64,000 nucleotides of DNA, from positions 744,001 to 808,000 of the forward strand of contig NZ_MVDG02000001.1 in assembly GCF_002008315.2 (NCBI RefSeq). Direction: 5' to 3'. The notes under the pieces are model-generated. The model searched no databases, had not been told where the DNA came from, and was given only the letters and a program-made list of their open reading frames with translations. Below are positions 1 to 64,000 of this stretch, piece by piece (within the stretch, counting starts at the first letter, position 1; every line of letters begins with the position of its first letter). The DNA comes from Arthrobacter sp. KBS0703 (lineage in GTDB: Bacteria > Actinomycetota > Actinomycetes > Actinomycetales > Micrococcaceae). The translations under genes were made by a program, and so were the position numbers.

Positions 1-695
<695 letters not shown>

Positions 696-761
696 GTCCG
701 GACCGCCCACGGAGACCATGCGGCGCGGCACGCTCACTGGATCCTCGCTTAGGAGTCAGCC

Positions 762-1455
762 GTGGCCGCCAGAGACGACATCCTCACCCGCCCGCAGATC
801 GACGCTGCGCTCGCCGGCCTGCCCGACTGGCGCTACCGGCTCGGCGGCCTGGTCACCGTCTACAAGACGCCGACGGCGGCTTCCGCGCTTGAGCTGATCG
901 CCGCCGTCGGGCGCATTGCCGAGGACAGCAACCACCATCCCGACCTGGACTGGCGCTATAACCGCTTGTTCATCCGGTTCAGTTCCCACGACGCCGGCGG
1001 CGAGGTCACGCCGCGCGACGTCAACGCCGCGGCCGCGGTCTGCGACGCCGCAGCGGCTGCGGGAGCCCAGTCGGAGCCCGGCCTGTACCATCTAGATGTG
1101 TATAAGAGACAGGTACCGGACCGTGGAGATCGGGATCGACACCACGGACGCGGCGGAGATCTCCGAGGTCTGGCGAGTGGCCCTGGGCTACCGGAAGGGG
1201 CGGGACGGCGACCTGGCGGACCCCCACGGCCGCGGGCCGGGGCTATCGTTCCAGGAAACCGGCACTCCCAACGACAACCGCCTGCACGTGGACATCCACC
1301 GGTCCAAGGCCGAATCTGCGCCGGCCCTCGAGAAGACGGCGGCCACCGGCGCGTTAATGGACAGAGACCACGCACCCGGCCGGGTGGTGGTCACTGACGC
1401 CCAAGGGAACCGGCTATGCCTCTGCACTGAGGAAGGCACCGGGCCGGCAACCTAG
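762..1455 (+). pseudogene. Pterin-4a-carbinolamine dehydratase fused to a VOC/glyoxalase-like domain, split by an adapter junction
   Basis: The first part, from a GTG with AGGAG at 751-755, encodes a 4a-hydroxytetrahydrobiopterin dehydratase domain with the EDSNHHPDLDWRYN active-site segment. The second part, from about 1113 in a different frame, encodes a glyoxalase-like VOC domain (VEIGIDTTDAAEI through DAQGNRLCLCTEEG). Such dehydratase-VOC fusions occur in actinobacteria, so this was probably one protein of about 220 residues. The break coincides exactly with a Tn5 mosaic end at 1094-1112, which shifts the frame by one. I read it as an assembly artefact rather than a decayed gene. Substrate of the VOC part is unknown. 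Confidence 0.75.
1094..1112. other. Tn5/Nextera mosaic end, single copy (assembly artefact)
   Basis: Bases 1094-1112 are an exact 19-bp mosaic end (AGATGTGTATAAGAGACAG). Only ATCT of the opposite end remains just upstream (1090-1093), so this junction is trimmed compared with the six double copies elsewhere. It sits inside the dehydratase-VOC gene and changes its reading frame. Confidence 0.95.
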
Positions 1456-1468
1456 GAGCACCCGACTG

Positions 1469-1771
1469 CTAGATCTTCAGGGCAGCCGTCAGCCGCTGGG
1501 TGTCCTGCCGTGCACGGACCCTGCCCAGGTATATGGCGACTGCCACGGCAGCCGCGGTGCCGGCGATCATGGGAACAATCCACGGAATCCACGTGAGTCC
1601 CGGCTGGTAGCCGAGACCCGCCGTCATGCAGATGATCCAGGCAAGCATTCCCACCCCGGCAGCCACGCCCGCCGGGAGGAGAATGCCGTACTTGGCGTGA
1701 CGTTTGTCATTGGCCCAGACGATGAAGCCAGCAGCGACGGTCACCAGGAGCACAATAGCGAGGGACAGCAC
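1469..1771 (-). CDS. Small three-helix membrane protein, function unknown
   Basis: This 100-residue protein has three hydrophobic segments (about residues 2-18, 30-51 and 60-81) and a basic C-terminal tail (GRVRARQDTQR). It starts at a GTG preceded by GGAAGC and lies 8 bases after the DUF3107 gene, so it is probably the third gene of a TetR-DUF3107 operon. I do not recognise a family with a known function. Similar small integral proteins are common in actinobacterial operons. The gene converges with the dehydratase-VOC gene. Confidence 0.65.
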   Translation of the reverse strand: MLSLAIVLLVTVAAGFIVWANDKRHAKYGILLPAGVAAGVGMLAWIICMTAGLGYQPGLTWIPWIVPMIAGTAAAVAVAIYLGRVRARQDTQRLTAALKI

Positions 1772-1779
1772 GGTGCTTC

Positions 1780-2004
1780 CTACAGTGCGCCGAAGCCGAC
1801 CCGGCGGACTTCCTCGGCGCCGATTTCGACGTAGCCCAGGACGTTCGCGGGGATGATGATCTGCCGGCCCTTTTCGTCGGTCAGCCGCAGCTCAGTGCCT
1901 TTGGCGAGGGATTCCGCTACAACCTTGGCCACGGAGTCTGCATCCTGAGACGATTCCAGCACAATTTCGCGGCCGATGTTCTGAATGCCGATCTTTACTT
2001 CCAC
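1780..2004 (-). CDS. DUF3107 family protein
   Basis: This 74-residue cytoplasmic protein matches DUF3107, a small conserved actinobacterial family of unknown function. It opens with VEVKIGIQNIGREIVLES and ends with the conserved IPANVLGYVEIGAEEVRRVGFG. The GTG start is preceded by a clear GGGAGG. It lies between the TetR gene upstream and a small membrane protein downstream on the same strand. The family assignment rests on the characteristic sequence; the role is unknown. Confidence 0.8.
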   Translation of the reverse strand: MEVKIGIQNIGREIVLESSQDADSVAKVVAESLAKGTELRLTDEKGRQIIIPANVLGYVEIGAEEVRRVGFGAL

Positions 2005-2061
2005 AGCAAGGCCTCCCAGCCAATCAAAGTTGAAATTTCAAAGGTGTTCTTCCTTTGTAGT

Positions 2062-2730
2062 CTAGGACTCTTTGGGGAAGCGAGAGATTCCGCGCCAAGC
2101 TAAACGGTAGATGAGGTCACTGGCGACATCGAGGTCGAGATTGCCGTCCGTTTCGAGCCAGTAGCGTGCGCTGACCTGCGCCATCCCGGCGAGGCCGCGG
2201 CCGAGCAGCTGGGCCTCCAGGAGCGGCAGTTTGGTGTCTTCGGCGATGACCTGCGCGATGGCGTCCGCGAAGGCCTTGTTGAAGGTCTCAAGGCGCGCGC
2301 TGACGTCCGGATCGTTGACGAGGTCGGACTCGAACACGAGGCGGTGCGCCTGGTCGTCACTGTCAATGAACCGGTAGTAGGCGCGCATGACGGCCTGGAC
2401 GCGCTCCTTGTTGTCGGTGGTGGAGTTGAGCGCGCCCATCATGAGGTCGGTCAGGGTCCCGAGGTGGCTGTCCAGGAGCGCCAGGTAGAGCTCGCGTTTG
2501 GAGGGGAAGTGCTGGTACAGCACCGGTTTGCTCACGTGGGCCGTTTCGGCGATCTCGTCCATCGCGGCTCCGTGGTAGCCGTTGGCGACGAACACCTCCT
2601 GGGCGGCGGCCAGCAGCTGGGCCCTGCGCTCGTCCCGCGGCAGCCTGGCGGATCGCTGCCCTGCGGCCCGGGGGGTGCCGGCCGGGGAGTGCGCGGCCCG
2701 AGTTCGATCAACGGGTGCATGATGAACCAC
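2062..2730 (-). CDS. TetR/AcrR family transcriptional regulator
   Basis: The N-terminal helix-turn-helix is seen in RRAQLLAAAQEVFVANGYHGAAMDEIAETAHVSKPVLYQHFPSKRELYLALL (given in two pieces by position: about residues 35-86), followed by an all-helical ligand domain. I prefer the GTG at 2730 because AGAAGG lies 7 bases upstream; a longer version from GTG 2763 lacks a ribosome site and would overlap a candidate operator. It is divergent from moeZ with a short spacer and heads the DUF3107 operon, so it may regulate itself, moeZ or both. The ligand is unknown. Confidence 0.85.
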   Translation of the reverse strand: MVHHAPVDRTRAAHSPAGTPRAAGQRSARLPRDERRAQLLAAAQEVFVANGYHGAAMDEIAETAHVSKPVLYQHFPSKRELYLALLDSHLGTLTDLMMGALNSTTDNKERVQAVMRAYYRFIDSDDQAHRLVFESDLVNDPDVSARLETFNKAFADAIAQVIAEDTKLPLLEAQLLGRGLAGMAQVSARYWLETDGNLDLDVASDLIYRLAWRGISRFPKES

Positions 2731-2764
2731 GGTTGGCCTTCTTTCAATTGCTGTTAACTTCACT

Positions 2765-2778
2765 TTACCCGGGGGTAA
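2765..2778. promoter_or_regulatory. Candidate TetR operator
   Basis: TTACC at 2765-2769 and GGTAA at 2774-2778 form a perfect inverted repeat around CGGG, in the short gap between the divergent TetR gene and moeZ. Position and symmetry fit an autoregulatory site; no binding data are implied. Confidence 0.4.
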
Positions 2779-2814
2779 TATGACCGCGCGGTATCTTCAG
2801 GCATACATTGAAGT

Positions 2815-4014
2815 ATGGCTTCTCCGTCCACCGCAAATGCAGCACTCACCTCACTGGATCCCCTAGTTGATCCGGCACCCGGACTCTCGCCCGAGGAGGT
2901 GGAACGGTATTCCCGGCACCTCATCATTCCGGAGATCGGCGCGCTCGGCCAAAGGCGGCTGAAGAACGCGCGCGTCCTGGTGATCGGCGCCGGCGGACTC
3001 GGGTCTCCCGCTCTGCTCTACCTGGCCGCGGCCGGCGTCGGGACCATCGGAATCATTGACGACGACTCCGTTGACCTGAGCAACCTGCAACGCCAGATCA
3101 TCCACGGCGTCCAGGACGTCGGGCGTCCCAAGATCGAATCGGCGCGTGATGCGATTGCGGCGCTGAACCCGCTGGTCGACGTCAGGCTGCATGATGTCAG
3201 GCTCGACGCCACGAACGCCCTGGAGCTTTTTTCCGGCTACGACCTCATCCTGGACGGGGCGGACAACTTCGCCACCCGCTACCTCGTCAACGACGCCGCG
3301 GCGATCCTCGGCAAGCCCTACGTGTGGGGATCGATCTTCCGCTTCGACGGCCAGGTCAGCGTGTTCTGGGAACAGCACGGCCCCACCTACCGCGACCTGT
3401 ACCCGGAGGCGCCGCCGGCGGGTTCCGTGCCGTCGTGCGGCGAGGGCGGCGTTTTCGGGATGCTCTGCGCTGCCGTCGGGTCCCTCATGGTGACGGAGGC
3501 CGTAAAGCTGATCACCGGCGTCGGGCGTTCCCTGCTCGGCCGTGTGGCGTTGTATGACGCCCTGGGCGGCAGTTGGCGCGAGATCAGGGTGGCCAAGGAC
3601 CCCGCCGCCCCCCGGATCACGGAGCTGACGGATTATGAGGCCTTCTGCGGCATCACGCCCGCGGCGGCCACCGACACGGAACACACCATCACCGCAACGC
3701 AGTTGGCCACTATGCTCGCTTCGCGCGATGCCGGGCTCAAGGACTTCGAGCTCGTGGACGTCCGGGAGACCGGCGAGTACGACATCGTCCGGATTGACGG
3801 CTCCGTCCTGATTCCCCAGGGCAGGATCCTCGCGGGCGAGGCCTGGGGCGAGCTGCCGCAGGACAGGGACATCGTGTTCCACTGCAAGGCCGGGACACGG
3901 TCCGCAGCGGTGCTGGCAGCCGCGCAAAAGGCCGGCTACCAGCGCGTGAGCCATCTCGACGGCGGTATCCTCGCCTGGGTCAGGGACGTGGAGCCCCAGA
4001 AGCCCGTCTACTGA
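2815..4014 (+). CDS. moeZ: MoeZ-type adenylyltransferase/sulfurtransferase
   Basis: MoeZ activates the C-terminal glycines of small sulfur carriers (MoaD, ThiS, CysO) by adenylation and then sulfurates them, feeding molybdopterin, thiamine or cysteine synthesis. Residues 25-280 are an E1-like ThiF/MoeB domain with GAGGLGS at 58-64, DDDSVDLSNLQRQ at about 81-93 and a Cys at 208 in PSCGEGG. Residues 290-399 are a rhodanese domain whose catalytic Cys is at 357 in FHCKAGTRS. Length (399) is normal for the fused family. Nearby thiG fits a shared role in sulfur carrier chemistry. Confidence 0.93.
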   Translation: MASPSTANAALTSLDPLVDPAPGLSPEEVERYSRHLIIPEIGALGQRRLKNARVLVIGAGGLGSPALLYLAAAGVGTIGIIDDDSVDLSNLQRQIIHGVQDVGRPKIESARDAIAALNPLVDVRLHDVRLDATNALELFSGYDLILDGADNFATRYLVNDAAAILGKPYVWGSIFRFDGQVSVFWEQHGPTYRDLYPEAPPAGSVPSCGEGGVFGMLCAAVGSLMVTEAVKLITGVGRSLLGRVALYDALGGSWREIRVAKDPAAPRITELTDYEAFCGITPAAATDTEHTITATQLATMLASRDAGLKDFELVDVRETGEYDIVRIDGSVLIPQGRILAGEAWGELPQDRDIVFHCKAGTRSAAVLAAAQKAGYQRVSHLDGGILAWVRDVEPQKPVY

Positions 4015-4042
4015 CAGCGGCGCTGTCTTTCGGCGGGGCATG

Positions 4043-6391
4043 TCACGCCGCTACGACCGGGATGCGCCGGGACATGAGGACCTTCCCGGTGATCCAGTCC
4101 AGCAGGTTCACCGTCAGCGTGTAAGTCCCGGGTGCCGGCGGACGCAGCAGCATGTCGTAGCGCTCCGCTGCTCCGAAATTGATGATGCTGGTCCGCAGGG
4201 GGCCGGTGGCGGAAATCGGCCGTGCCGGCCCGGTCGGGCTTGACGTGTCGCGGAATGGCCGGCCGTCGTGCGCTATCAGTTCGGCCATGGCAACGCGCTT
4301 GCCGGCGGCGTCCGTGAAGTAGGCGGTGACGGGGAAATAGTTGGCGTTGAGCAGGCGGAGCAGCGTGGGTTTGACGGTGCCCCCTGCCATCCGGGCGCGG
4401 ATGCGGCTGAGGAAGATGGGGCCCTCTTTGTTCGGTACCGGGGCGAGTTCCCCTCCCAGCAGATAGAAGTGCCTGGCCTCGAACTTGTCCAGGCCCGCGT
4501 CATCCCCGGACAGCCCTGCAGCGTGGTTAAGCTCGTGCCAGCGGGGGTCCACCGAGTAGGGGACCAAGATCGTTTCGGTGTCGATGTCGTATTCCGGCCC
4601 GTCCACGAACGACCGCCGCGCACCCTTGGTCACGGGGTAGTCCGGATGGACCGCCGGATCGATGATCAGGGGGCCAAACATTCCCATTTGCACGTGCAGG
4701 GTGGTGTTGACGTGGCAGTGGTAGAAATACGTGCCGGACGCCCCCCTGTTCGGGTTGCCGGGCTGACCGGTTTCCGGCCGCCATTGATAGGTGTAGCTCC
4801 CCGACACCTCGAAGGAGGTGTGGCCCACGCCGTCGTTCCGCGGATCGGGTTCGATGCCGTGCCAGTGAACCGTATGGACCTTTTTGCTGGGGTGAATGGT
4901 CCCGTGGAATAGCTGGCCCTCGGTGATCCGGACCAAGGGCGCGGGGAAAATCCGGCCCGAGTTCTCGGTCTCGAACGTCCACATCTCGAATTCGCCGCCG
5001 TCGTCGAATTTCATCTTGCGGTTGAAGAACTTGAATTCGTGGGCCACGTCCGGCGTCTGGCGGAACTCCGTTGCGGGGCTTCCCTCATGCATTTGCTGTG
5101 AGCTGAAGTCGACCTGGCTGCGGAACAGCTCGTGCGATGCGGCGCCGGCAGCGGCCGGGCCCGGAGCTGCCAATGCCCAGTGGCCCACCAGCCCGCCGGG
5201 GTACATCCCGCCCTTTGCCACCTGCGACGGTTCGGCGTGGCAGTGCATCGGGTAGTCCCAGTCCTCTTTCCGGGCGTTCCACACCTCATCGATGGCCTCC
5301 GGCGGACGCCTCAACGGGAGCAACGAGTCTTTTCGGTCCAGGGGGTGCATCTCAATGACGTCCTCCCACTGCTGGAGCACGATGTGGCCGGCGGCGTCGA
5401 CCTTCCCGCCGGTTCGGGGGAACGGCGTTCCGTTCCGGTTCACGGTCCAGAGATGGTTTCCGTGGAAATGCAGTTGGTGGTGGACCACCCCGGCGTTGAG
5501 GAAACGCATGAGCTGACCCGTCGCGACAGTGCCGGCGGTGGCGCCCTTGCTGAAATTGCGGACGTCGATCTGGCGTGCGGACCCGGACATCAGGGTGTCC
5601 TCATCGCGGACGCGGTTCAGGGCCTCATCCGTGGACGCGGCCAGGGACTGGAAGCCGCTGCGGCCGTTGAGGGTGAAATACCGCGGATACACCGGTGTCT
5701 TGTCGGGGTCCACGGTTCCGTTGCGGGACGCGATGCCCGCCCACACGGGGTCGACGTTGTGGAGCATCCACACCCACTGCCGCTCGAATTCCGGCCCGTT
5801 CGTCGTGGGCAGCCACGGCGAGGCCGGGTCGGTGACCAGCAGGGCGCCAAAGAGGCCAAGAACCCGCTGGACGGGGTCGGCGGTCGGATCGGCCGGATCG
5901 GCACCGGGATCGCAATAGAGGTAGGTACCTGCCTTGGGGGCCTTGAATTGCAGTGTCTTGGTCTGGCCCGGTTTGATCACGCCGGTGCCGACATGGCCGT
6001 TCCCGGATCCGGCGTTCAGGAACTGCAGCGCATGCTCCTGGGCCAGATGGTTGGTCACGCGAATGCTGATGGTGCTGCCGGTTTCCGCGATCAGCGTACG
6101 GTCCGGGAAGAAGCTGGCCCAGTGTGCCCGGCGGACCAGGAATTCGCCGGGGTTGGCAGGGTCCTTGGCGGCGGGCGCAGGACGCCCCAAGGGCGGAACT
6201 GCGGCCTTGAGCGGGTAGGTGCGGCTCGCCACGACGATACCGTTCCGCAGGAATACGCGGGGGCTCACCGCGAGGCTCGGCCTAGGATCCGTGACGAGGG
6301 TCCGCCGGTCCCCGAATCCCCGGTGGTAGACGAGCGAGCCATCCACCATGGGCAGGAAGCCGTCGTTGATGTGCAGGTCCAGGGGGCTCAT
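4043..6391 (-). CDS. Large multicopper oxidase with unusual motif order
   Basis: A 782-residue multicopper oxidase that should couple substrate or metal oxidation to reduction of oxygen to water. Start ATG 6391 overlaps the stop of the upstream Tat gene (ATGA). A cupredoxin-like region at about 100-190 is followed by HQLHFHGNHLW (305-315) and MHCHAEPSQVAKGGMY (382-397), the pattern usually at the C-terminal end of a laccase. HTVHWHG (506-512) and YHCHVNTTLHVQMGMFG (557-573), the usual N-terminal pattern, come after it. There is no signal peptide, so export probably depends on the Tat partner. Substrate cannot be told from sequence. Confidence 0.85.
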   Translation of the reverse strand: MSPLDLHINDGFLPMVDGSLVYHRGFGDRRTLVTDPRPSLAVSPRVFLRNGIVVASRTYPLKAAVPPLGRPAPAAKDPANPGEFLVRRAHWASFFPDRTLIAETGSTISIRVTNHLAQEHALQFLNAGSGNGHVGTGVIKPGQTKTLQFKAPKAGTYLYCDPGADPADPTADPVQRVLGLFGALLVTDPASPWLPTTNGPEFERQWVWMLHNVDPVWAGIASRNGTVDPDKTPVYPRYFTLNGRSGFQSLAASTDEALNRVRDEDTLMSGSARQIDVRNFSKGATAGTVATGQLMRFLNAGVVHHQLHFHGNHLWTVNRNGTPFPRTGGKVDAAGHIVLQQWEDVIEMHPLDRKDSLLPLRRPPEAIDEVWNARKEDWDYPMHCHAEPSQVAKGGMYPGGLVGHWALAAPGPAAAGAASHELFRSQVDFSSQQMHEGSPATEFRQTPDVAHEFKFFNRKMKFDDGGEFEMWTFETENSGRIFPAPLVRITEGQLFHGTIHPSKKVHTVHWHGIEPDPRNDGVGHTSFEVSGSYTYQWRPETGQPGNPNRGASGTYFYHCHVNTTLHVQMGMFGPLIIDPAVHPDYPVTKGARRSFVDGPEYDIDTETILVPYSVDPRWHELNHAAGLSGDDAGLDKFEARHFYLLGGELAPVPNKEGPIFLSRIRARMAGGTVKPTLLRLLNANYFPVTAYFTDAAGKRVAMAELIAHDGRPFRDTSSPTGPARPISATGPLRTSIINFGAAERYDMLLRPPAPGTYTLTVNLLDWITGKVLMSRRIPVVAA

Positions 6392-7074
6392 GACTTCACC
6401 TGGGTTGCGGTCAGGAGCGGCAAGGCCAGGCTCATGCTCCCGTCCTGCTCCGGCTCGGAGTATTCGAGTTCCATGTCCAGGGCGTCGTGGGGCGCCAGGT
6501 AGCTGATCCAAAGACGCTCCGTGGCGCCGGCTGCTATGGCGCCGGGGCCCTTGTTGAAGTCCTGGGGCGTGACGGTGATGCCGGACGGCAACAGCTTCAG
6601 GCGAAGCTGGCCCGGGGCAAACAGAACGGGCTCGGGCCGGCTGTTGGTCAGGGCCACTTCGAGGAGGACGACATCGCCCCACGTGAAATTGGCCGGCTGC
6701 GGCCAGCCGGAATCCGGGAGGACTCCGCCGTCATGCGTATGGGCGGCAAGGCTGACCATGGGATCGCCGGGGGACCGCCGGGGCGCTCCGGACAATGAGG
6801 CCGCGGCACCAGACCCGGTAATGTGCGATGCGGCGGCAGCCAGCGACTTCGTTGCCGGCCGGCCCTGCGCGTCCAGTCGCGCCAAACGGCCCGCCTTAAC
6901 TACCGACAGGGAGCCGAAGGCCGTAGCGACCGGTTCGGCGCTGTTCGACGTGCTTCGCGAGACCACACCGTAGGTACCTCCGGCCGCGAGCAGCAAAGCC
7001 CCGCCGCCTACGATGAGGCCGAACTGCCTGCGGCTGAGGGCAGGGACTGTTTCTGCGGGCGGATTCGGCTTCAT
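6388..7074 (-). CDS. Tat-exported partner protein of the multicopper oxidase
   Basis: This 228-residue protein begins with a twin-arginine signal: LSRRQFGLIVGGGALLLAAGG at about residues 17-37. The rest (about 90-228) contains beta-rich segments such as WGDVVLLEVALTNSRPEPV and ATERLWISYLAPHDALDMELEYSEPE, resembling a small Ig- or cupredoxin-like fold without obvious copper ligands. It overlaps the oxidase start by four bases, so the two are translationally coupled. The likely role is as an exported subunit or carrier of the leaderless oxidase; this is inference. I do not recognise a named family. Confidence 0.7.
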   Translation of the reverse strand: MKPNPPAETVPALSRRQFGLIVGGGALLLAAGGTYGVVSRSTSNSAEPVATAFGSLSVVKAGRLARLDAQGRPATKSLAAAASHITGSGAAASLSGAPRRSPGDPMVSLAAHTHDGGVLPDSGWPQPANFTWGDVVLLEVALTNSRPEPVLFAPGQLRLKLLPSGITVTPQDFNKGPGAIAAGATERLWISYLAPHDALDMELEYSEPEQDGSMSLALPLLTATQVKS

Positions 7075-7173
7075 TGTCGCACCCCTTATTCGCATTCACG
7101 GACAGGTTCAATGCTGTCCGGGAAGCCTATGGAAAGGTTGGGCGTGCGGCCCCTCTGATCGGGGCGGAGGAAC

Positions 7174-8523
7174 CTAGGCGGAGTTCCGTTGGTCCCCTGC
7201 CTGGGGACGCCTGGCCGGAGCCACCTGGCTGTGATCGACGGGGCACTCGGCCTTTGCCGCGGCTGCCGGCTGTTCCACGGTGATGCCGTAGAGGGTTTCG
7301 AGGGCGGCGACGTAGTCGTCCTGCTGACCGTTGGACGCCAGCTCCCGGGCCCGGACGGTGGGGACGTGGAGGAGCTGCTTGACCATGCGGCGGAGCGCGA
7401 ATTCAACTTCTTCAGCCGCTGCGGTGCAGCCGTGGCGGGCGCGGACCTTTTCCATTTCCGCGTCCAGGACGTTCATGGTGTGGCGGCGCAGGGCCACGAT
7501 GGCCGAGTCCACGGACCGGGCCTCCCGCTCCTGTTCGAAGGCTGCGGCTGCGCCGGACACCAGGCTGCTGGCCTGGGCGAGGGACTCCGCCTGCTCCTGG
7601 GGGGCCGCGAGGCGCACGGACTCCAGCGTGAGGAGCTCCACGCCGTCGAGCTCTCCCACGGCGGGGTCGAAATCGTGCGTCAGCGCCAAGTCGATCGCGA
7701 TCAGCGGCTGGGCCGAGTTGGCGCGGACTTGTGCGAGCTCGGATGCTTCCACCCTGGCGTCGGAGCCGCTGCACCCGATCATGACGTCGGCGGCTGCCAC
7801 GGCGGCGTCCAGCGTGTCGCCGTCGAGCGCCGTGCCGCCGCGGGTGGCCACAAACGTTGCGGCCCGCCCTGAGGAGGAAAAGACCGCGATGTCGCGGCAG
7901 CCGCGTTCGCGCAGCAGCGCCATGGTGGCTCCGGCGTAGGCGCCGGTGCCGAACACCACAACCTTCTTCTGCGACCAGTCGGTTTCCTCGGAAAGGTCCG
8001 TCGCAAGATCGAGGGCCACTGAGACGATGGACAGGCCCCGGGATCCGAGCGCTGTCTGGGCGCCGACGTCCTTTGCGGTCTTGGAGGCGGCCTGGAACAG
8101 GCGGACGAGGCCGGAGCTGGCCGTGCCTTCGTGCTGGGCGGTGATCAGCGCGCGGCGCACCTGTCCCGCGATTTCGCGTTCGCCGACCACAGCGGAGTCC
8201 AGGCCGGAGCTGACGGCAAAAAGGTGCTCGCTGACTTCGGGGCCCGTGTGCGTGCTGAATGACCGGGACACGAGCTGTTCACTGAGCCCGCTCATGTCGC
8301 TGATCTGGCCGACCAGGGCGGCGCGGGCGGCTTCGACGTCGTCCGCGTGCGCCGCTTCGCCGTAGATTTCGTAGCGGTTGCAGGTGGCAAGGACAACCGC
8401 ACCCGTCACAGCCGGCGATCCGGCGAGGGCGGATGTGGCGATGCCTGATGAACCGTTGCTTAGCTGAGCAACGGTTTCGAGGTCGATGTCGGCGTGAGTC
8501 GCCACCAATGAAAAAAGAACCAC
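7174..8523 (-). CDS. hemA: Glutamyl-tRNA reductase
   Basis: HemA reduces glutamyl-tRNA to glutamate-1-semialdehyde, the first committed step of C5 heme synthesis. The GTG at 8523 gives the usual N-terminus ([18 protein letters not shown]), and [14 protein letters not shown] at about residues 42-55 holds the catalytic Cys. An NADPH domain ([17 protein letters not shown]) and a C-terminal helical dimerisation region follow; 449 residues is normal. It is divergent from hemE and is the only heme gene here on the minus strand. A -10-like TATGAT lies so close to the start codon that the mRNA may be leaderless. Confidence 0.95.
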
Positions 8524-8532
8524 AGCACGACA

Positions 8533-8538
8533 ATCATA
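8533..8538 (-). promoter_or_regulatory. Candidate hemA -10 element (leaderless start)
   Basis: On the minus strand TATGAT occupies 8538-8533, followed by ATTGTCGTGCT and the GTG start codon at 8523. A transcript starting 6-7 bases after this element would begin within about 3 bases of the start codon, and no Shine-Dalgarno is present. The -35 region is not clear. Confidence 0.4.
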
Positions 8539-8681
8539 GCTTTTTCGCAACCTCGTAGAACAACCCCCGGCCCGGATCGCCGTCCTCCCGCCCTGTGATT
8601 CTTGCCACGGACGGTCAATTCGATCCCGGGATGACAGGCTGTCGTTATCTTTTGGGGGCGATTTTCGGCACAATCAGAGGC

Positions 8682-9776
8682 ATGACTTCTAGCGCTGCAA
8701 CTTCAGCCGGCACCGTTCTTGACGCAGGCCATCCGCTCATGGACGGCCGCACCGCCGACTCGCCGCTCATCACGGCTTACCGCGGCGGCAAGCCGAGCCG
8801 CCGCCCGGTCTGGTTCATGCGGCAGGCCGGCCGGTCCTTGCCCGAATACCTGAAGGTGCGTGAAGGCGTCGCCATGCTGGACTCCTGCCTCCGGCCCGAA
8901 CTGGCCTCCGAGATCACGCTGCAGCCTGTCCGCCGCCACGACGTGGATGCGGCGATTTTCTTCTCGGACATCGTCATCCCGCTCAAGCTGGCCGGCGTCG
9001 GCGTTGACATCGTGCCGGGCATCGGTCCGGTCCTGGACAAGCCCGTCCGCACCGCCGCCGACGTTGCGGCCCTGCCCAAGCTCACGTGGGAGGCGCTGGA
9101 GCCGATCCGCGAGGCCGTCCGCCTGACCGTGGCGCAGCTGGGCAAGACGCCGCTCATCGGTTTTGCCGGCGCACCCTTCACCCTGGCCGCCTACATGGTG
9201 GAGGGCAAGCCGTCCCGCGACCACCTGGGCCCCCGCACCATGATGCACGCCGATCCGGAAACTTGGACCGCGCTGGCCAACTGGGCCGCTGACGCGTCCG
9301 GGATGTTCCTCCGGGCGCAGCTGGAGGCGGGCGCCTCTGCCGGGCAGCTGTTCGATTCGTGGGCGGGTTCCCTCGGCCTGGCGGACTACAGGCGTTTTGT
9401 CGCGCCGGCATCTGCCCGTGCGCTGGACCATGTCCGCCACCTCGGCGCGCCGCTGATCCACTTCGGCACCGGAACCTCCGAACTCCTCGGGGCCATGCGC
9501 GACGTCGGCGTGGACGTCGTCGGTGTGGACTACCGCCTCCCGCTGGACGAAGCGAACCGCCGGCTCGGCGGCACCGTGCCGCTGCAGGGCAACATCGATC
9601 CGGCGCTCCTGTCGGCCCCGTGGGACGTGCTCGAGGCGCACGTCCGGGAGGTCATCGCGTCCGGCGCGGCGGCACCCGGCCATGTCCTGAACCTCGGCCA
9701 CGGCGTGCCACCGGAAACCGACCCGGACGTGTTGACGCGCGTCGTCGAACTCATCCACTCCATTTCCCCGGAGTAA
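8682..9776 (+). CDS. hemE: Uroporphyrinogen decarboxylase
   Basis: HemE removes the four acetate carboxyls of uroporphyrinogen III to give coproporphyrinogen III. The protein has 364 residues with WFMRQAGRSLPEYLKVRE near residues 42-59, the conserved arginine-rich substrate loop, IFFSDIVIPLK, GFAGAPFTLAAYMVEG and the C-terminal LNLGHGVPPETDPD. The ATG at 8682 has AGAGG just upstream. It is divergent from hemA and is followed four bases later by the protoporphyrinogen/coproporphyrinogen oxidase gene, with which it is surely cotranscribed. Confidence 0.95.
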   Translation: MTSSAATSAGTVLDAGHPLMDGRTADSPLITAYRGGKPSRRPVWFMRQAGRSLPEYLKVREGVAMLDSCLRPELASEITLQPVRRHDVDAAIFFSDIVIPLKLAGVGVDIVPGIGPVLDKPVRTAADVAALPKLTWEALEPIREAVRLTVAQLGKTPLIGFAGAPFTLAAYMVEGKPSRDHLGPRTMMHADPETWTALANWAADASGMFLRAQLEAGASAGQLFDSWAGSLGLADYRRFVAPASARALDHVRHLGAPLIHFGTGTSELLGAMRDVGVDVVGVDYRLPLDEANRRLGGTVPLQGNIDPALLSAPWDVLEAHVREVIASGAAAPGHVLNLGHGVPPETDPDVLTRVVELIHSISPE

Positions 9777-9780
9777 GGCA

Positions 9781-11271
9781 GTGGCCGCGGGCAATCCTCC
9801 GGCTGCCGGACGCACGGCCCTGGTGGTGGGGGGCGGCATCTCCGGCCTCATGGCCGCGAGGGAACTGGCCCGGGCCGGCCTCCGCACCACGCTGCTTGAA
9901 GCCACTGACGCCTGGGGCGGCTGCGTCGGCCGCCATGAGGTCGCCGGGCTGACGCTGGACAGCGGTGCCGAATCCTTCGCCACGCGCTCCAGCGCCGTGG
10001 CTGAGCTCGCCGCGGAACTGGGTCTGGCCGAAAATATTGTGGGCCCCCATCCCGGCGGGGCGTGGGTGCAGCTGCCGGACGGTCCGCGCGAGCTTCCCAA
10101 GACGGGCGTGCTCGGCATCCCGGCGAATCCGTGGGATCCGGAAGTGCGCCGGTCGCTGGGGCTGAGGGGCTCCCTCCGCGCCTCGCTGGACAAGTTCCTG
10201 CCGTCCTCCGTGGGCACCACGGCGGACGTCTCGAGCGTCTCCGCCCTGGTGAGGGCCAGGATGGGCCGCCGGGTCCTCGAACGGCTCGTCGAGCCGGTGG
10301 TGGGCGGCGTCCACTCGGCCGATCCCGGGTTGCTGGACGTCGACATGGTGGCTCCGGGGCTCCGCGCGGGGATCGCCCGGCATGGGTCGCTGGCCGCCGC
10401 CGTCGCCGCCCAGCGCAAGGGTTCGGGCTGTCTCTTATACACATCTAGATGTGTATAAGAGACAGGGTTCCGGCGGCGAGGGGACTGCGGCCAAGGCCGG
10501 CTCCGCCGTCGCCCGGCTTGACGGGCGGCATGCACACGCTGGTTGCCGCCCTCGTGGCGGATCTTCGCCCGGCGCGGCGTGGAGCTGGTGCCCGGCACCC
10601 GTGCCGACGCCGCGGCCCGGACGCCGGGCGGATGGCTGATTGCGGCTCACGGGAAAACGTACGACGCCGATGTGCTGGTGGTCGCGCTCGACGGGCCTTC
10701 CGCCGTCGGGCTCCTCGAGGATGCGGTGCCGGCCCTGGCCGGCCACCGGCCCGCCCGGGGCCGGAGGTCAAGCTTGTGACACTAGTTGTGGACCTCCCTG
10801 AACTGGACGCGCGACCGCGCGGAACGGGAATCCTGGTGGCCCCGCAAACCGCCGGAATCCGGGCCAAGGCGCTTACGCACGCCACGGCCAAGTGGGACTG
10901 GCTCGCTGCGGAGGCGGGGCAGGGCAGGCACGTCCTGAGGCTGTCGTACGGGTGCCGGGACAGTGGCGGCCCGGGCGGGCCGGCGCCGGCTGCGGGACCG
11001 GATGCTGCCCTGCGTGACATCGCCTTGCAGGACGCGTCAGCCCTGCTGACTGTTCCTGTCAAGGCTGAGAACCTGGCGGGCTGGGACGTGGTCTCCTGGG
11101 CCGGGCGCCCTTCCGTTTGCGGCCGTCGGTCACCGGCAGCGGGTGGAGGACGTCCGCAGAATATGCTCCGGCAGCCAGGATCTTCTGATGGTGGGCGGGT
11201 GGCTCGCGGGCAACGGCCTCGCGGCCGTGGTGGCTGACACCCGGACGCAGCTGCGGGCGTTCCTGCAGTAG
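9781..11271 (+). pseudogene. hemY: Coproporphyrinogen III oxidase CgoX/HemY, broken by an adapter junction and several frameshifts
   Basis: The gene encodes the FAD enzyme that oxidises coproporphyrinogen III to coproporphyrin III. The GTG-started N-terminal part has the dinucleotide fold VVGGGISGLMAARELARAG and the conserved SGAESFATRS. After the junction at 10428-10465 the family sequence continues but changes frame at about 10511 (SAVA to GLTGGMHTL), 10575, 10757 and 11100, ending in LPFAAVGHRQRVEDV and LMVGGWLAGNGL. Each shift is a one- or two-base indel. All parts are conserved, so I think errors in the assembly, not gene decay, explain the break. It lies between hemE and a secreted protein gene upstream of hemQ-hemH. 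Confidence 0.85.
10428..10465. other. Double Tn5/Nextera mosaic end junction in cgoX/hemY
   Basis: Bases 10428-10446 (CTGTCTCTTATACACATCT) and 10447-10465 (AGATGTGTATAAGAGACAG) are two perfect mosaic ends joined without spacer. No transposase or target-site duplication is present. Confidence 0.97.
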
Positions 11272-11387
11272 CGCCCCGGGGGGGGATTCTGGCGCCATCC
11301 CGTCCGCTTTCAGGCCGCCCGCGATACCTGCTGGCGGGCCTGTCCGCAAGTTTTCCCCGTGCGATTTTCTGTCTAGGGTCTCTAAGT

Positions 11388-12356
11388 ATGGTCATTCAGA
11401 AGTCCGATAACTTTCGTACGCTGACTGGTTTCCATGGGGGTCTTCGGCGCGGCACGGCAGCAGCTGCGCTCGGAGCGGTGCTGGTCATATTCGCAGGGGT
11501 ACCTGCATCCAACGCTCTTACGCCCGACTTGCCGGCGGAGCCGGACGGCGGCACCTCGGCGGCAACAGGCCTGACTGCCGGCGTCCCGGGTGTGGCCGAC
11601 CTCGGCGTTTGGGCGGCCGCCGCTCTGCGGACGCAGGCCCCAACGGCCACGGCCACCGCCACCGCCACTGCCACTGCCACTGCCACTGCCAAGCCTTCGC
11701 CCGCCGCTCCGGTGCCCTCGGTTCCTTCCCTTCCCCTTCCCCTTCCCCTTCCCTGCCCTCGCCCACGCTCCCGACGCCGACGCTCCCGTCGGTAACGGTG
11801 CCCGTGCCATCGGCGCCCGCGCCGTCGCCGGCCGTCTCGCCATCCGGGACCTCGGCGCCCGTCCCCGCACCGGCGTCCTCCGGTCCGGCCCCTTCGCCAG
11901 CCGCCAGTCAGGGCGGTACGGCGCAAGCCGCAGGCTCCGGCGCGGCCCGGCCGCTGCCCTCCGGCGCAAGCCAGCCGGCAGCAGCGCCTGCCGCGGCATC
12001 CCCGGGGCAGGCGCCACCCCGGCAGGCGGGGCCACCGGCGGCCCCGCTGCCGGCCCCGGGCGATCCGGCGGGGCCGGTTCGGTTGCGGACCTCTCGGCGC
12101 TGTCCTCTGCCCCTGGCTTCGGGGACGCTCCGTCCCTGGAATCGCGTCCGGGGTATGGGGCTCGGCGGGCTTGTCCGGCCCGATGAACGTGGCTTCCGCC
12201 GACTCGCTGTACAGCACCCGCGGGCCTGCTGAGAGTGCCGTTCTCGCTGCGGCGCCCGGCGGCGCGGTCTCGCCGCTGGTCTGGTGGGGTGCCGGACTGC
12301 TGGTCCTGGCGGGCGCGGCCGGCATTGCCGTGGTCAGAATCCGCCGGTCCCTGTGA
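11388..12356 (+). pseudogene. Secreted Pro/Ser/Ala-rich repeat protein with C-terminal membrane anchor, frameshifted
   Basis: The start encodes an export signal (basic start, then AAAALGAVLVIFAGVPASNA at about residues 24-43), then Thr-Ala and Pro-Ser repeats. The end encodes a single membrane helix (VWWGAGLLVLAGAAGIAVV in part) and basic tail VRIRRSL. Between them the frame changes at about 11728 (in the TTCCCC repeat; one extra C restores a continuous Pro-Ser tract), near 12040, and near 12165. No LPXTG motif is seen. The gene lies between cgoX/hemY and hemQ and ends at a strong terminator. It looks like a surface-stalk protein of unknown function, probably intact in the living strain. Confidence 0.6.
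11645..11753. repeat. Hexanucleotide simple repeats in the secreted protein gene
   Basis: Bases 11645-11692 are imperfect GCCACT/GCCACC hexamers coding (Thr-Ala)n, and 11722-11753 are CTTCCC-type units coding (Pro-Ser)n. A missing C in the second tract is the likely cause of the first frameshift. Confidence 0.8.
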
Positions 12357-12362
12357 AATGCC

Positions 12363-12394
12363 CCACTTCTACGCTCTGTAGAAGTGGAGTTTTT
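12363..12394 (+). terminator. Rho-independent terminator
   Basis: CCACTTCTAC (12363-12372) and GTAGAAGTGG (12378-12387) form a perfect 10-bp stem with a 5-base loop, followed by AG and TTTTT (12390-12394). It ends transcription after the secreted protein gene and before hemQ, implying that hemQ has its own promoter in the 27 bases that follow or within the hairpin region. Confidence 0.88.
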
Positions 12395-12420
12395 CGACTT
12401 GGACGCATGGAAGGGGCAGT

Positions 12421-13131
12421 ATGGTATCCATGAGCCACACTCCTGCCGAATCTGTCACTAAAACCGAAGAATCAGCCGAGCAGTTCTTCACCCTCTGGAC
12501 CGTATTCAAGCGCTCCGCCGAGGTCCTCCGCAGCGCTGATGCTGCCGACGATTTCGACGCCTTGATTGCGCGCCTGGCCGAGGGCGGAGTGACCCATCGC
12601 GGAAGCTACGACGTCTCCGCCATGCGGGCCGACGCTGACGTCATGGTCTGGCTTCACGGGCCAAGGCCCGAGGCCCTGCAGCAAGCCATCCGCGACATCC
12701 GCCGCAGCAAGCTCTTCGCGGGAACCGACCTGGTGTGGTCGGCCATGGGCGTCCACCGTGAAGCGGAGTTCGCCAAGAACCACACCCCGGCCTTTTCCCG
12801 CGGCGTCGAGCCGGCGGAATGGCTTTGCGTGTACCCCTTCGTCCGGTCCTACGAGTGGTACCTCCTGCCGGAGGACGAGCGTGGCCAGATGCTGCGCGAC
12901 CACGGCATGCTGGGCCGCGACTTCCCCCAGGTCATTTCCAACACGGTTTCCTCTTTCGCGCTCGGCGACTGGGAATGGATCCTCGGCCTCGAGGCCCCCG
13001 AACTCGTTGACCTGGTGGACCTGATGCGCCACCTCCGCTCCACCGAGGCCCGCAACCACGTCCGCGAGGAGATTCCGTTCTACACGGGCCGCCGGATCAC
13101 CGCCGGGGAGATTGCCGAGGTCCTGGCATGA
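12421..13131 (+). CDS. hemQ: Coproheme decarboxylase HemQ/ChdC
   Basis: HemQ converts coproheme to heme b by two oxidative decarboxylations, the last step of the Gram-positive pathway. It belongs to the chlorite dismutase fold. Seen are MGVHREAEFAKNHTPAFSRG, YPFVRSYEWYLLPEDER (the Tyr-rich segment bearing the catalytic Tyr in actinobacterial enzymes) and DHGMLGRDFPQV (heme-side His). The ATG at 12421 has GGAAGGGG upstream; a second ATG at 12430 does not. Length is 236 residues, normal. Its stop overlaps the hemH start, so both are coupled and act in adjacent steps. Confidence 0.93.
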   Translation: MVSMSHTPAESVTKTEESAEQFFTLWTVFKRSAEVLRSADAADDFDALIARLAEGGVTHRGSYDVSAMRADADVMVWLHGPRPEALQQAIRDIRRSKLFAGTDLVWSAMGVHREAEFAKNHTPAFSRGVEPAEWLCVYPFVRSYEWYLLPEDERGQMLRDHGMLGRDFPQVISNTVSSFALGDWEWILGLEAPELVDLVDLMRHLRSTEARNHVREEIPFYTGRRITAGEIAEVLA

Positions 13132-14366
13132 GTCCGCTGAATCCGCAGGACCCTGCGGCGGTGAACCCCGTGACCGAGGCAGGCAGGATGGCCCCCAAGG
13201 AGTACGACGCCGTGCTGCTCGCCTCCTTCGGCGGTCCCGAGGGCCAGGAAGACGTCATCCCGTTCCTCCGCAACGTCACACGCGGCCGCGGCATCCCCGA
13301 CGAACGGCTTGAAGAGGTCTCGCACCATTACCGCGCCAACGGCGGCATCAGCCCGATCAACCAGCAGAACCGGGAGCTCAAGGCGGCCCTTGAGGCCGAG
13401 CTCGCTGCGCGGGGCATAGCGATGCCGGTGCTGTGGGGCAACCGGAACTGGGATCCCTACATCCCGCAGACTCTCCAGGACGCTTACGACGCCGGGCACC
13501 GCAAGCTGCTCATGGTCACCACGAGCGCCTACTCCTGCTACTCCAGCTGCCGCCAGTACCGCGAGGACATCGGCATGGCGCTCACCGAAACGGGCCTGGA
13601 CGGCAGGTTGGAAGTGGACAAGGTCCGCCAGTACTTCGACCACCCGGGCTTCGTGGAACCCTTCATCGAAGGCACCGCGGCGGGAATAGCCGACGTCCGT
13701 GCGCAGCTGGCTGCCGCCGGAAACCCGGATGCGCCCGTGCACGTCCTGTTCGCAACGCACTCCATTCCCACCCGCGACGCCGAGGCGGCCGGACGGTCGG
13801 CCGACGAGCCCCGCCAGTTCGCCGAGGACTCCGCGTACGTGGCCCAGCACCTGGCCACCGGCGGAGAGGTCATGCGGCGGGTGGAAGCCGAATCCGGACT
13901 CGCGGCTCCCTGGTCCCTCGTGTACCAGTCACGGTCCGGCGCCCCCCACGTGCCTTGGCTTGAACCGGACATCAATGACGCCATCGCGGACCTGTCCAAG
14001 CAGGGCGTCAAGGGCATCGTGATTGTGCCCCTCGGCTTCGTCAGCGACCACATGGAAGTGGTCTGGGATCTTGACACCGAAGCGCTGGAGACGTGCCGCG
14101 AACTGGGACTGGCCGCAACCCGCGTGCCGACGCCCGGAACACACCGCCGCTTCGTTGAAGGGCTCGTGGACCTGATCTGCGAACGCACGGTCGCCAACAA
14201 CATCCGTGACCGCCCGGCGGCCACCGACCTGGGCCCCTGGTACGACGTCTGCCGTCCCGGCTGCTGCGCCAATTTCCGGGGCGAGAAGCCCACGATTGCC
14301 GGCGCGGACACCACGGTGGGCGCCGGTCACGACGCCTACCCGGCAGGGGGAGAGGACGCCCGATGA
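13128..14366 (+). CDS. hemH: Coproporphyrin ferrochelatase
   Basis: HemH/CpfC inserts iron into coproporphyrin III, giving the substrate of the preceding HemQ. The 412-residue protein has [21 protein letters not shown] near residue 27, [28 protein letters not shown] with the metal-binding His, and [17 protein letters not shown]. The C-terminal [14 protein letters not shown] carries the clustered cysteines typical of actinobacterial [2Fe-2S] ferrochelatases. It overlaps hemQ (ATGA) upstream and hemC (four bases) downstream, so hemQ-hemH-hemC form one operon. Confidence 0.94.
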
Positions 14367-15359
14367 CGGTCCGGATCGGAACCCGCGCGAGCAAACTCGC
14401 ACTGACCCAGACGCAGCAGACGGCGGACCTGCTGGCCGCCGTCGGGGGCTTCCCGGTGGAGCTCGTGCACATCAGGACCGACGGCGATGTCCTTACCGGG
14501 TCGCTGTCCCAGATGGGCGGCACCGGCGTTTTCGTGGCGGCGCTCCGCGACGCGCTGCTCCGCAACGAGTGCGATGTTGCCGTGCATTCGCTCAAGGACC
14601 TGCCCACGGGCTCGGCCGCGGGGCTGACTCTCGCCGCAACCCCCGCCGCGTGGACGTCCGCGACGTCCTGTGCGCCCGCGACGGGTTCAAGCTGGCCGAT
14701 CTTCCGAAGGGCGCGCGGGTGGGCACCGGCTCGCCGCGCCGGGCGGCGCAGCTCCGCGCCGTCCGTCCCGACCTGGACATCGTGGATATCCGCGGCAACG
14801 TGGACACCAGGCTCGGCCGGGTTCCAGGGCTGCCTGGCAACACGACCGAGGCCGTGGTGGACGGAAAATCGTGCGACCTTGACGCCGTGGTACTGGCTGC
14901 CGCGGGCCTCGAACGCATCAGCCGGCTGGCCACGGTCACCGAGTTCCTCGAGACGGACATCATGCTTCCGGCCGCGGGCCAGGGATCGCTGGCCATTGAA
15001 TGCCGCACGGCCGACGCCCCGCGCCGGGCCGGTTCCACCGAAGGCTCGCAGGGCGTGCTCGCGCAGGCCCTGTCAGCGCTGGACGATCCCGACACCCGGC
15101 TCGCGGTCACCGCCGAACGGGCGCTGCTGGCCCGGCTCGAAGCGGCTGCGCCGCTCCCGTGGGTGCATACGCCTACCGGAAGGGCAGCATGCTCCACCTG
15201 GAAGCCGTAGTGTGCGCAGTGGACGGCACCGCGTCCGTGCGTGACAAGCGGGCCACCGACGGCCTGACCGAAGTGGGCGCGACCCTGCTGGGGATCGAAC
15301 TCGCCGAGGTTCTCCTGGCCGCGGGCGCTGCGGATATCGCTGACCTGACTGCGTCCTGA
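14363..15359 (+). pseudogene. hemC: Hydroxymethylbilane synthase, two frameshifts
   Basis: HemC polymerises four porphobilinogens to hydroxymethylbilane. The opening [19 protein letters not shown] through [11 protein letters not shown] is normal. At about 14641-14653 the frame shifts, and the conserved [11 protein letters not shown] and [18 protein letters not shown] (dipyrromethane and Arg region) continue in another frame. At about 15144 a G seems lost from a GGG run (expected [14 protein letters not shown], which holds the cofactor-binding Cys), and the C-terminus continues in the third frame to 15359. Because all conserved parts remain and the enzyme is essential for heme, these are most likely sequencing or assembly errors. 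Confidence 0.88.
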
Positions 15360-15379
15360 CCGTCGGTGGCCATCGGCTC

Positions 15380-16373
15380 ATGGGACAGGTGAACCGGCAG
15401 GGTCCGGAAGGCAACCCCGCCGGACTTCCAGGCGCGCGGCGCCCGCTCGAGGGGGCCCGCATCCTCATCACGCGGAACCCGGACCGCGCGGAAACGCTCG
15501 CGGCGGAACTCCGGCTGGCCGGAGCCGAACCGCTCCTGCTGCCGCTCACCGATGTCGAACGTGCCAGGGACCAAGACGCCCTCGATGACGCTTTCGACGC
15601 CTTGGGTGCAGGGCGTTTCGCGTGGCTCGTGGTCAGCAGCGCCACCACCGTCCTGGCGCTTGCAGAGACAGCCGCGGCGCGGACTGTGGCCCTCAGCGGG
15701 TGGATTCCGCAGTCAACCCGCGTGGCAGCAGTGGGGCCGGCGACCCTGGACGCCCTGCAGTCCGCCGGGATCACCGTGCATTTTGTCCCCAAGCAGGGGC
15801 ACTCGGCCGCCGGGCTGGCGGCCGAGTGGCCGGGCGGACCCTGTGACGTCCTGCTGCCGCAGGCTGACATCGCGGCTCCCGCCCTGGCACGGGGGCTCGA
15901 GGCGAAGGGCGCCCGGGTCCGGACCGTGGTGGCCTATCACACGGTGGACTATCCGGCCGCGCGGGACCGCCGCCTCGCGTCGTCCGCCATGAACACCGGT
16001 GCCGGGAGCGGCAGCTTGCCGGTGCTCACACCCGACGCCGCCAAAGGAGCGGTAGCGTCCGGCGGCGTGGCCGCCGTCGTGTCTCTTATACACATCTAGA
16101 TGTGTATAAGAGACAGGCGCTGCGCGCCGCATTTCCGCCGAGCTCGCCCCGCTGGGGGCCTGCCGGTTCGTGGCGATCGGAAAAGCAACGGCTGCCGAGG
16201 CAGAAGGCCGGGGCCTGACGGTGGCGGCCACAGCGCGTGAAGCCACGCCGGACGGCCTCGTGGACGCAGTCATCCGTGCACTGCACCCCGAACCGGACAA
16301 AGCCCCGGCCGCCGGCACCCGTTCCCATAGCGGGTCCCCAGACATCCATTCATCAGCACCAGGCACCCAGTGA
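15380..16373 (+). pseudogene. hemD: Uroporphyrinogen-III synthase, split by an adapter junction
   Basis: HemD closes hydroxymethylbilane with inversion of ring D. The N-terminal part (GARILITRNPDRAETLAAELRLAG, then VVSSATTVLAL and VAAVGPATLDAL) is a typical HemD fold. It is interrupted at 16080 by joined mosaic ends. The continuation at 16117 (with [34 protein letters not shown]) lies in a different frame and ends at 16373, ten bases before hemB. The expected linking segment around VFTSGSAVRR-type residues is missing, so real bases are probably lost here. It follows hemC directly in the operon. Confidence 0.85.
16080..16116. other. Double Tn5/Nextera mosaic end junction in hemD
   Basis: Two mosaic ends meet tail to tail at 16098/16099; the first base of the left end (C) is replaced by G at 16079, so 37 of 38 bases match. 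The junction lies inside hemD and shifts its frame. Confidence 0.97.
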
Positions 16374-16383
16374 AGGACAGGAC

Positions 16384-17364
16384 ATGAGTTTTCCGCAGCA
16401 CCGCCCACGGCGGCTCCGCACCACCCCCGCTATGCGCAGGCTCACTGCCGAGAACAGGCTCGCTCCCGCGGAGCTGATCCTGCCCGCGTTCATCCGGGAA
16501 GGCCTGACGGAACCAAACCCGATCGCCTCCATGCCGGGCGTGGTCCAGCACACCACGGAGACGCTCAAGCGGGCCGCCGCGGAAGCCGTGGAACTCGGCG
16601 TCGGCGGCATCATGCTGTTCGGCATACCGGCCGTCCGGGACGCCGAGGGAACGGCATCTCTGGACCCCGACGGCGTGCTGAACAAGGCCATCCGCGATGT
16701 CCGGGCCGAGGTCGGCGACGAACTCGTGGTGATGAGCGACGTTTGCCTGGACGAGTTCACGGACCACGGACACTGCGGCGTCCTGGACAGCGACGGCTAT
16801 GTGGACAACGACGCCACCCTGGACATCTACGCAAGGATGGCGGTGGCACAGGCCGACGCCGGCGCGCACGTGCTGGGACCCTCCGGAATGATGGACGGCC
16901 AGATCGGCGTCATCCGCGACGCGCTCGAGGACGCCGGCCACGTCAACACCGCGGTCATCGCGTACGCCGCCAAGTACGCCTCCGCGTTCTACGGCCCGTT
17001 CCGGGAAGCCGTCGATTCGCAGCTGAAGGGGGACCGCCGGACCTACCAGATGGACGCCGCCAACCGGCGGGAAGCCATCCAGGAAGTGGAGCTGGATCTC
17101 GCCGAAGGGGCGGACATGGTGATGGTCAAGCCGGCCATGAGCTACCTCGACGTCCTGGCCGACGTCGCCGACATGAGCCCCGTCCCGGTGGCCGCCTACC
17201 AGATCTCCGGTGAGTACGCCATGATCGAGGCTGCGGCCGCCAACGGCTGGATCGACCGCCGTGCAGCCATCACCGAATCGGTCCTGGGCATCCGCCGCGC
17301 CGGAGCCAATATGGTCCTCACATACTGGGCGAGTGAGCTCGCCGGCTGGCTGAAGGAGTCCTGA
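16384..17364 (+). CDS. hemB: Delta-aminolevulinic acid dehydratase (porphobilinogen synthase)
   Basis: HemB condenses two aminolevulinates to porphobilinogen. The 326-residue protein starts at ATG 16384 with AAGGAC upstream. The two catalytic lysines are visible in [13 protein letters not shown] and [13 protein letters not shown]. The metal segment reads [14 protein letters not shown]: the first and third cysteines of the zinc site are kept, but the middle position is Asp as in magnesium-type enzymes. It follows hemD by ten bases, and its stop overlaps the next gene (ATGA). Confidence 0.95.
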
Positions 17365-18467
17365 TGCCGGAGTCCGCCGCGTCACCAACCGCAGCGTCGC
17401 CCACTGCCCCGGTGGGGCCGGACGAGATCCACCTGGGCCTGAACACGTTCGGTGACGTCGGCGTCGGGAGCGACGGTGAGCCGACGCCGCATGCCCAGGT
17501 GCTGCGCGAGGTGCTCGAGCAGGCCGTCCTGGCGGACGCCGTCGGGCTCCATGCCTTCGGCGTGGGGGAGCACCACCGCCGCGACTTCGCAGTGTCCGCT
17601 CCTGAGGTGTTCCTTGCCGGCGCCGCAACCCGGACCTCGCGGATCAGGCTCGGTTCCGCTGTCACCGTGCTGAGCTCGGACGATCCCGTCCGGGTCTTCC
17701 AGCGGTTCTCCACTGTGGACGCACTCTCCGGCGGCCGCGCGGAAGTCATGCTGGGCCGCGGCTCGTTCATCGAATCTTTTCCGCTGTTCGGCCTCGACCT
17801 GGCGGACTACGAGGTCCTGTTCGAGGAGAAGCTCGGGCTCTTCGACAAGGTGCGCGCGCAGAAGCCCGTCCACTGGGAGGGCCGCACGCGGCCGCCCTTG
17901 ACCGGGCTGAGCGTCTTCCCGCCCCTGGAACACCACCTGCTTCCCACCTGGATCGGCGTCGGCGGCACGCCGGAGTCGGTGCTGCGCTGCGCGGAGTACG
18001 GCTATCCCATCATCTTCGCCATCATCGGCGGCCAGCCCCGCGCCTTTGCCCCGCTGGTCAACCTGTACCGCGAGGCGATGGCCAAGTACGGGCACCCCAT
18101 GCAGCAGATCGCCACCCATTCGCCGGGGTTCATCGCCGACACCGACGAGGCAGCCCGCGAAGAACTCTTCCCGCACTGGCTCGCGCAGCGGAACCGGATC
18201 GGGGCCGAGCGCGGCTGGGGTCCCGGCAACCGGGGGGAATTCGACGCCATGTGCGGCCCGGAGGGTGCCCTGTACGTGGGCTCACCCGAGACGGTGGCGC
18301 AGAAGATCGCCCTGCTCAAACGGAACCTGGGCGTTGACCGCTTCGATCTCAAATACAGCAACGGGACCCTTCCCCACAGCTCCATGATGCGCTGCATCGA
18401 ACTGTTCGGCACCGTAGTGGCACCCCGGGTGGCCGAGCTGCTGTCCGGGCCGCGGCCCGCCGACTGA
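17364..18467 (+). CDS. LLM class flavin-dependent oxidoreductase
   Basis: This 367-residue protein is a bacterial luciferase-like monooxygenase, a TIM barrel using FMN or F420. Seen are [14 protein letters not shown] near residue 24, [26 protein letters not shown] and [43 protein letters not shown] (positions about 66-135). The start ATG overlaps the hemB stop and hemL follows after 13 bases, so it sits inside the heme operon. No link to heme synthesis is known to me; it may be a passenger or act on a related metabolite. Substrate is unknown. Confidence 0.85.
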
Positions 18468-18480
18468 AAGAATAGGAACC

Positions 18481-19812
18481 ATGACCTCCAGCATGCCTCG
18501 CAACGAGGAACTCTTTGACCGCGCCCGCCAGCTCATGCCAGGCGGCGTCAATTCCCCGGTCCGCGCCTTCGGATCGGTGGGCGGCACGCCCCGGTTCATG
18601 GTCTCTGCCAAGGGACCGTACCTGACCGACGCCGACGGCAACGAATACGTTGACCTCGTCTGCTCCTGGGGCCCGGCACTGCTCGGCCACGCCCACCCGG
18701 CCGTCCTCGAAGCCGTGCACGCCGCCGTCGACCGCGGCCTGTCCTTCGGCGCCTCGACGCCTGACGAAGCTAACCTTGCGGCGATCGTCAAGGAACGGGT
18801 GACCGCCGTCGAGCGGCTGCGCATGGTGTCCACCGGCACGGAGGCCACCATGACGGCGATCCGGCTGGCCAGGGGCTTCACCGGCCGCAACCTCGTGATC
18901 AAGTTCGCGGGCTGCTACCACGGCCACCTTGACGGACTGCTTGCCGCGGCCGGCTCCGGCGTGGCAACCCTGGCCCTGCCAGGTTCGGCAGGGGTCACGG
19001 CCGCCACTGCCGCCGAAACGCTCGTGCTGCCCTACAACGACCTCGGCGCCGTCGAAGCAGCCTTCGCCGAGCACGGGCCCAACATCGCCGCCGTGATCAC
19101 CGAGGCGGCACCGGCCAACATGGGCGTAGTCACCCCCGGCGACGGCTTCAACGCGGGGCTCTCCCGGATCACGGCCGCCCACGGCGCGCTGCTGATCATC
19201 GATGAGGTCCTCACGGGGTTCCGCACCGGCTACTCCGGCTACTGGGGGCTCACGGGCGGGGCAGCGGACGCAGCCGAGAAGTGGAGCCCGGACCTGCTCA
19301 CCTTCGGCAAGGTGATCGGCGGGGGCATGCCGACGGCGGCCCTCGGCGGCCGCGCCGACGTCATGGACTACCTCGCACCCCTCGGGCCCGTCTACCAGGC
19401 GGGCACGCTGTCCGGGAACCCGGTGGCCATGGCTGCCGGCGTGGCCACCCTCACGCACGCCACGCGGGACGTCTACGCGTTCGTGGACGCGCGCTCACTC
19501 GAGCTCTCGTCGGCCCTTTCCGCAGCCCTGGACGGGGCCGGCGTCGACCACTCGATCCAGCGCGCCGGAAACCTGTTCTCGGTGGCGTTCGGCACGTCGG
19601 AGCGGGGCGTCCACAACTACAGCGACGCGCAGAAGCAGGACGTTTTCCGCTACGCGCCGTTCTTCCACTCCATGCTGGACTCCGGCGTGTACCTCCCGCC
19701 GTCCGTCTTCGAGGCCTGGTTCCTGTCCGCCGCACACGACGACGCCGCCATGAACCGGATCTTCGAAGCGCTGCCTGCCGCGGCTGAAGCTGCCGCCGCC
19801 GCGAAGGCCTGA
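18481..19812 (+). CDS. hemL: Glutamate-1-semialdehyde 2,1-aminomutase
   Basis: HemL turns glutamate-1-semialdehyde, the HemA product, into 5-aminolevulinate with PLP. The 443-residue protein opens with [23 protein letters not shown] (residues 7-29), has [13 protein letters not shown] and [10 protein letters not shown], and the PLP Lys is at 277 in [10 protein letters not shown]. The C-terminal part binds and closes the active site normally. It is the last gene of the plus-strand heme operon and ends before a perfect palindrome that separates it from metQ. Confidence 0.95.
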
Positions 19813-19856
19813 CCCGCCGTCGTTCCTCAGTCCTGCACCGCAGGGCGAAGCGACCC

Positions 19857-19908
19857 GCATTAAACAACTCTGGCACCCGCCGCGGCGGGTGCCAGAGTTG
19901 TTTAATGC
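19857..19908. terminator. Perfect 52-bp palindrome, bidirectional terminator
   Basis: Bases 19857-19882 and 19883-19908 are exact reverse complements (26-bp arms, no spacer), with ACCCGCCG/CGGCGGGT at the centre and AT-rich ends (ATTAAACAACT / AGTTGTTTAAT). It lies between convergent hemL and metQ, so it can stop transcription from both sides, with the T-rich arm end acting as the U tract. Confidence 0.85.
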
Positions 19909-19924
19909 CGTTGTGCTGCCCGGC

Positions 19925-20767
19925 CTAGAAGGCGGGAGTCACGTCACCGTTGGGCCATTCCTTCTCGATGAAGGCCTTGACCTCGGGGGAGTGGAGGAGC
20001 TCCTCAAGCTTCTTGATGCGGGCGTCGTCCTTCGACTCCGTGCGCCAGGCCAGGAAGTTGGCGTACGGGTTGTCCTTCGTGGACTCCACTGCCAGTGCGT
20101 TGTCGGTGCTGAGGCCGGCCTTGAGGATGAAGTTGCCGTTGATCAGCGCCAGGTCCACGGAGGGGTCCTTCAGGTCGTTGATCAGCAGTTCCGGCTGGTT
20201 CTCCGAGAACTTGAGCTTCTTCGGGTTCTGCGCATCGGTCAGTGCGACCACGGAGCTGTCGTCCTTGATGTCCTTTACCAGACCTGCCTTTTCCAGGACG
20301 CGGAGCGCACGGACCTGGTTGGAGGGATCGTTGGTGATGGCAACCTTGGCGCCGTCCTTGATGTCCTTGATGTCCTTGACCTTCTCGGAGAAGGCCGCGT
20401 ACGGCTCGATGTGGACTCCGGCACCGTGGCCGAAGTCGTAGCCCTTGGTCTTGACCTGGTCATCGAACCACGGCTGGTGCTGGTAGTAGTTGGTGTCCAG
20501 CGAGCCGTCGCTCAGGGCGGTGTTGGGCGTCTGGTAGTCCTCGATCTCCTTGATGTCCAGCTTGAGGCCGGCCTTCGGGGCGAGGTCCTGGTTGATGAAT
20601 TCGAGGATCTTGGCCTGCGGGACCGGGCTGGCCCCGACGCTGAGGGTCGCGGGCTTGGCCGGATCCAGGGTCTGGGTTGCAGAGCTGGGCGCGGGCGAAC
20701 CGCCGCAGGCGGTCAGTGCCAGGGCGGTGACGATGCCGGTGGCGAGGAGGGTTAGAGATTTACGCAT
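19925..20767 (-). CDS. metQ: Methionine ABC transporter substrate-binding lipoprotein
   Basis: MetQ captures methionine outside the membrane and delivers it to MetI-MetN. The 280-residue precursor has an export signal with lipobox LTAC at about residues 18-21, followed by the NlpA-family sequence: LSVGASPVPQAKILEFI, ANTALSDGSLD-like ligand segment (TPNTALSDGSLDTNYYQHQPW) and AITNDPSNQVRALRVLEKAGL. The ATG at 20767 has AAAGGA upstream. It is the last gene of the operon metN-metI-metQ, after a 141-base gap, and converges with hemL. Confidence 0.92.
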   Translation of the reverse strand: MRKSLTLLATGIVTALALTACGGSPAPSSATQTLDPAKPATLSVGASPVPQAKILEFINQDLAPKAGLKLDIKEIEDYQTPNTALSDGSLDTNYYQHQPWFDDQVKTKGYDFGHGAGVHIEPYAAFSEKVKDIKDIKDGAKVAITNDPSNQVRALRVLEKAGLVKDIKDDSSVVALTDAQNPKKLKFSENQPELLINDLKDPSVDLALINGNFILKAGLSTDNALAVESTKDNPYANFLAWRTESKDDARIKKLEELLHSPEVKAFIEKEWPNGDVTPAF

Positions 20768-20908
20768 CGGATGCGTTCCTTTCGAAATAGCCTGGATCCC
20801 GACGGCGTGGCCGGTGGATCCGTTCAGATGCAGAGAGCGGCTACTCGCTGCGTGAAGTCTTGGGGGTGTTCCGCCTTCTGGCGGTGTTTGTTACCGGTGG
20901 GTTGTTGG

Positions 20909-21580
20909 TTACCGGTGGTCGAGGCTCCGGGAGATCCACTCACCCGTGAGCTGGATGACCTGGACCAGGACGATGATCAGCACGATCGTGACGATCATGA
21001 CTGTGACATCGAAGCGCTGGAAGCCGTAGTTGTAGGCCAGCTTTCCCAGCCCGCCGCCGCCGACGAGGCCGGCCATGGCGCTGTAGCCCACGAGGGTCAC
21101 CACGGTGGTGGTTGCTGCGGCCACGAGTGCGGGCAGGGACTCAGGCAGCATGACCTTGTTGATGACCTGCATCCTGGTGGATCCCATGACCTGGGCGGCA
21201 TCGATCTTGCCGTGGTGGACATCCCGGAGACAGGCCTCAACGAGGCGGGCAAAGAACGGAATGGTTCCGATGGAAAGCGAGACTGAGGCAGCCACCGGGC
21301 CGAGGCTCGTGCCCACCAGGAGCCGGGCCAGGGGGATCAGGGCCACCATCAGGATCGCGAAGGGGATGGACCGCGTGATGTTGACCACGATGTCGCTGAC
21401 AATCCTGTTGACCACGGGCATGGGCCGGAGCCCGCCCGGGGCACTGGCGTGCAGGAAGACGCCAAGCGGCAGTCCGACGAGGACGGTGAAGAACCCCGAG
21501 ATCCCCACCATCTGCAGGGTTTCAATGATCGCCTCGGGGAGTGCCTTGGCGATGACCGGGTTGCTGAAGATTTCGTTCAC
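20909..21580 (-). CDS. metI: Methionine ABC transporter permease
   Basis: MetI is the membrane channel of the methionine importer. The 223-residue protein has about five hydrophobic helices and the coupling loop EACLRDVHHGKIDAAQVMGSTRMQVI (about residues 116-141), which contacts the ATPase. Start GTG 21580 overlaps the metN stop (GTGA), giving translational coupling. NlpA/MetQ follows downstream. The length is normal for the family (about 217-225). Confidence 0.92.
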   Translation of the reverse strand: MNEIFSNPVIAKALPEAIIETLQMVGISGFFTVLVGLPLGVFLHASAPGGLRPMPVVNRIVSDIVVNITRSIPFAILMVALIPLARLLVGTSLGPVAASVSLSIGTIPFFARLVEACLRDVHHGKIDAAQVMGSTRMQVINKVMLPESLPALVAAATTTVVTLVGYSAMAGLVGGGGLGKLAYNYGFQRFDVTVMIVTIVLIIVLVQVIQLTGEWISRSLDHR

Positions 21581-22647
21581 TTGAGGTCTCCCGTCTCGGC
21601 GGCGAAGTCAGGCGTTCCGGACGGAAAATCATCCGGGTCGGACGGAACGACGGCGGCGTCCACCACTTTCGCGCTGATCCCGCGATCGCGGAGGTACTCC
21701 ACAACGGAGGCATGATCGACGTTGTCGGCCAGCTGGACCCGCAGGTGCCCGAACTGCTGGCCGCCCAGAGTTTCCACGCTTCCTGCGAGGACATTCAGGT
21801 CGATGTCAAAGTGCCGGGCGACGCCTGTGAGGACGGGTTCCTTGGCGCTTTCGCCGGAAAAGAGGATCTCCAGCACGGGGCCGGCCTGGAGCGCACCCTT
21901 GATCGGTTCCGAGGCTGGCAGCGGAAGGAGGGCCCGGGCGAGCTTGCTGTCGAGTTCGGCCGCTACCTCCGCCAGTTCGCCAGCTTCGACAACCCGGCCC
22001 TTGGCCAGGAGTGAGACCGAGCCGCAGACGCGCTTCACCACGTGCATCTCGTGGGTGATGATGAGCACGGTGAGCTGAAGGCGCCGGGTGAGGTCCTGGA
22101 TGAGGTCCAGGATTTCATCGGTGGTGGCCGGGTCCAGGGCGGACGTCGGCTCGTCGCACAGCAGGACGTCGGGATCGGACGCCAGGGCGCGCGCGATGCC
22201 GACCCGCTGGCGCTGGCCACCGGAGAGCTGTGACGGATAGGCGTTCTCGAAGCCCTCCAGCCCCACGAGCTTGAGCAGCTCAGCCACCTTCGCCCGGATC
22301 TGGTCCTTGGGTGTCTTCACCAGCTCCAGCGGATGGGCCACGTTGCCTGCCGCGGTCCGGGAATCCATCAGGTTGGCGTGCTGGAAGACCATGCCGATCC
22401 GGCGTCGCGCCGCACGGATTTCGGAGTCGCGCACCGAGCTGAGCTCAGTGCCGTCGATGTTGACCGAACCTGACGTGGGGCGGTCCAGCAGAGTCAGGCA
22501 CCGTACCAGCGTGGACTTCCCGGCTCCCGAATGGCCGATGATGCCGTGGATAGAGCCTTTGGGGACCGAAAGGGATACCCCGTCGAGGGCCACCACTTCC
22601 TTTTTCCCCTGACGGTAGACCTTGCGCAGGTCGGTAACTGTGATCAT
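21577..22647 (-). CDS. metN: Methionine ABC transporter ATP-binding protein
   Basis: MetN powers methionine uptake. The 356-residue protein has Walker A GHSGAGKSTLVRCL near residue 38, signature LSGGQRQRVGIARAL near 142 and Walker B VLLCDEPTSALDP near 162. A C-terminal NIL (ACT-like) domain at about 275-345 is where methionine binds and inhibits transport in the family. ATG 22647 has GAGGA upstream. It is the first gene of metN-metI-metQ; no S-box or other riboswitch could be recognised in the upstream 334 bases. Confidence 0.93.
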   Translation of the reverse strand: MITVTDLRKVYRQGKKEVVALDGVSLSVPKGSIHGIIGHSGAGKSTLVRCLTLLDRPTSGSVNIDGTELSSVRDSEIRAARRRIGMVFQHANLMDSRTAAGNVAHPLELVKTPKDQIRAKVAELLKLVGLEGFENAYPSQLSGGQRQRVGIARALASDPDVLLCDEPTSALDPATTDEILDLIQDLTRRLQLTVLIITHEMHVVKRVCGSVSLLAKGRVVEAGELAEVAAELDSKLARALLPLPASEPIKGALQAGPVLEILFSGESAKEPVLTGVARHFDIDLNVLAGSVETLGGQQFGHLRVQLADNVDHASVVEYLRDRGISAKVVDAAVVPSDPDDFPSGTPDFAAETGDLK

Positions 22648-22981
22648 TTATCCTCAGGCGGTAGGGCTTGGGCAGGGCATAGCACAAGCGCGCTTCTGAA
22701 CTAAATTATGTCAGCGCCGAGAATCTGCATCCACTTCCGAAGAATGTTCGGCATGGCGCGCTTTCTGCCGCATCCTCAGCGGACGGGGCCGTGCTGCGGG
22801 GCCGTGGTGGACGGACTGCGCCGCCCTTGCTGAATTGCTGCCGGGCTGTGAGTCCGCTGAGGCTTAGGCCGCGGACTGTGATCTTTGTCCCAGCGCCGCC
22901 GCGTGGAGACACTGCCGCGGGCCGGCCCGCCGCCTCCTGCGCCGGGTGGAACTGGACTGTAGAGGCTGCCGGAACCGGCCC
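22648..22981. other. Gap upstream of metN
   Basis: This 334-base stretch should hold the metN promoter (read on the minus strand). I see a short inverted repeat CCGAA-GAATG-TTCGG at 22737-22751 and an AT-rich patch (CTAAATTATG, 22701-22710) whose reverse complement, CATAATTTAG, could be a -10 region. No gene, tRNA or known riboswitch is evident. Confidence 0.4.
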
Positions 22982-23692
22982 CTAGAAATCGCCCCGGCTG
23001 GCGTCTTCCGGGGGCAGCACCGGCCAGTCGCCCTCGATGACGGCGGCGGGCTTGGTCTTGCGGAGGTACTGCTGGAAGTCGGCCGCCTGGCTGACGGCCC
23101 AGTCCACCTGCAGCTGGTGCAGGTGGCTGGCCGGCAGCCTGAGCTTGGGGAACTTGCCCGCCATGGCGTCGAGCATGCGAAGGGTGGCCAGGGCGTCGGC
23201 GGCGGAGGTGTGCGCGTTCTCGAGGTCGACGCCGTACTCTTCGCAGAGTGCCGTCAGGGTCCGCTTTCCCTTGCGGTAGCGGTCGACCTGCTTGTTCATG
23301 ATGTAGGGATCCAGGACCGGAAAGCGGCTCAGCTGCGGTACGCCGTAGCGAGCGGATTCGGCGGCCAGGACGGTGAAGTCGTAGCTGGCGTTGAAAGCGA
23401 TGACCGGGACGCCGTCGTCGAAAAGTTCCTGCAGCACGGCCGCGAGTTCCCTGGTGACCTCCGGCGCCGGCCGGCCGTGGCTTCGCGCATGCTCAGTGGT
23501 GATTCCGTGGACTTCGCTGGCCTCCGCCGGAATCTCAATGCCCGGGTCTGCCAGCCACTCGTGTTCGCGGATGACATTTCCCGAGGCATCCACCAGGGTC
23601 ACAGAAGCCGTGACGATCCTCGCGGCGCGGGAGTTGCGTCCGGTGGTTTCGAGGTCGAAGGCGGCCCGGGGGAGGGTGTTCCAAGTGCTCAT
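22982..23692 (-). CDS. DnaQ-like 3'-5' exonuclease
   Basis: This 236-residue protein is a DEDDh-type exonuclease that degrades single-stranded DNA or RNA ends in the cytoplasm. Exo I is AAFDLETTGR (near residue 11), Exo II is VIAFNASYDFTVLAAE (near 98), Exo III is HTSAADALATLRML with the catalytic His and Asp (near 161). It is a stand-alone exonuclease of the family annotated as DNA polymerase III epsilon-like. It heads away from the alkyltransferase-like gene and lies next to the adnAB block, which fits a repair role; the substrate is not defined. Confidence 0.88.
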   Translation of the reverse strand: MSTWNTLPRAAFDLETTGRNSRAARIVTASVTLVDASGNVIREHEWLADPGIEIPAEASEVHGITTEHARSHGRPAPEVTRELAAVLQELFDDGVPVIAFNASYDFTVLAAESARYGVPQLSRFPVLDPYIMNKQVDRYRKGKRTLTALCEEYGVDLENAHTSAADALATLRMLDAMAGKFPKLRLPASHLHQLQVDWAVSQAADFQQYLRKTKPAAVIEGDWPVLPPEDASRGDF

Positions 23693-23801
23693 GGCTCCAC
23701 GCTACCCGGTGGCACCGACAGTTTTGGCGCACGCCCCGGGCCTGTCGGCGAGTCCGCGCGCCGGGCCCGCTGCGCCGACGGCCGGCCGCTAGTCTGGAAC
23801 G

Positions 23802-24218
23802 ATGCGGACGGAGTATGTGGAGGCGGTGCTGGCTGTCGTTGAGCTTATTCCGTCCGGCTCGGCGGTGGCATACGGGGACGTCGCCGAACTTCTCGGAGCC
23901 GGCGGTCCGCGCCAGGTCGGCTCCGTGATGAGCCACTATGGCAGCGCGGTCCCGTGGTGGCGGGTCCTCAGGGCCAGCGGCCTGGCGCCGGAGGGACTGG
24001 AAGCCGAGGCCCTGCAGCTCTACCTGCGGGAGGGAACGCCGCTGCGCGGCGATTTCCTCCGGTTCGCCCGGACGGGCGATGGCCGCTGGCGGGTGGATCT
24101 GCCTGCGGCGCGGTGGGCGCCCTCCGACGCCGATTTTGCCGCCCTGGACGCCATCTCCGAACAGCTGGAAGCGTCGCTGCCAAGATTGTCAGTGCCGGAT
24201 GATGGAATGTCTCAGTGA
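23802..24218 (+). CDS. Alkyltransferase-like protein (MGMT-type DNA-binding domain, no active Cys)
   Basis: This 138-residue protein has the winged-helix DNA-binding domain of O6-alkylguanine transferases (SAVAYGDVAELLGAGGPRQVG). The active PCHR motif is replaced by PWWR (VPWWRVLRASG), as in alkyltransferase-like proteins that bind alkylated guanine and flag it for nucleotide excision repair rather than repairing it. Its stop overlaps the start of adnA (GTGA), so it is coupled to the helicase-nuclease pair. Confidence in the family is high; the handover to excision repair is known only from homologues. Confidence 0.85.
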   Translation: MRTEYVEAVLAVVELIPSGSAVAYGDVAELLGAGGPRQVGSVMSHYGSAVPWWRVLRASGLAPEGLEAEALQLYLREGTPLRGDFLRFARTGDGRWRVDLPAARWAPSDADFAALDAISEQLEASLPRLSVPDDGMSQ

Positions 24219-27200
24219 CCGCAACAATCACCCAGTCCCACACCCTCTCCGCGACGGCCGGGCGCCAGGATCAATCCGCCGGCGCGCCGGTATCCCCCGG
24301 GTCCGGCCTCCGGCTTCTGCCGCCGCGCCAGGTCCACAATGCCGTACCGGTGCTGTCCGCGGATCAGCGCGCCGCCGTCGAAGTCCCGCACGGGGCCGGA
24401 CCGGTGCTGGTGCCCGGCGCACCGGGCACCGGGAAGTCGACCGTCCTCATCGAGGCGGCGGTCCGCAGGGTCGAGGCGCACTCGGTTGACCCCGAACGGA
24501 TCCTCATCCTTGCGCCCGGCAGGCTGGCCGCGGACACCCTGCGGGACCGGTTCACGGCACGGCTGAACCGGAGCCTGAGCACCACGCCGGCCCGCACCTG
24601 GGCGTCGTATGCCTTCGACCTGATCAGGCGCGCCAAGGCGGAAGGCATCCTGCCGCTGCCCCGGGCGCCCCGCCTCCTCTCCGGTCCCGAACAGGACCTC
24701 ATCATCAAGGAGCTGCTGGACGGTCACGCACTTCCCGGCCTCGGGCTGCCGTGGCCTGCCGATCTCGACGCCGCGCTGCCCACCCGCGGCTTCCGGCAGG
24801 AAGTCCGGCAGCTCTTTGACCGGATCATCGAGTCCGGCCGGACCGCCGAGGACCTTGCTGACCTTGGACACGAATGCGGCCGCCCCGACTGGACCGCCGC
24901 CGCGGCCCTGTATGCCGAATACCGCGACGTCCTCGATCTGCGCATGCCCGAGGCCTTCGATCCCGCCGGGATCATCACTGCCGCGCGGCAGCTGTTCCAG
25001 GATTCGCCGGCGTTCCTGGCGGCGGAACGGGAACGCCTCCAGCTCATACTTGTTGACGACATCCACGAGGCCAACCCCGCGGTCTTTGAGCTGCTGGCCG
25101 ATATCGCCGCGGGGAAGGACGTCTTCGTGGCGTCGTCCCCGGACACGGTTGTCCAAGGCTTCAGGGGCGCCCGTCCAGACCTCGTCGCCGAGCTTCCCCG
25201 CTTGCTGGGAGGGGACGGCCAGGACGCACTGGAAAGGCCGCTGCGGTACGCCCACCGGCACCGGCCCGCCGTGGCGCAGGCGTGGCTTGGCGTTGCGGAC
25301 CGGATCTCGCTGCGCGCGGGCGGGAAACTGGCCCGCCGGCTCGATCAGTGTCCCGCTGAAGACGCTGCCGGCGAACACGCCCACCGCCGGCCCGACACCG
25401 GCGACCCCCGGGTCCGCCCCGCAGGCAACTCCGGCGGGACCGTCGAGGCACACCTGCTGCCGTCGGCTGTCCATGAGTTGCGGTACGTTGCCCAGCGGAT
25501 CCTTGAAGCCCAGGTCAACGACGGCCGTGAACTGGCGGACATGGCCGTCATCGTGCGGAACGGCGGCCAACTGAGCCAGCTGCAGCGTTACCTGTCGGGC
25601 CAGGGAATCCCGGTGCGGATTCCCGTGGCGGAGTCGGCCGTCCGCGACGAAGTGGCCGTTCGTCCGTTACTGGACGCGTACGCCGTGGTCCTTGATCCGG
25701 ACGTCCTCACCCCGGAATCCGCGGTGTCGCTGCTGACGTCCCGGATCGGCGGAGCAACATCCCTGGAACTGCGCAGGCTGCGCCAGTCCTTGCGCCGCGA
25801 AGAGATCCTGGGCGGAGGCGGACGCTCCAGCGACGCACTGCTCGTGGAAGCACTTCTCGAGCCCGGCGCCCTCGGTTCCCTAGGGATTGAAGGACGGTCG
25901 GCGCGGCGCGTTGCCCGGATGATCCAGGCCGGCCGGAGGGCCACCACCCTGCCTGGCGCCAACGCCGAAACCGTCCTCTGGGCCCTGTGGCACTCGACCG
26001 GTCTTGCCGCAAGCTGGACGGCCGCCGCACTGTCCGGAGGGCTCGTGGGGGCCAGGGCGGACCGCGACCTCGACGCCATGATGGCCCTGTTCCATACCGC
26101 CGAGCGCTACGTCGACCAGATGCCGGGGTCCGGGCCGGATCAGTTCCTCGAGTACCTGCTCAACCAGGAGCTCCCCATGGACACTCTCGCGGCCCGCGCG
26201 CAGGTTGACGACGCCGTCGAGCTCATGACGCCTGCCAGCGCCGCCGGACGGGAATGGCCGTTGGTCATTGTTGCCGGACTCCAGGAGGGCGTCTGGCCGA
26301 ACACCCGGCTCCGGGGGGAACTGCTCGGGAGCACGCTCTTCGCCGATGCCGTTGAACACGGGGTGGAGTACGCACTCCAACGGGGTCCGCTCAGCCGGCT
26401 CAGGGAGATCCGGTACGACGAACTCCGGAGCTTCTCGACCGCGGTGTCCCGGGCCAAGGAAGTGCTGATTTGCACGGCCGTGGCTTCCGAAGACGAACAG
26501 CCGTCTTCATTCCTGGATTACGTGGCCCCGCTCATGCCGGACCAGGACGCGAGGGGATTCACGCCGGTGGAGAGGCCGATGACCCTCAGGGCACTTGTGG
26601 CCGAACTGCGCCAGCACGCGCAGCTTGCTGACCGGTCCGCTGCGGAATCGGACGAGGCCGTCCGTGTCCTGGCCCGCCTGGCCATGGCGGATCCGCCCGT
26701 GCCCGGAGCGCACCCGGATACCTGGTGGGGTCTGGCCCCGCTGTCCTCCGAGGAGCGGGTGGTGCCCCCCGGCGGGACAGTCTACGTTTCGCCCTCCAAG
26801 GTGGAGTCCGTCCAGAAATCGCCCCTGGACTGGTTCGTCCAGGCTGCAGGCGGTGAAGCGGCCACAGATTTCGCGAGAAGCCTCGGCACGCTGGTTCACG
26901 CGATCGCCCAGGACCTCCCTGACGCCTCCGGGGCCGAATACCTCGCCGAACTCGTAAAGCGGTGGCCGTCCCTCGGCATGAAAGACAACTGGGAGGGAAA
27001 GCTGGATTTCCGGCGCGCCGAAGCCATGGTCCGGAAACTGGCGCAGTACATCCTTGCCATGCGCAGCGACGGCAGGCGCCTTGTCGGCGTGGAGCAGGAC
27101 TTTGAGGTGCAGCTGACCGAAACCGCCGCTGATCCGCTGCCGGACGGCGCCGCAGGTGACGCCCCACGATCCGCTGTCCTGCGCGGCCAGGTGGACCGGC

Positions 27201-27607
27201 TCGAGATTGACTCCCGCGGACGGCTGGTGATTGTGGACCTCAAAACAGGAAAAAGGCAGCCCGGCAAGGCTGAGCTGGGCCGCCATCCGCAGCTTGGCGC
27301 GTACCAGGCCGCGGTCCTCGCCGGTGGCTTCAGCAATTCCGTGGGCGTGACCGGGGACGCCCAGCCCGGCGGTGCGGTGCTTGCCCAGCTGGGAACCACC
27401 GCCAAGAGCCCGGGCGTCCAGCACCAGGAGCCCCTTGATCCGGGGGAGAACTGGGCGCTGGACATGGTCAAGGAGGCAGCCGACGTGATGTCAGGCCATG
27501 AGTTCGAAGCCAGGCACGATCCCGCTAAAAGCGGATTCGGCGGCCACGGCTGCCGCCTTCCGGAGGTGTGCCCCCTGTGCGCACGCGGCAAGCAGGTTAC
27601 CGAATGA
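24215..27607 (+). CDS. adnA: AdnA-like helicase-nuclease subunit
   Basis: This 1130-residue protein matches the first subunit of the AdnAB end-resection machine that replaces RecBCD in actinobacteria. Walker A GAPGTGKST is at 68-76. The Walker B segment is VDDIHE (280-285) rather than DExx, suggesting a weakened motor, as in AdnA. The C-terminal 250 residues form a PD-(D/E)XK nuclease (GQVDRLEIDSRGRLVIVDLKTGKR, then the QLGAYQ motif) with cysteines near the end (GGHGCRLPEVCPLC) that probably hold an Fe-S cluster. GTG 24215 overlaps the alkyltransferase-like gene; its stop overlaps adnB. Confidence 0.88.
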   Translation: MTATITQSHTLSATAGRQDQSAGAPVSPGSGLRLLPPRQVHNAVPVLSADQRAAVEVPHGAGPVLVPGAPGTGKSTVLIEAAVRRVEAHSVDPERILILAPGRLAADTLRDRFTARLNRSLSTTPARTWASYAFDLIRRAKAEGILPLPRAPRLLSGPEQDLIIKELLDGHALPGLGLPWPADLDAALPTRGFRQEVRQLFDRIIESGRTAEDLADLGHECGRPDWTAAAALYAEYRDVLDLRMPEAFDPAGIITAARQLFQDSPAFLAAERERLQLILVDDIHEANPAVFELLADIAAGKDVFVASSPDTVVQGFRGARPDLVAELPRLLGGDGQDALERPLRYAHRHRPAVAQAWLGVADRISLRAGGKLARRLDQCPAEDAAGEHAHRRPDTGDPRVRPAGNSGGTVEAHLLPSAVHELRYVAQRILEAQVNDGRELADMAVIVRNGGQLSQLQRYLSGQGIPVRIPVAESAVRDEVAVRPLLDAYAVVLDPDVLTPESAVSLLTSRIGGATSLELRRLRQSLRREEILGGGGRSSDALLVEALLEPGALGSLGIEGRSARRVARMIQAGRRATTLPGANAETVLWALWHSTGLAASWTAAALSGGLVGARADRDLDAMMALFHTAERYVDQMPGSGPDQFLEYLLNQELPMDTLAARAQVDDAVELMTPASAAGREWPLVIVAGLQEGVWPNTRLRGELLGSTLFADAVEHGVEYALQRGPLSRLREIRYDELRSFSTAVSRAKEVLICTAVASEDEQPSSFLDYVAPLMPDQDARGFTPVERPMTLRALVAELRQHAQLADRSAAESDEAVRVLARLAMADPPVPGAHPDTWWGLAPLSSEERVVPPGGTVYVSPSKVESVQKSPLDWFVQAAGGEAATDFARSLGTLVHAIAQDLPDASGAEYLAELVKRWPSLGMKDNWEGKLDFRRAEAMVRKLAQYILAMRSDGRRLVGVEQDFEVQLTETAADPLPDGAAGDAPRSAVLRGQVDRLEIDSRGRLVIVDLKTGKRQPGKAELGRHPQLGAYQAAVLAGGFSNSVGVTGDAQPGGAVLAQLGTTAKSPGVQHQEPLDPGENWALDMVKEAADVMSGHEFEARHDPAKSGFGGHGCRLPEVCPLCARGKQVTE

Positions 27608-30600
27608 GCCGCCCCGCAGACGTTCCGGCCCCCAGGTTCAGCCCCGAAGAGCTGTCCCTCCTGCTCGGCGAGAAGAACCTGCCCACCGCCGAACAGTCGG
27701 CCATCATCTCCTCGCCGCTGACCCCCAGGCTTGTCATTGCCGGGGCGGGATCGGGCAAGACCGCCACCATGGCCGACCGCGTCGTGTGGCTGGTCGCCAA
27801 CGGCTGGGTAAAGCCGGAAGAAGTCCTCGGTGTCACCTTCACCCGCAAAGCCGCGGGTGAACTGGCAAGCCGCATCCGGGCGAAGCTTGCGTCGCTGCAG
27901 CGGATCGCGGAAGCCGACGCCGGCAACGCGCTGTTCCCGGCCGGCCTGCTCAGCGCCGACGCGCTGGAACCGAAGGTCTCCACGTACCACTCGTTTGCCA
28001 GCGGCATCGTGTCCGACTACGGCCTGCGGCTCGGCATCGAACGGGACGTCGTCCTGCTGGGCGGCGCCCAGGCCTGGCAGCTGGCAACCGAGGTCGTCGA
28101 GGCGTTCGACGGCGACTATTCGCATTTCCGGGTAGCCAAGTCAACGCTCGTCAAGGCCGTCATTCAGCTCGCCGGTGAGTGCGCGGAGCATCTCCAGGAC
28201 CCGGCCGAGGTTCACGACTGGCTCATGCAGCGGCTGGCCGAATTCGACGCGGTGCCCTATGTGGCAGAGACCAAGAAGAACCCGAGCCAGGCCGCCGGTG
28301 AACTGGGCGCCATGCTGCGCACGCGGGCCAGCGTTGCGGAGCTCGTGGGCCGGTACTCCGAGGCCAAAAGGGGCCGGGGGGCCCTCGACTTCGGCGACCT
28401 CGTGGCGCTCGCCGCCAGGGTGGCCCGCGAGATTACCCTCGCCGCGGAGATGGAACGCCAACGCTACAGGGTGGTGCTTCTGGACGAATTCCAGGACACA
28501 TCGCACGCGCAGTTGGTCCTCTTCTCCAGGCTGTTCGGAGACGGCCACGCCGTCACGGCCGTAGGCGACCCCAACCAGTCCATTTACGGCTTCCGCGGCG
28601 CGTCCGCCGGCCAGCTGTTCCACTTTGTCAGCGAATTCCCGGTCCGGCTGGATGACGGGGAGGAAGGGCAGGCCCGGTTTAGCCCGGCCCCAACCTCCTA
28701 CCTGACCACCGCCTGGCGGAACGGGCGGAACATCCTGGCGGCGGCCAACGTCATTTCGGCTCCGCTGAGCGCCGCTGCCGCTCAGGCGGGTCCCGCCGGA
28801 GAACGGGCTTCAGCCGCGTCCGTCGAGGTGCCGCCGCTGCAGCCCAGTCCGGCCGCAGTTCAGGGCCGGGTAATCCTTGGACGCTTCGCCACGGACGAGG
28901 ACGAAGCCGCCGCCATCGCACGGGACCTGCTCAAATACCGGGTCACCGATTTCGAGCCATCAACAACTGCAGCGCCTGTTCCGCCGGCCATGGCAGTGCT
29001 GTGCCGCCGCCGCGCCCAGATGGAGTGCATCCGGCGGGAGTTTGAGGCCCAAGGCATTCCCTATGAAATCGTGGGTCTCGGCGGCCTGCTGGACACGCCC
29101 GAAATCGTGGACCTGGTGGCGACGCTCCGGGTCCTCGCCGACCCCGGCAGGTCGGATTCCCTGATGCGGCTGCTCGCCGGTGCACGCTGGCGGATCGGCA
29201 CCGCCGACCTCATGGCGTTTCGAGACTGGTCGGCGTTCCTTGCGCGGCGCCGCGGACAGAGCGCGGCCGATGCCGCGGCCGCGGGCGGGACGGACGAGCC
29301 GCCCGTCGGCGTCGTCATCGAGGGTGACCTGACCGATGCTGTCTCTTATACACATCTAGATGTGTATAAGAGACAGGCCCTGGACTGGCTGCCCAAGGAG
29401 GGCTGGACGTCAGCACACGGCCGCACGCTGACAGCCCCCGCTCGGGAACGGCTGCACAGGCTGGGCACGGAACTCAGGCAGCTGCGCGGACTGCTGGGGG
29501 AGGACCTGACCACGCTCCTCGGGGAGGTGGAGCGAGCAATGCTGCTCGACATCGAGGTTGCAGCCCGTCCCGGGTTCAGCATCCACCACGCGCGGAGGAA
29601 CCTGGATGCGTTCCAGGACGCGGCCGCGGGATTCCTGCAAACGTCCCACCGCGTGGACGTCCTCGCATTCCTGTCATGGCTCGAAGCCGCAGCCGCCGAG
29701 GAAGGCGGCCTGGACGTTCCCCCGGCAGACGTCAACCATGAGGCTGTCCAGCTGTTGACCGTGCACGCATCAAAAGGGCTCGAATGGGACGTGGTCTTTG
29801 TTCCGGGCCTCAACGCCGGAGCCTTCCCGAGCAGCCGTGATTCCCGGTGGAGCAGCGGTTCCGCTGCACTGCCCTGGCCCCTTCGCGGCGACCGTGCCGA
29901 CCTTCCGCAATGGGATATCGACCAGCCGGACCAGAAGGGGTGGCTGGACGCCGAGAAGGACTTCAAGGGCGCCGTCCAGGCCCACGGCGAAGCCGAGGAA
30001 CGGCGGCTGGCCTATGTCGCCTACACGCGGGCCAAACACGTCCTCTGGGTTTCCAGCGGAGCGTGGGTCGGTGGCCGCAGCGGAATGGCGGAGATGTCGC
30101 CGTTCCTCGCCGAGCTGGGGCCGCTCGCCGGCATCGGAACCGCCGGAGGCGCCCGTCCGGCACAGGACGCCGCAGCCGAGATCCACCCCGGCTCGGTGGA
30201 GGAGGAATCCCTGCCGGACGAAAGTCCCCTGACGCGCGACCTTGAGGTCGCAGTCTGGCCGTACGATCCCCTCGAGGGCCCTGTTGACCCGCGCACCGGC
30301 AAGCGGCTCCGGCTCGTTCCCGGCCGGCGGGCGGCCATGGACTCCGCCGCGGTCCGGCTGCGGACCGAAATATCGGCTATCCGGGAGCTGGCCTTAGAGG
30401 GAGAGCCGGAGCAGCCGGATCCCGCGGACCGGCCGCGAACTCCGCTCCGTCCCTACGCCGCCGGTTGGGCGCGGGAGGCCGCCCTGCTCCTGGAGCGCCG
30501 CGCCCGCCGTGCTCAAAGCCGGGACGTCCACCTGCCCGGGCACATTTCCGCATCCACGCTCGTTGACCTCGGGGAGGATCCCGGGGCTGTCCTGCAGCGC

Positions 30601-31134
30601 CTCCGGAGACCCGTCCCGCGCGAACCGGGGATGTCAGCCCGCAAGGGCACGGCGTTCCATGCCTGGGTCGAGGAGTACTTCGGAACAGCAGGCATGCTGG
30701 ACATCGATGAAGCCCCCGGATCTGACAACCACATCGACGAGGCTTACGGGCTTGAGGACATGGTGGCCACGTTCAGGGAATCCCCCTGGGCACACCGGTC
30801 TCCGGCCCACGTCGAGGTGCCGGTCGAAACCCGCATCGGTGAAGTCGTGGTCCGCGGACGGATCGACGCCGTATTCCGCGACTCCGACGGCTGCTGGGAC
30901 CTAGTGGACTGGAAGACCGGCAGGCGGCCGTCGTCCGGGCAGCTGAAAACGAAGAGCGTGCAGCTGGCTGTCTATCGGCTGGCCTGGGCGCGGCTCAAGG
31001 ACGTGCCGCTGGACGAGGTGCGGGCCGCTTTCTATTACGTTGCGGACAACCAGGTGGTCCGCCCCCATGACCTGGCGTCTGGGGCCGAACTGGAGAGCAT
31101 TGTCGCGGCAGCCCTTGCCGCACCGCGGCCCTAG
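27604..31134 (+). CDS. adnB: AdnB-like helicase-nuclease subunit, with in-frame adapter insertion
   Basis: This is the active motor subunit of the AdnAB-like complex. Walker A GAGSGKT is at 47-53, Walker B LLDEFQDT near 294, motif III GDPNQSIYGFRGAS follows, and the C-terminal nuclease has RGRIDAV and DLVDWKTGRR near residue 1100. The ATG at 27604 overlaps the adnA stop. Mosaic ends at 29339-29376 lie in frame, so the frame stays open for 1176 codons but contains an artefactual peptide (VSYTHLDVYKRQ, about residues 580-591) between GDLTDA and ALDWLPKEGW. The true protein lacks this peptide and probably has a few different residues there. Confidence 0.88.
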   Translation: MSRPADVPAPRFSPEELSLLLGEKNLPTAEQSAIISSPLTPRLVIAGAGSGKTATMADRVVWLVANGWVKPEEVLGVTFTRKAAGELASRIRAKLASLQRIAEADAGNALFPAGLLSADALEPKVSTYHSFASGIVSDYGLRLGIERDVVLLGGAQAWQLATEVVEAFDGDYSHFRVAKSTLVKAVIQLAGECAEHLQDPAEVHDWLMQRLAEFDAVPYVAETKKNPSQAAGELGAMLRTRASVAELVGRYSEAKRGRGALDFGDLVALAARVAREITLAAEMERQRYRVVLLDEFQDTSHAQLVLFSRLFGDGHAVTAVGDPNQSIYGFRGASAGQLFHFVSEFPVRLDDGEEGQARFSPAPTSYLTTAWRNGRNILAAANVISAPLSAAAAQAGPAGERASAASVEVPPLQPSPAAVQGRVILGRFATDEDEAAAIARDLLKYRVTDFEPSTTAAPVPPAMAVLCRRRAQMECIRREFEAQGIPYEIVGLGGLLDTPEIVDLVATLRVLADPGRSDSLMRLLAGARWRIGTADLMAFRDWSAFLARRRGQSAADAAAAGGTDEPPVGVVIEGDLTDAVSYTHLDVYKRQALDWLPKEGWTSAHGRTLTAPARERLHRLGTELRQLRGLLGEDLTTLLGEVERAMLLDIEVAARPGFSIHHARRNLDAFQDAAAGFLQTSHRVDVLAFLSWLEAAAAEEGGLDVPPADVNHEAVQLLTVHASKGLEWDVVFVPGLNAGAFPSSRDSRWSSGSAALPWPLRGDRADLPQWDIDQPDQKGWLDAEKDFKGAVQAHGEAEERRLAYVAYTRAKHVLWVSSGAWVGGRSGMAEMSPFLAELGPLAGIGTAGGARPAQDAAAEIHPGSVEEESLPDESPLTRDLEVAVWPYDPLEGPVDPRTGKRLRLVPGRRAAMDSAAVRLRTEISAIRELALEGEPEQPDPADRPRTPLRPYAAGWAREAALLLERRARRAQSRDVHLPGHISASTLVDLGEDPGAVLQRLRRPVPREPGMSARKGTAFHAWVEEYFGTAGMLDIDEAPGSDNHIDEAYGLEDMVATFRESPWAHRSPAHVEVPVETRIGEVVVRGRIDAVFRDSDGCWDLVDWKTGRRPSSGQLKTKSVQLAVYRLAWARLKDVPLDEVRAAFYYVADNQVVRPHDLASGAELESIVAAALAAPRP
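29339..29376. other. Double Tn5/Nextera mosaic end junction in adnB
   Basis: Two perfect 19-bp ends meet at 29357/29358. Unlike most of the other junctions it keeps the reading frame, so it would be translated as a false 12-13 residue segment. Confidence 0.97.
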
Positions 31135-31151
31135 GCGTGGGAATCACACCC

Positions 31152-31212
31152 TTGACCCTAGGACCATTGACCCTTAGGTCCCTTGGACTTAGGCCCCTTG
31201 GACCTCGAGTCC
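31152..31212. repeat. Degenerate 15-16 bp tandem repeat between convergent genes
   Basis: Four imperfect copies of a unit like TTGACCCTTAGGTCCC occur: TTGACCCTAGGACCA, TTGACCCTTAGGTCCC, TTGGACTTAGGCCCC and TTGGACCTCGAGTCC. Each is itself partly palindromic (CCTAGG, CCTNAGG). They fill the 83-base gap between adnB and the phosphotransferase gene and may fold as a shared terminator. Confidence 0.6.
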
Positions 31213-31217
31213 TCGGA

Positions 31218-32555
31218 TCAGGGCGCCTTGGCGTCGACGATGTTGATGGCTGTGGTGGAGGTGTCATCGGCAGAAAGCGGCGTGGGCTGCGTCGCTGCCT
31301 CGGCGTCGTCCGGGTGGTCTTCTGCGTCCGGGCCGGACTGTCCGTCCACGCTTCCGTCACCGTCGATGCTTCCGTCCGCGTCCACGGTGTCCGGAACGTC
31401 CCCGGCGGCCGGAGCGTCCGGTGCATTGGAGGTTGGGTCCTCGTCAGCCGGGATGGGCATGACGTGCACGGCCGGCATCGGCTCGGAGACGTCGGTGTTC
31501 GCCGGTGCGGCAATCAGCTCGGCGGAAACCGGCTCGACCGAAATCGGACCGACCGAAACCGGGCCGGCTGAAGCCGGGTCCGGCGCTGCGGAACCCGGTG
31601 CAGCCGGTGACGGCAGGGGCTCCACGCTGATGGGCTGCCCGCCGTGCTCGGCGATGTCGTCCGCCAGCGTGGCCAGCATGCCTTCCGCCTCGGAAATCAT
31701 CTCGGCGTCAGCGGCTGCAATTCCCTTGACAAGGTACTGCGCCAACGCGAATTCCGCGGACAGGGCCGCCCTTCGGAGCAGATGGCTGTCGGGCGCGTCG
31801 CGCCGGTGTTCGGTGTAGTGGCGCACCACGGCTTCAACGAACTCATGCTCGTTGGATGCCACGAGCCAGGCAAGGTCATCGGCGGGGTCGCCGATTCGCA
31901 GGTCGGTCCAGCCGGTGACGGCCGTGACCCGGTCCTCGTCGACGAGCAGGTTGTCCTCGTGAAGGTCGCCGTGGACCACGCACGGATTGAAGCGCCACAG
32001 TGACACGTCTTCCATGGCGTGCTCCCAGCGGCGGAGAAGCAGGGGCGGAATCTTTCCCGTCGTTGCGGCCATGTCGAGCTCGTTCAGCCTGCGCTGGCGG
32101 AACTCATTGGGGGTGTAGCTCGGCAGGTCGGCGTTGCTGACCAGGGCACGGGGCAAATCATGGATGGCGGCCAGGGCAGTTCCGATTTCCTTCGCCAGTT
32201 CCTGGGACCCCGCAGTCAACTCCTCCACTGTGCGGGTGGAGCCATTGAGGTGGGAGTAGACGAACGTGCTCAGATTCTGCTGGCGGACGGTCCCGGCCAC
32301 GGTGGGCATCAGGAAGGGAAGCTCCGCCCGGATGGCGGGGGCGAAGGCGCGCAGCACCAGGAACTCCGTCTCGAGCCGTGTGCTCGCCTCCGCATGCCGG
32401 GGCGAACGGACCCGCCAGCGCTTTCCCTCGGAGTCGAGCAGGAGAGCCGAATCAAAGTCCGCCGGATCGTCCGGTGCGGAACTCACGGCGGTCGGGCTCA
32501 GTCCGGGGACTGCCGCGGTTGCCACAGCTGCCAATTCGATCGGTTCTCTTCTCAC
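31218..32555 (-). CDS. APH-like phosphotransferase with long disordered tail
   Basis: Residues about 1-290 form an aminoglycoside/macrolide phosphotransferase-like kinase fold. The catalytic loop is HGDLHEDN (195-202) and a GWTDLRIGDPADDLAWL segment (215-231) supplies the metal-binding Asp. The last 140 residues are low-complexity, rich in Pro, Ala, Asp, Ser and Glu, with short SVEP/SVGP repeats. The GTG at 32555 is chosen because upstream sequence is not conserved-looking, but no strong ribosome site is present and the start is uncertain. Similar genes are usually found next to nudC in this group. Substrate is unknown; a resistance role should not be assumed. Confidence 0.78.
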   Translation of the reverse strand: MRREPIELAAVATAAVPGLSPTAVSSAPDDPADFDSALLLDSEGKRWRVRSPRHAEASTRLETEFLVLRAFAPAIRAELPFLMPTVAGTVRQQNLSTFVYSHLNGSTRTVEELTAGSQELAKEIGTALAAIHDLPRALVSNADLPSYTPNEFRQRRLNELDMAATTGKIPPLLLRRWEHAMEDVSLWRFNPCVVHGDLHEDNLLVDEDRVTAVTGWTDLRIGDPADDLAWLVASNEHEFVEAVVRHYTEHRRDAPDSHLLRRAALSAEFALAQYLVKGIAAADAEMISEAEGMLATLADDIAEHGGQPISVEPLPSPAAPGSAAPDPASAGPVSVGPISVEPVSAELIAAPANTDVSEPMPAVHVMPIPADEDPTSNAPDAPAAGDVPDTVDADGSIDGDGSVDGQSGPDAEDHPDDAEAATQPTPLSADDTSTTAINIVDAKAP

Positions 32556-32708
32556 GGTTCCACGGTAGATTGACTCGCGTTCAAGACGGCGATGTGTCGC
32601 GGCGAGTCTTGAGATCCAGCCGAAATATGAGCCGGCCGCTGTCCAAAGCGGGCCGCCCGGCGCCTCCTGGAAATGTGAATTGTCACCCCGAGTCAGTACG
32701 GTGGATAC

Positions 32709-33761
32709 ATGAGTCATGCGGAGGCCGCTGCGCCGGTCAGTCAGCAGTTGGGCAAGGCGCCGGAAAATCAGCTGCCCAAGGGTGATTTGGCGGCCAACCA
32801 CCTTTTCGACACCGTGCTGCCGGTGCGCCCGGCCCTGGTGAACCGCGGATCAGTTGAACGGATGAAGCCCAACCTCGTCGAAGACCTCCTGGCACGCGGC
32901 GGCACGCAAGCCATGGTCCTGTCCGGCAGGCACGCCGTCATTCACGACGACGCCCTCGTCCTGACGGACGCCGCCCGGCTGCTGGACCGGCTCCGCAGTG
33001 CGGATTCCGGGCCCTCGCTCATCGTCTACCTCGGCTCTGCCCTGGAGAATTCGGATCTCCCGGCAGGGACTGAGATCCTGCTGTTCATCCTGCCCGCCCC
33101 GGTCGATCCCGGCACCGCAGGACTCCCCGCGGGCGCCACCTGGGAAGGATTCCGCGACGTTGCCGCCCGGCTGGACCCGACCCATACGGCCCTCTTCGTT
33201 GAGGCCAGCGCCATCGCCAACTGGCATGGCAGCCACACGCACTGCCCCAGGTGCGGCGCCCAGACCACCGTGGAAACCGGCGGATGGGTCCGGCGCTGCC
33301 CGGAAGACAACTCCGAACACTATCCCCGGACCGATCCCGCGATCATCGTCACCGTGGTAGGACCGGACGGGCGCCTGCTCCTTGGCGGCGGCGGCCCGCT
33401 CGATGCAAAGAACTACTCAACACTTGCCGGCTTCGTGGAACCGGGGGAGTCGCTCGAACAGGCCGTGGTCCGCGAAATCCGCGAGGAAGTGGGCGTGCGC
33501 GTCAGGGCCTGCCAGTACCTCGGATCCCAGTCCTGGCCCTTCCCTGCATCACTCATGCTCGGTTTCACCGCCGTCACGGATGACTCCGAGGCAAAGCCCG
33601 ACGGCGTTGAGGTCACCCGGGCCCGGTGGTTCAGCCGGGAGGAACTCCAGAACGCTGTGCTGAGCGGCGAGATTGTCATTTCCACCAGGCTGTCCATCGC
33701 CCGGTCGCTGATCGAACACTGGTACGGCGGCGTTATCCAGGACCGGCCCGCCGACGAATGA
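32709..33761 (+). CDS. nudC: NAD(H) pyrophosphatase / deNADding Nudix hydrolase
   Basis: NudC cleaves NADH to NMNH and AMP and can remove NAD caps from RNA. The 350-residue protein has an N-terminal NudC domain, a zinc ribbon starting HCPRCGAQT (near residue 178), the Nudix box GFVEPGESLEQ...REIREEVG (near 240-261) and the family motif after it, here SQSWPFPAS instead of SQPWPFP. The zinc ribbon has a third Cys in RRCPEDN but the fourth position is not an obvious Cys. It lies between a phosphotransferase and uvrD2. Confidence 0.9.
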   Translation: MSHAEAAAPVSQQLGKAPENQLPKGDLAANHLFDTVLPVRPALVNRGSVERMKPNLVEDLLARGGTQAMVLSGRHAVIHDDALVLTDAARLLDRLRSADSGPSLIVYLGSALENSDLPAGTEILLFILPAPVDPGTAGLPAGATWEGFRDVAARLDPTHTALFVEASAIANWHGSHTHCPRCGAQTTVETGGWVRRCPEDNSEHYPRTDPAIIVTVVGPDGRLLLGGGGPLDAKNYSTLAGFVEPGESLEQAVVREIREEVGVRVRACQYLGSQSWPFPASLMLGFTAVTDDSEAKPDGVEVTRARWFSREELQNAVLSGEIVISTRLSIARSLIEHWYGGVIQDRPADE

Positions 33762-33801
33762 CCGGGACAACCCCATCCATCCCATCGACTGAGCAGCAGA
33801 A

Positions 33802-35953
33802 GTGACTACAGAAATTCCTGACGGCAACGACTCCCTGGAGGACCGCATCCTCGGCGGCCTCGACGCCGAACAGCGGGAGGTGGCCAGCACCCTGACCGGC
33901 CCGCTCTGCGTTCTCGCGGGGGCCGGAACCGGCAAGACCCGTGCCATCACGCACCGGATCGCCTACGGAGTGCATTCCGGGGTATACAGTCCGCAGCGGC
34001 TGCTGGCGGTCACCTTCACGGCACGTGCTGCCGCGGAAATGCGCAGCAGGCTGCGTGACCTCGGCGTCGGCAACGTCCAGGCCCGGACGTTCCACGCCGC
34101 GGCGCTTCGGCAACTCCAGTTTTTCTGGCCGCAGGCTGTCGGCGGGACACTGCCAAACCTTCTGGACCACAAAGCACAGATGATCGCCGAGGCCGCCCGC
34201 CGGCTGCGGCTCAGCACGGACCGGGCGTCCATCAGGGATTTGGCGTCGGAGATCGAGTGGGCCAAGGTGTCCATGCTGACGCCGGCCAACTATCTGGAGA
34301 ACGCCCAGGACCGGGGCAACCCCGGAGGCTTCGACCTCACCGCCGTCGCCCGGGTCTTCCAGTCATACGAGGACGTCAAGACCGACCGCAACGTCATCGA
34401 CTTCGAGGACGTCCTGTTGATTACCGTGGGCATCCTCCAGGAAGACCCGAAGGTCGCCGCCACGGTCCGGGAACAGTATCGGCATTTCGTCGTGGACGAG
34501 TACCAGGACGTGTCCCCGCTGCAGCAACGCCTCCTGGAGCTGTGGCTGGGCGGCCGGGATGAACTGTGCGTGGTGGGCGATGCCAGCCAGACCATCTATT
34601 CGTTCACCGGCGCGTCCCCCCGCCATCTGCTCGGCTTCAAGGCCCTGTATCCGAACGCCAACGTGGTCAAGCTGATCCGCGACTACCGCTCCACGCCCCA
34701 GGTGGTAAAGCTGGCCAATGACCTCCTGGCGGCCCGCCGCAGCGGAGGCCCGGCCGCGGACGCCGCGTGGGCGGCGCCGCTGAAGCTGGTTGCGCAGCGG
34801 AACGCCGGACCGGCGCCGCAGTTCACCGAGTGCTCGGACGACGAAGCCGAGGCTGCCACAGTCGCCGCCAAGATCCGCGGCCTGCTCGACGCCGGCACGC
34901 CGGCCAGCCAAATCGCCATCCTGTTCCGCACCAACGGGCAGTCCGAGGCCTACGAGCAGGCCCTGGCCTCCGCGGGAATCGGCTACCAGCTGCGCGGTGG
35001 CGAACGGTTCTTCGCCCGCAAGGAAGTGCGCGACGCCATCCTCCAGCTGCGCGCGGCCACCCGCGCCGTCGCGGAGTGTCTCTTATACACATCTCGATGT
35101 GTATAAGAGACAGGGCCAGCTCGTCCGCGACATCGTTGCATCGCTGGGGTACACGGACGCCGCCCCCCACAGCGGAGGCGCGCTGCGCGAGCGCTGGGAA
35201 TCCCTGGCGGCCCTGGTGGCCCTGGCGGATGAGCTCGTGCTGAGCCGCGGCCCGCAGTTCAGCCTCTCGGACTTCGTCAACGAGCTCCAGGAGCGGTCGC
35301 TGGCCCAGCACGCGCCCACGGTGCAGGGCGTCACGCTGGCGTCACTGCACGCCGCAAAAGGCCTGGAGTGGGATGCCGTGTTCCTGGTGGGGCTGAGCGA
35401 AGGGCTCATGCCCATTTCGTTCGCCGATACTGCGGAGGCTGTGGACGAGGAACGCCGCCTGCTGTACGTCGGCATAACCCGTGCGCGCGAGCACCTGGCG
35501 CTGTCCTGGTCCACCGCGCGGACACCGGGCGGCCGCGCCAACCGGAAACCGTCACGCTTCCTGGACGGACTCCGGCCCGACTCCGTGGCAAGTTCCAGCG
35601 CCCGCGGCAAGGGACCGTTGCCCAAGCGGAAGGCAGCCACGCCCGCGTCCTGCCGGGTCTGCGGCAGCATGCTGGCCAGCGGCGCCGAACGGAAGGTGGG
35701 CCGCTGCAGCCAATGCCCGCCCACCTACGAGGAGCAAACCTTCAACGCGCTCCGGGAGTGGCGCAAGGAAGTCGCGTTGTCGGCCGAAGTTCCGGCCTTC
35801 GTGGTCTTCACCGATGCAACCCTCACCGCGATTGCCGAAGCGCGGCCGGTGTCGCTCGAGGAACTGGCCCGCCTCGCCGGCGTCGGCCCCTCCAAACTGG
35901 AGAAGTACGGCGAAGCCGTCCTGGCGGTCCTGGTGGAAAGCACCACGCTCTGA
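33802..35953 (+). pseudogene. uvrD2: UvrD2-type DNA helicase, split by an adapter junction
   Basis: UvrD2 is a superfamily 1 3'-5' helicase of actinobacterial repair. The first part has Walker A GAGTGKT (40-46), VVDEYQDV (near 230), GDASQTIYSFTGAS and GGERFFARKEVRDAI. After the junction at 35077-35113 the sequence continues in another frame with LASLHAAKGLEWDAVFLVGL, DEERRLLYVGITRARE, a Cys4 zinc element (CRVCGSMLA...CSQCP) and a C-terminal HRDC domain (LARLAGVGPSKLEKYGEAVL). The Cys4-HRDC tail identifies UvrD2 rather than UvrD1. It starts at GTG 33802 and overlaps the next gene by one base. Probably intact in the organism. Confidence 0.88.
35077..35113. other. Double Tn5/Nextera mosaic end junction in uvrD2, with one mismatch
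   Basis: This junction has the same structure as the others, but the first base of the right end is C (35095) instead of A, and the first C of the left end is lacking (G at 35076). It shifts the uvrD2 frame. Confidence 0.96.
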
Positions 35954-36564
35954 TGCCCGGCACACCGCAGACGACGCACGACGGCGCCCCCGTTGTGGTG
36001 CGCCGGTCGGGCCGCCGGCGTCGCACCGTTGCCGCCTTCTGGGAGAACGGCACGGCGGTCGTGGCGATCCCCGCCCACTTCAGCAGGGCCCAGGAAGCCG
36101 AATGGGTGCGGCGGATGCTGGAGAAGCTCAGGACCCAGGGCGACAAGAAGTCCAACGGCTCGGGCCGTCGCCCCTCGTCGGATGCCGCCCTGGCCGGCCA
36201 CGCCGCCCACCTCTCGGCAACATACCTGGGTGGCAGGGCCCGGCCGACGTCGGTCCGCTGGGTCAGCAACCAGAACTCGCGCTGGGGTTCGGCCACGCCC
36301 GCCGACGGCTCCATCCGGCTTTCGGACAAGCTCCGTCCCATGCCGCAGTGGGTCATCGACTACGTGCTGCTCCATGAACTGGCGCATCTGCTCGTGGCCG
36401 GTCACAACGCAGCCTTCTGGAAGCTGCTGGAGGCTTACCCCGAGACCGCACGCGCCAAGGCGTTCCTGGAGGGCGTGGCGTTCGCCACGGCCCGCGGGTT
36501 GCCCGCCGACGGCCAGCATGGGCTGGCCGACGACGCCGGCCAGCCCGCCGCCGTCGGCCCCTAG
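35953..36564 (+). CDS. YgjP/SprT-like metallopeptidase domain protein
   Basis: This 203-residue protein belongs to the M48-like YgjP (DUF45) family of putative zinc peptidases. The zinc motif is HELAHLLVAGHNAAFW (near residue 141), preceded by RWVSNQNSRWGSATPADGSIRLSDKL, the typical conserved block. The N-terminal part is basic and beta-rich (VVVRRSGRRRRTVAAFWENG). The ATG at 35953 overlaps the uvrD2 stop by one base (TGATG), so the two are coupled. In homologous genomes it commonly follows uvrD2; the substrate is not known. Confidence 0.85.
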   Translation: MPGTPQTTHDGAPVVVRRSGRRRRTVAAFWENGTAVVAIPAHFSRAQEAEWVRRMLEKLRTQGDKKSNGSGRRPSSDAALAGHAAHLSATYLGGRARPTSVRWVSNQNSRWGSATPADGSIRLSDKLRPMPQWVIDYVLLHELAHLLVAGHNAAFWKLLEAYPETARAKAFLEGVAFATARGLPADGQHGLADDAGQPAAVGP

Positions 36565-36612
36565 CCCCTGCCGGAGCGGTTCCTGCTTCGGACGGTCCTG
36601 GTTGGACTGTTC

Positions 36613-38076
36613 CTACTTGTCCTTGGCGTCGGGAGCAGCGCCATCGGTGCCGTCATCCTCCGCGGTGCCGCTATCCTCTGCCACACCATCCTCCGGGGCG
36701 CCGGAATCCTCGGCGGGCCCGGCTTCGGGGCTGTCGAAGCCGCCGTTCAGCAGTTTCGTGAGTGCGTCGTCCACCTCGCTGTCGCTGGCTTCGGCCAGCT
36801 TGCGGCGTTCGCTGAAGCCCTTGGGGTCATCGAGGTCCTCGGCCGTGGGGAGCAGGTCGGGATGCTTCCAGATGGCATCGCGGCCATCAATGCCGCGCTC
36901 TTCCTTCAAGGACGCCCACAGTGTTGCGGCCTCGCGGAGGCGCCGGGGGCGCAGTTCCAGTCCCACCAGGGAGGCGAAGGCGTGTTCGGCAGGGCCGCCG
37001 GTGGCGCGGCGGCGCCGGACGGTTTCGCGGAGGGCGGCGGCGGACGGGAGGACCTTCTCGGTGGCCGCCGCGGTGAGTTCGTCAACCCATCCTTCAACCA
37101 GGGCGAGGGCGGTCTCCAGTTTCTGGAGGGCCTGCTCCTGGGCCGGGGTCCGCTGGGGCATGAAGACACCCTGCGAAAGGGCCTCCTGAATTCCTTCGGG
37201 GTTGCTGGGGTCGAGGTCCCGGGCGAGCTCTTCAATCCGGGACGTGTCGATGTGGATGCCTCGGGCGTAGGCCTCGATGGCGCCCAGCAGGTGCCCCCGC
37301 AGCCACGGGACCTGGACGAACAGCCGGGCGTGGGCGGCCTCGCGGACAGCAAGGAACAGGCGAATGTCGTTCTCCGGCAGGCTGAGTCCCTCGCCGAACT
37401 TTGCCACGTTGCCCGGAAGCAACGCCATTTCCAGGTCGGCCAGCGGAACGCCGATGTCAGTTGAACTGACCACCTCGGCGGACAGTGCACCGATGGCCTG
37501 ACCCAGCTGCATGCCGAAGATGGCGCCGCCCATGTTCTGCAGCATGGAGGAAGCGCCGCCCATCATGGACTTCATTTCCTCGGGCATCTGCTCGGTCATT
37601 GCGCTGGACAACGCGTTGGCGATGCTGTTGGCCACCGGCTCCGTAAGCCGCTTCCAGGTTCCGAGCGTTTCCTCGACCCACTCTGCACGCGACCAGGCGC
37701 GGCCGATCAGGCCCGTCGCCGGCAGGTCGGTGACCGGGTCCAGCCACAGTTCGGCAAGCCGCAGGGCCTCGTCCACCTCGCGTGACTGCGGCGTCGTGAC
37801 GGACGGATCAGAACTGCTGGCGGCAACACGACGGGCGTTGTCGTGGGCCAGTTTCCAATTGACGGGTCCCTCGGACGGGGCGCTCATCATGGCCTGCACC
37901 TGTGAAAACATCTGTGCCAGCAGGTTGGGATCGTCGGGGAGCCCGGCCGCTTTCGCCAATTCGGCGGGGTCGATGTCGCCCATGCCCTTGCCGCCCATGA
38001 GGTTCTGCAGCATTTCTGCCAGCGGATCCTTCGGGTTTTCTTCGCCGTTAGGCGGATTGAGTGGGTTGGAGGTCAT
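36613..38076 (-). CDS. DUF2342 zincin-like metalloprotease
   Basis: This 487-residue protein is the actinobacterial zincin family once called F420-biosynthesis-associated. The motif REAAHARLFVQVPWLRGHL (near residue 246) is the family's zinc-binding ExxH variant, and GGAIFGMQLGQAIGALSAEVVS precedes it as usual. N-terminal 60 residues are methionine- and proline-rich; the C-terminal 60 are acidic and look disordered. It is convergent with the YgjP gene and divergent from the YlbL-type protease. Peptidase activity is predicted from the fold only. Confidence 0.85.
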   Translation of the reverse strand: MTSNPLNPPNGEENPKDPLAEMLQNLMGGKGMGDIDPAELAKAAGLPDDPNLLAQMFSQVQAMMSAPSEGPVNWKLAHDNARRVAASSSDPSVTTPQSREVDEALRLAELWLDPVTDLPATGLIGRAWSRAEWVEETLGTWKRLTEPVANSIANALSSAMTEQMPEEMKSMMGGASSMLQNMGGAIFGMQLGQAIGALSAEVVSSTDIGVPLADLEMALLPGNVAKFGEGLSLPENDIRLFLAVREAAHARLFVQVPWLRGHLLGAIEAYARGIHIDTSRIEELARDLDPSNPEGIQEALSQGVFMPQRTPAQEQALQKLETALALVEGWVDELTAAATEKVLPSAAALRETVRRRRATGGPAEHAFASLVGLELRPRRLREAATLWASLKEERGIDGRDAIWKHPDLLPTAEDLDDPKGFSERRKLAEASDSEVDDALTKLLNGGFDSPEAGPAEDSGAPEDGVAEDSGTAEDDGTDGAAPDAKDK

Positions 38077-38298
38077 GATCCCGCCGATCGTCGGTGTGAC
38101 TACTGATCAACCTTCACGCTACCCCGCGGGCGGGCGGCTGTCTGCCGAATGGGGGTCCGTTCGCTGTAGGCAAAGAGCTTTCACCCGGCGCGGACGCGTA
38201 GTGTTAGAAATCGGAATGTTTGCAGGTTGTGCCACGGCTGTCCGCTGGCCGCCGCCACGGTGCCGCGAGCTACAAACGCGGTGGGGAGAGGTCCTTCA

Positions 38299-39450
38299 GT
38301 GACGATTACCAAGGGCGACCAGCCCTCAGAGGAGTCCGCGGCTGCCACGGGCAGCGGCGAGCCGGCCGGCGCGGAAATGCACGGCACGCCCAAGTCGGCG
38401 CGCGACCCCCGGGTCTCGACCATGATGCTCGCCGGACTCCTTGCCCTCGGACTCGGCGTGACAGCCGCCGTCCTGCCGGTCCCGTACGTGGTGGAGTCGC
38501 CGGGGCCCACGTTCAACACCCTGGCCAGTGACAACGCCAAGCCCGTCATCAGTGTCACCGGGCACGAGACGTTCCCTGCGAAGGGAAACCTTGACCTCAC
38601 CACCGTCTACGTGGACGGAGGGCCCAATGGTCCGGTCAGCGTTTTCGAGGCCTTCTCCGCCTGGCTCGACGGCTCGAAGGCCGTCTATCCGCAGGAACTG
38701 ATCTTCCCGACGGGCGTCACCAAGGAACAGTCGCAGCAGGAGAGCGCCGTGGCCATGACCACGTCGCAGGAGAATGCCGTGGCGTCGGCGCTGCACGAAC
38801 TCGACATCCCGTACGGGCAGAAACTGGAAGTCGCCGATCTTTCTGACGGCTCAGCCGCCGCGGGCAAGCTCAAGGCGGGAGACGTCTTCGCCTCGATCAA
38901 CGGCAAGGCGGTCACGTCACTGACGGTGATCCAGGAGGAACTGGCCGCCGGCAAGGGCAAGCCGGTCGCCGTCGTCGTGGACCGTGGCGGGAAGCCGGTC
39001 ACGGAAACCGTAACGCCGGCCCGGAGCGAATCGGGGCGCTACATCCTGGGCGTCCTGCTCAAGTACCGGTTTACCTTTCCGTTCGACGTGAAAATTTCGC
39101 TCGACAAGGTGGGCGGCCCCAGCGCAGGAATGATGTTCGCCCTGGGAATCATCGATACCGTGACGCCCGGAGACCTCACCGGCGGAAAACACATCGCGGG
39201 GACGGGCACCATCACACCCGAAGGCGCCGTGGGGCCCATCGGGGGAGTTGCCGTGAAGATGCATGGCGCGCGGGCCGCCGGCGCCACGATGTTCCTCGCA
39301 CCCGCAGCGAACTGTGCCGAGGTCACCGGGCACATTCCGGACGGTCTCCAGGTGGTCAAAGTGGAGAACCTGGACGAGGCGCGCCGTGCGGTCGAACTGG
39401 CCGCAAAGGACGGCGACACATCGGGCCTTCCGGGCTGCACCAACAACTAG
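38299..39450 (+). CDS. YlbL-type membrane-anchored PDZ/Lon-like serine protease
   Basis: The protein has an N-terminal transmembrane helix (MMLAGLLALGLGVTAAVLPVP, about 42-62), a PDZ domain (GSAAAGKLKAGDVFASINGKAV near 190) and a Lon S16 catalytic domain. The catalytic Ser is at 275 (GGPSAGMMFALGI) and Lys at 320 (GGVAVKMHGAR). The GTG at 38299 has GGGGAGAGG upstream and gives 383 residues. Homologues cut membrane-proximal substrates; in Bacillus YlbL acts with the SOS division inhibitor, but the local target is unknown. It is followed by UPF0182. Confidence 0.88.
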   Translation: MTITKGDQPSEESAAATGSGEPAGAEMHGTPKSARDPRVSTMMLAGLLALGLGVTAAVLPVPYVVESPGPTFNTLASDNAKPVISVTGHETFPAKGNLDLTTVYVDGGPNGPVSVFEAFSAWLDGSKAVYPQELIFPTGVTKEQSQQESAVAMTTSQENAVASALHELDIPYGQKLEVADLSDGSAAAGKLKAGDVFASINGKAVTSLTVIQEELAAGKGKPVAVVVDRGGKPVTETVTPARSESGRYILGVLLKYRFTFPFDVKISLDKVGGPSAGMMFALGIIDTVTPGDLTGGKHIAGTGTITPEGAVGPIGGVAVKMHGARAAGATMFLAPAANCAEVTGHIPDGLQVVKVENLDEARRAVELAAKDGDTSGLPGCTNN

Positions 39451-39636
39451 ACTAAACCTAGGAACTATGGCCGGGCTTCACTCGTGGCAGTAATTGACAG
39501 CCGTTGCCACGCGGGCCGTCGGACAGCGCAAGCTGACACGTGCAGGGTGCCCGCGGGCGCCCGGCACCGGGCATGTTGCTGTCACCTGAAAACTGAAAAT
39601 ACGATCAGCAACTGACAAAGCTATGAGGTACAGAGT

Positions 39637-42624
39637 TTGTCCCGTCCTGCCAGCCCCACCCCGCCCGGAAGACTCCAACCAAGGCGCGGTGCCTTGACGC
39701 CGACGCTCATTGTCGTAGCGCTGGTTGTCGTCGGATTCATTTTCTTCGCCAACGTGTGGACGGACGTCCTCTGGTACCAGCAGCTTGGCTTCTTCGAAGT
39801 GTTCCTGACGGAAAACCTCGCCAGGATCGGCATCTTTGCCGTTGGATTCGCCATCATGTTCGCCGGCGTTTTCTTCGCCATCCGGATCGCCTACCATGCC
39901 CGCCCGGTTTATGCTCCGGACTCTGAAATCCGCGACAACCTCAACCGGTACCAGGCCCAGCTGGAGCCCGTTCGCCGTGTGGTCATGATCGGACTTCCCG
40001 TGCTGTTCGGCCTCTTCGCCGGCAGCGCGGCCTCCAGCCAGTGGCAGAAAGTCCTTCTGTTCTTCAACCAGGAGCCCTTCGGCCAGAACGATCCCGCGTT
40101 CGGGCTGGACATCGGCTTTTACCTGATGACGCTGCCGTTCCTGGGCTTCGTCACCGGATTCCTGATCAGCGTGGCAATCGTGGCCGGCATTGCCGGCATC
40201 CTGACGCACTACCTCTACGGCAGCATCCGGATCATGGAGCGCGGCATCTTCACGAGCCGCGCCGCCCAGATCCACCTCGCCGTGACGGGCGCATCGTTCC
40301 TGATCCTCCTCGGCGTAAACTTCTGGCTGGACCGCTACGCCGCCGTGCAGAACAGCGGCGGCCGGTGGGCCGGCGCGCTGTACACGGACGTCAACGCCGT
40401 CATCCCCACCAAGGCCATCCTGGCCGTAGCGGCTGTCCTCGTCGCCATCCTCTACATCGTGGCCGCGGTCATCGGAAAGTGGCGGCTGCCCGTCATCGGT
40501 ACGGCCATGCTGGTCATCACGTCCATCCTCGCCGGCGGCGTGTACCCCTGGGTGATCCAGCAGTTCCAGGTGCGTCCCTCGGAGCAGACGCTGGAACGGG
40601 AATTTATCGAGCGCAACATCGGAATGACGCGTTCGGCGTACGGTCTCGACCAGGTCAAGGTGCAGCGGTACAACGCCACCACCACCACCTCAGCCGGGGC
40701 GCTGGCGCCGGACGCCCAGACCACCGCCAATATCCGGCTCCTGGACCCGAACCTGATTTCGGACGCCTTCTCGCAGCTCGAACAGTTCCGTCCGTACTAC
40801 CAGTTCCCCAAGGCCCTCAACGTGGACCGGTACCTGGTCAACGGCAAGGTGCAGGACACCGTCATCGCGGTGCGCGAGCTCAATCCCGAGGGCCTCAGCC
40901 CGGATCAGCAGTCCTGGCTGAACCGTCACGTCGTATACACCCACGGCTATGGCGTGGTCGCTGCCAAGGGCAACAAGTTCACGGCGGACGGAAAGCCCGA
41001 GTTCCTGCAGTCCGGCATCCCGTCCACGGGTGTCCTCGGCAACGACAAGACCTACGAGCCGCGAATCTACTTCGGCGAGGACTCTCCGGAGTACTCGATC
41101 GTGGGAGCGCCGGAGGGCGCGGCGCATCGTGAGCAGGACAGGCCCGCGTCCAAGGAGGGCGGCGAGACCCAGTACACCTTCACGGGCAACGGCGGCCCCA
41201 ATGTCGGAAGCTTCTTCAACCGGGTCCTGTACTCGATCAAGTTCCAGTCCTCGGACCTCCTGCTTTCCGACGGCGTGAACGACGCTTCGCAGATCCTGTA
41301 CGAGCGCAACCCCCGTGAACGCGTGCAGAAAGTGGCGCCTTACCTGACCGTTGACGGAAACGCGTACCCCGCCGTCGTCGACGGCCGGGTCAAGTGGATC
41401 GTGGACGGTTACACCACCAGCCAGTACTACCCGTACTCCCAGCAGGAACAGCTGTCGGACGCCACCAAGGACTCTCAGACCACCGCCGGCCGCAATGTTG
41501 CACTGCCCAACAGCTCGGTGAACTACATCCGCAACTCCGTCAAGGCGACCGTGGATGCCTACGACGGCTCCGTCACCCTCTACGCGTGGGACGATCAGGA
41601 TCCCCTTCTGAAGGCCTGGCAGAAGGTCTTCCCCACTTCCCTGAAGCCCTTCTCGGAGATGTCTGCGGACGTCATGAGCCACGTCCGCTACCCGGAGGAC
41701 CTGTTCAAGGTTCAGCGTGAGCTCCTGGGGCGTTACCACGTGACGGACCCCGTGAGCTTCTACAAGAACGACGACGCGTGGAGCGTTCCCAACGATCCCA
41801 CCGTTTCGGATCCGGTCAAGCAGCCGCCGTTCTACATGTCGCTGCAGATGCCGGACCAGAAGACGCCGGCGTTCCAGCTGACATCGGCCTATATTCCCCA
41901 GGTGGTGGACGGGAATGCCCGCAACGTGCTCTATGGATTCCTGGCCGCCGATTCGGACGCGGGCAGTAAGAAGGGCGTGAAGGCCGGTTCATACGGTGAG
42001 CTCAGGCTCCTGCAGGTTCCGCCGGAGGCCCAGGTTCCGGGCCCAGGCCAGGCACAGAACAAGTTCAACTCTGATCCGACGGTGTCGCAGGCACTGAACC
42101 TGCTGCGGCAGGGTGCCTCCGACGTGCTGAACGGCAACCTGCTGACGCTGCCGGCCGGTGGCGGCATGCTGTACATCCAGCCTGTCTACCTCAAGTCCAC
42201 GGGTGAGACGTCCTACCCGACCCTGCAGCGGGTGCTGGTGGCCTTTGGCGACAAGATCGGCTTCGCGCCCACCTTGGATGCCGCCCTGAACCAGTTGTTC
42301 GGCGGCAATTCCGGGGCGACGGCCGGAGACAAGGACAACAACGGGCAGACGTCCACGCCGCCCGGCGGCACGACGCCTCCGGCAACGGGCGAGGTGGGTG
42401 CCAAGGCTGCGCTGAAGGCCGCCCTGGACGAAGCCAACGCCGCCATCAAGGCCGGCCAGGAGGCTTTGGCGAAGGGCGATTTCGCGGCCTACGGCGAACA
42501 GCAGAAGAAGCTGGCGGCGGCGTTGAAGAAGGCGCTGGACGCCGAGGCCAGGATTCCCGGCACCGGCACTGCCAGCACTCCGACGTCACCGTCTGCCACG
42601 CCGACGCCGACGCCGAGCAGTTAG
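39637..42624 (+). CDS. UPF0182 family membrane protein
   Basis: This 995-residue protein is a member of UPF0182, conserved in actinobacteria and of unknown function. The N-terminal third has about seven transmembrane helices (first at [23 protein letters not shown], near 25-47). The large outer domain has YSIVGAPEG and the conserved [29 protein letters not shown] segment (positions about 546-574). The last 90 residues are helical (Ala/Lys-rich) and end in a Pro-Thr tail. It starts at TTG 39637 with GAGG upstream. It lies after the YlbL protease, and a terminator follows. Confidence 0.9.
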
Positions 42625-42669
42625 CGGCTAAGCAGCCGCACGCGAACGGTCAATGGCCAGCACGTGAGG

Positions 42670-42712
42670 AAGCCGGTCCCGCACCCCCGGAAGGGGAGCG
42701 GGACCGGCTTTT
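42670..42712 (+). terminator. Rho-independent terminator after UPF0182
   Basis: AAGCCGGTCCCGC (42670-42682) and GCGGGACCGGCTT (42698-42710) form a 13-bp stem, with a short inner CCCC/GGGG stem in the loop, ending in TTTT. Confidence 0.88.
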
Positions 42713-42807
42713 CGCATTTCCCGCCCGGCGGCGAAGGCGCCGGAGACGCAGATCACGTCGCCGCGATTTGGCCTCCCGTTCACCGGACGGTAGAGTTGTT
42801 CTTGCGA

Positions 42808-42884
42808 CGCGGGGTGGAGCAGTTCGGTAGCTCGCTGGGCTCATAACCCAGAGGTCACAGGTTCAAATCCTGTCCCCGCAACCA
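42808..42884 (+). tRNA. Initiator tRNA-Met (CAT), CCA encoded
   Basis: The 77-base gene folds as a full cloverleaf. The acceptor strands CGCGGGG and CCCCGCA leave the C1-A72 mismatch that marks initiator tRNAs. The anticodon stem has three G-C pairs (GGG..CCC) around CTCATAA with anticodon CAT. The T loop is GGTTCAAATCC and CCA (42882-42884) is encoded. Confidence 0.97.
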
Positions 42885-42886
42885 CA

Positions 42887-42925
42887 AAGAGGCCCTGACC
42901 GGGGATAATCCGGTCGGGGCCTCTT
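42887..42925 (+). terminator. Hairpin terminator after tRNA-fMet
   Basis: AAGAGGCCCTGACCGG (42887-42902) pairs with CCGGTCGGGGCCTCTT (42910-42925) in a 16-bp stem (one G-T) with loop GGATAAT. It begins three bases after the tRNA and should define the precursor end. Confidence 0.85.
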
Positions 42926-43047
42926 GCATTGCCGGGCCGTTGTCCAAGTGCTAGCAGTTCCTAGTATTCTCTTTCGCAGGGCCCGGAATTCCTGGCAAGC
43001 GCGCGGCACCCACACTGGTCAGTCATTCTCGAGAGGAATGTAGTTCG

Positions 43048-43983
43048 ATGTCCACAACGAAGAACAAGTCCGGCACTTCGAAGGGCAAGCGGTCCAGGCT
43101 CTACTGGGCGGTGCCTGCGGCGCTTGTGGCCATGGTGCTGGTGGTCCTTCTCGCCAAGTGGCTCACGGGCCTGCCCGCGGTCCGGTCCTTCATGACGGAC
43201 TACCCGGGGCACTCGGAGCTGCCGGCCGGTGCTCCCGTCGGTTTCCCCGCGTGGCTGGCGTGGCAGCACTTCCTGAACGCCTTCTTCCTCCTGCTCATCA
43301 TCCGCACCGGGTGGCAGGTGCGGACCACTATGCGGCCGGGCGGCTACTGGACCCGCAACAACAAGGGACTCATCCGGACCAAGACCGCCCCCACGAAAAT
43401 CAGCCTGGAACTGTGGTTCCACCTGACCCTGGACGCGCTCTGGATCCTGAACGGGCTGATCTTCGCGGTCCTGCTGTTCGCCACCGGTCAATGGATGCGG
43501 ATCGTGCCCACCGGCTGGGACGTTTTCCCCAATGCAGCCTCCGCCGTGCTCCAGTACGCGTCGCTGAACTGGCCCACGGAAAACGGCTGGGTCAACTACA
43601 ACGCCCTGCAGTTGCTGACGTACTTCGTGACCGTCTTCATCGCCGCTCCGCTGGCATTCATCACCGGCCTGCGGATGTCCAACGCGTGGCCCAAAAAAGC
43701 TGCCGCCCTCAACAAGGCCTACCCGATCGAGGCCGCCAGGGCAGTGCACTTCCCTGTGATGATCTACTTCGTGGCGTTCATCGTTGTCCACGTGTTCCTG
43801 GTCCTGGCCACCGGCGCCCTGCGGAACCTCAATCACATGTATGGCGGAAGCGACGACGTGAGCTGGGTGGGTTTCTGGATCTTCGCCGCGTCGGTGGCGG
43901 TAATGGTCGGGGCGTGGTTCCTGGCCAGGCCGCTGTTCCTGCGCCCCATTGCCTCCCTCATGGGCAAGGTCACCAGCCGCTGA
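43048..43983 (+). CDS. Cytochrome b/b6-like integral membrane protein
   Basis: This 311-residue protein has about five transmembrane helices with histidines placed as heme b ligands: WLAWQHFLNAFFLLLI (near 71), LWFHLTLDALWILNG (near 124) and ARAVHFPVMIYFVAFIVVHVFLVL (near 230-253). It resembles the DUF4405/hydrogenase cytochrome-b type, often found with a molybdopterin oxidoreductase, but none is next to it here. The N-terminus is a basic tail before the first helix. The ATG at 43048 has GAGAGGAA upstream. Electron partners are unknown; it may serve a distant oxidoreductase. Confidence 0.78.
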   Translation: MSTTKNKSGTSKGKRSRLYWAVPAALVAMVLVVLLAKWLTGLPAVRSFMTDYPGHSELPAGAPVGFPAWLAWQHFLNAFFLLLIIRTGWQVRTTMRPGGYWTRNNKGLIRTKTAPTKISLELWFHLTLDALWILNGLIFAVLLFATGQWMRIVPTGWDVFPNAASAVLQYASLNWPTENGWVNYNALQLLTYFVTVFIAAPLAFITGLRMSNAWPKKAAALNKAYPIEAARAVHFPVMIYFVAFIVVHVFLVLATGALRNLNHMYGGSDDVSWVGFWIFAASVAVMVGAWFLARPLFLRPIASLMGKVTSR

Positions 43984-43995
43984 TCCGCGGGCCGC

Positions 43996-45417
43996 TCAGG
44001 TCGCCTTGAGCTGCTGGTAGCTCTCCAGCGCGCGTTCGCGGGATTCCTGCAGGCCCACCAGCGGGCCCGGATAGTTCGGCGCCGCAGCCGGGTTTTTCCA
44101 GGGCTCGTGGACGGCACTGTCATCCAGGGCGGCGAGTTCCGGGATGAACCCGCGAAGGTACCGGCCGCCGGCGTCGAACTTCTTGCTTTGCGTCACGGGA
44201 TTGAAAATCCGGAAGTAGGGCGAAGCATCCGCGCCCGAGCCCGCCACCCACTGCCAGTTGGCCGGATTGCTGGCCGGATCGGCGTCAACGAGTGTGTCCC
44301 AGAACCAGGCCTCACCCAGGCGCCAGTCGGCCAGCAGGTTCTTCACCAGGAACGACGCCGCGGCCATGCGGACCCGGTTGTGCATCCAGCCGGTCTGCCA
44401 CAGTTGCCGCATGCCCGCGTCCACGAGCGGATACCCCGTGCGACCCTGCTGCCACGCCGCCAGTTCGGCCGCCGACGGCGTTTGCCAGGCAAAGCGGTCG
44501 AACTCGGGACGGTAATTCTCTGTCGCCAGGCCAGGATTTTCGTACAGGAGCTGCCAGCAGAATTCACGCCAGCCGAGCTCGCTTCGAAAAATACCGACGT
44601 CGGCCGGAGCGTGCCGCGGGAACCGCTCGCGGAGCGCGTGCCAGATCCGGAACGGGCTGATCTCGCCAAAGCGAAGATACGGGGAAAGCCGGCTTGTGCC
44701 CTCTACCCCGGGCACGTCCCGTCCGGTCCCGTATTCTTCAACAGGCCCGTCCAGGAAGTCCTCAAGCCGCCGGTGGGCTCCTTCTTCGCCGGGCGTCCAG
44801 GCCTCCGCGAGGCCCCCGCTCCAGTCGGGGCTGCGGGGGAGCAGCCCCCAGCTGTCGAGATCGTCACCGGCCGGCACGGAGCCGGACACAGTGGCGGGTT
44901 TTGGAAACTGAGCGGGTGAGCCGGCAGGTGGCCGGGGCTCTGCTCCGGCCAGGCAGGAACGCCAGAACGGCGTGAACACCTTGTACGGGCCTCCCGTGCC
45001 AGTCCGGACCGTCCACGGCTCGAACAGCAGGTTCGCCTGGTGGCTCGTGGCGTCAATGCCCTGTTCGGTGGCCCACTCCTTGATGCCGGCGTCCAGCGTC
45101 CGCTCCGGCAGCCCGTAACGCCGGTTCCAAAAGATGGCCCCGGCAGCGGTCTGCTCCGCCAGTTCCCGGATGACGGAGGCGGCGCCACCCCGGCGGAGCA
45201 GCAGGCGTGATCCGTTCGACTCCAGGTCCGCGGCAAGAGCGGACAGCGAATGGTGAAGCCACCATTTGGCGGCTCCGCCGAGCGGGCGGATTCCGGGAGA
45301 GACCTCATCCAGGATGTAGACCACGGTCAGCGGATCCGGCAGGGAGGCCGCGGCAACGAGGGCCGGGTTGTCGTCGAGGCGAAGGTCGTCCCTGAGCCAG
45401 ACAATCGTGGAAGCCAT
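43996..45417 (-). CDS. phr: Deoxyribodipyrimidine photolyase
   Basis: Photolyase uses light to split cyclobutane pyrimidine dimers. The 473-residue protein has the N-terminal antenna domain (TIVWLRDDLRLDDNPALVAA) and the FAD domain with SRLSPYLRFGEISP (near 238), GWREFCWQLLYENPG, GYPLVDAGMRQLWQTGWMHNR (near 342-362) and the ASNPANWQWVAGSGADASPYFRIFNP block. Tryptophans of the electron chain are present. Start ATG 45417. It converges with the cytochrome b gene and lies downstream of pspA with its own separation hairpin. Confidence 0.93.
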   Translation of the reverse strand: MASTIVWLRDDLRLDDNPALVAAASLPDPLTVVYILDEVSPGIRPLGGAAKWWLHHSLSALAADLESNGSRLLLRRGGAASVIRELAEQTAAGAIFWNRRYGLPERTLDAGIKEWATEQGIDATSHQANLLFEPWTVRTGTGGPYKVFTPFWRSCLAGAEPRPPAGSPAQFPKPATVSGSVPAGDDLDSWGLLPRSPDWSGGLAEAWTPGEEGAHRRLEDFLDGPVEEYGTGRDVPGVEGTSRLSPYLRFGEISPFRIWHALRERFPRHAPADVGIFRSELGWREFCWQLLYENPGLATENYRPEFDRFAWQTPSAAELAAWQQGRTGYPLVDAGMRQLWQTGWMHNRVRMAAASFLVKNLLADWRLGEAWFWDTLVDADPASNPANWQWVAGSGADASPYFRIFNPVTQSKKFDAGGRYLRGFIPELAALDDSAVHEPWKNPAAAPNYPGPLVGLQESRERALESYQQLKAT

Positions 45418-45444
45418 GGCTCCACGCTACACGCCGCGGGCATA

Positions 45445-45479
45445 GCGGAGGCCGGGGTCCTGGGGACCCCGGCCTCCGC
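45445..45479 (-). terminator. Perfect 16-bp stem-loop after pspA
   Basis: GCGGAGGCCGGGGTCC (45445-45460) and GGACCCCGGCCTCCGC (45464-45479) are exact reverse complements around TGG. It lies between pspA and the photolyase start; there is no T tract, so it may act as a bare strong hairpin. Confidence 0.7.
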
Positions 45480-45503
45480 CCGGTTAGGTCGCTAGTTAAG
45501 GGG

Positions 45504-46292
45504 CTAGAGCTTGTCGAAGTCAGCCTCTTCGACGGTCGATCCTGACGCCGAACCGTTGGCTCCGGCGCCGATGGCAGGCTTGGCGCCTCCGGACTTCAGA
45601 GCGGCCAGGCGTGCCTCGATTTCCGTCTGCTCGCCGAGATCCTCCAGCTGGTTGAACTGGGCGTCAAGGCTCGACGCCGCGAGCTCCTGCTGGCCGCGGA
45701 CCTTTGCCTCTTCGCGGCGGATTTTCTCCTCGAAACGCCCGACTTCGCTGGTGGGGTCCATGAAGTCGATGCTCTTGAGGGCGTCGTGGACCTGGGACTG
45801 CGCGGCAGCCGTCTTCGAACGGGCAACCAGCTCGTTGCGCTTGCTGGTGAGCTGGTTGAGCTTCCCCTTCATCTGGTCCAGGCCGGTCTTGAGCCGGTCC
45901 ACCACCTCGGACTGGGATGCAATGTTGGGTTCAGCTGCCCTTGCCTCGTTCTCCGAGGACATCTGGCGCTGCAGGGCAACCTTCGCGAGGTTGTCGAATT
46001 TCTGGGCGTCGGCTGCATTGCCGCCGGACCGGTACTCATCGGCCTTGCGCGACGCCGCCAGGGCCTTGTTGCCCCAGTCCTGGGCGTTCTTGATGTCCTC
46101 GTTGTAATCGTCCTGGAGCATGCGCAGGTTTCCGATGGTCTGGGCCACAGCAGCTTCGGCTTCCGCAATGTTGTTGGTGTAGTCCCTGACCATCTGGTCC
46201 AGCATCTTTTGCGGATCCTCAGCCTGGTCCAGCAAGGAGTTGATGTTGGCCTTTGCCAGCTGCGCCATGCGGCCGAAAATGGACTGCTTCAT
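45504..46292 (-). CDS. pspA: PspA/IM30 family membrane-stress protein
   Basis: PspA-type proteins polymerise on damaged inner membranes and limit proton leakage. The 262-residue protein starts MKQSIFGRMAQLAKANINSL, the family's amphipathic membrane-binding helix, and continues as a long coiled coil (DPQKMLDQMVRDYTNNIAEAEAAVAQTI, positions about 27-54) to about 220, ending in a short acidic tail. Charged heptads run throughout. It lies 125 bases downstream of the TPM-domain gene on the same strand, a known neighbourhood of PspA in actinobacteria. HtrA lies just beyond, also an envelope-stress protease. Confidence 0.9.
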   Translation of the reverse strand: MKQSIFGRMAQLAKANINSLLDQAEDPQKMLDQMVRDYTNNIAEAEAAVAQTIGNLRMLQDDYNEDIKNAQDWGNKALAASRKADEYRSGGNAADAQKFDNLAKVALQRQMSSENEARAAEPNIASQSEVVDRLKTGLDQMKGKLNQLTSKRNELVARSKTAAAQSQVHDALKSIDFMDPTSEVGRFEEKIRREEAKVRGQQELAASSLDAQFNQLEDLGEQTEIEARLAALKSGGAKPAIGAGANGSASGSTVEEADFDKL

Positions 46293-46417
46293 GGTGTTAC
46301 CTTTCGTCCTGCTCAGTGTGTCCCACTGAATTCAGTGAACAGTTGATACCGCTTCTACCCGCCGGCCGGATTCACCGTCACGGCGCCTAGTTTTGCCCTA
46401 CTGGAGCTGGCTGCCTG

Positions 46418-48475
46418 CTAGAAACTGCCGGAGTCGCCTCCGCCGAAGTCGCCGCCGCCAAAGTCGCCGCCGCCGAAGCCGCCGCCTGAGTCGCCGCCCC
46501 AGCCTCCGCCGTCGCCGCCGTCGCTGTGACCGCCACCCCAGCCGCCGCCGCTGCCGCCGTTCAGGATGGAGTTGATGAGGATGCCGCCAAGTATGGCGCC
46601 GCCCAGGCCGCCGCCTCCGCCGCCGCCGAACATGCTGTTCCTGCCATAGCCCTGATTGGCGTAACCGCCGAAACTGTCGACGTCGGACTGGGCCAGCTGG
46701 GCGGCCTGGGCAGCGAGGGCGTGCGCCTGCTGCGCGTACGTCAGTGCGGTGACGGGATCATTGCGTGAGATGGACAGCGCGTAATCGAGGTTGCGCTGGG
46801 CCTCCGCCAGCCGGGTCCGGGCTTCAGTACCCACCCCGCCGCGCCTGGCCGTGATGTAATCCGAGGTCGCGCTGATCTGCGCCTGTGCAGACATGATGGT
46901 CTGCTGCAGGGATGCCTGGGCACGGCGTGCCTGCTCTTGCTGGTCACGGATACCGCTCAGGGCCTGGTCCAGGGTCCGGTGCGCCGATTCGACGCGCTCG
47001 AGCGTGGCGATCGGGTCAATCCTGCCGCCTTGGATTTCACTCTTCACCTGGGCCAGTGCCGCTTCCACGCCGGCTACCGGGCCGGAAAGCTCCGGATGCT
47101 CGCCGGTCTGGATCATGGCCTTCGCCTGGGCCAGGTCCTGGGACGTGTCCACGACTGCGGATTCGAGTCCCTGCCGGGCCTCGTCCAGGCTGCCGGCAAC
47201 CTTGGAAATGGCGCCCAGGAGCACGTTGGTCTGATGCAGGCTCTCCTCGGCGGCACGGACCGCCACGGCGGCAAGGCTTCCCTCGCCTGTTTCGAGCTTT
47301 TCGTGGGCGGTGGCACCAGCGTTCTGAACGAAGGCGAGGCGTTCCTTGGCCTGGGTGATGTTGTCCGCGACCTGGACGAGCGCGCTGTCGGCGTACTTGC
47401 CGCGCAGCTCAGCCAGCGTCTGTTCAGCCTTCGCTATTTTCGCGTCGGCGTCCACGGCCTCGGCGTTGACGGCGGCCAGGGCCTGCGGCGCGTTCTTTTC
47501 CAGTTCGCGGAGCGAGTCGAAGTCGGCCTTCTGCTCTTGGAGCGATGACAGGGCTGCCTCGGAGCGGCGGATGATTTCGCCCAGCCAGCTGCGCTGCTGC
47601 TCCTCGGTGTCGGGAATGTGGTCGTCCAGCTGCTGCTGTAGCTTGAAGGATTCGGACATATGCCCCTTGGCCTCCTGGAGCGCCCGGGTGAAGTTGCCGA
47701 CGGCGGACTCACCGTACTGGGCCTCTGCGAAGCCGAGCTCCTGCTCGCTGGACTTGATGGCGTCGTCGGCCTCGATCAGCAGCGAGCCGCTCTTCTTGCG
47801 GAGTTCGTCGACACTCAACGAAGCAAGGGGATCAAGCTCCGCGCCCTGCGGGCCGTAGCTCGCGCTGGACGCCTGGGCCTTCTTCCTGCGGTTCCTGAGG
47901 TAGAGATAGGTTCCCGCACCGCCTGCCGCCAGGACGCCGGCACCCACGAGGACGGCCGTTCCGGCGCCGCCGCCGGACGGAACGGTGCCGCTCCCGCCGC
48001 CGGCAGCATCACCAACGGCTGCCGCGGTGTCAATGGCAGCCTGTGCGTAGTCCTTCTTTCCGCCAGCCAGGTTGGCTGCGACCGCGTTTTGTGAGATGGC
48101 CCCGGCCTTTGAGGCAATGGCACTCGCCGAGTTCGGGGCGAAGTAGTACTGGCCGGCGGTTGAGATGGCAAGGAGGACATCAGCCCTGCCCATGCCCTTC
48201 TGTTCGGCGACGGCCTTGCCCCAGTCCGCGGGCTTTGCGGGGTTTTCAAAGGAATTCACAGTGACCACGTACAGGTTGTACTTGTGGTCCTTGAGCAGCT
48301 TCTGGATGGCGTCCTGGACTTCACCCTTGCGGCTGCCCAGGACATTAGCCTTATCTACGATGTTCTGGCCGGACGGGATGGGTACCGGATCCTCAGCCCA
48401 AGCTGCCGCGGCGGGAAACGCCAGCATTCCAGTCAGGCCGATCACGGCGAGAACACGTTTCAACATTGACCGCAT
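46418..48475 (-). CDS. TPM-domain (Psb32/MOLO-1-like) membrane protein with coiled coil and Gly-rich tail
   Basis: This 685-residue protein has a signal peptide (MLKRVLAVIGLTGMLAFPAAAAWA, residues 4-27), an outer TPM domain (about 38-160, IVDKANVLGSRKGEVQDAIQKLL then LYVVTVNSFE), a membrane helix at about 175-196 and a basic stop-transfer. About 220-600 is a cytoplasmic coiled coil rich in Ala, Glu and Gln. The tail is Gly-rich with GGGDF-type repeats. The layout suggests a membrane protein linking outside and the PspA network. Function is not established. An ATG nine bases later (48466) is another possible start. Confidence 0.85.
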   Translation of the reverse strand: MRSMLKRVLAVIGLTGMLAFPAAAAWAEDPVPIPSGQNIVDKANVLGSRKGEVQDAIQKLLKDHKYNLYVVTVNSFENPAKPADWGKAVAEQKGMGRADVLLAISTAGQYYFAPNSASAIASKAGAISQNAVAANLAGGKKDYAQAAIDTAAAVGDAAGGGSGTVPSGGGAGTAVLVGAGVLAAGGAGTYLYLRNRRKKAQASSASYGPQGAELDPLASLSVDELRKKSGSLLIEADDAIKSSEQELGFAEAQYGESAVGNFTRALQEAKGHMSESFKLQQQLDDHIPDTEEQQRSWLGEIIRRSEAALSSLQEQKADFDSLRELEKNAPQALAAVNAEAVDADAKIAKAEQTLAELRGKYADSALVQVADNITQAKERLAFVQNAGATAHEKLETGEGSLAAVAVRAAEESLHQTNVLLGAISKVAGSLDEARQGLESAVVDTSQDLAQAKAMIQTGEHPELSGPVAGVEAALAQVKSEIQGGRIDPIATLERVESAHRTLDQALSGIRDQQEQARRAQASLQQTIMSAQAQISATSDYITARRGGVGTEARTRLAEAQRNLDYALSISRNDPVTALTYAQQAHALAAQAAQLAQSDVDSFGGYANQGYGRNSMFGGGGGGGLGGAILGGILINSILNGGSGGGWGGGHSDGGDGGGWGGDSGGGFGGGDFGGGDFGGGDSGSF

Positions 48476-48794
48476 GGCAACCCTTCAGCACACCTGCGAC
48501 TGTATCGGGACGAACAGTCGTCTCAGAACGCAGCAGCGCCCCCACGCCGGGTGTAAAGCCGCAGGTCGCTGTGGCAATTCTTCTTGATTCTATGGTGCAC
48601 CAATGGGGCCGTCCACCGCAGGGAATATGCCACCAGCGAAAAGCGCTCAAGAGCCAGGACGACGCCCCGGCTGCGGCTTGGCGCCCCTCGGAAGGGCGGT
48701 CGCGGCGCACATTCAGGAACCTCCCAGCAAACATCGATTTTAGTTTCAGTCGAATCGTCCATAGTTAATACAGACGAGGATGAAAGGAAGTCCA
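48476..48794. other. Divergent promoter region between the TPM gene and htrA
   Basis: This 319-base gap must hold the promoters for both genes. AT-rich patches lie at 48581-48602 (TTCTTGATTCTATGG) and 48735-48770 (ATCGATTTTAGTTTC and CATAGTTAATACAG), the latter being the likely core promoter of htrA. I saw no gene or strong hairpin. Confidence 0.4.
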
Positions 48795-50474
48795 ATGACT
48801 GAGAACCCAGTGCCGGGCGCAGCACCTGAGAACCGAGATCCTGCAGGGCGGCCCGCTGATCCCACGGCTCGGCCTGCGCACGAGGAGGGTTTCCAATCTC
48901 AGGGAAGTCAGCCGGAGGGAAACTACAGGGACCACCCCACCGAACAGCTGGGCGGCGGGGATGCGGGCCGCGATAACATGGGCGGCGATGATGCCCTGCC
49001 CGCCGGCTCTGCCAACCCCACCATGCGGCTTGACCGGCCGGACCAGGAGGCTCCGGGCGAGCTCCAGGGCCACCCGCAGTCAGAGCCCTTCAACGGGCCG
49101 CGTCCCGTATATCCCCAGCACGCTCCTTTCTACGGGCACGAGTCGGGGCCTGCAACCCAGCAGTTCGCGTCCGCCCCGCATCCCGGGGGCCCGGGCCAGC
49201 CCCATCAGTCTCCCTATGCCCAGCACGTCCCCCACTCGGCCCCTTATGACAACCGGGCCAACGCGCCCAGGCGCAAGGCCAGTTTCGGCGTTGGCACGCT
49301 CGTGGCCAGCATCCTCGCCGCAGGACTCGTTGGCGGTGGGGTGGCGACGGTCGGCGCCGGCAATCTCTTCGTCGCCGGGACGGCGCCAGCCGTCAGCACC
49401 GGCAGCCAGCCCGGGACAGTGATCGTCAACAACAAGGATGACGTCAACGCCATCACGGCCGCTGCCGTCAAGGCATCGCCGAGCGTTGTGACGATCAAGG
49501 CCACGAACGGCAGCGAGGGCGGCACCGGCTCAGGTGTCATCCTCGACGACCAGGGCCATATTCTCACCAACACCCACGTGGTGACCCTGGACGGCACGGC
49601 GGCCAGCGCGGATATTGAAATCCGCACGAACGACGGCCGCGTCATGACAGCGAAGATCGTAGGAACGGACCCCCTCTCGGACCTGGCCGTCATCAAGGTG
49701 GACAACCCCTCAGGGCTCACGCCGGCCACGCTCGGTGACTCGGGGAAGCTGAACGTCGGCGACACCGCAGTGGCCATCGGCTCTCCCCTGGGCCTCACGG
49801 GCACCGTGACGGACGGTATCGTATCCACCCTCAACCGGACTATCAGCGTTGCGTCCTCGGCAGCACCCAAGGGCGGCGCCGACAATTCCCAGGGCGGAGA
49901 CCAGGGCTTCGAGTTCGCTCCTCCGGGCCAGGGGCAGGGCCAAAGCTCCGCGAGCAAGGGAACCATCGCCATCAACGTCATCCAGACGGACGCCGCCATC
50001 AACCCCGGTAACTCCGGCGGTGCCCTGGTGAACAGCAAGGGCGAGGTGATCGGCGTCAACGTCGCCATCGCGTCGGCCGGCGGCAGCTCCGCAGCGACCG
50101 GAACAGGCAACATCGGAGTGGGCTTCAGCATCCCGATCAACAACGCCAAGCGCGTGGCCCAGGAGATCATCGACAATGGCAAGGCGACCCACGGCCAGCT
50201 GGGCGTCAGCGTCAAGGCGAAGGCTGCTTCGGCGTCCGGCTTCTCCGTGGGCGCGGATGTCGACACGGTGGAGCAGGGCTCGGCGGCGGCCAAGGCAGGC
50301 ATCCGGAGCGGCGACGTCGTGACGCGGTTCAACGACCTCGCCATCAGCGACCCGAACCAGCTCACCGCAGCGGTCCGTGAACAGCCGGCCGGCGCAACGG
50401 TCAAGATCACCATCCAGCGGAACGGCCGCGAGCAGCAGTTGGACGTGACGCTGGGCGCCGCCGCAGAGCAGTAG
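48795..50474 (+). CDS. HtrA/DegP-type membrane-anchored serine protease
   Basis: The 559-residue protein is an S1C protease for misfolded envelope proteins. Residues 1-160 are a hydrophilic Pro/Gly/Gln-rich cytoplasmic part, 163-187 a membrane helix, 215-460 the trypsin-like domain and 468-555 a PDZ domain. The triad is His261 (TNTHVVTLDG), Asp296 (DPLSDLAVIKV) and Ser407 (NPGNSGGALVN). I chose ATG 48795 because AAAGGAAG precedes it; an ATG at 48780 has none. A 50-residue Gly/Gln-rich insert (346-390) lies within the protease. It is divergent from the TPM gene and close to pspA, which fits envelope stress. Confidence 0.92.
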   Translation: MTENPVPGAAPENRDPAGRPADPTARPAHEEGFQSQGSQPEGNYRDHPTEQLGGGDAGRDNMGGDDALPAGSANPTMRLDRPDQEAPGELQGHPQSEPFNGPRPVYPQHAPFYGHESGPATQQFASAPHPGGPGQPHQSPYAQHVPHSAPYDNRANAPRRKASFGVGTLVASILAAGLVGGGVATVGAGNLFVAGTAPAVSTGSQPGTVIVNNKDDVNAITAAAVKASPSVVTIKATNGSEGGTGSGVILDDQGHILTNTHVVTLDGTAASADIEIRTNDGRVMTAKIVGTDPLSDLAVIKVDNPSGLTPATLGDSGKLNVGDTAVAIGSPLGLTGTVTDGIVSTLNRTISVASSAAPKGGADNSQGGDQGFEFAPPGQGQGQSSASKGTIAINVIQTDAAINPGNSGGALVNSKGEVIGVNVAIASAGGSSAATGTGNIGVGFSIPINNAKRVAQEIIDNGKATHGQLGVSVKAKAASASGFSVGADVDTVEQGSAAAKAGIRSGDVVTRFNDLAISDPNQLTAAVREQPAGATVKITIQRNGREQQLDVTLGAAAEQ

Positions 50475-50512
50475 GACAGCAGCAGAACAGCAGCGGAAGC
50501 AGCAAGCAGTAG

Positions 50513-50560
50513 CGGCGGGCCGCGCCTCCCAGACGATGGACAGCGAGGCGCGGCCCGCCG
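50513..50560 (+). terminator. Perfect 16-bp stem-loop after htrA
   Basis: CGGCGGGCCGCGCCTC (50513-50528) pairs exactly with GAGGCGCGGCCCGCCG (50545-50560) across a 16-base loop. No T tract follows; it is a likely terminator-like hairpin for htrA. Confidence 0.65.
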
Positions 50561-50750
50561 TCGTACGCGGAAGAACCTCGCCGCTTCCAATGCAACGGCC
50601 CTCTGACACAGGCGTTAACGGGGCGTCATCGGGCCGCCCCTATATGGTTAGCTAGGAGCTACCCGTATCCCGGGCGTTCCGCGGCCATGACCTCACCCGG
50701 CTGGCTATCCACAAGCATGGAAGGCTGCTGTAAATACAGTGGAAGAGACA

Positions 50751-51551
50751 TTGAAGATCATCGTCCTGGTCAAGCATGTGCCGGACGCGCAGTTTGACCG
50801 GCACCTCAGCGGCGAGGGCCACACCACGGACCGCGATGAGAGCATTCTGTCCGAGCTGGATGAATACGCCCTGGAAGCCGCACTGCAGCTCACCGAGGCG
50901 CGCGGCGGAAGCAAGGCGGGCAACAAGGTCATCGCCCTCAGCATGGGCCCGGCCGGCGCCGTGAATGCCATCAAGAAGTCCCTCCAGATCGGAGCGTCCG
51001 AAGGCGTCCACCTCACGGACGAGGCACTCGCCGGCTCTGACGCAGCCGCCACCTCGCTGGCGCTCGCCGCCGCGATCCGCCATCTCGGCGCGGACACCCC
51101 GGTGGACCTGGTCCTGACCGGCATGGCATCCACCGACGGCGAAACGTCACTCGTTCCGGCCCAGCTCGCTGAGCGCCTCGGCCTGCCGCAGGTGACTTTC
51201 GCGTCGTCGCTGGATGTTGACGGGGGACGCATCACCGCCCGCCGCGACGCCGACACGCACTCGGAGACGGTCGAAGCCCCGCTGCCAGCAGTGGTGTCGG
51301 TGACGGACCAGATCAACGAGCCCCGCTACCCCAACTTCAAGGGCATCATCGCGGCCAAGCGCAAGAGCATCACCACACTGTCGCTGGCGGACGTTGGAGT
51401 GGATCCCTCCCAGGTGGGCCACGCCGGATCCTGGACCACGGTGACTTCGGCTGAGGAACGCCCGCCGCGCACCGCGGGCACCATCATCACCGACGAAGGC
51501 GACGCCGGCATCAAGCTGGTTGACTTCCTGGCCGCACAGAAGCTGCTCTAA
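50751..51551 (+). CDS. etfB: Electron transfer flavoprotein beta subunit
   Basis: EtfB binds AMP and, with EtfA, carries electrons from acyl-CoA and other dehydrogenases to the respiratory chain. The TTG at 50751 (GGAAGAG upstream) gives the usual start MKIIVLVKHVPDAQFDRHL; a GTG at 50739 would add four residues. The motif LTGMASTDGETSLVPAQLAERLGLPQVTFAS (about 120-150) and the PNFKGIIAAKRKSI recognition loop are typical. Length 266 is normal. etfA follows after 15 bases in the same operon. Confidence 0.94.
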   Translation: MKIIVLVKHVPDAQFDRHLSGEGHTTDRDESILSELDEYALEAALQLTEARGGSKAGNKVIALSMGPAGAVNAIKKSLQIGASEGVHLTDEALAGSDAAATSLALAAAIRHLGADTPVDLVLTGMASTDGETSLVPAQLAERLGLPQVTFASSLDVDGGRITARRDADTHSETVEAPLPAVVSVTDQINEPRYPNFKGIIAAKRKSITTLSLADVGVDPSQVGHAGSWTTVTSAEERPPRTAGTIITDEGDAGIKLVDFLAAQKLL

Positions 51552-51566
51552 GAGGGATCACACAAC

Positions 51567-52520
51567 ATGGCAAACGTACTGGTATTCATTGACAACCCCG
51601 GCCAGGCTCTGAAGAAGAGCAGCCTTGAACTCCTCACCATCGCCCGTTCCCTCGGGGAGACGGCCGTGGCCGTCAACGGCGAACTGCACGACGGCGTCGC
51701 AGCCTCCCTCGGTGAGCACGGGGCCGTTGCCGTCTACCGGCCCTCCGCGCAGGACCTTGATGACTATCTCGTGGCGCCCAAGGCAGCTTTCGTGGCGGCG
51801 GCGGCCGACAAGTCCGGCGCCACCGCGGTGCTGGTTGAAAATTCGCCTGAGGGCAAGGAAATCGCGGCGCGGCTCGGGATCCGCCTCAGCGCAGGCGTAA
51901 TCACTGACGTCGTTGCCGTCGACCCCGACGGCACCGCCCGCAAATCAGTGCTGGCAGGTTCCTACACCACCGCGGCTAAGGCGACCACGCCGGTCAGCGT
52001 GCTGACGGTCAAGGCCAACAGCGTCACCCCCGAACCGGCCGCGGCGCCCAGCACCCCCGAAACAGTGACGGTTGACGTGCCTGCCGACGCCACTGCTTCG
52101 GCAGCGCGCATCACGGCCCGGGAACAGAAGGCCGTCAGCGGCCGCCCGGACCTCACCGACGCGCGGATCGTGGTGGCCGGCGGACGGGGGCTTGACGGCG
52201 ACTTCGGCCCGGTGGAGGACCTGGCAGACGCGCTGGGTGCTGCCGTGGGCGCATCGCGGGCGGCAACAGACGCCGGCTGGATCAGCCACGACGCCCAGGT
52301 CGGCCAGACCGGCAAGACCGTATCCCCGCAGCTGTACATTTCGGCAGGCATCTCCGGCGCCATCCAGCAGAAGGCCGGCATGCAGACGGCGAAGGTGATC
52401 GTGGCCGTCAACAAGGACGCGGAATCTCCCGTCTTCGAAATCGCTGACTTCGGCATTATCGGGGATCTCTTCCAGGTCCTGCCGCAGGCGACGGAAGAAA
52501 TCAAGAAGCGCAAGGGCTGA
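51567..52520 (+). CDS. etfA: Electron transfer flavoprotein alpha subunit
   Basis: EtfA binds FAD and passes electrons on to the quinone oxidoreductase. The 317-residue protein starts [19 protein letters not shown]. The FAD-binding C-terminal half has [39 protein letters not shown] (about 196-234), then [29 protein letters not shown] and [21 protein letters not shown], all family hallmarks. It follows etfB and precedes the PIG-L deacetylase by four bases, suggesting one transcript. Confidence 0.95.
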
Positions 52521-52524
52521 GTCC

Positions 52525-53304
52525 TTGACTTCAAACGCTGCTCCGGCACAGAGCCCGTTCAACCCGGACAAGCACCGGGTTGAGCGGGTGCTCTGTTTCG
52601 CCGCCCATCCGGACGACATCGACTTTGGCGCTGCCGGGACCATCGCCGCGTGGACGGCAGCCGGCGTCGAGGTGAGCTACTGCATCATGACGGACGGCGA
52701 TGCCGGCGGTTTCGATCCGGCCCACCGGGCCGAAATCATCGCCATGAGGGCCGCCGAGCAGCAGCGTGCCGCAGCGCTCGTCGGCGTCACCGACATCCAC
52801 TATCTGCACGAGCGGGACGGATTCCTGGAACCGAACCACCAGGTGATGTGGGGAGTGGTGAAGCTGATCCGCGAAATCCGCCCCGACGTCGTGCTTTCCA
52901 TGCATCCGGAACGCAACTGGAACCGCATCCAGAAAAGCCACCCCGACCACCTGGCCGTCGGGGAAGCGGTGACCCGGGCCGTCTACCCGGCCGTGGAAAA
53001 CCCGTACGCGTATCCGGAACTGGCCGAATCCGGCCTCGAGGCCTACAAGGTGCCGTGGCTGTGGCTCTATGCCGGGCCGGAGGAACGCGAAAACCACTTC
53101 ACCGACGTCACGGAGCACGTGGACAGCAAGCTCGGGGCGATCCACGTCCATGTCAGCCAGCACCCCGACGTCGAGGCCATGGAGGCTGCCGTGCGCAACG
53201 GAATGCAGGTCAACGCACGGCGCGCGGGTTTGCCGGACGGCCGCAGCGCGGAGGCATTCCACGTCGTAACAATCAACGGGCCGGGCACGATCGCGGGCTT
53301 CTAG
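52525..53304 (+). CDS. PIG-L/LmbE-type deacetylase
   Basis: This 259-residue protein is a zinc N-deacetylase of the LmbE family. The metal motif is [18 protein letters not shown] (near 29-46), with [24 protein letters not shown] (near 131-154) supplying the third ligand. Members include the mycothiol enzymes MshB and Mca, but the size and context do not prove either. It starts at TTG 52525, four bases after the etfA stop, so it is cotranscribed with etfBA. The substrate is unknown; a thiol- or sugar-linked amide is plausible. Confidence 0.85.
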
Positions 53305-53306
53305 TA

Positions 53307-53335
53307 TTGCCACACTGTAACCCGTGTCATATGCT
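53307..53335 (+). promoter_or_regulatory. Promoter of the gluconate genes
   Basis: TTGCCA at 53307-53312 and TATGCT at 53330-53335 are 17 bases apart, a good vegetative promoter for gntK-gntP. Transcription would begin near 53341, giving a 37-base AT-rich leader before the CAGGAAGG ribosome site. Confidence 0.65.
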
Positions 53336-53377
53336 TGCCTCTGTTTAAATCATATTTATTCAGGAAGGCAGACTTTG

Positions 53378-53917
53378 ATGGCGAAGACTGCACAGCAGCC
53401 GGTCCTGGTGATCATGGGCGTCTCAGGATCCGGCAAATCAACAGTGGCCGGCGTTGTGTCCGGCAAGCTCGGCTGGGACCTCGCGGAAGGCGACGACCTG
53501 CACCCTGCGGCAAACGTGGCCAAGATGCAGGCCGGCGAACCCCTCACCGATGACGACCGTTGGCCGTGGCTGGAAACCATTGCTGACTGGATCCGGCACC
53601 ACACCCAGGCCGGCACTCCGGGCGTTATCACGTGCTCAGCGCTCAAGAAGCGGTACCGTGATGTGCTCCGGGGCGAAAATGTCGTGTTCGTGTTTCTTCA
53701 GGGCAGCAAGGACAACATCTCGGGCCGGCTTGCCTCACGGCACGGACACTTCATGCCTCCGGCCCTGCTCGAATCGCAGTTCGAGGCGCTGGAAGAACCC
53801 ACCGAGGATGAAAACTACATCGCCCTGTGCGTCTCGGCCACCCCGGCCGAGGAGGCCCAGGAAATCATTGAACGACTGAATCTCGCAGCTGCCTCCGCCG
53901 CTCCGGATCAGAACTAG
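53378..53917 (+). CDS. gntK: Gluconokinase
   Basis: GntK phosphorylates gluconate to 6-phosphogluconate for the pentose phosphate pathway. The 179-residue protein has Walker A MGVSGSGKST at residues 13-22, the conserved AEGDDLHPAANVAKMQAGEPLTDDDRWPWL (about 35-64), TCSALKKRYRDVLRG and RHGHFMPPALLESQF. The ATG at 53378 has AGGAAGG upstream. It comes nine bases before the permease gntP, so uptake and phosphorylation are made together; a promoter with an AT-rich leader lies directly upstream. No GntR gene is in the window. Confidence 0.94.
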   Translation: MAKTAQQPVLVIMGVSGSGKSTVAGVVSGKLGWDLAEGDDLHPAANVAKMQAGEPLTDDDRWPWLETIADWIRHHTQAGTPGVITCSALKKRYRDVLRGENVVFVFLQGSKDNISGRLASRHGHFMPPALLESQFEALEEPTEDENYIALCVSATPAEEAQEIIERLNLAAASAAPDQN

Positions 53918-55033
53918 GAACTTACCTTGAACTCTCGCATTGCAACGCAGCTACCCGCTGCCGTCGAAGGCTGGACAGGCCACGACACCCAGCTGCTGGT
54001 TGTGGCTGGCCTCGGCATTGCCCTCATCGTGGTGCTGATCGCCAAGCTCAAGCTGCACCCCTTCCTCGCACTCGTGCTGGGCTCGGCCTTCGTGGGCCTG
54101 GCATCCGGCGTCGAGCTGCCCAAGATCATCACCAACTTCGAGGAGGGAGTAGGCGGCGTCCTCAAAGAAGTCGGACTGCTGATCGCCCTGGGCGCCATGC
54201 TGGGAAAGCTCCTGGCAGACTCCGGCGGCGCGAACCGGGTGGTGGACACCCTGTTGGAGAAGGCAAGCGGCAACAAGGTGGTCTGGTCCATCACGCTCGT
54301 GGCCGTCATCATCGGGCTGCCGATGTTCTTCGAGATCGGCCTGGTCCTCCTGCTCCCCGTGGTGGTCCTGGTTACCCAGCGCTCCCGCATGCCCTTGATG
54401 CGCATTGCCATTCCGGCGCTGGCCGGCCTGTCCGTGCTCCATGGCCTAGTGCCTCCGCACCCGGGCCCGTTGATCGCCATTAGCGCTGTCAAGGCCGAGC
54501 TGGGCACCACGCTGGCCCTGGGCCTGCTGGTGGCCATACCTACGGTCATCATCTGCGGACCGCTGTTTTCCCGGCTGGCGGCCAAATGGGTTCCCGTCGG
54601 CGCGCCGGCGGTTGCGGGCGGCATCGACACGGAGCACGGCGCGGACACGACGGGCGTCAAGCGCCAGCCGACGTTCCTCGTCACCCTGCTGACCATCATC
54701 TTCCCCGTGGTGCTGATGCTCGCCAAGGCAATCGTGGACATCATCTGGCCGGACCCCCAGACCGCACCGCCGGTCCGGATCTTCTTCGACTTCGTCGGCC
54801 AGCCCCTCGTGGCCATGACCCTCGCGGTGCTCCTGGCCATCGTCACCTTCGGCTACGCCGTGGGCTTCACCGGAAACCGGATCACGTCCAAGATCGGCGC
54901 GAGCCTCGGGCCCATCGCGGCCATCCTGCTCATTGTGGGTGCGGGCGGCGGCTTCAAGCAGACCCTGATCGGCGCGGGAGTCGGCGACGCCGTCAAGAAG
55001 TGGGCTGAAGGCACCAACATGTCGGTGCTGGTC

Positions 55034-55071
55034 CTGTCTCTTATACACATCTAGATGTGTATAAGAGACAG
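55034..55071. other. Double Tn5/Nextera mosaic end junction in gntP (first)
   Basis: Two perfect 19-bp ends meet at 55052/55053 inside a helix of GntP; about 3-5 expected codons are not present. Confidence 0.97.
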
Positions 55072-55201
55072 TTGCGCTGCGGCTGGCCACCGGCTCCGCG
55101 ACGGTGGCCACGGTGACGGCGGCCGGAATCGTCGCGCCGCTGGCGGCTCGCTGAGCCCCACCCATGCCGCGCTGCTGGCCTTGGCGATCGGTGCAGGGTC
55201 A

Positions 55202-55239
55202 CTGTCTCTTATACACATCTAGATGTGTATAAGAGACAG
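55202..55239. other. Double Tn5/Nextera mosaic end junction in gntP (second)
   Basis: Two perfect ends meet at 55220/55221, only 130 bases after the first gntP junction; the bases between were probably one short fragment. Roughly nine expected codons are missing here. Confidence 0.97.
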
Positions 55240-55387
55240 GTTCTGGCTGGTCAAGGAGCTCTTCGGACTCACTGTGGGCCAGACGTTCAAGACGTGGTCC
55301 GTCATGGAAACGCTGATCTCGGTGGTCGGCTTCGGCTTCGTGATGCTGTTGTCGCTGATCATTTAGCGTCACACCACGTGCGGCGGA

Positions 55388-55439
55388 GCCGCGCAGGCCT
55401 TGCTCCTGGTTCATAGGGGCAGGGCCTGCGCGGCTTTTT
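55388..55439 (+). terminator. Rho-independent terminator after gntP
   Basis: GCCGCGCAGGCC (55388-55399) and GGCCTGCGCGGC (55423-55434) form a 12-bp stem directly followed by TTTTT (55435-55439). Confidence 0.9.
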
Positions 55440-55452
55440 GTCGTTAACCCCA

Positions 55453-55526
55453 CCGGACGTTGTAGCCCGGAGGTAGTAGGCCCGGACGTAGGAGCCCCCC
55501 GGACGAACTAGGAGCCCGCCGCGGAC
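55453..55526. repeat. Degenerate CCGGACG(AAC)TAGGAGCCC tandem repeat
   Basis: About four imperfect copies occur: CCGGACGTTGTAGCCC, GGAGGTAGTAGGCCC, CCGGACGTAGGAGCCCC and CCGGACGAACTAGGAGCCC, and the next copy merges into the hairpin at 55527. They lie between the gntP terminator and the rskA end. Confidence 0.6.
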
Positions 55527-55558
55527 GAACTAGGGCCCCGCGGACGGGGCCCTAGTTC
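55527..55558 (-). terminator. Terminator hairpin after rskA
   Basis: GAACTAGGGCCCC (55527-55539) and GGGGCCCTAGTTC (55546-55558) pair perfectly over 13 bp around loop GCGGAC. It lies 36 bases beyond the rskA stop on the minus strand; there is no long T tract. Confidence 0.75.
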
Positions 55559-55594
55559 AATGTTCGGCTACCGGGTGGCCACGGCCAGGTGAGG

Positions 55595-56437
55595 TCAGGT
55601 GTTGAGCGCCGCGGCAGCAACCGTGGGAAGCGTGGGCGAGGCGGAGCCGCCCTCAGGCTCCACGGTGATCCCGAGCGAGGCGGCCGAGCCGATCCCCTTG
55701 ACGACGGCAGGCTTTGACAGGGCCTCGGCATCCATCAGGCCCTCGGAAACCGGAGCGGAACCGTCCTTCGGGATCAGCCACATCTGGTAGACCTTGCCCG
55801 GGGGAGGAGCGGGAACGTCCTTCATCCGCACCACCAGGGCGTCCCTCGACGACGAGATGGAAACTGTCGCCGTCCCGCCGCCGCTGACATCCACGGTCGC
55901 CTGGCGAACGTCTTGTGCCTCCAGGACCTGCCGCAGCGGATCGTTCTGGTTGGCCACATAGGCGCCGACACCCACGCCGCCCAAGGCGATCACCGCAGCA
56001 GCCGCAACACCGACCAGCCAGTTGCGAACGCCGGGGGACCGGCGTCGGACTTCACGGCGTTCGCGTGCAGCGGCAAGCTGATCGGGCACGGGCGGCACAG
56101 CCGCCGCGACGGCAGGCGCACTGCCGATATTCGCGAATGGCGCCGGAAGCTGGGCCACTATGCGGTCGAACAGGTCTGCCGGCGGCTCCTCCTCGTCCGT
56201 GAACGAGGTGGCGAGTGTTTCCCTGGCCTGGCGGACGCGCTCGTAGAAGGACTGGCGTTCTGCTTCCGGGGCGGTGCTGACGTAGGCCTCGATGGCTCCG
56301 CGCTCAGCGTCGCTCACGGCATCGAGCGCGTAGACTTCGGCGAGCTCGACGGCGCGGCCCGCTGCGAGGTCAGTGGAAATGTCGGCAGCGAAGGCACGGG
56401 GCAGCTGGCGGCCGTGTGCATCATTTGTATCGGTCAT
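55595..56437 (-). CDS. rskA: Anti-sigma-K factor RskA
   Basis: RskA is a membrane anti-sigma factor that holds SigK inactive until it is cut. The 280-residue protein has an N-terminal sigma-binding region (AVELAEVYALDAVSDAERGAIEAYV, about 29-53), one transmembrane helix (VRNWLVGVAAAAVIALGGVGVGAYVA, about 137-162) and an extracellular RskA domain (VYQMWLIPKDGSAPVSEGLM). Start ATG 56437 lies one base after the sigK stop region, so the two are coupled. Residue motifs for site-1 cleavage cannot be defined from sequence alone. Confidence 0.9.
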   Translation of the reverse strand: MTDTNDAHGRQLPRAFAADISTDLAAGRAVELAEVYALDAVSDAERGAIEAYVSTAPEAERQSFYERVRQARETLATSFTDEEEPPADLFDRIVAQLPAPFANIGSAPAVAAAVPPVPDQLAAARERREVRRRSPGVRNWLVGVAAAAVIALGGVGVGAYVANQNDPLRQVLEAQDVRQATVDVSGGGTATVSISSSRDALVVRMKDVPAPPPGKVYQMWLIPKDGSAPVSEGLMDAEALSKPAVVKGIGSAASLGITVEPEGGSASPTLPTVAAAALNT

Positions 56438-56438
56438 T

Positions 56439-57044
56439 TCAACTCACCCCCAGACAGGTCTTCAATCGGATCAGTCCGTCGCGGATGCGGGACTTGATGG
56501 TAGGTACGGCCGCGTTGAGCTTTTCAGCGACTTCGCGGTAGGTGAGGCCGCCGTAATAGGCGAGCCGCACGGATTCCTGCTGTGTCTCGGTCAGGGTCTC
56601 GAGGCAGCGGACCACGGCCTCGGCCTCCAGCCTGCTGCCCACCTCATCGGACACGGAATCGTGGTCTATGTCCTGGCTGCTGGCGCCGTATTTGGCCTCA
56701 CGGTCAGTGGATGACTGCGACGACCGGACTTTGTCCACGGCGCGGCGGTGCGAGATGGTCATCAGCCACGCCAGTGGGCTGCCGCTGGCCGGATCGAATT
56801 TGGCGGCGTTCTGCCAGACCTGCAGGAACACCTCCTGGGTCGCGTCCTCGCTCAGCTCCGGATCGATGAGCACCCTGCGGGCCATGCCGAACACGCGGCG
56901 CGAGGTGAGCTGATAGAACTCGGCAAAGGACGCCTGGTCGCCGCCGGCAATCCGCTCGAGCAGCGTTGCGAGCTGGCGGTTAAGGTCGACGGCGGTGCCG
57001 GGCGGCGCTGGGGCGCCAAAGTTCGGCGCGTTGGGAGTTTCCAT
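56439..57044 (-). CDS. sigK: ECF sigma factor SigK-like
   Basis: This 201-residue ECF sigma factor has region 2 in ASFAEFYQLTSRRVFGMARRVLIDPELSEDATQEVFLQVW (about 36-75) and the helix-turn-helix of region 4 in TETQQESVRLAYYGGLTYREVAEKLNAAVPTIKSRIRDGL (about 148-187). The ATG at 57044 is the first plausible start; an in-frame region upstream is not conserved-looking. A TATGCT hexamer (57058-57053, minus strand) lies only nine bases before the ATG, so a leaderless mRNA is possible. It is followed by rskA, forming the SigK/RskA pair known from mycobacteria. Target genes are unknown. Confidence 0.9.
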   Translation of the reverse strand: METPNAPNFGAPAPPGTAVDLNRQLATLLERIAGGDQASFAEFYQLTSRRVFGMARRVLIDPELSEDATQEVFLQVWQNAAKFDPASGSPLAWLMTISHRRAVDKVRSSQSSTDREAKYGASSQDIDHDSVSDEVGSRLEAEAVVRCLETLTETQQESVRLAYYGGLTYREVAEKLNAAVPTIKSRIRDGLIRLKTCLGVS

Positions 57045-57272
57045 CACAGTCAAGCATAGGTCGCCGGACGACAATCGCTGAGCACCCGAACCGGATACGG
57101 CACCGTCGTGCCGGGCAAAACGCAGTGCCGTCCTGCCCGCATGAACTGTTTTCACCTGCCGCTCCTCAATCCGGGGGATTTGCTCAGGAGTGATTCGGCG
57201 CCGGAGCAGCTCCGGATGGGTGCGGGCAGGCGATTAGTTCCCCCCGCATGCTTCCCGGGCGGGACCTCCCGG

Positions 57273-57740
57273 TCAGAGCTGGGCGCCCGTGAAGCCCTGC
57301 TGCCGCCAGGCCTCATACACGGCGATCGATGCGGCGTTGGCCAGGTTCAGGGAACGCAGCGACGGCAGCATGGGCAGCCGGACCCTGGACGTGACATGGG
57401 GATCGTGCTTCAACTCCTCCGGCAGTCCCACCGACTCCGGGCCGAAGAGCAGGACGTCGCCCGGCCGGTAGGAAACGTCCGTGTAGGACACCTCGCCGTC
57501 GGAAGTGAAGGCGAAGACCCGCGCGGGCTGCAGGGCTTCCCACGCGGCCTCGATGTCGGGATGAACCGTCACCACGGCCAGGTCGTGGTAATCCAGGCCG
57601 GCGCGGCGCAGCTTGGCGTCGGAGAAGTCGAAGCCCAGCGGTTCCACCAGGTGGAGCTCGGCGCCGGTGATGGCGGCCAGGCGGATGGCGTTGCCGGTAT
57701 TGCCGGGAATTTCAGGGGTATGGAAGAGGATGCGGAACAC
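57273..57740 (-). CDS. trmL: tRNA (cytidine/uridine-2'-O)-methyltransferase TrmL
   Basis: TrmL methylates the wobble ribose of certain leucine tRNAs using SAM. The 155-residue SPOUT protein has PEIPGNTGNAIRLAA (motif 1, near 9-23), LLFGPESVGLPEE (motif 2, near 97-109) and LPMLPSLRSLNLANAASIAVYEAWRQQ (motif 3, near 122-148) that form the trefoil knot. The length matches the family. It lies alone between the sigK upstream gap and the J-domain gene. Confidence 0.92.
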   Translation of the reverse strand: MFRILFHTPEIPGNTGNAIRLAAITGAELHLVEPLGFDFSDAKLRRAGLDYHDLAVVTVHPDIEAAWEALQPARVFAFTSDGEVSYTDVSYRPGDVLLFGPESVGLPEELKHDPHVTSRVRLPMLPSLRSLNLANAASIAVYEAWRQQGFTGAQL

Positions 57741-57808
57741 GGTTCCATCCTATCGCCGGGGAAAATTCCGGCGGACGCACGTGCATCAGTGCCGCGGGAC
57801 AGCCTCTG

Positions 57809-58756
57809 TCAGTGCATGCCCCGGAGCAGCCGGGCGAGCACGGGCAGATTGACGGTATTGGGTGCCGGGCCCCCGGCCAAGAACTGCTTGAGGCCCCTCG
57901 ACAGCCCCGCTGCATTGACCACCTGCACCATGTCAGAAGCGCCGCGGGCCCGGCGGTGGTGATCGATGACCGGTTCATGCAGGTTGCCGTCCGGGCTGTG
58001 GACCACAGTCCAGCCGGTCACGTTCAGTTCCGGAAAAATGTCCTGCATCCGCCTGACCACCGGGGCGAGCTGCGGGGGAGCGATGGACCTGCCGCCGTGG
58101 TTCAGCGTGTTGCCGTCCCACGCGTAGGCCCCCTTGGGCAGGAGCATGGAGCCGATCAACGCCAGCCGGTAGCCGGAGAGCAGGGCGTGGTCGATGTGGC
58201 TGTTGTCGGCGGGAGACAGCAGTCCATTGATCAGCCGCGCCGCCGGGATGGCCGGGAGGACCTGCCTGTCGATGAGCTGCACCGTACGCATCTCGCGCTG
58301 GATCCTGGCTTCAGCGCCGAAGATGCCGCGTTTCCTTGGCATTCCGTGGATCTGTTGGCTGGCCAGGTCGAGGGGGATCAGCGGCACGCTGCCCGGAACG
58401 TCGAAGGGCGGCACGTAGATAGGGGCGTCACCTGAGGTATTCCGGGGAGTTCCGGGCCGGTGGATCGTGGCGGAGGCGTGGCTGCCGGCGGCCGGAGCGT
58501 CGAAGTGCGCCTCGTCGGCGCCCGCCGGAGTCCTGTGGCGCGGTCCGCCCGCATAGGAGCGGTCATAGGCTGCGCGTCGCCGGGGATCGATCAGCGTTTC
58601 GTAGGCCAACGTGACCTGCCGGAAGGCGGCGGCGTCGCCGCCGTGATCCGGGTGGGAAGCGCGGGCCGCCTTGCGGTAGGCCACCTTGATCTCTCTTTCC
58701 GTGGCGGTCACGGCGACGCGGAGTACCTCGTAGTGGGAACTGCTGCCCTCGGTCAA
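57809..58756 (-). CDS. J-domain protein with unknown C-terminal domain
   Basis: The first 70 residues are a DnaJ J-domain with the HPD motif at 35-37 (KAARASHPDHGGDAAAFRQV) and the usual ending LIDPRRRAAYDRS. A 75-residue Pro/Ala/His-rich linker follows, then a domain of about 170 residues with FGAEARIQREMRTVQLIDRQVLP, SHIDHALLSGYRLALIGSMLL and PELNVTGWTVVHSPDGNLHEP. Its layout recalls nuclease-related (NERD-like) folds, but I do not see the catalytic Asp-Glu-Lys set, so this is only a suggestion. TTG 58756 is chosen for its GAAGGA site. It is not a standard DnaJ: no G/F or zinc region. Confidence 0.7.
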   Translation of the reverse strand: MTEGSSSHYEVLRVAVTATEREIKVAYRKAARASHPDHGGDAAAFRQVTLAYETLIDPRRRAAYDRSYAGGPRHRTPAGADEAHFDAPAAGSHASATIHRPGTPRNTSGDAPIYVPPFDVPGSVPLIPLDLASQQIHGMPRKRGIFGAEARIQREMRTVQLIDRQVLPAIPAARLINGLLSPADNSHIDHALLSGYRLALIGSMLLPKGAYAWDGNTLNHGGRSIAPPQLAPVVRRMQDIFPELNVTGWTVVHSPDGNLHEPVIDHHRRARGASDMVQVVNAAGLSRGLKQFLAGGPAPNTVNLPVLARLLRGMH

Positions 58757-59053
58757 GCATGGTCCTTCGGTTGTCGTTGCCAGCGCAGACTTGCAGCCCG
58801 GTGTGCCCAGCATATCGGCCGGGTCGCCGGGCTACTCAGACAACGCACGGGCCCGTGTCCCGGGTTCCCAGTGGCTGGAGGTCCGGCAGAAGCAGGCCGG
58901 ACGTCTAGACTTTTCCGGGAGCGGGGCCGGCTTTGCCAGGTGCCGCGGTGGCCTCCCGGGTGATCCGGGATCCACATGACAGCCGGGTCCGTGGGTCCGT
59001 GTCCATGAGCCGTGTCCGTCAGTCGACGTCCGTGATTCAGTAGTGAGGTGCGT

Positions 59054-59740
59054 ATGGCAGCCAGGCCCCGGAGTGGAATCCGCCGCAGCGGGCGGCAGGC
59101 CGTGGCTGCAGCGGCGGCTGTCGCGTTCCTCGGGGGTTGCAGCGTGGGGATACCCGATCCGGCTGTTCCCGGCACAGCGCCTGCCACACGTCAGCTAGCC
59201 ACTCCCACCATCACTCCGGGCTACGACGCCGCGGCGGTCGCCGCCCGCAACATGACGTTTTCCGCCGGGACCACGCTCGCCCGTGGGATCCCCGTGGGGC
59301 TGTCCGAGGGCCTGGCCGACGCGCCGGAATGGAGGCGTTCGGGGAGCGGCGGAGGCGGTACGAACGTCTACCTCAAGTCCGACGGTTGCCAGGTTGCGGC
59401 GAAGGTGAGCGCAAATCAGTGGCCCCTGGTTAAGGGGGATGACCGGGAATCCACGGCCGCGCTGTTCGCCTACCTCGACCCGACCATTCTGCCCAAATAC
59501 CTCAAACCGGCGGTGCTGCGCTGGGGCGGGGAACCGGGCAGGCCTGGGCCGACGGTGGACGTCCTTGTCCTTGAGCGGGCGGCCCGGCCCGCGGGCAGGG
59601 CCGCCGTTGTGCTGGCAAGGGTGTTCGGAACGGCCGGTTCCTCCGTGTACGCATCGGTCTCATGCCCGTCTGCGCCGGCGCTCGCCGCCGCAAGGGCCGA
59701 CGTCGAGCGCCTGCTGACCGTGGTTCCGCCCTCGGAATAG
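59054..59740 (+). CDS. Secreted lipoprotein, function unknown
   Basis: This 228-residue protein has a basic N-terminus, a hydrophobic signal and a lipobox (AFLGGC, Cys near residue 29), so it is a lipid-anchored exported protein. The mature part starts with a Pro/Thr-rich linker and a small alpha/beta domain including TNVYLKSDGCQVAAKVSANQ and a second Cys (SVSCPS), perhaps a disulfide pair. I recognise no family. GAGG lies just upstream of ATG 59054; a GTG six bases earlier is possible. It is divergent from the J-domain gene across 297 bases that contain several GTCCGTG repeats (58985-59035). Confidence 0.65.
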   Translation: MAARPRSGIRRSGRQAVAAAAAVAFLGGCSVGIPDPAVPGTAPATRQLATPTITPGYDAAAVAARNMTFSAGTTLARGIPVGLSEGLADAPEWRRSGSGGGGTNVYLKSDGCQVAAKVSANQWPLVKGDDRESTAALFAYLDPTILPKYLKPAVLRWGGEPGRPGPTVDVLVLERAARPAGRAAVVLARVFGTAGSSVYASVSCPSAPALAAARADVERLLTVVPPSE

Positions 59741-59799
59741 CGGCAAACGCGTGGGCGGAGCATGGCGGCCCCTGCGCGTGCGAGGGCGCTGGCCTGCTG

Positions 59800-60216
59800 T
59801 TACCGTTTTGCGGCTGTGGCGAGCCGGTTCAGGGCCAGGGCACCCACGAGCAGTCCGAAGTCCCGCAGGGCTACGTCGTAGAAATTGCCGAGGATCAACA
59901 GGTTAACGATGATCCCGAGCAGCCAGGCCGCGACGACCAATGAGCCGATCCGCGGGCGGAAGGCTACCAACAGCCCGGCGAGTATTTCGATAACGCCGAC
60001 GGCGTACATGATGGTCTGCCCGGGCAGCGGCACCACGGACGGCACCACCGGGGCGAGGTAGCTTGTCCAGTCCGTGAGCACGTTGGTGAACTTGTCCAGC
60101 CCGAACAGGACCGGGGCCACCGTGAAGACGGTGCGGAGGAGGAGGAACGCCTGCCTGACCGTGTCCGGAGCCAGTGCCTCCGTGCGTCCGGGCTCCTTCA
60201 ATGCTGTGGTTTTCAT
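59800..60216 (-). CDS. DoxX family membrane protein
   Basis: This 138-residue protein has four hydrophobic helices and the DoxX-like start FLLLRTVFTVAPVLFGLDKFTNVLTDW (about 24-50), with YAVGVIEILAGLLVAFRPRIGSL as helix 2-3. DoxX-like proteins are linked to redox homeostasis and thiol or sulfur stress, but the exact activity is unknown. It is transcribed away from an ArsR-type regulator, and the gap holds repeats likely to be its operator. RBS AGGAGC precedes the ATG. Confidence 0.82.
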   Translation of the reverse strand: MKTTALKEPGRTEALAPDTVRQAFLLLRTVFTVAPVLFGLDKFTNVLTDWTSYLAPVVPSVVPLPGQTIMYAVGVIEILAGLLVAFRPRIGSLVVAAWLLGIIVNLLILGNFYDVALRDFGLLVGALALNRLATAAKR

Positions 60217-60226
60217 GATTGCTCCT

Positions 60227-60253
60227 TCTAAAAGTGGATATATTGATTTTAGA
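60227..60253. promoter_or_regulatory. Candidate operator of the DoxX/ArsR switch
   Basis: TCTAAAA (60227-60233) and TTTTAGA (60247-60253) form a perfect inverted repeat with a 13-base spacer, 10 bases upstream of the doxX-like start. A third TTTTAGA occurs at 60285-60291, just before the regulator's start. This fits a repressor-controlled divergent promoter. Confidence 0.55.
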
Positions 60254-60305
60254 CCCGCGCACCTTATTTAGCAACGGATCTTGTTTTTAGAGATACGCTG
60301 GAGTC

Positions 60306-60980
60306 ATGAACCGTCAACCGAGTACCAGGCTTTCGTGGGCCGGCCGCCTCGCCGCCCTCGCGTCGCTGGGGGATGACACCCGGCGGCGGCTGTTCGAATT
60401 CGTCGCTGCGTCGGCTTCCGCGGTGGGACGCGACGACGCCGCGGAAGGCCTGGGCCTGCCCAGGAGCACCGCCTCGTTCCACCTGGACAGGCTGGTCCGT
60501 GAAGGCCTGCTTGCCGTGGAGTTCAGGAAGCTCGGCGGGAAGGGTGGCCCGGGCTCCGGCCGGCCGGCGAAACTTTACCGCCCGGCGCTGGAGGAAGTGG
60601 GAGCGTCGGTCCCGGAGCGGAGCTACGACCTGGCCGGCGAGCTCATGGCCTCCGCGATCGAGGAATCGATGTCCGGCAGGGCGTCTGCCCATGAGGCGCT
60701 GCTTGCCACGTCGTACTCCCGCGGCCGTGCGTCCGCGACCGGGGGAGCGTCATTCGAGGACCTGCTGAGCGGGATCGGGTACAGGCCGGCGCCGGACGGC
60801 AACGGCGGACTTGTTCTCATGAACTGTCCCTTCCACCGGCTGGCGGACGGACATGCGGATGTGGTGTGCGCAATGAACGGTGCCTTCCTGAGCGGAGCCG
60901 CCGCGGCCTGCGGCATGCCTGAAGACACGGTGGAAGAGGACCGGACAGCCGGGCGCTGCTGCGCCCGGATCAAGCCATAG
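60306..60980 (+). CDS. ArsR/helix-turn-helix regulator with C-terminal sensor domain
   Basis: The first 90 residues form a winged helix (TRRRLFEFVAASASAVGRDDAAEGLGLPRSTASFHLDRLVREGLLAVEF, about 25-73) as in ArsR-like repressors. The remaining 130 residues contain several cysteines (LMNCPFHRLADGHADVVCAMN, AAACGMPED, AGRCCARIKP) that could sense redox state or bind an Fe-S cluster or metal, as in related regulators of this layout. It is divergent from a doxX-like gene and overlaps the convergent EamA gene by eleven bases. Ligand and mechanism are inferred only. Confidence 0.8.
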   Translation: MNRQPSTRLSWAGRLAALASLGDDTRRRLFEFVAASASAVGRDDAAEGLGLPRSTASFHLDRLVREGLLAVEFRKLGGKGGPGSGRPAKLYRPALEEVGASVPERSYDLAGELMASAIEESMSGRASAHEALLATSYSRGRASATGGASFEDLLSGIGYRPAPDGNGGLVLMNCPFHRLADGHADVVCAMNGAFLSGAAAACGMPEDTVEEDRTAGRCCARIKP

Positions 60981-61849
60981 CTGGCTGCCGCGCCCGGCGC
61001 TTCACTCCGGTGAGGAGCACGCCGGAGATGACCAACAATCCGCCTAGTATTTGCGGGGTGGTCACCGGAATGCCCAGGAGCAGGGTGATCACTGCCGTAA
61101 AGACCACTATGAGGTTGAGGTAGTTTCCGGCTACGGCCGGTCCGGTGGACTTAAGGGCCAGGTTCCACAGCAGGTAGGCGCCGAACGACGGGAAGAGTGC
61201 CACGTACGCGAGCGACCACGCTCCGGCGGCGGTGTCCGGTAGCTCCGCGCCTGCAGCCAGTGCAATTGGCGTGAGCGAGATGGTCGCCATCGCCACCTGG
61301 ACAGCTGTGGCGGCGATGGCCGGCAGGTCCAGCCGCCTGGCAATGATGGTGTAAAGCCCCCAGACGACGATCGCGCAGAGCATGAGCAGCTCGCCGGCGT
61401 TGAACGACAGGTAGGAAATCTGCTGCACGTCGCCGCCGGTGAGGACAAGAAGCACGCCGAACAGGCCCAGTGCGATCCCAAGCCAGCCCACCGGGCCGGG
61501 CCGGTCTCCAAGCATGAATATGGCCATTACCACGATCAGTGCCGGATTGGTTGCCGTGATGAGGGAGGCGTTGAGGGCAGAGGTGTGGCCCAATGCGCTG
61601 TAGAGCAGCAGCGTGTAGCCGCTCATGCCGAGGGCGCTTAGGAGCAGGCGCGCGGGCTAGCGCCGCAGCACGGCCCGCCAGTCCGGTCTTTCCACCCGGT
61701 GAGCGAGGAGCAGAAGCGGCACGGCCACGAGGGCCCAACGCCAAAAAGGTGAGCTCCAGCGGCGTCATTGACTTCATCGCCGCCTGGCCTACGACAAAGT
61801 TTCCGGACCAGAACAGGGTGGCAATGACGAGGAAGATGGGCGCTCTCAC
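60970..61849 (-). pseudogene. EamA (DMT) family transporter, frameshifted and with internal stop
   Basis: The gene encodes a ten-helix drug/metabolite transporter. The N-terminal piece (61849 down) reads MRAPIFLVIATLFWSGNFVVGQAAM and breaks at an AAAAA run (61743-61747): four A would continue the family reading TFWRWALVAVPLLLL. The remainder from about 61626 (MSGYTLLLYSALGHTSALNAS) is intact to the end. Between them a TAG at 61659-61657 remains in the corrected frame. So at least one indel and one stop exist; error in the assembly is likely, true loss of function cannot be excluded. The substrate is unknown. Confidence 0.75.
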
Positions 61850-61963
61850 CGCTCGAATCTACAGGCGGTGCGCCAACAGGAGGCATTGGGGCGGGCGGCC
61901 GCGGCGGTCGCCGGGGGAGTAATTCGCGGCGGGGAGAATTAAGCCGCGGGTAGAATTTTAAGC

Positions 61964-63193
61964 GTGCCTGCTTACCTGGATCATGCTGCCACCACGCCCA
62001 TCGCCGCCGAGGCCCTGGCCGCGCTGACCCGTGAACTGGCCCGGACGGGAAACCCGTCGTCACTGCACGGTGCGGGCCGACGCGCGCGGCGGTCCGTGGA
62101 GGACTCGCGGGAGGCCATTGCCGCGGCCGCCGGGGCTCACCCGTCGGAGGTCATTTTCACCTCCGGCGGCACCGAAGCGGACAATCTCGCAGTCAAGGGT
62201 CTGTTTTGGTCGCGGCGCGGCCAGGATCCGCGCCGGCGGCGCATCCTGTGTACCGCCGTCGAACACCATGCCGTTCTGGACACGGTGGAGTGGCTGGAAC
62301 GCCACGAGGGGGCTGAGGTGTCCTGGCTTCCGGTGGACTCGGAAGGCGTCCTTGACCTTGAGGCGTTCCAGGCCGAGCTGCTCCGGGATCCCGCGTCCAT
62401 CGCCCTTGTCACTGTCATGTGGGCCAACAACGAGGTGGGCAGCATCCAGCCCATCGCGCAGGTTGTCGAGCTTTCCCGCGCGGCGGGAGTGCCGGTGCAC
62501 TCCGATGCCGTGCAGGCATTCGGGTCGGTTGCCGTGGACTTCAAGGCTTCCGGGCTGGACGCGATGTCCATCTCCGGCCACAAGATCGGCGGCCCGGTCG
62601 GCGTCGGGGCCCTGCTCCTGGGACGTGCCGTGAAGCTCACTCCGGTCCAGCACGGCGGGGGCCAGGAGCGTGACGTCCGTTCCGGCACGCTGGACACAGC
62701 CTCCATCGCCGCCTTTGCCGCCGCGGCGGAAGCCGCTGCCAAAAACCTCCCGGCGGAATCCGCGCGGATCTCCGCCCTGCGGGACCGACTCATCGCAGGG
62801 GTGCAGGACGCCGTGCCCTCTGCCGTGCTCCGCGGGGCGCGCGGCCCCGGAAGGCTGCCCGGAAACGCGCACTTCACGTTCCCCGGTTGCGAGGGTGATT
62901 CCCTGCTCTTCCTCCTCGACCTCGCCGGCGTCGAGTCGTCCACGGGTTCCGCCTGCACTGCCGGTGTTCCGCGCCCGTCGCACGTTCTCCTGGCCATGGG
63001 ACTGGACGAGGCAACTGCCAGGGGTGCCCAGCGTTTCACCCTGGGCCACCCGTCAACTGACGAGGATGTGGACGCGCTGCTAGCCGCCCTCCCCGGAGCA
63101 TATGCCCGCGCCCGGCAGGCGGGCATGGCCGGTCATGAGTCCTCCATCCAGACTGCCGCCACCGTTGCCCGTCAGGGTTCGGGAATCAGCTGA
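61964..63193 (+). CDS. Cysteine desulfurase (NifS/IscS class)
   Basis: The enzyme removes sulfur from cysteine for Fe-S clusters and tRNA thiolation. The 409-residue protein has [15 protein letters not shown] (near residue 4), the PLP Lys in [19 protein letters not shown] (near 208) and the catalytic Cys loop [18 protein letters not shown] (near 327-344). Start GTG 61964. In actinobacteria such a gene usually precedes mnmA; that gene is not here. It overlaps the FAD oxidoreductase tail to tail by 22 bases. Confidence 0.93.
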
Positions 63194-64000
63194 TCAAAGG
63201 GGACTGCCGCGTCCGCCAGGGCGGCCGCCGCCACCTCGGAGCGGGCCGAGATGAGGGCCTTGATGGTCTTCTGTGCGCCCGGCTTGCCGGTGCGCGGCCA
63301 GTTGACGTTCATCCCCGCCACCACGCGCCCGTCCCGCTGCCAGAAGGCAACGAATTCCTTCGCTTCGAGCGAGCCGCGGATGACGGGAGCAGACCCCGCC
63401 GCGAGTGTGGGGAATCCCGAGTACTCCATGCTGACGTCGAACTGATCGGTGTAGAAGTAGGGAATGGCGTCCAGGACGGCCTCCTGACCGAGCATGGCCT
63501 TGGCCGCCACCTTGCCTCCGTTCAGCGCGTTGGCCCAGTGTTCGCTGCGGTGGTGCCCACCCGTGAACGGATGCAGCGCGTTGGCGACGTCGCCCGCCGC
63601 GAAAATATCCGGGGCGCTGGTCCGCAGTGAGGCATCGGTGAGGACCCCGTTACGGATCTCGAGGCCGGCTGAACTGGCCAGGGCGGTGTCGGGAACCACG
63701 CCCACGGCGATGACCACAACGTCTGCCGGCAGATGCTCGCCCGAATTGGTCAGGACGCCCGTGGCGCTTCCTGCGTGCCCCGTGATCTCCGTAGCGGAAG
63801 CCGGCAGCCGGAATTGGACACCGTAGCCCTCGTGCAGCGACCGGAAGAACCTGCCCAGGTCCGGACCGATCGCCCCGCCGAGCGGAACCTCCTCGAGTCC
63901 CAGCAGGGTGACTTCGTTGCCGTAGGTGCTCGCGGCTGCCGCCAGTTCCATTCCTATCCAGCCGGAGCCGATGAGGACCACCTTCCGGCCACCGGCCGCG
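63172..64000 (-). CDS. NAD(P)/FAD-dependent oxidoreductase, 5' end outside window
   Basis: The visible part is the C-terminal two thirds of a flavin disulfide-type reductase: NAD-binding loop [19 protein letters not shown] motif [27 protein letters not shown], and a reductase C-terminal domain ([10 protein letters not shown] ... [18 protein letters not shown]). The layout matches ferredoxin/rubredoxin reductases. The gene continues beyond base 64000, so the FAD-binding N-terminus is not seen. It converges with the cysteine desulfurase gene. Its electron partner is unknown. Confidence 0.88.

Follow-up and report, generated by a model that had tools for sequence, protein, structure and literature searches.

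The window analysed here (64,000 bases, positions 744001–808000 of a 4.42-Mb contig in the 4.86-Mb, 37-contig genome of Arthrobacter sp. KBS0703) contains seven blocks that represent, with a probability of about 0.97, untrimmed leftovers of the Nextera mate-pair circularisation junction, which is 38 bases long. That the repeated 38-mer is an assembly artefact and not biology, and that the genes concerned are broken on paper only, was confirmed. The 19-base mosaic end (ME) matches the window 13 times at up to three mismatches, compared to no match in 100 shuffles, and these 13 matches group into seven blocks: one truncated and six tail-to-tail pairs (Table 1). In all six pairs the ends abut directly, with no cargo between them. 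Four of the seven blocks comprise the exact 38-base palindrome, i.e., two MEs joined blunt, tail to tail and without spacer, while two have one or two letters changed and one is truncated. The original prediction had listed seven ME junctions, each inside a conserved gene; all seven were found and all seven lie within recognisable genes. One correction is required, as the blocks at 16080 and 35077 comprise 37 letters and the latter is altered at 35095 as well.

Table 1. Mate-pair junction blocks and the intervening genomic island in the window (positions relative to the first base of the window).
Feature	Position	Strand	Remarks
Truncated junction	1090..1112	.	ATCT (final four letters of left ME) at 1090-1093, full right ME at 1094-1112
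Full 38-mer junction	10428..10465	.	FAD amine-oxidase family gene
37-letter junction	16080..16116	.	Outer C of left ME changed to G at 16079; uroporphyrinogen-III synthase
Full 38-mer junction	29339..29376	.	RecB/UvrD-like helicase-nuclease
37-letter junction	35077..35113	.	Outer C changed to G at 35076; C for A at 35095 (centre); UvrD-type helicase
Full 38-mer junction	55034..55071	.	gntP
Genomic island, 130 bases, between two junctions	55072..55201	.	gntP
Full 38-mer junction	55202..55239	.	gntP

The identical 38 letters are described in PMC7357533 as a biotin-labelled ring adapter for circularising fragments, and the Skewer paper outlines the Nextera long mate-pair protocol as tagmentation, circularisation and a junction adapter. 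The interpretation as mate-pair junction adapters, first proposed from the letters of the window, is upheld by the exact 38-mer, its genome-wide count, its near-absence in relatives, the Tn5-biased edges and the lack of 9-base duplications in 49 sampled junctions. It is further backed by flanks that are collinear in relatives and by identical 38-mers in other genomes.

Throughout the 4.86-Mb genome, the exact ME was detected 342 times in forward and 339 times in reverse orientation, and 336 junction cores of 36 bases were found at up to two mismatches, 314 of which are exact. Among 111 ME contexts from stretches of the host's own genome, the mirror ME follows directly in 98 and is missing in 13. 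A 400-kb sample, consisting of 20 stretches of 20 kb taken in even steps from 1.29 to 3.02 Mb, comprises 22 ME entries, namely 14 pairs and 8 that were called single by script, some of the latter being damaged pairs. A supposed junction-free region between 1.3 and 3.0 Mb was rejected: sites occur in the 20 stretches of this sample, of which 18 fall entirely within the range. The stretches read (window and sampled stretches) are free of N letters. The blocks are clustered: of the 94 spacings between neighbours in a set of 95 of the 336 sites, reaching to 1.297 Mb, 18 are below 500 bases, while 3.35 would be expected (Poisson p 2e-8). For 29 blocks, the G+C content within 100 bases averages 0.718, compared to 0.649 at random positions in the stretches that hold them (p 3e-12). 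At L183:6358-6439, two damaged adapters surround some 20 bases of genomic sequence, which is a more scrambled form of the artefact. The genome is graded as a 99.99% complete species genome, yet more than 300 adapter junctions lie inside it; such a completeness score gives no sign of them.

The edges of the junctions carry a signature of their own. From 294 outward flanks of 147 junctions in other genomes, we found the favoured bases beside the ME to be G, T, any, T/C, A/T, A/G, any, weakly A, and C, a pattern resembling the Nextera motif GTNYWRNAC that PMC8224930 cites. We trained a 9-position score model on 140 complete junctions from these other genomes and applied it to 41 complete junctions (82 flanks) in the host genome. 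At the edge the mean score was 0.34, compared to −1.18 (sd 0.23, maximum −0.66) at offsets 12–90 (Wilcoxon p 6e-8). The junction edges are Tn5 tagmentation cuts.

To determine what was lost or gained at each block, its two flanks were aligned separately against relatives in a multiple alignment. The flanks are collinear with those of the relatives at all seven blocks, and the number of missing bases ranges from −8 to +29. At 16080, 15 bases are missing (4/4 relatives concur), at 29339 it is 17 (5/5), at 55034 it is 19 and at 55202 it is 29 (11/11 relatives each), while the figure for 35077 is 18 compared to three relatives or 21 compared to two others. Nothing is lost at 1094, where a 5-base flanking repeat, GTACC, is present in comparison with one relative, nor at 10428, where about eight flank bases are repeated inexactly (three relatives), the latter figure being uncertain. 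We treat both of these repeats as overlaps of two cut ends. Thus, the earlier assertion that real codons are missing and that adapters replaced true sequence applies to five blocks, with 15–29 bases lost, and fails for the blocks at 1094 and 10428, where bases are repeated. The genomic island between the two gntP junctions is one base shorter than in 11/11 relatives and consequently the sequence near the junctions is itself unreliable. Rough figures from BLAST end extension (about 24 bases missing at 16080, 11 at 29339 compared to genome G028, and about 11 repeated at 10428) were dropped in favour of the multiple alignment.

Alternatively, a Tn5-derived mini-element might really have inserted into the DNA of the living strain, or left scars there on excision. 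In favour of this, hyperactive Tn5 transposase recognises the ME (PMC11075570) and the flanks do show the Tn5 target preference. However, Tn5 insertion generates a 9-base target repeat (PMC11075570), and an exact flanking repeat of at least four bases was found in none of the 49 distinct paired junctions sampled out of the 336 (from the window, 30 loci and the 20 sampled stretches), where nine bases would be expected. The blocks at 1094 and 35077 stand outside these 49 because the count required an intact core. The longest exact flank repeat in the 49 junctions is three bases, near the level of re-paired flanks; from this we conclude that no transposon is present. A transposon would, in addition, carry DNA between its inverted ends and leave its target without loss, whereas here the ends abut and 15–29 bases are lost at five blocks. 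Hundreds of copies, broken genes such as hemD, and the identical 38-mer in at least 19 other named genomes argue against real Tn5 insertion as well. Within those other genomes, flank repeats of 5 to 39 bases do occur in 14 of 147 junctions, one of them being 9 bases long, and their mixed length is better explained by overlapping contig ends than by transposition. Taken together, we consider real insertion or excision to be extremely improbable.

Two further scenarios keep the artefact and change the library behind it. Ordinary Nextera paired-end adapter read-through could have left contigs that each end in one ME and were later abutted, and the single MEs at contig ends of a congener (see below) would suit such an origin. 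Yet the ME followed by one of the two Nextera paired-end tails gave no match in the whole genome at up to two mismatches, and both tails are absent from the window and the loci examined. Moreover, in the 98 of 111 ME contexts the mirror ME stands exactly next, without overlap or spacer, which suggests a ligated junction and not two abutted ends. We hence regard paired-end read-through as very unlikely. The same low standing is given to a library made without tagmentation, in which sheared fragments are circularised by ligating a ring adapter to them: the ring adapter of PMC7357533 is the same 38-mer and would deliver the observed letters, but ends produced by shearing should lack the Tn5 cutting preference found at the edges, and it is this preference that tells tagmentation apart from a sheared-and-ligated ring library.

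How the Nextera mate-pair junctions came to lie inside scaffolds might be envisioned as follows. Ordinary coverage may have failed in G+C-rich pockets, and the resulting scaffold gaps could have been closed with untrimmed mate-pair reads, each side being extended to a different Tn5 cut. Both extensions would then have reached the palindromic adapter and merged through it, and this merging would have lost or repeated the few bases between two unrelated cut sites. A whole junction read would join places that are kilobases apart; this is not seen at the seven blocks. Several observations stand against parts of this explanation. In Nextera XT data of E. coli, G+C content was unlinked to low coverage (PMC8224930), a result that counts against the G+C-linked coverage step, while the authors of that study point out that E. 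coli has few G+C-rich stretches. Against the adapter explanation as such count the damaged or single blocks (8 of the 22 ME entries from the sampled 400 kb; the 13 of 111 ME contexts without mirror), as do the 5-base repeat at 1094 and the repeats in 14/147 junctions of other genomes.

All seven blocks of the window lie in genes. They introduce false stops and frameshifts, create a false peptide and make genes look like pseudogenes. By family match, the truncated block at 1090..1112 causes a frameshift in a pterin-4a-carbinolamine dehydratase family gene, an FAD amine-oxidase family gene beside hemE has its open frame ended by the block at 10428, the block at 16080 terminates the frame of uroporphyrinogen-III synthase (hemD) and the block at 35077 shifts the frame of a UvrD-type helicase. 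The gene at 10428 is probably protoporphyrinogen oxidase, a name that we infer. Six-frame reading further suggests a second frame change soon after this block, at about 10540–10590 of the window. The block at 29339 resides inside a RecB/UvrD-like helicase-nuclease, where VSYTHLDVYKRQ is read through in an open frame, the net gain of 21 bases leaving the frame open. Both remaining blocks, 55034 and 55202, fall within a single gene, that of a GntP gluconate permease. The aligned gene product of genome G028 crosses 29339 in a single frame and shifts frame at 35077; this frame comparison is informative for 29339, 35077 and gntP, while the genes at 1094, 10428 and 16080 were assigned from family matches and six-frame reading.

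The 38-mer is open in one of its three frames, which reads VSYTHLDVYKRQ (12 residues). Among the seven blocks, 29339 alone carries this false peptide in the true frame. At 1094 a shortened version, YHLDVYKRQ, is followed by out-of-frame sequence, and the other five blocks hit a stop within the adapter, leaving tails such as LSLIHI or CLLYTSRCV. The expectation that proteins from this region carry YTHLDVYKRQ holds in the true frame at 29339 alone. The false peptide was present in 0/120 helicase relatives listed out of 580 found; the window's own false protein is outside those 120. Among the listed homologues of one window protein for which an organism is given, most come from Arthrobacter.

The same contamination was detected beyond the host strain. 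When the exact ME was searched in 59 genomes (the host and 58 relatives), it was present only in the host and in one congener, G014, the other 57 relatives being without it. Six of the seven MEs of this congener lie at the very start or end of a contig (contigs C73, C140, C172, C175 and C196; loci L032, L036, L038 and L040). Such single MEs at contig ends represent contamination of this kind in its unmerged state, as expected before merging. In a sample of 396 genomes of the host's phylum, two gave a match, the host included. The exact 38-mer was found in at least 120 stretches of named genomes, representing at least 19 other organisms (hand count, by title), among them Enterococcus sp. 10A9_DIV0425, Ideonella sp. 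MAG2, Scytonema tolypothrichoides and, as a 'complete sequence', Tenericutes bacterium MO-XQ. Three of these at least 19 genomes are titled as chromosomes, and one of the three carries the title 'complete sequence'. Five of 72,556 plasmid records (NZ_CP032357.1, NZ_MT039157.1, NZ_KY978628.1, NZ_MF589339.1 and NZ_MF918372.1) contain it as well, while neither the phage collection nor the collection of complete E. coli genomes gave a match to the 38-mer. In locus L074, from Olsenella massiliensis SIT9, about 20 bases separate an ME from a stub of TruSeq adapter. As the same adapter occurs in at least 19 other named genomes and five plasmid records, studies of gene loss, pseudogenes or repeats can be misled.

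With regard to protein databases, an out-of-frame stretch around 10428 was used as a probe (E up to 10) against proteins of about 55–175 residues. From 238 candidates, 70 proteins were obtained, and VSYTHLDVYKRQ is present in all 70. A Pfam domain, from varied families, is found in 29 of the 70, and 67 of them derive from contigs under 5 kb. Since VSYTHLDVYKRQ is the sole open reading of the junction and occurs in proteins with unrelated domains, we propose that it marks false protein sequences throughout public databases and has received little notice, a proposal for which we consider the odds to be even. If it is true, one text search for VSYTHLDVYKRQ could flag contaminated genomes and proteins. 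No publication retrieved with the string 'VYKRQ', in that spelling alone, has contamination as the subject of its title. The biological interest of the artefact verdict is low, its practical interest moderate.

The junctions can be compared to three known systems. Adapter contamination of microbial genome databases has been published by Moeller et al. (2024; PMC11536531), the main text of which contains neither 'Nextera' nor 'mate pair'. In both cases untrimmed sequencing adapter remains in published assemblies. However, the contaminants reported there are Illumina universal adapters concentrated at contig ends, whereas ME junctions inside scaffolds are found here. In vitro EZ-Tn5 insertion fusions (PMC11075570) share the 19-base recognition sequence and the translated tail DVYKRQ with the blocks described here, but they are genuine constructs that contain cargo and a 9-base target repeat. 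The third system is the Nextera mate-pair junction adapter itself. While it should be trimmed from reads and here lies within a long scaffold, and while both flanks here derive from one place and not from places kilobases apart, the 38 letters are identical, palindromic and composed of blunt-joined MEs with Tn5-cut edges.
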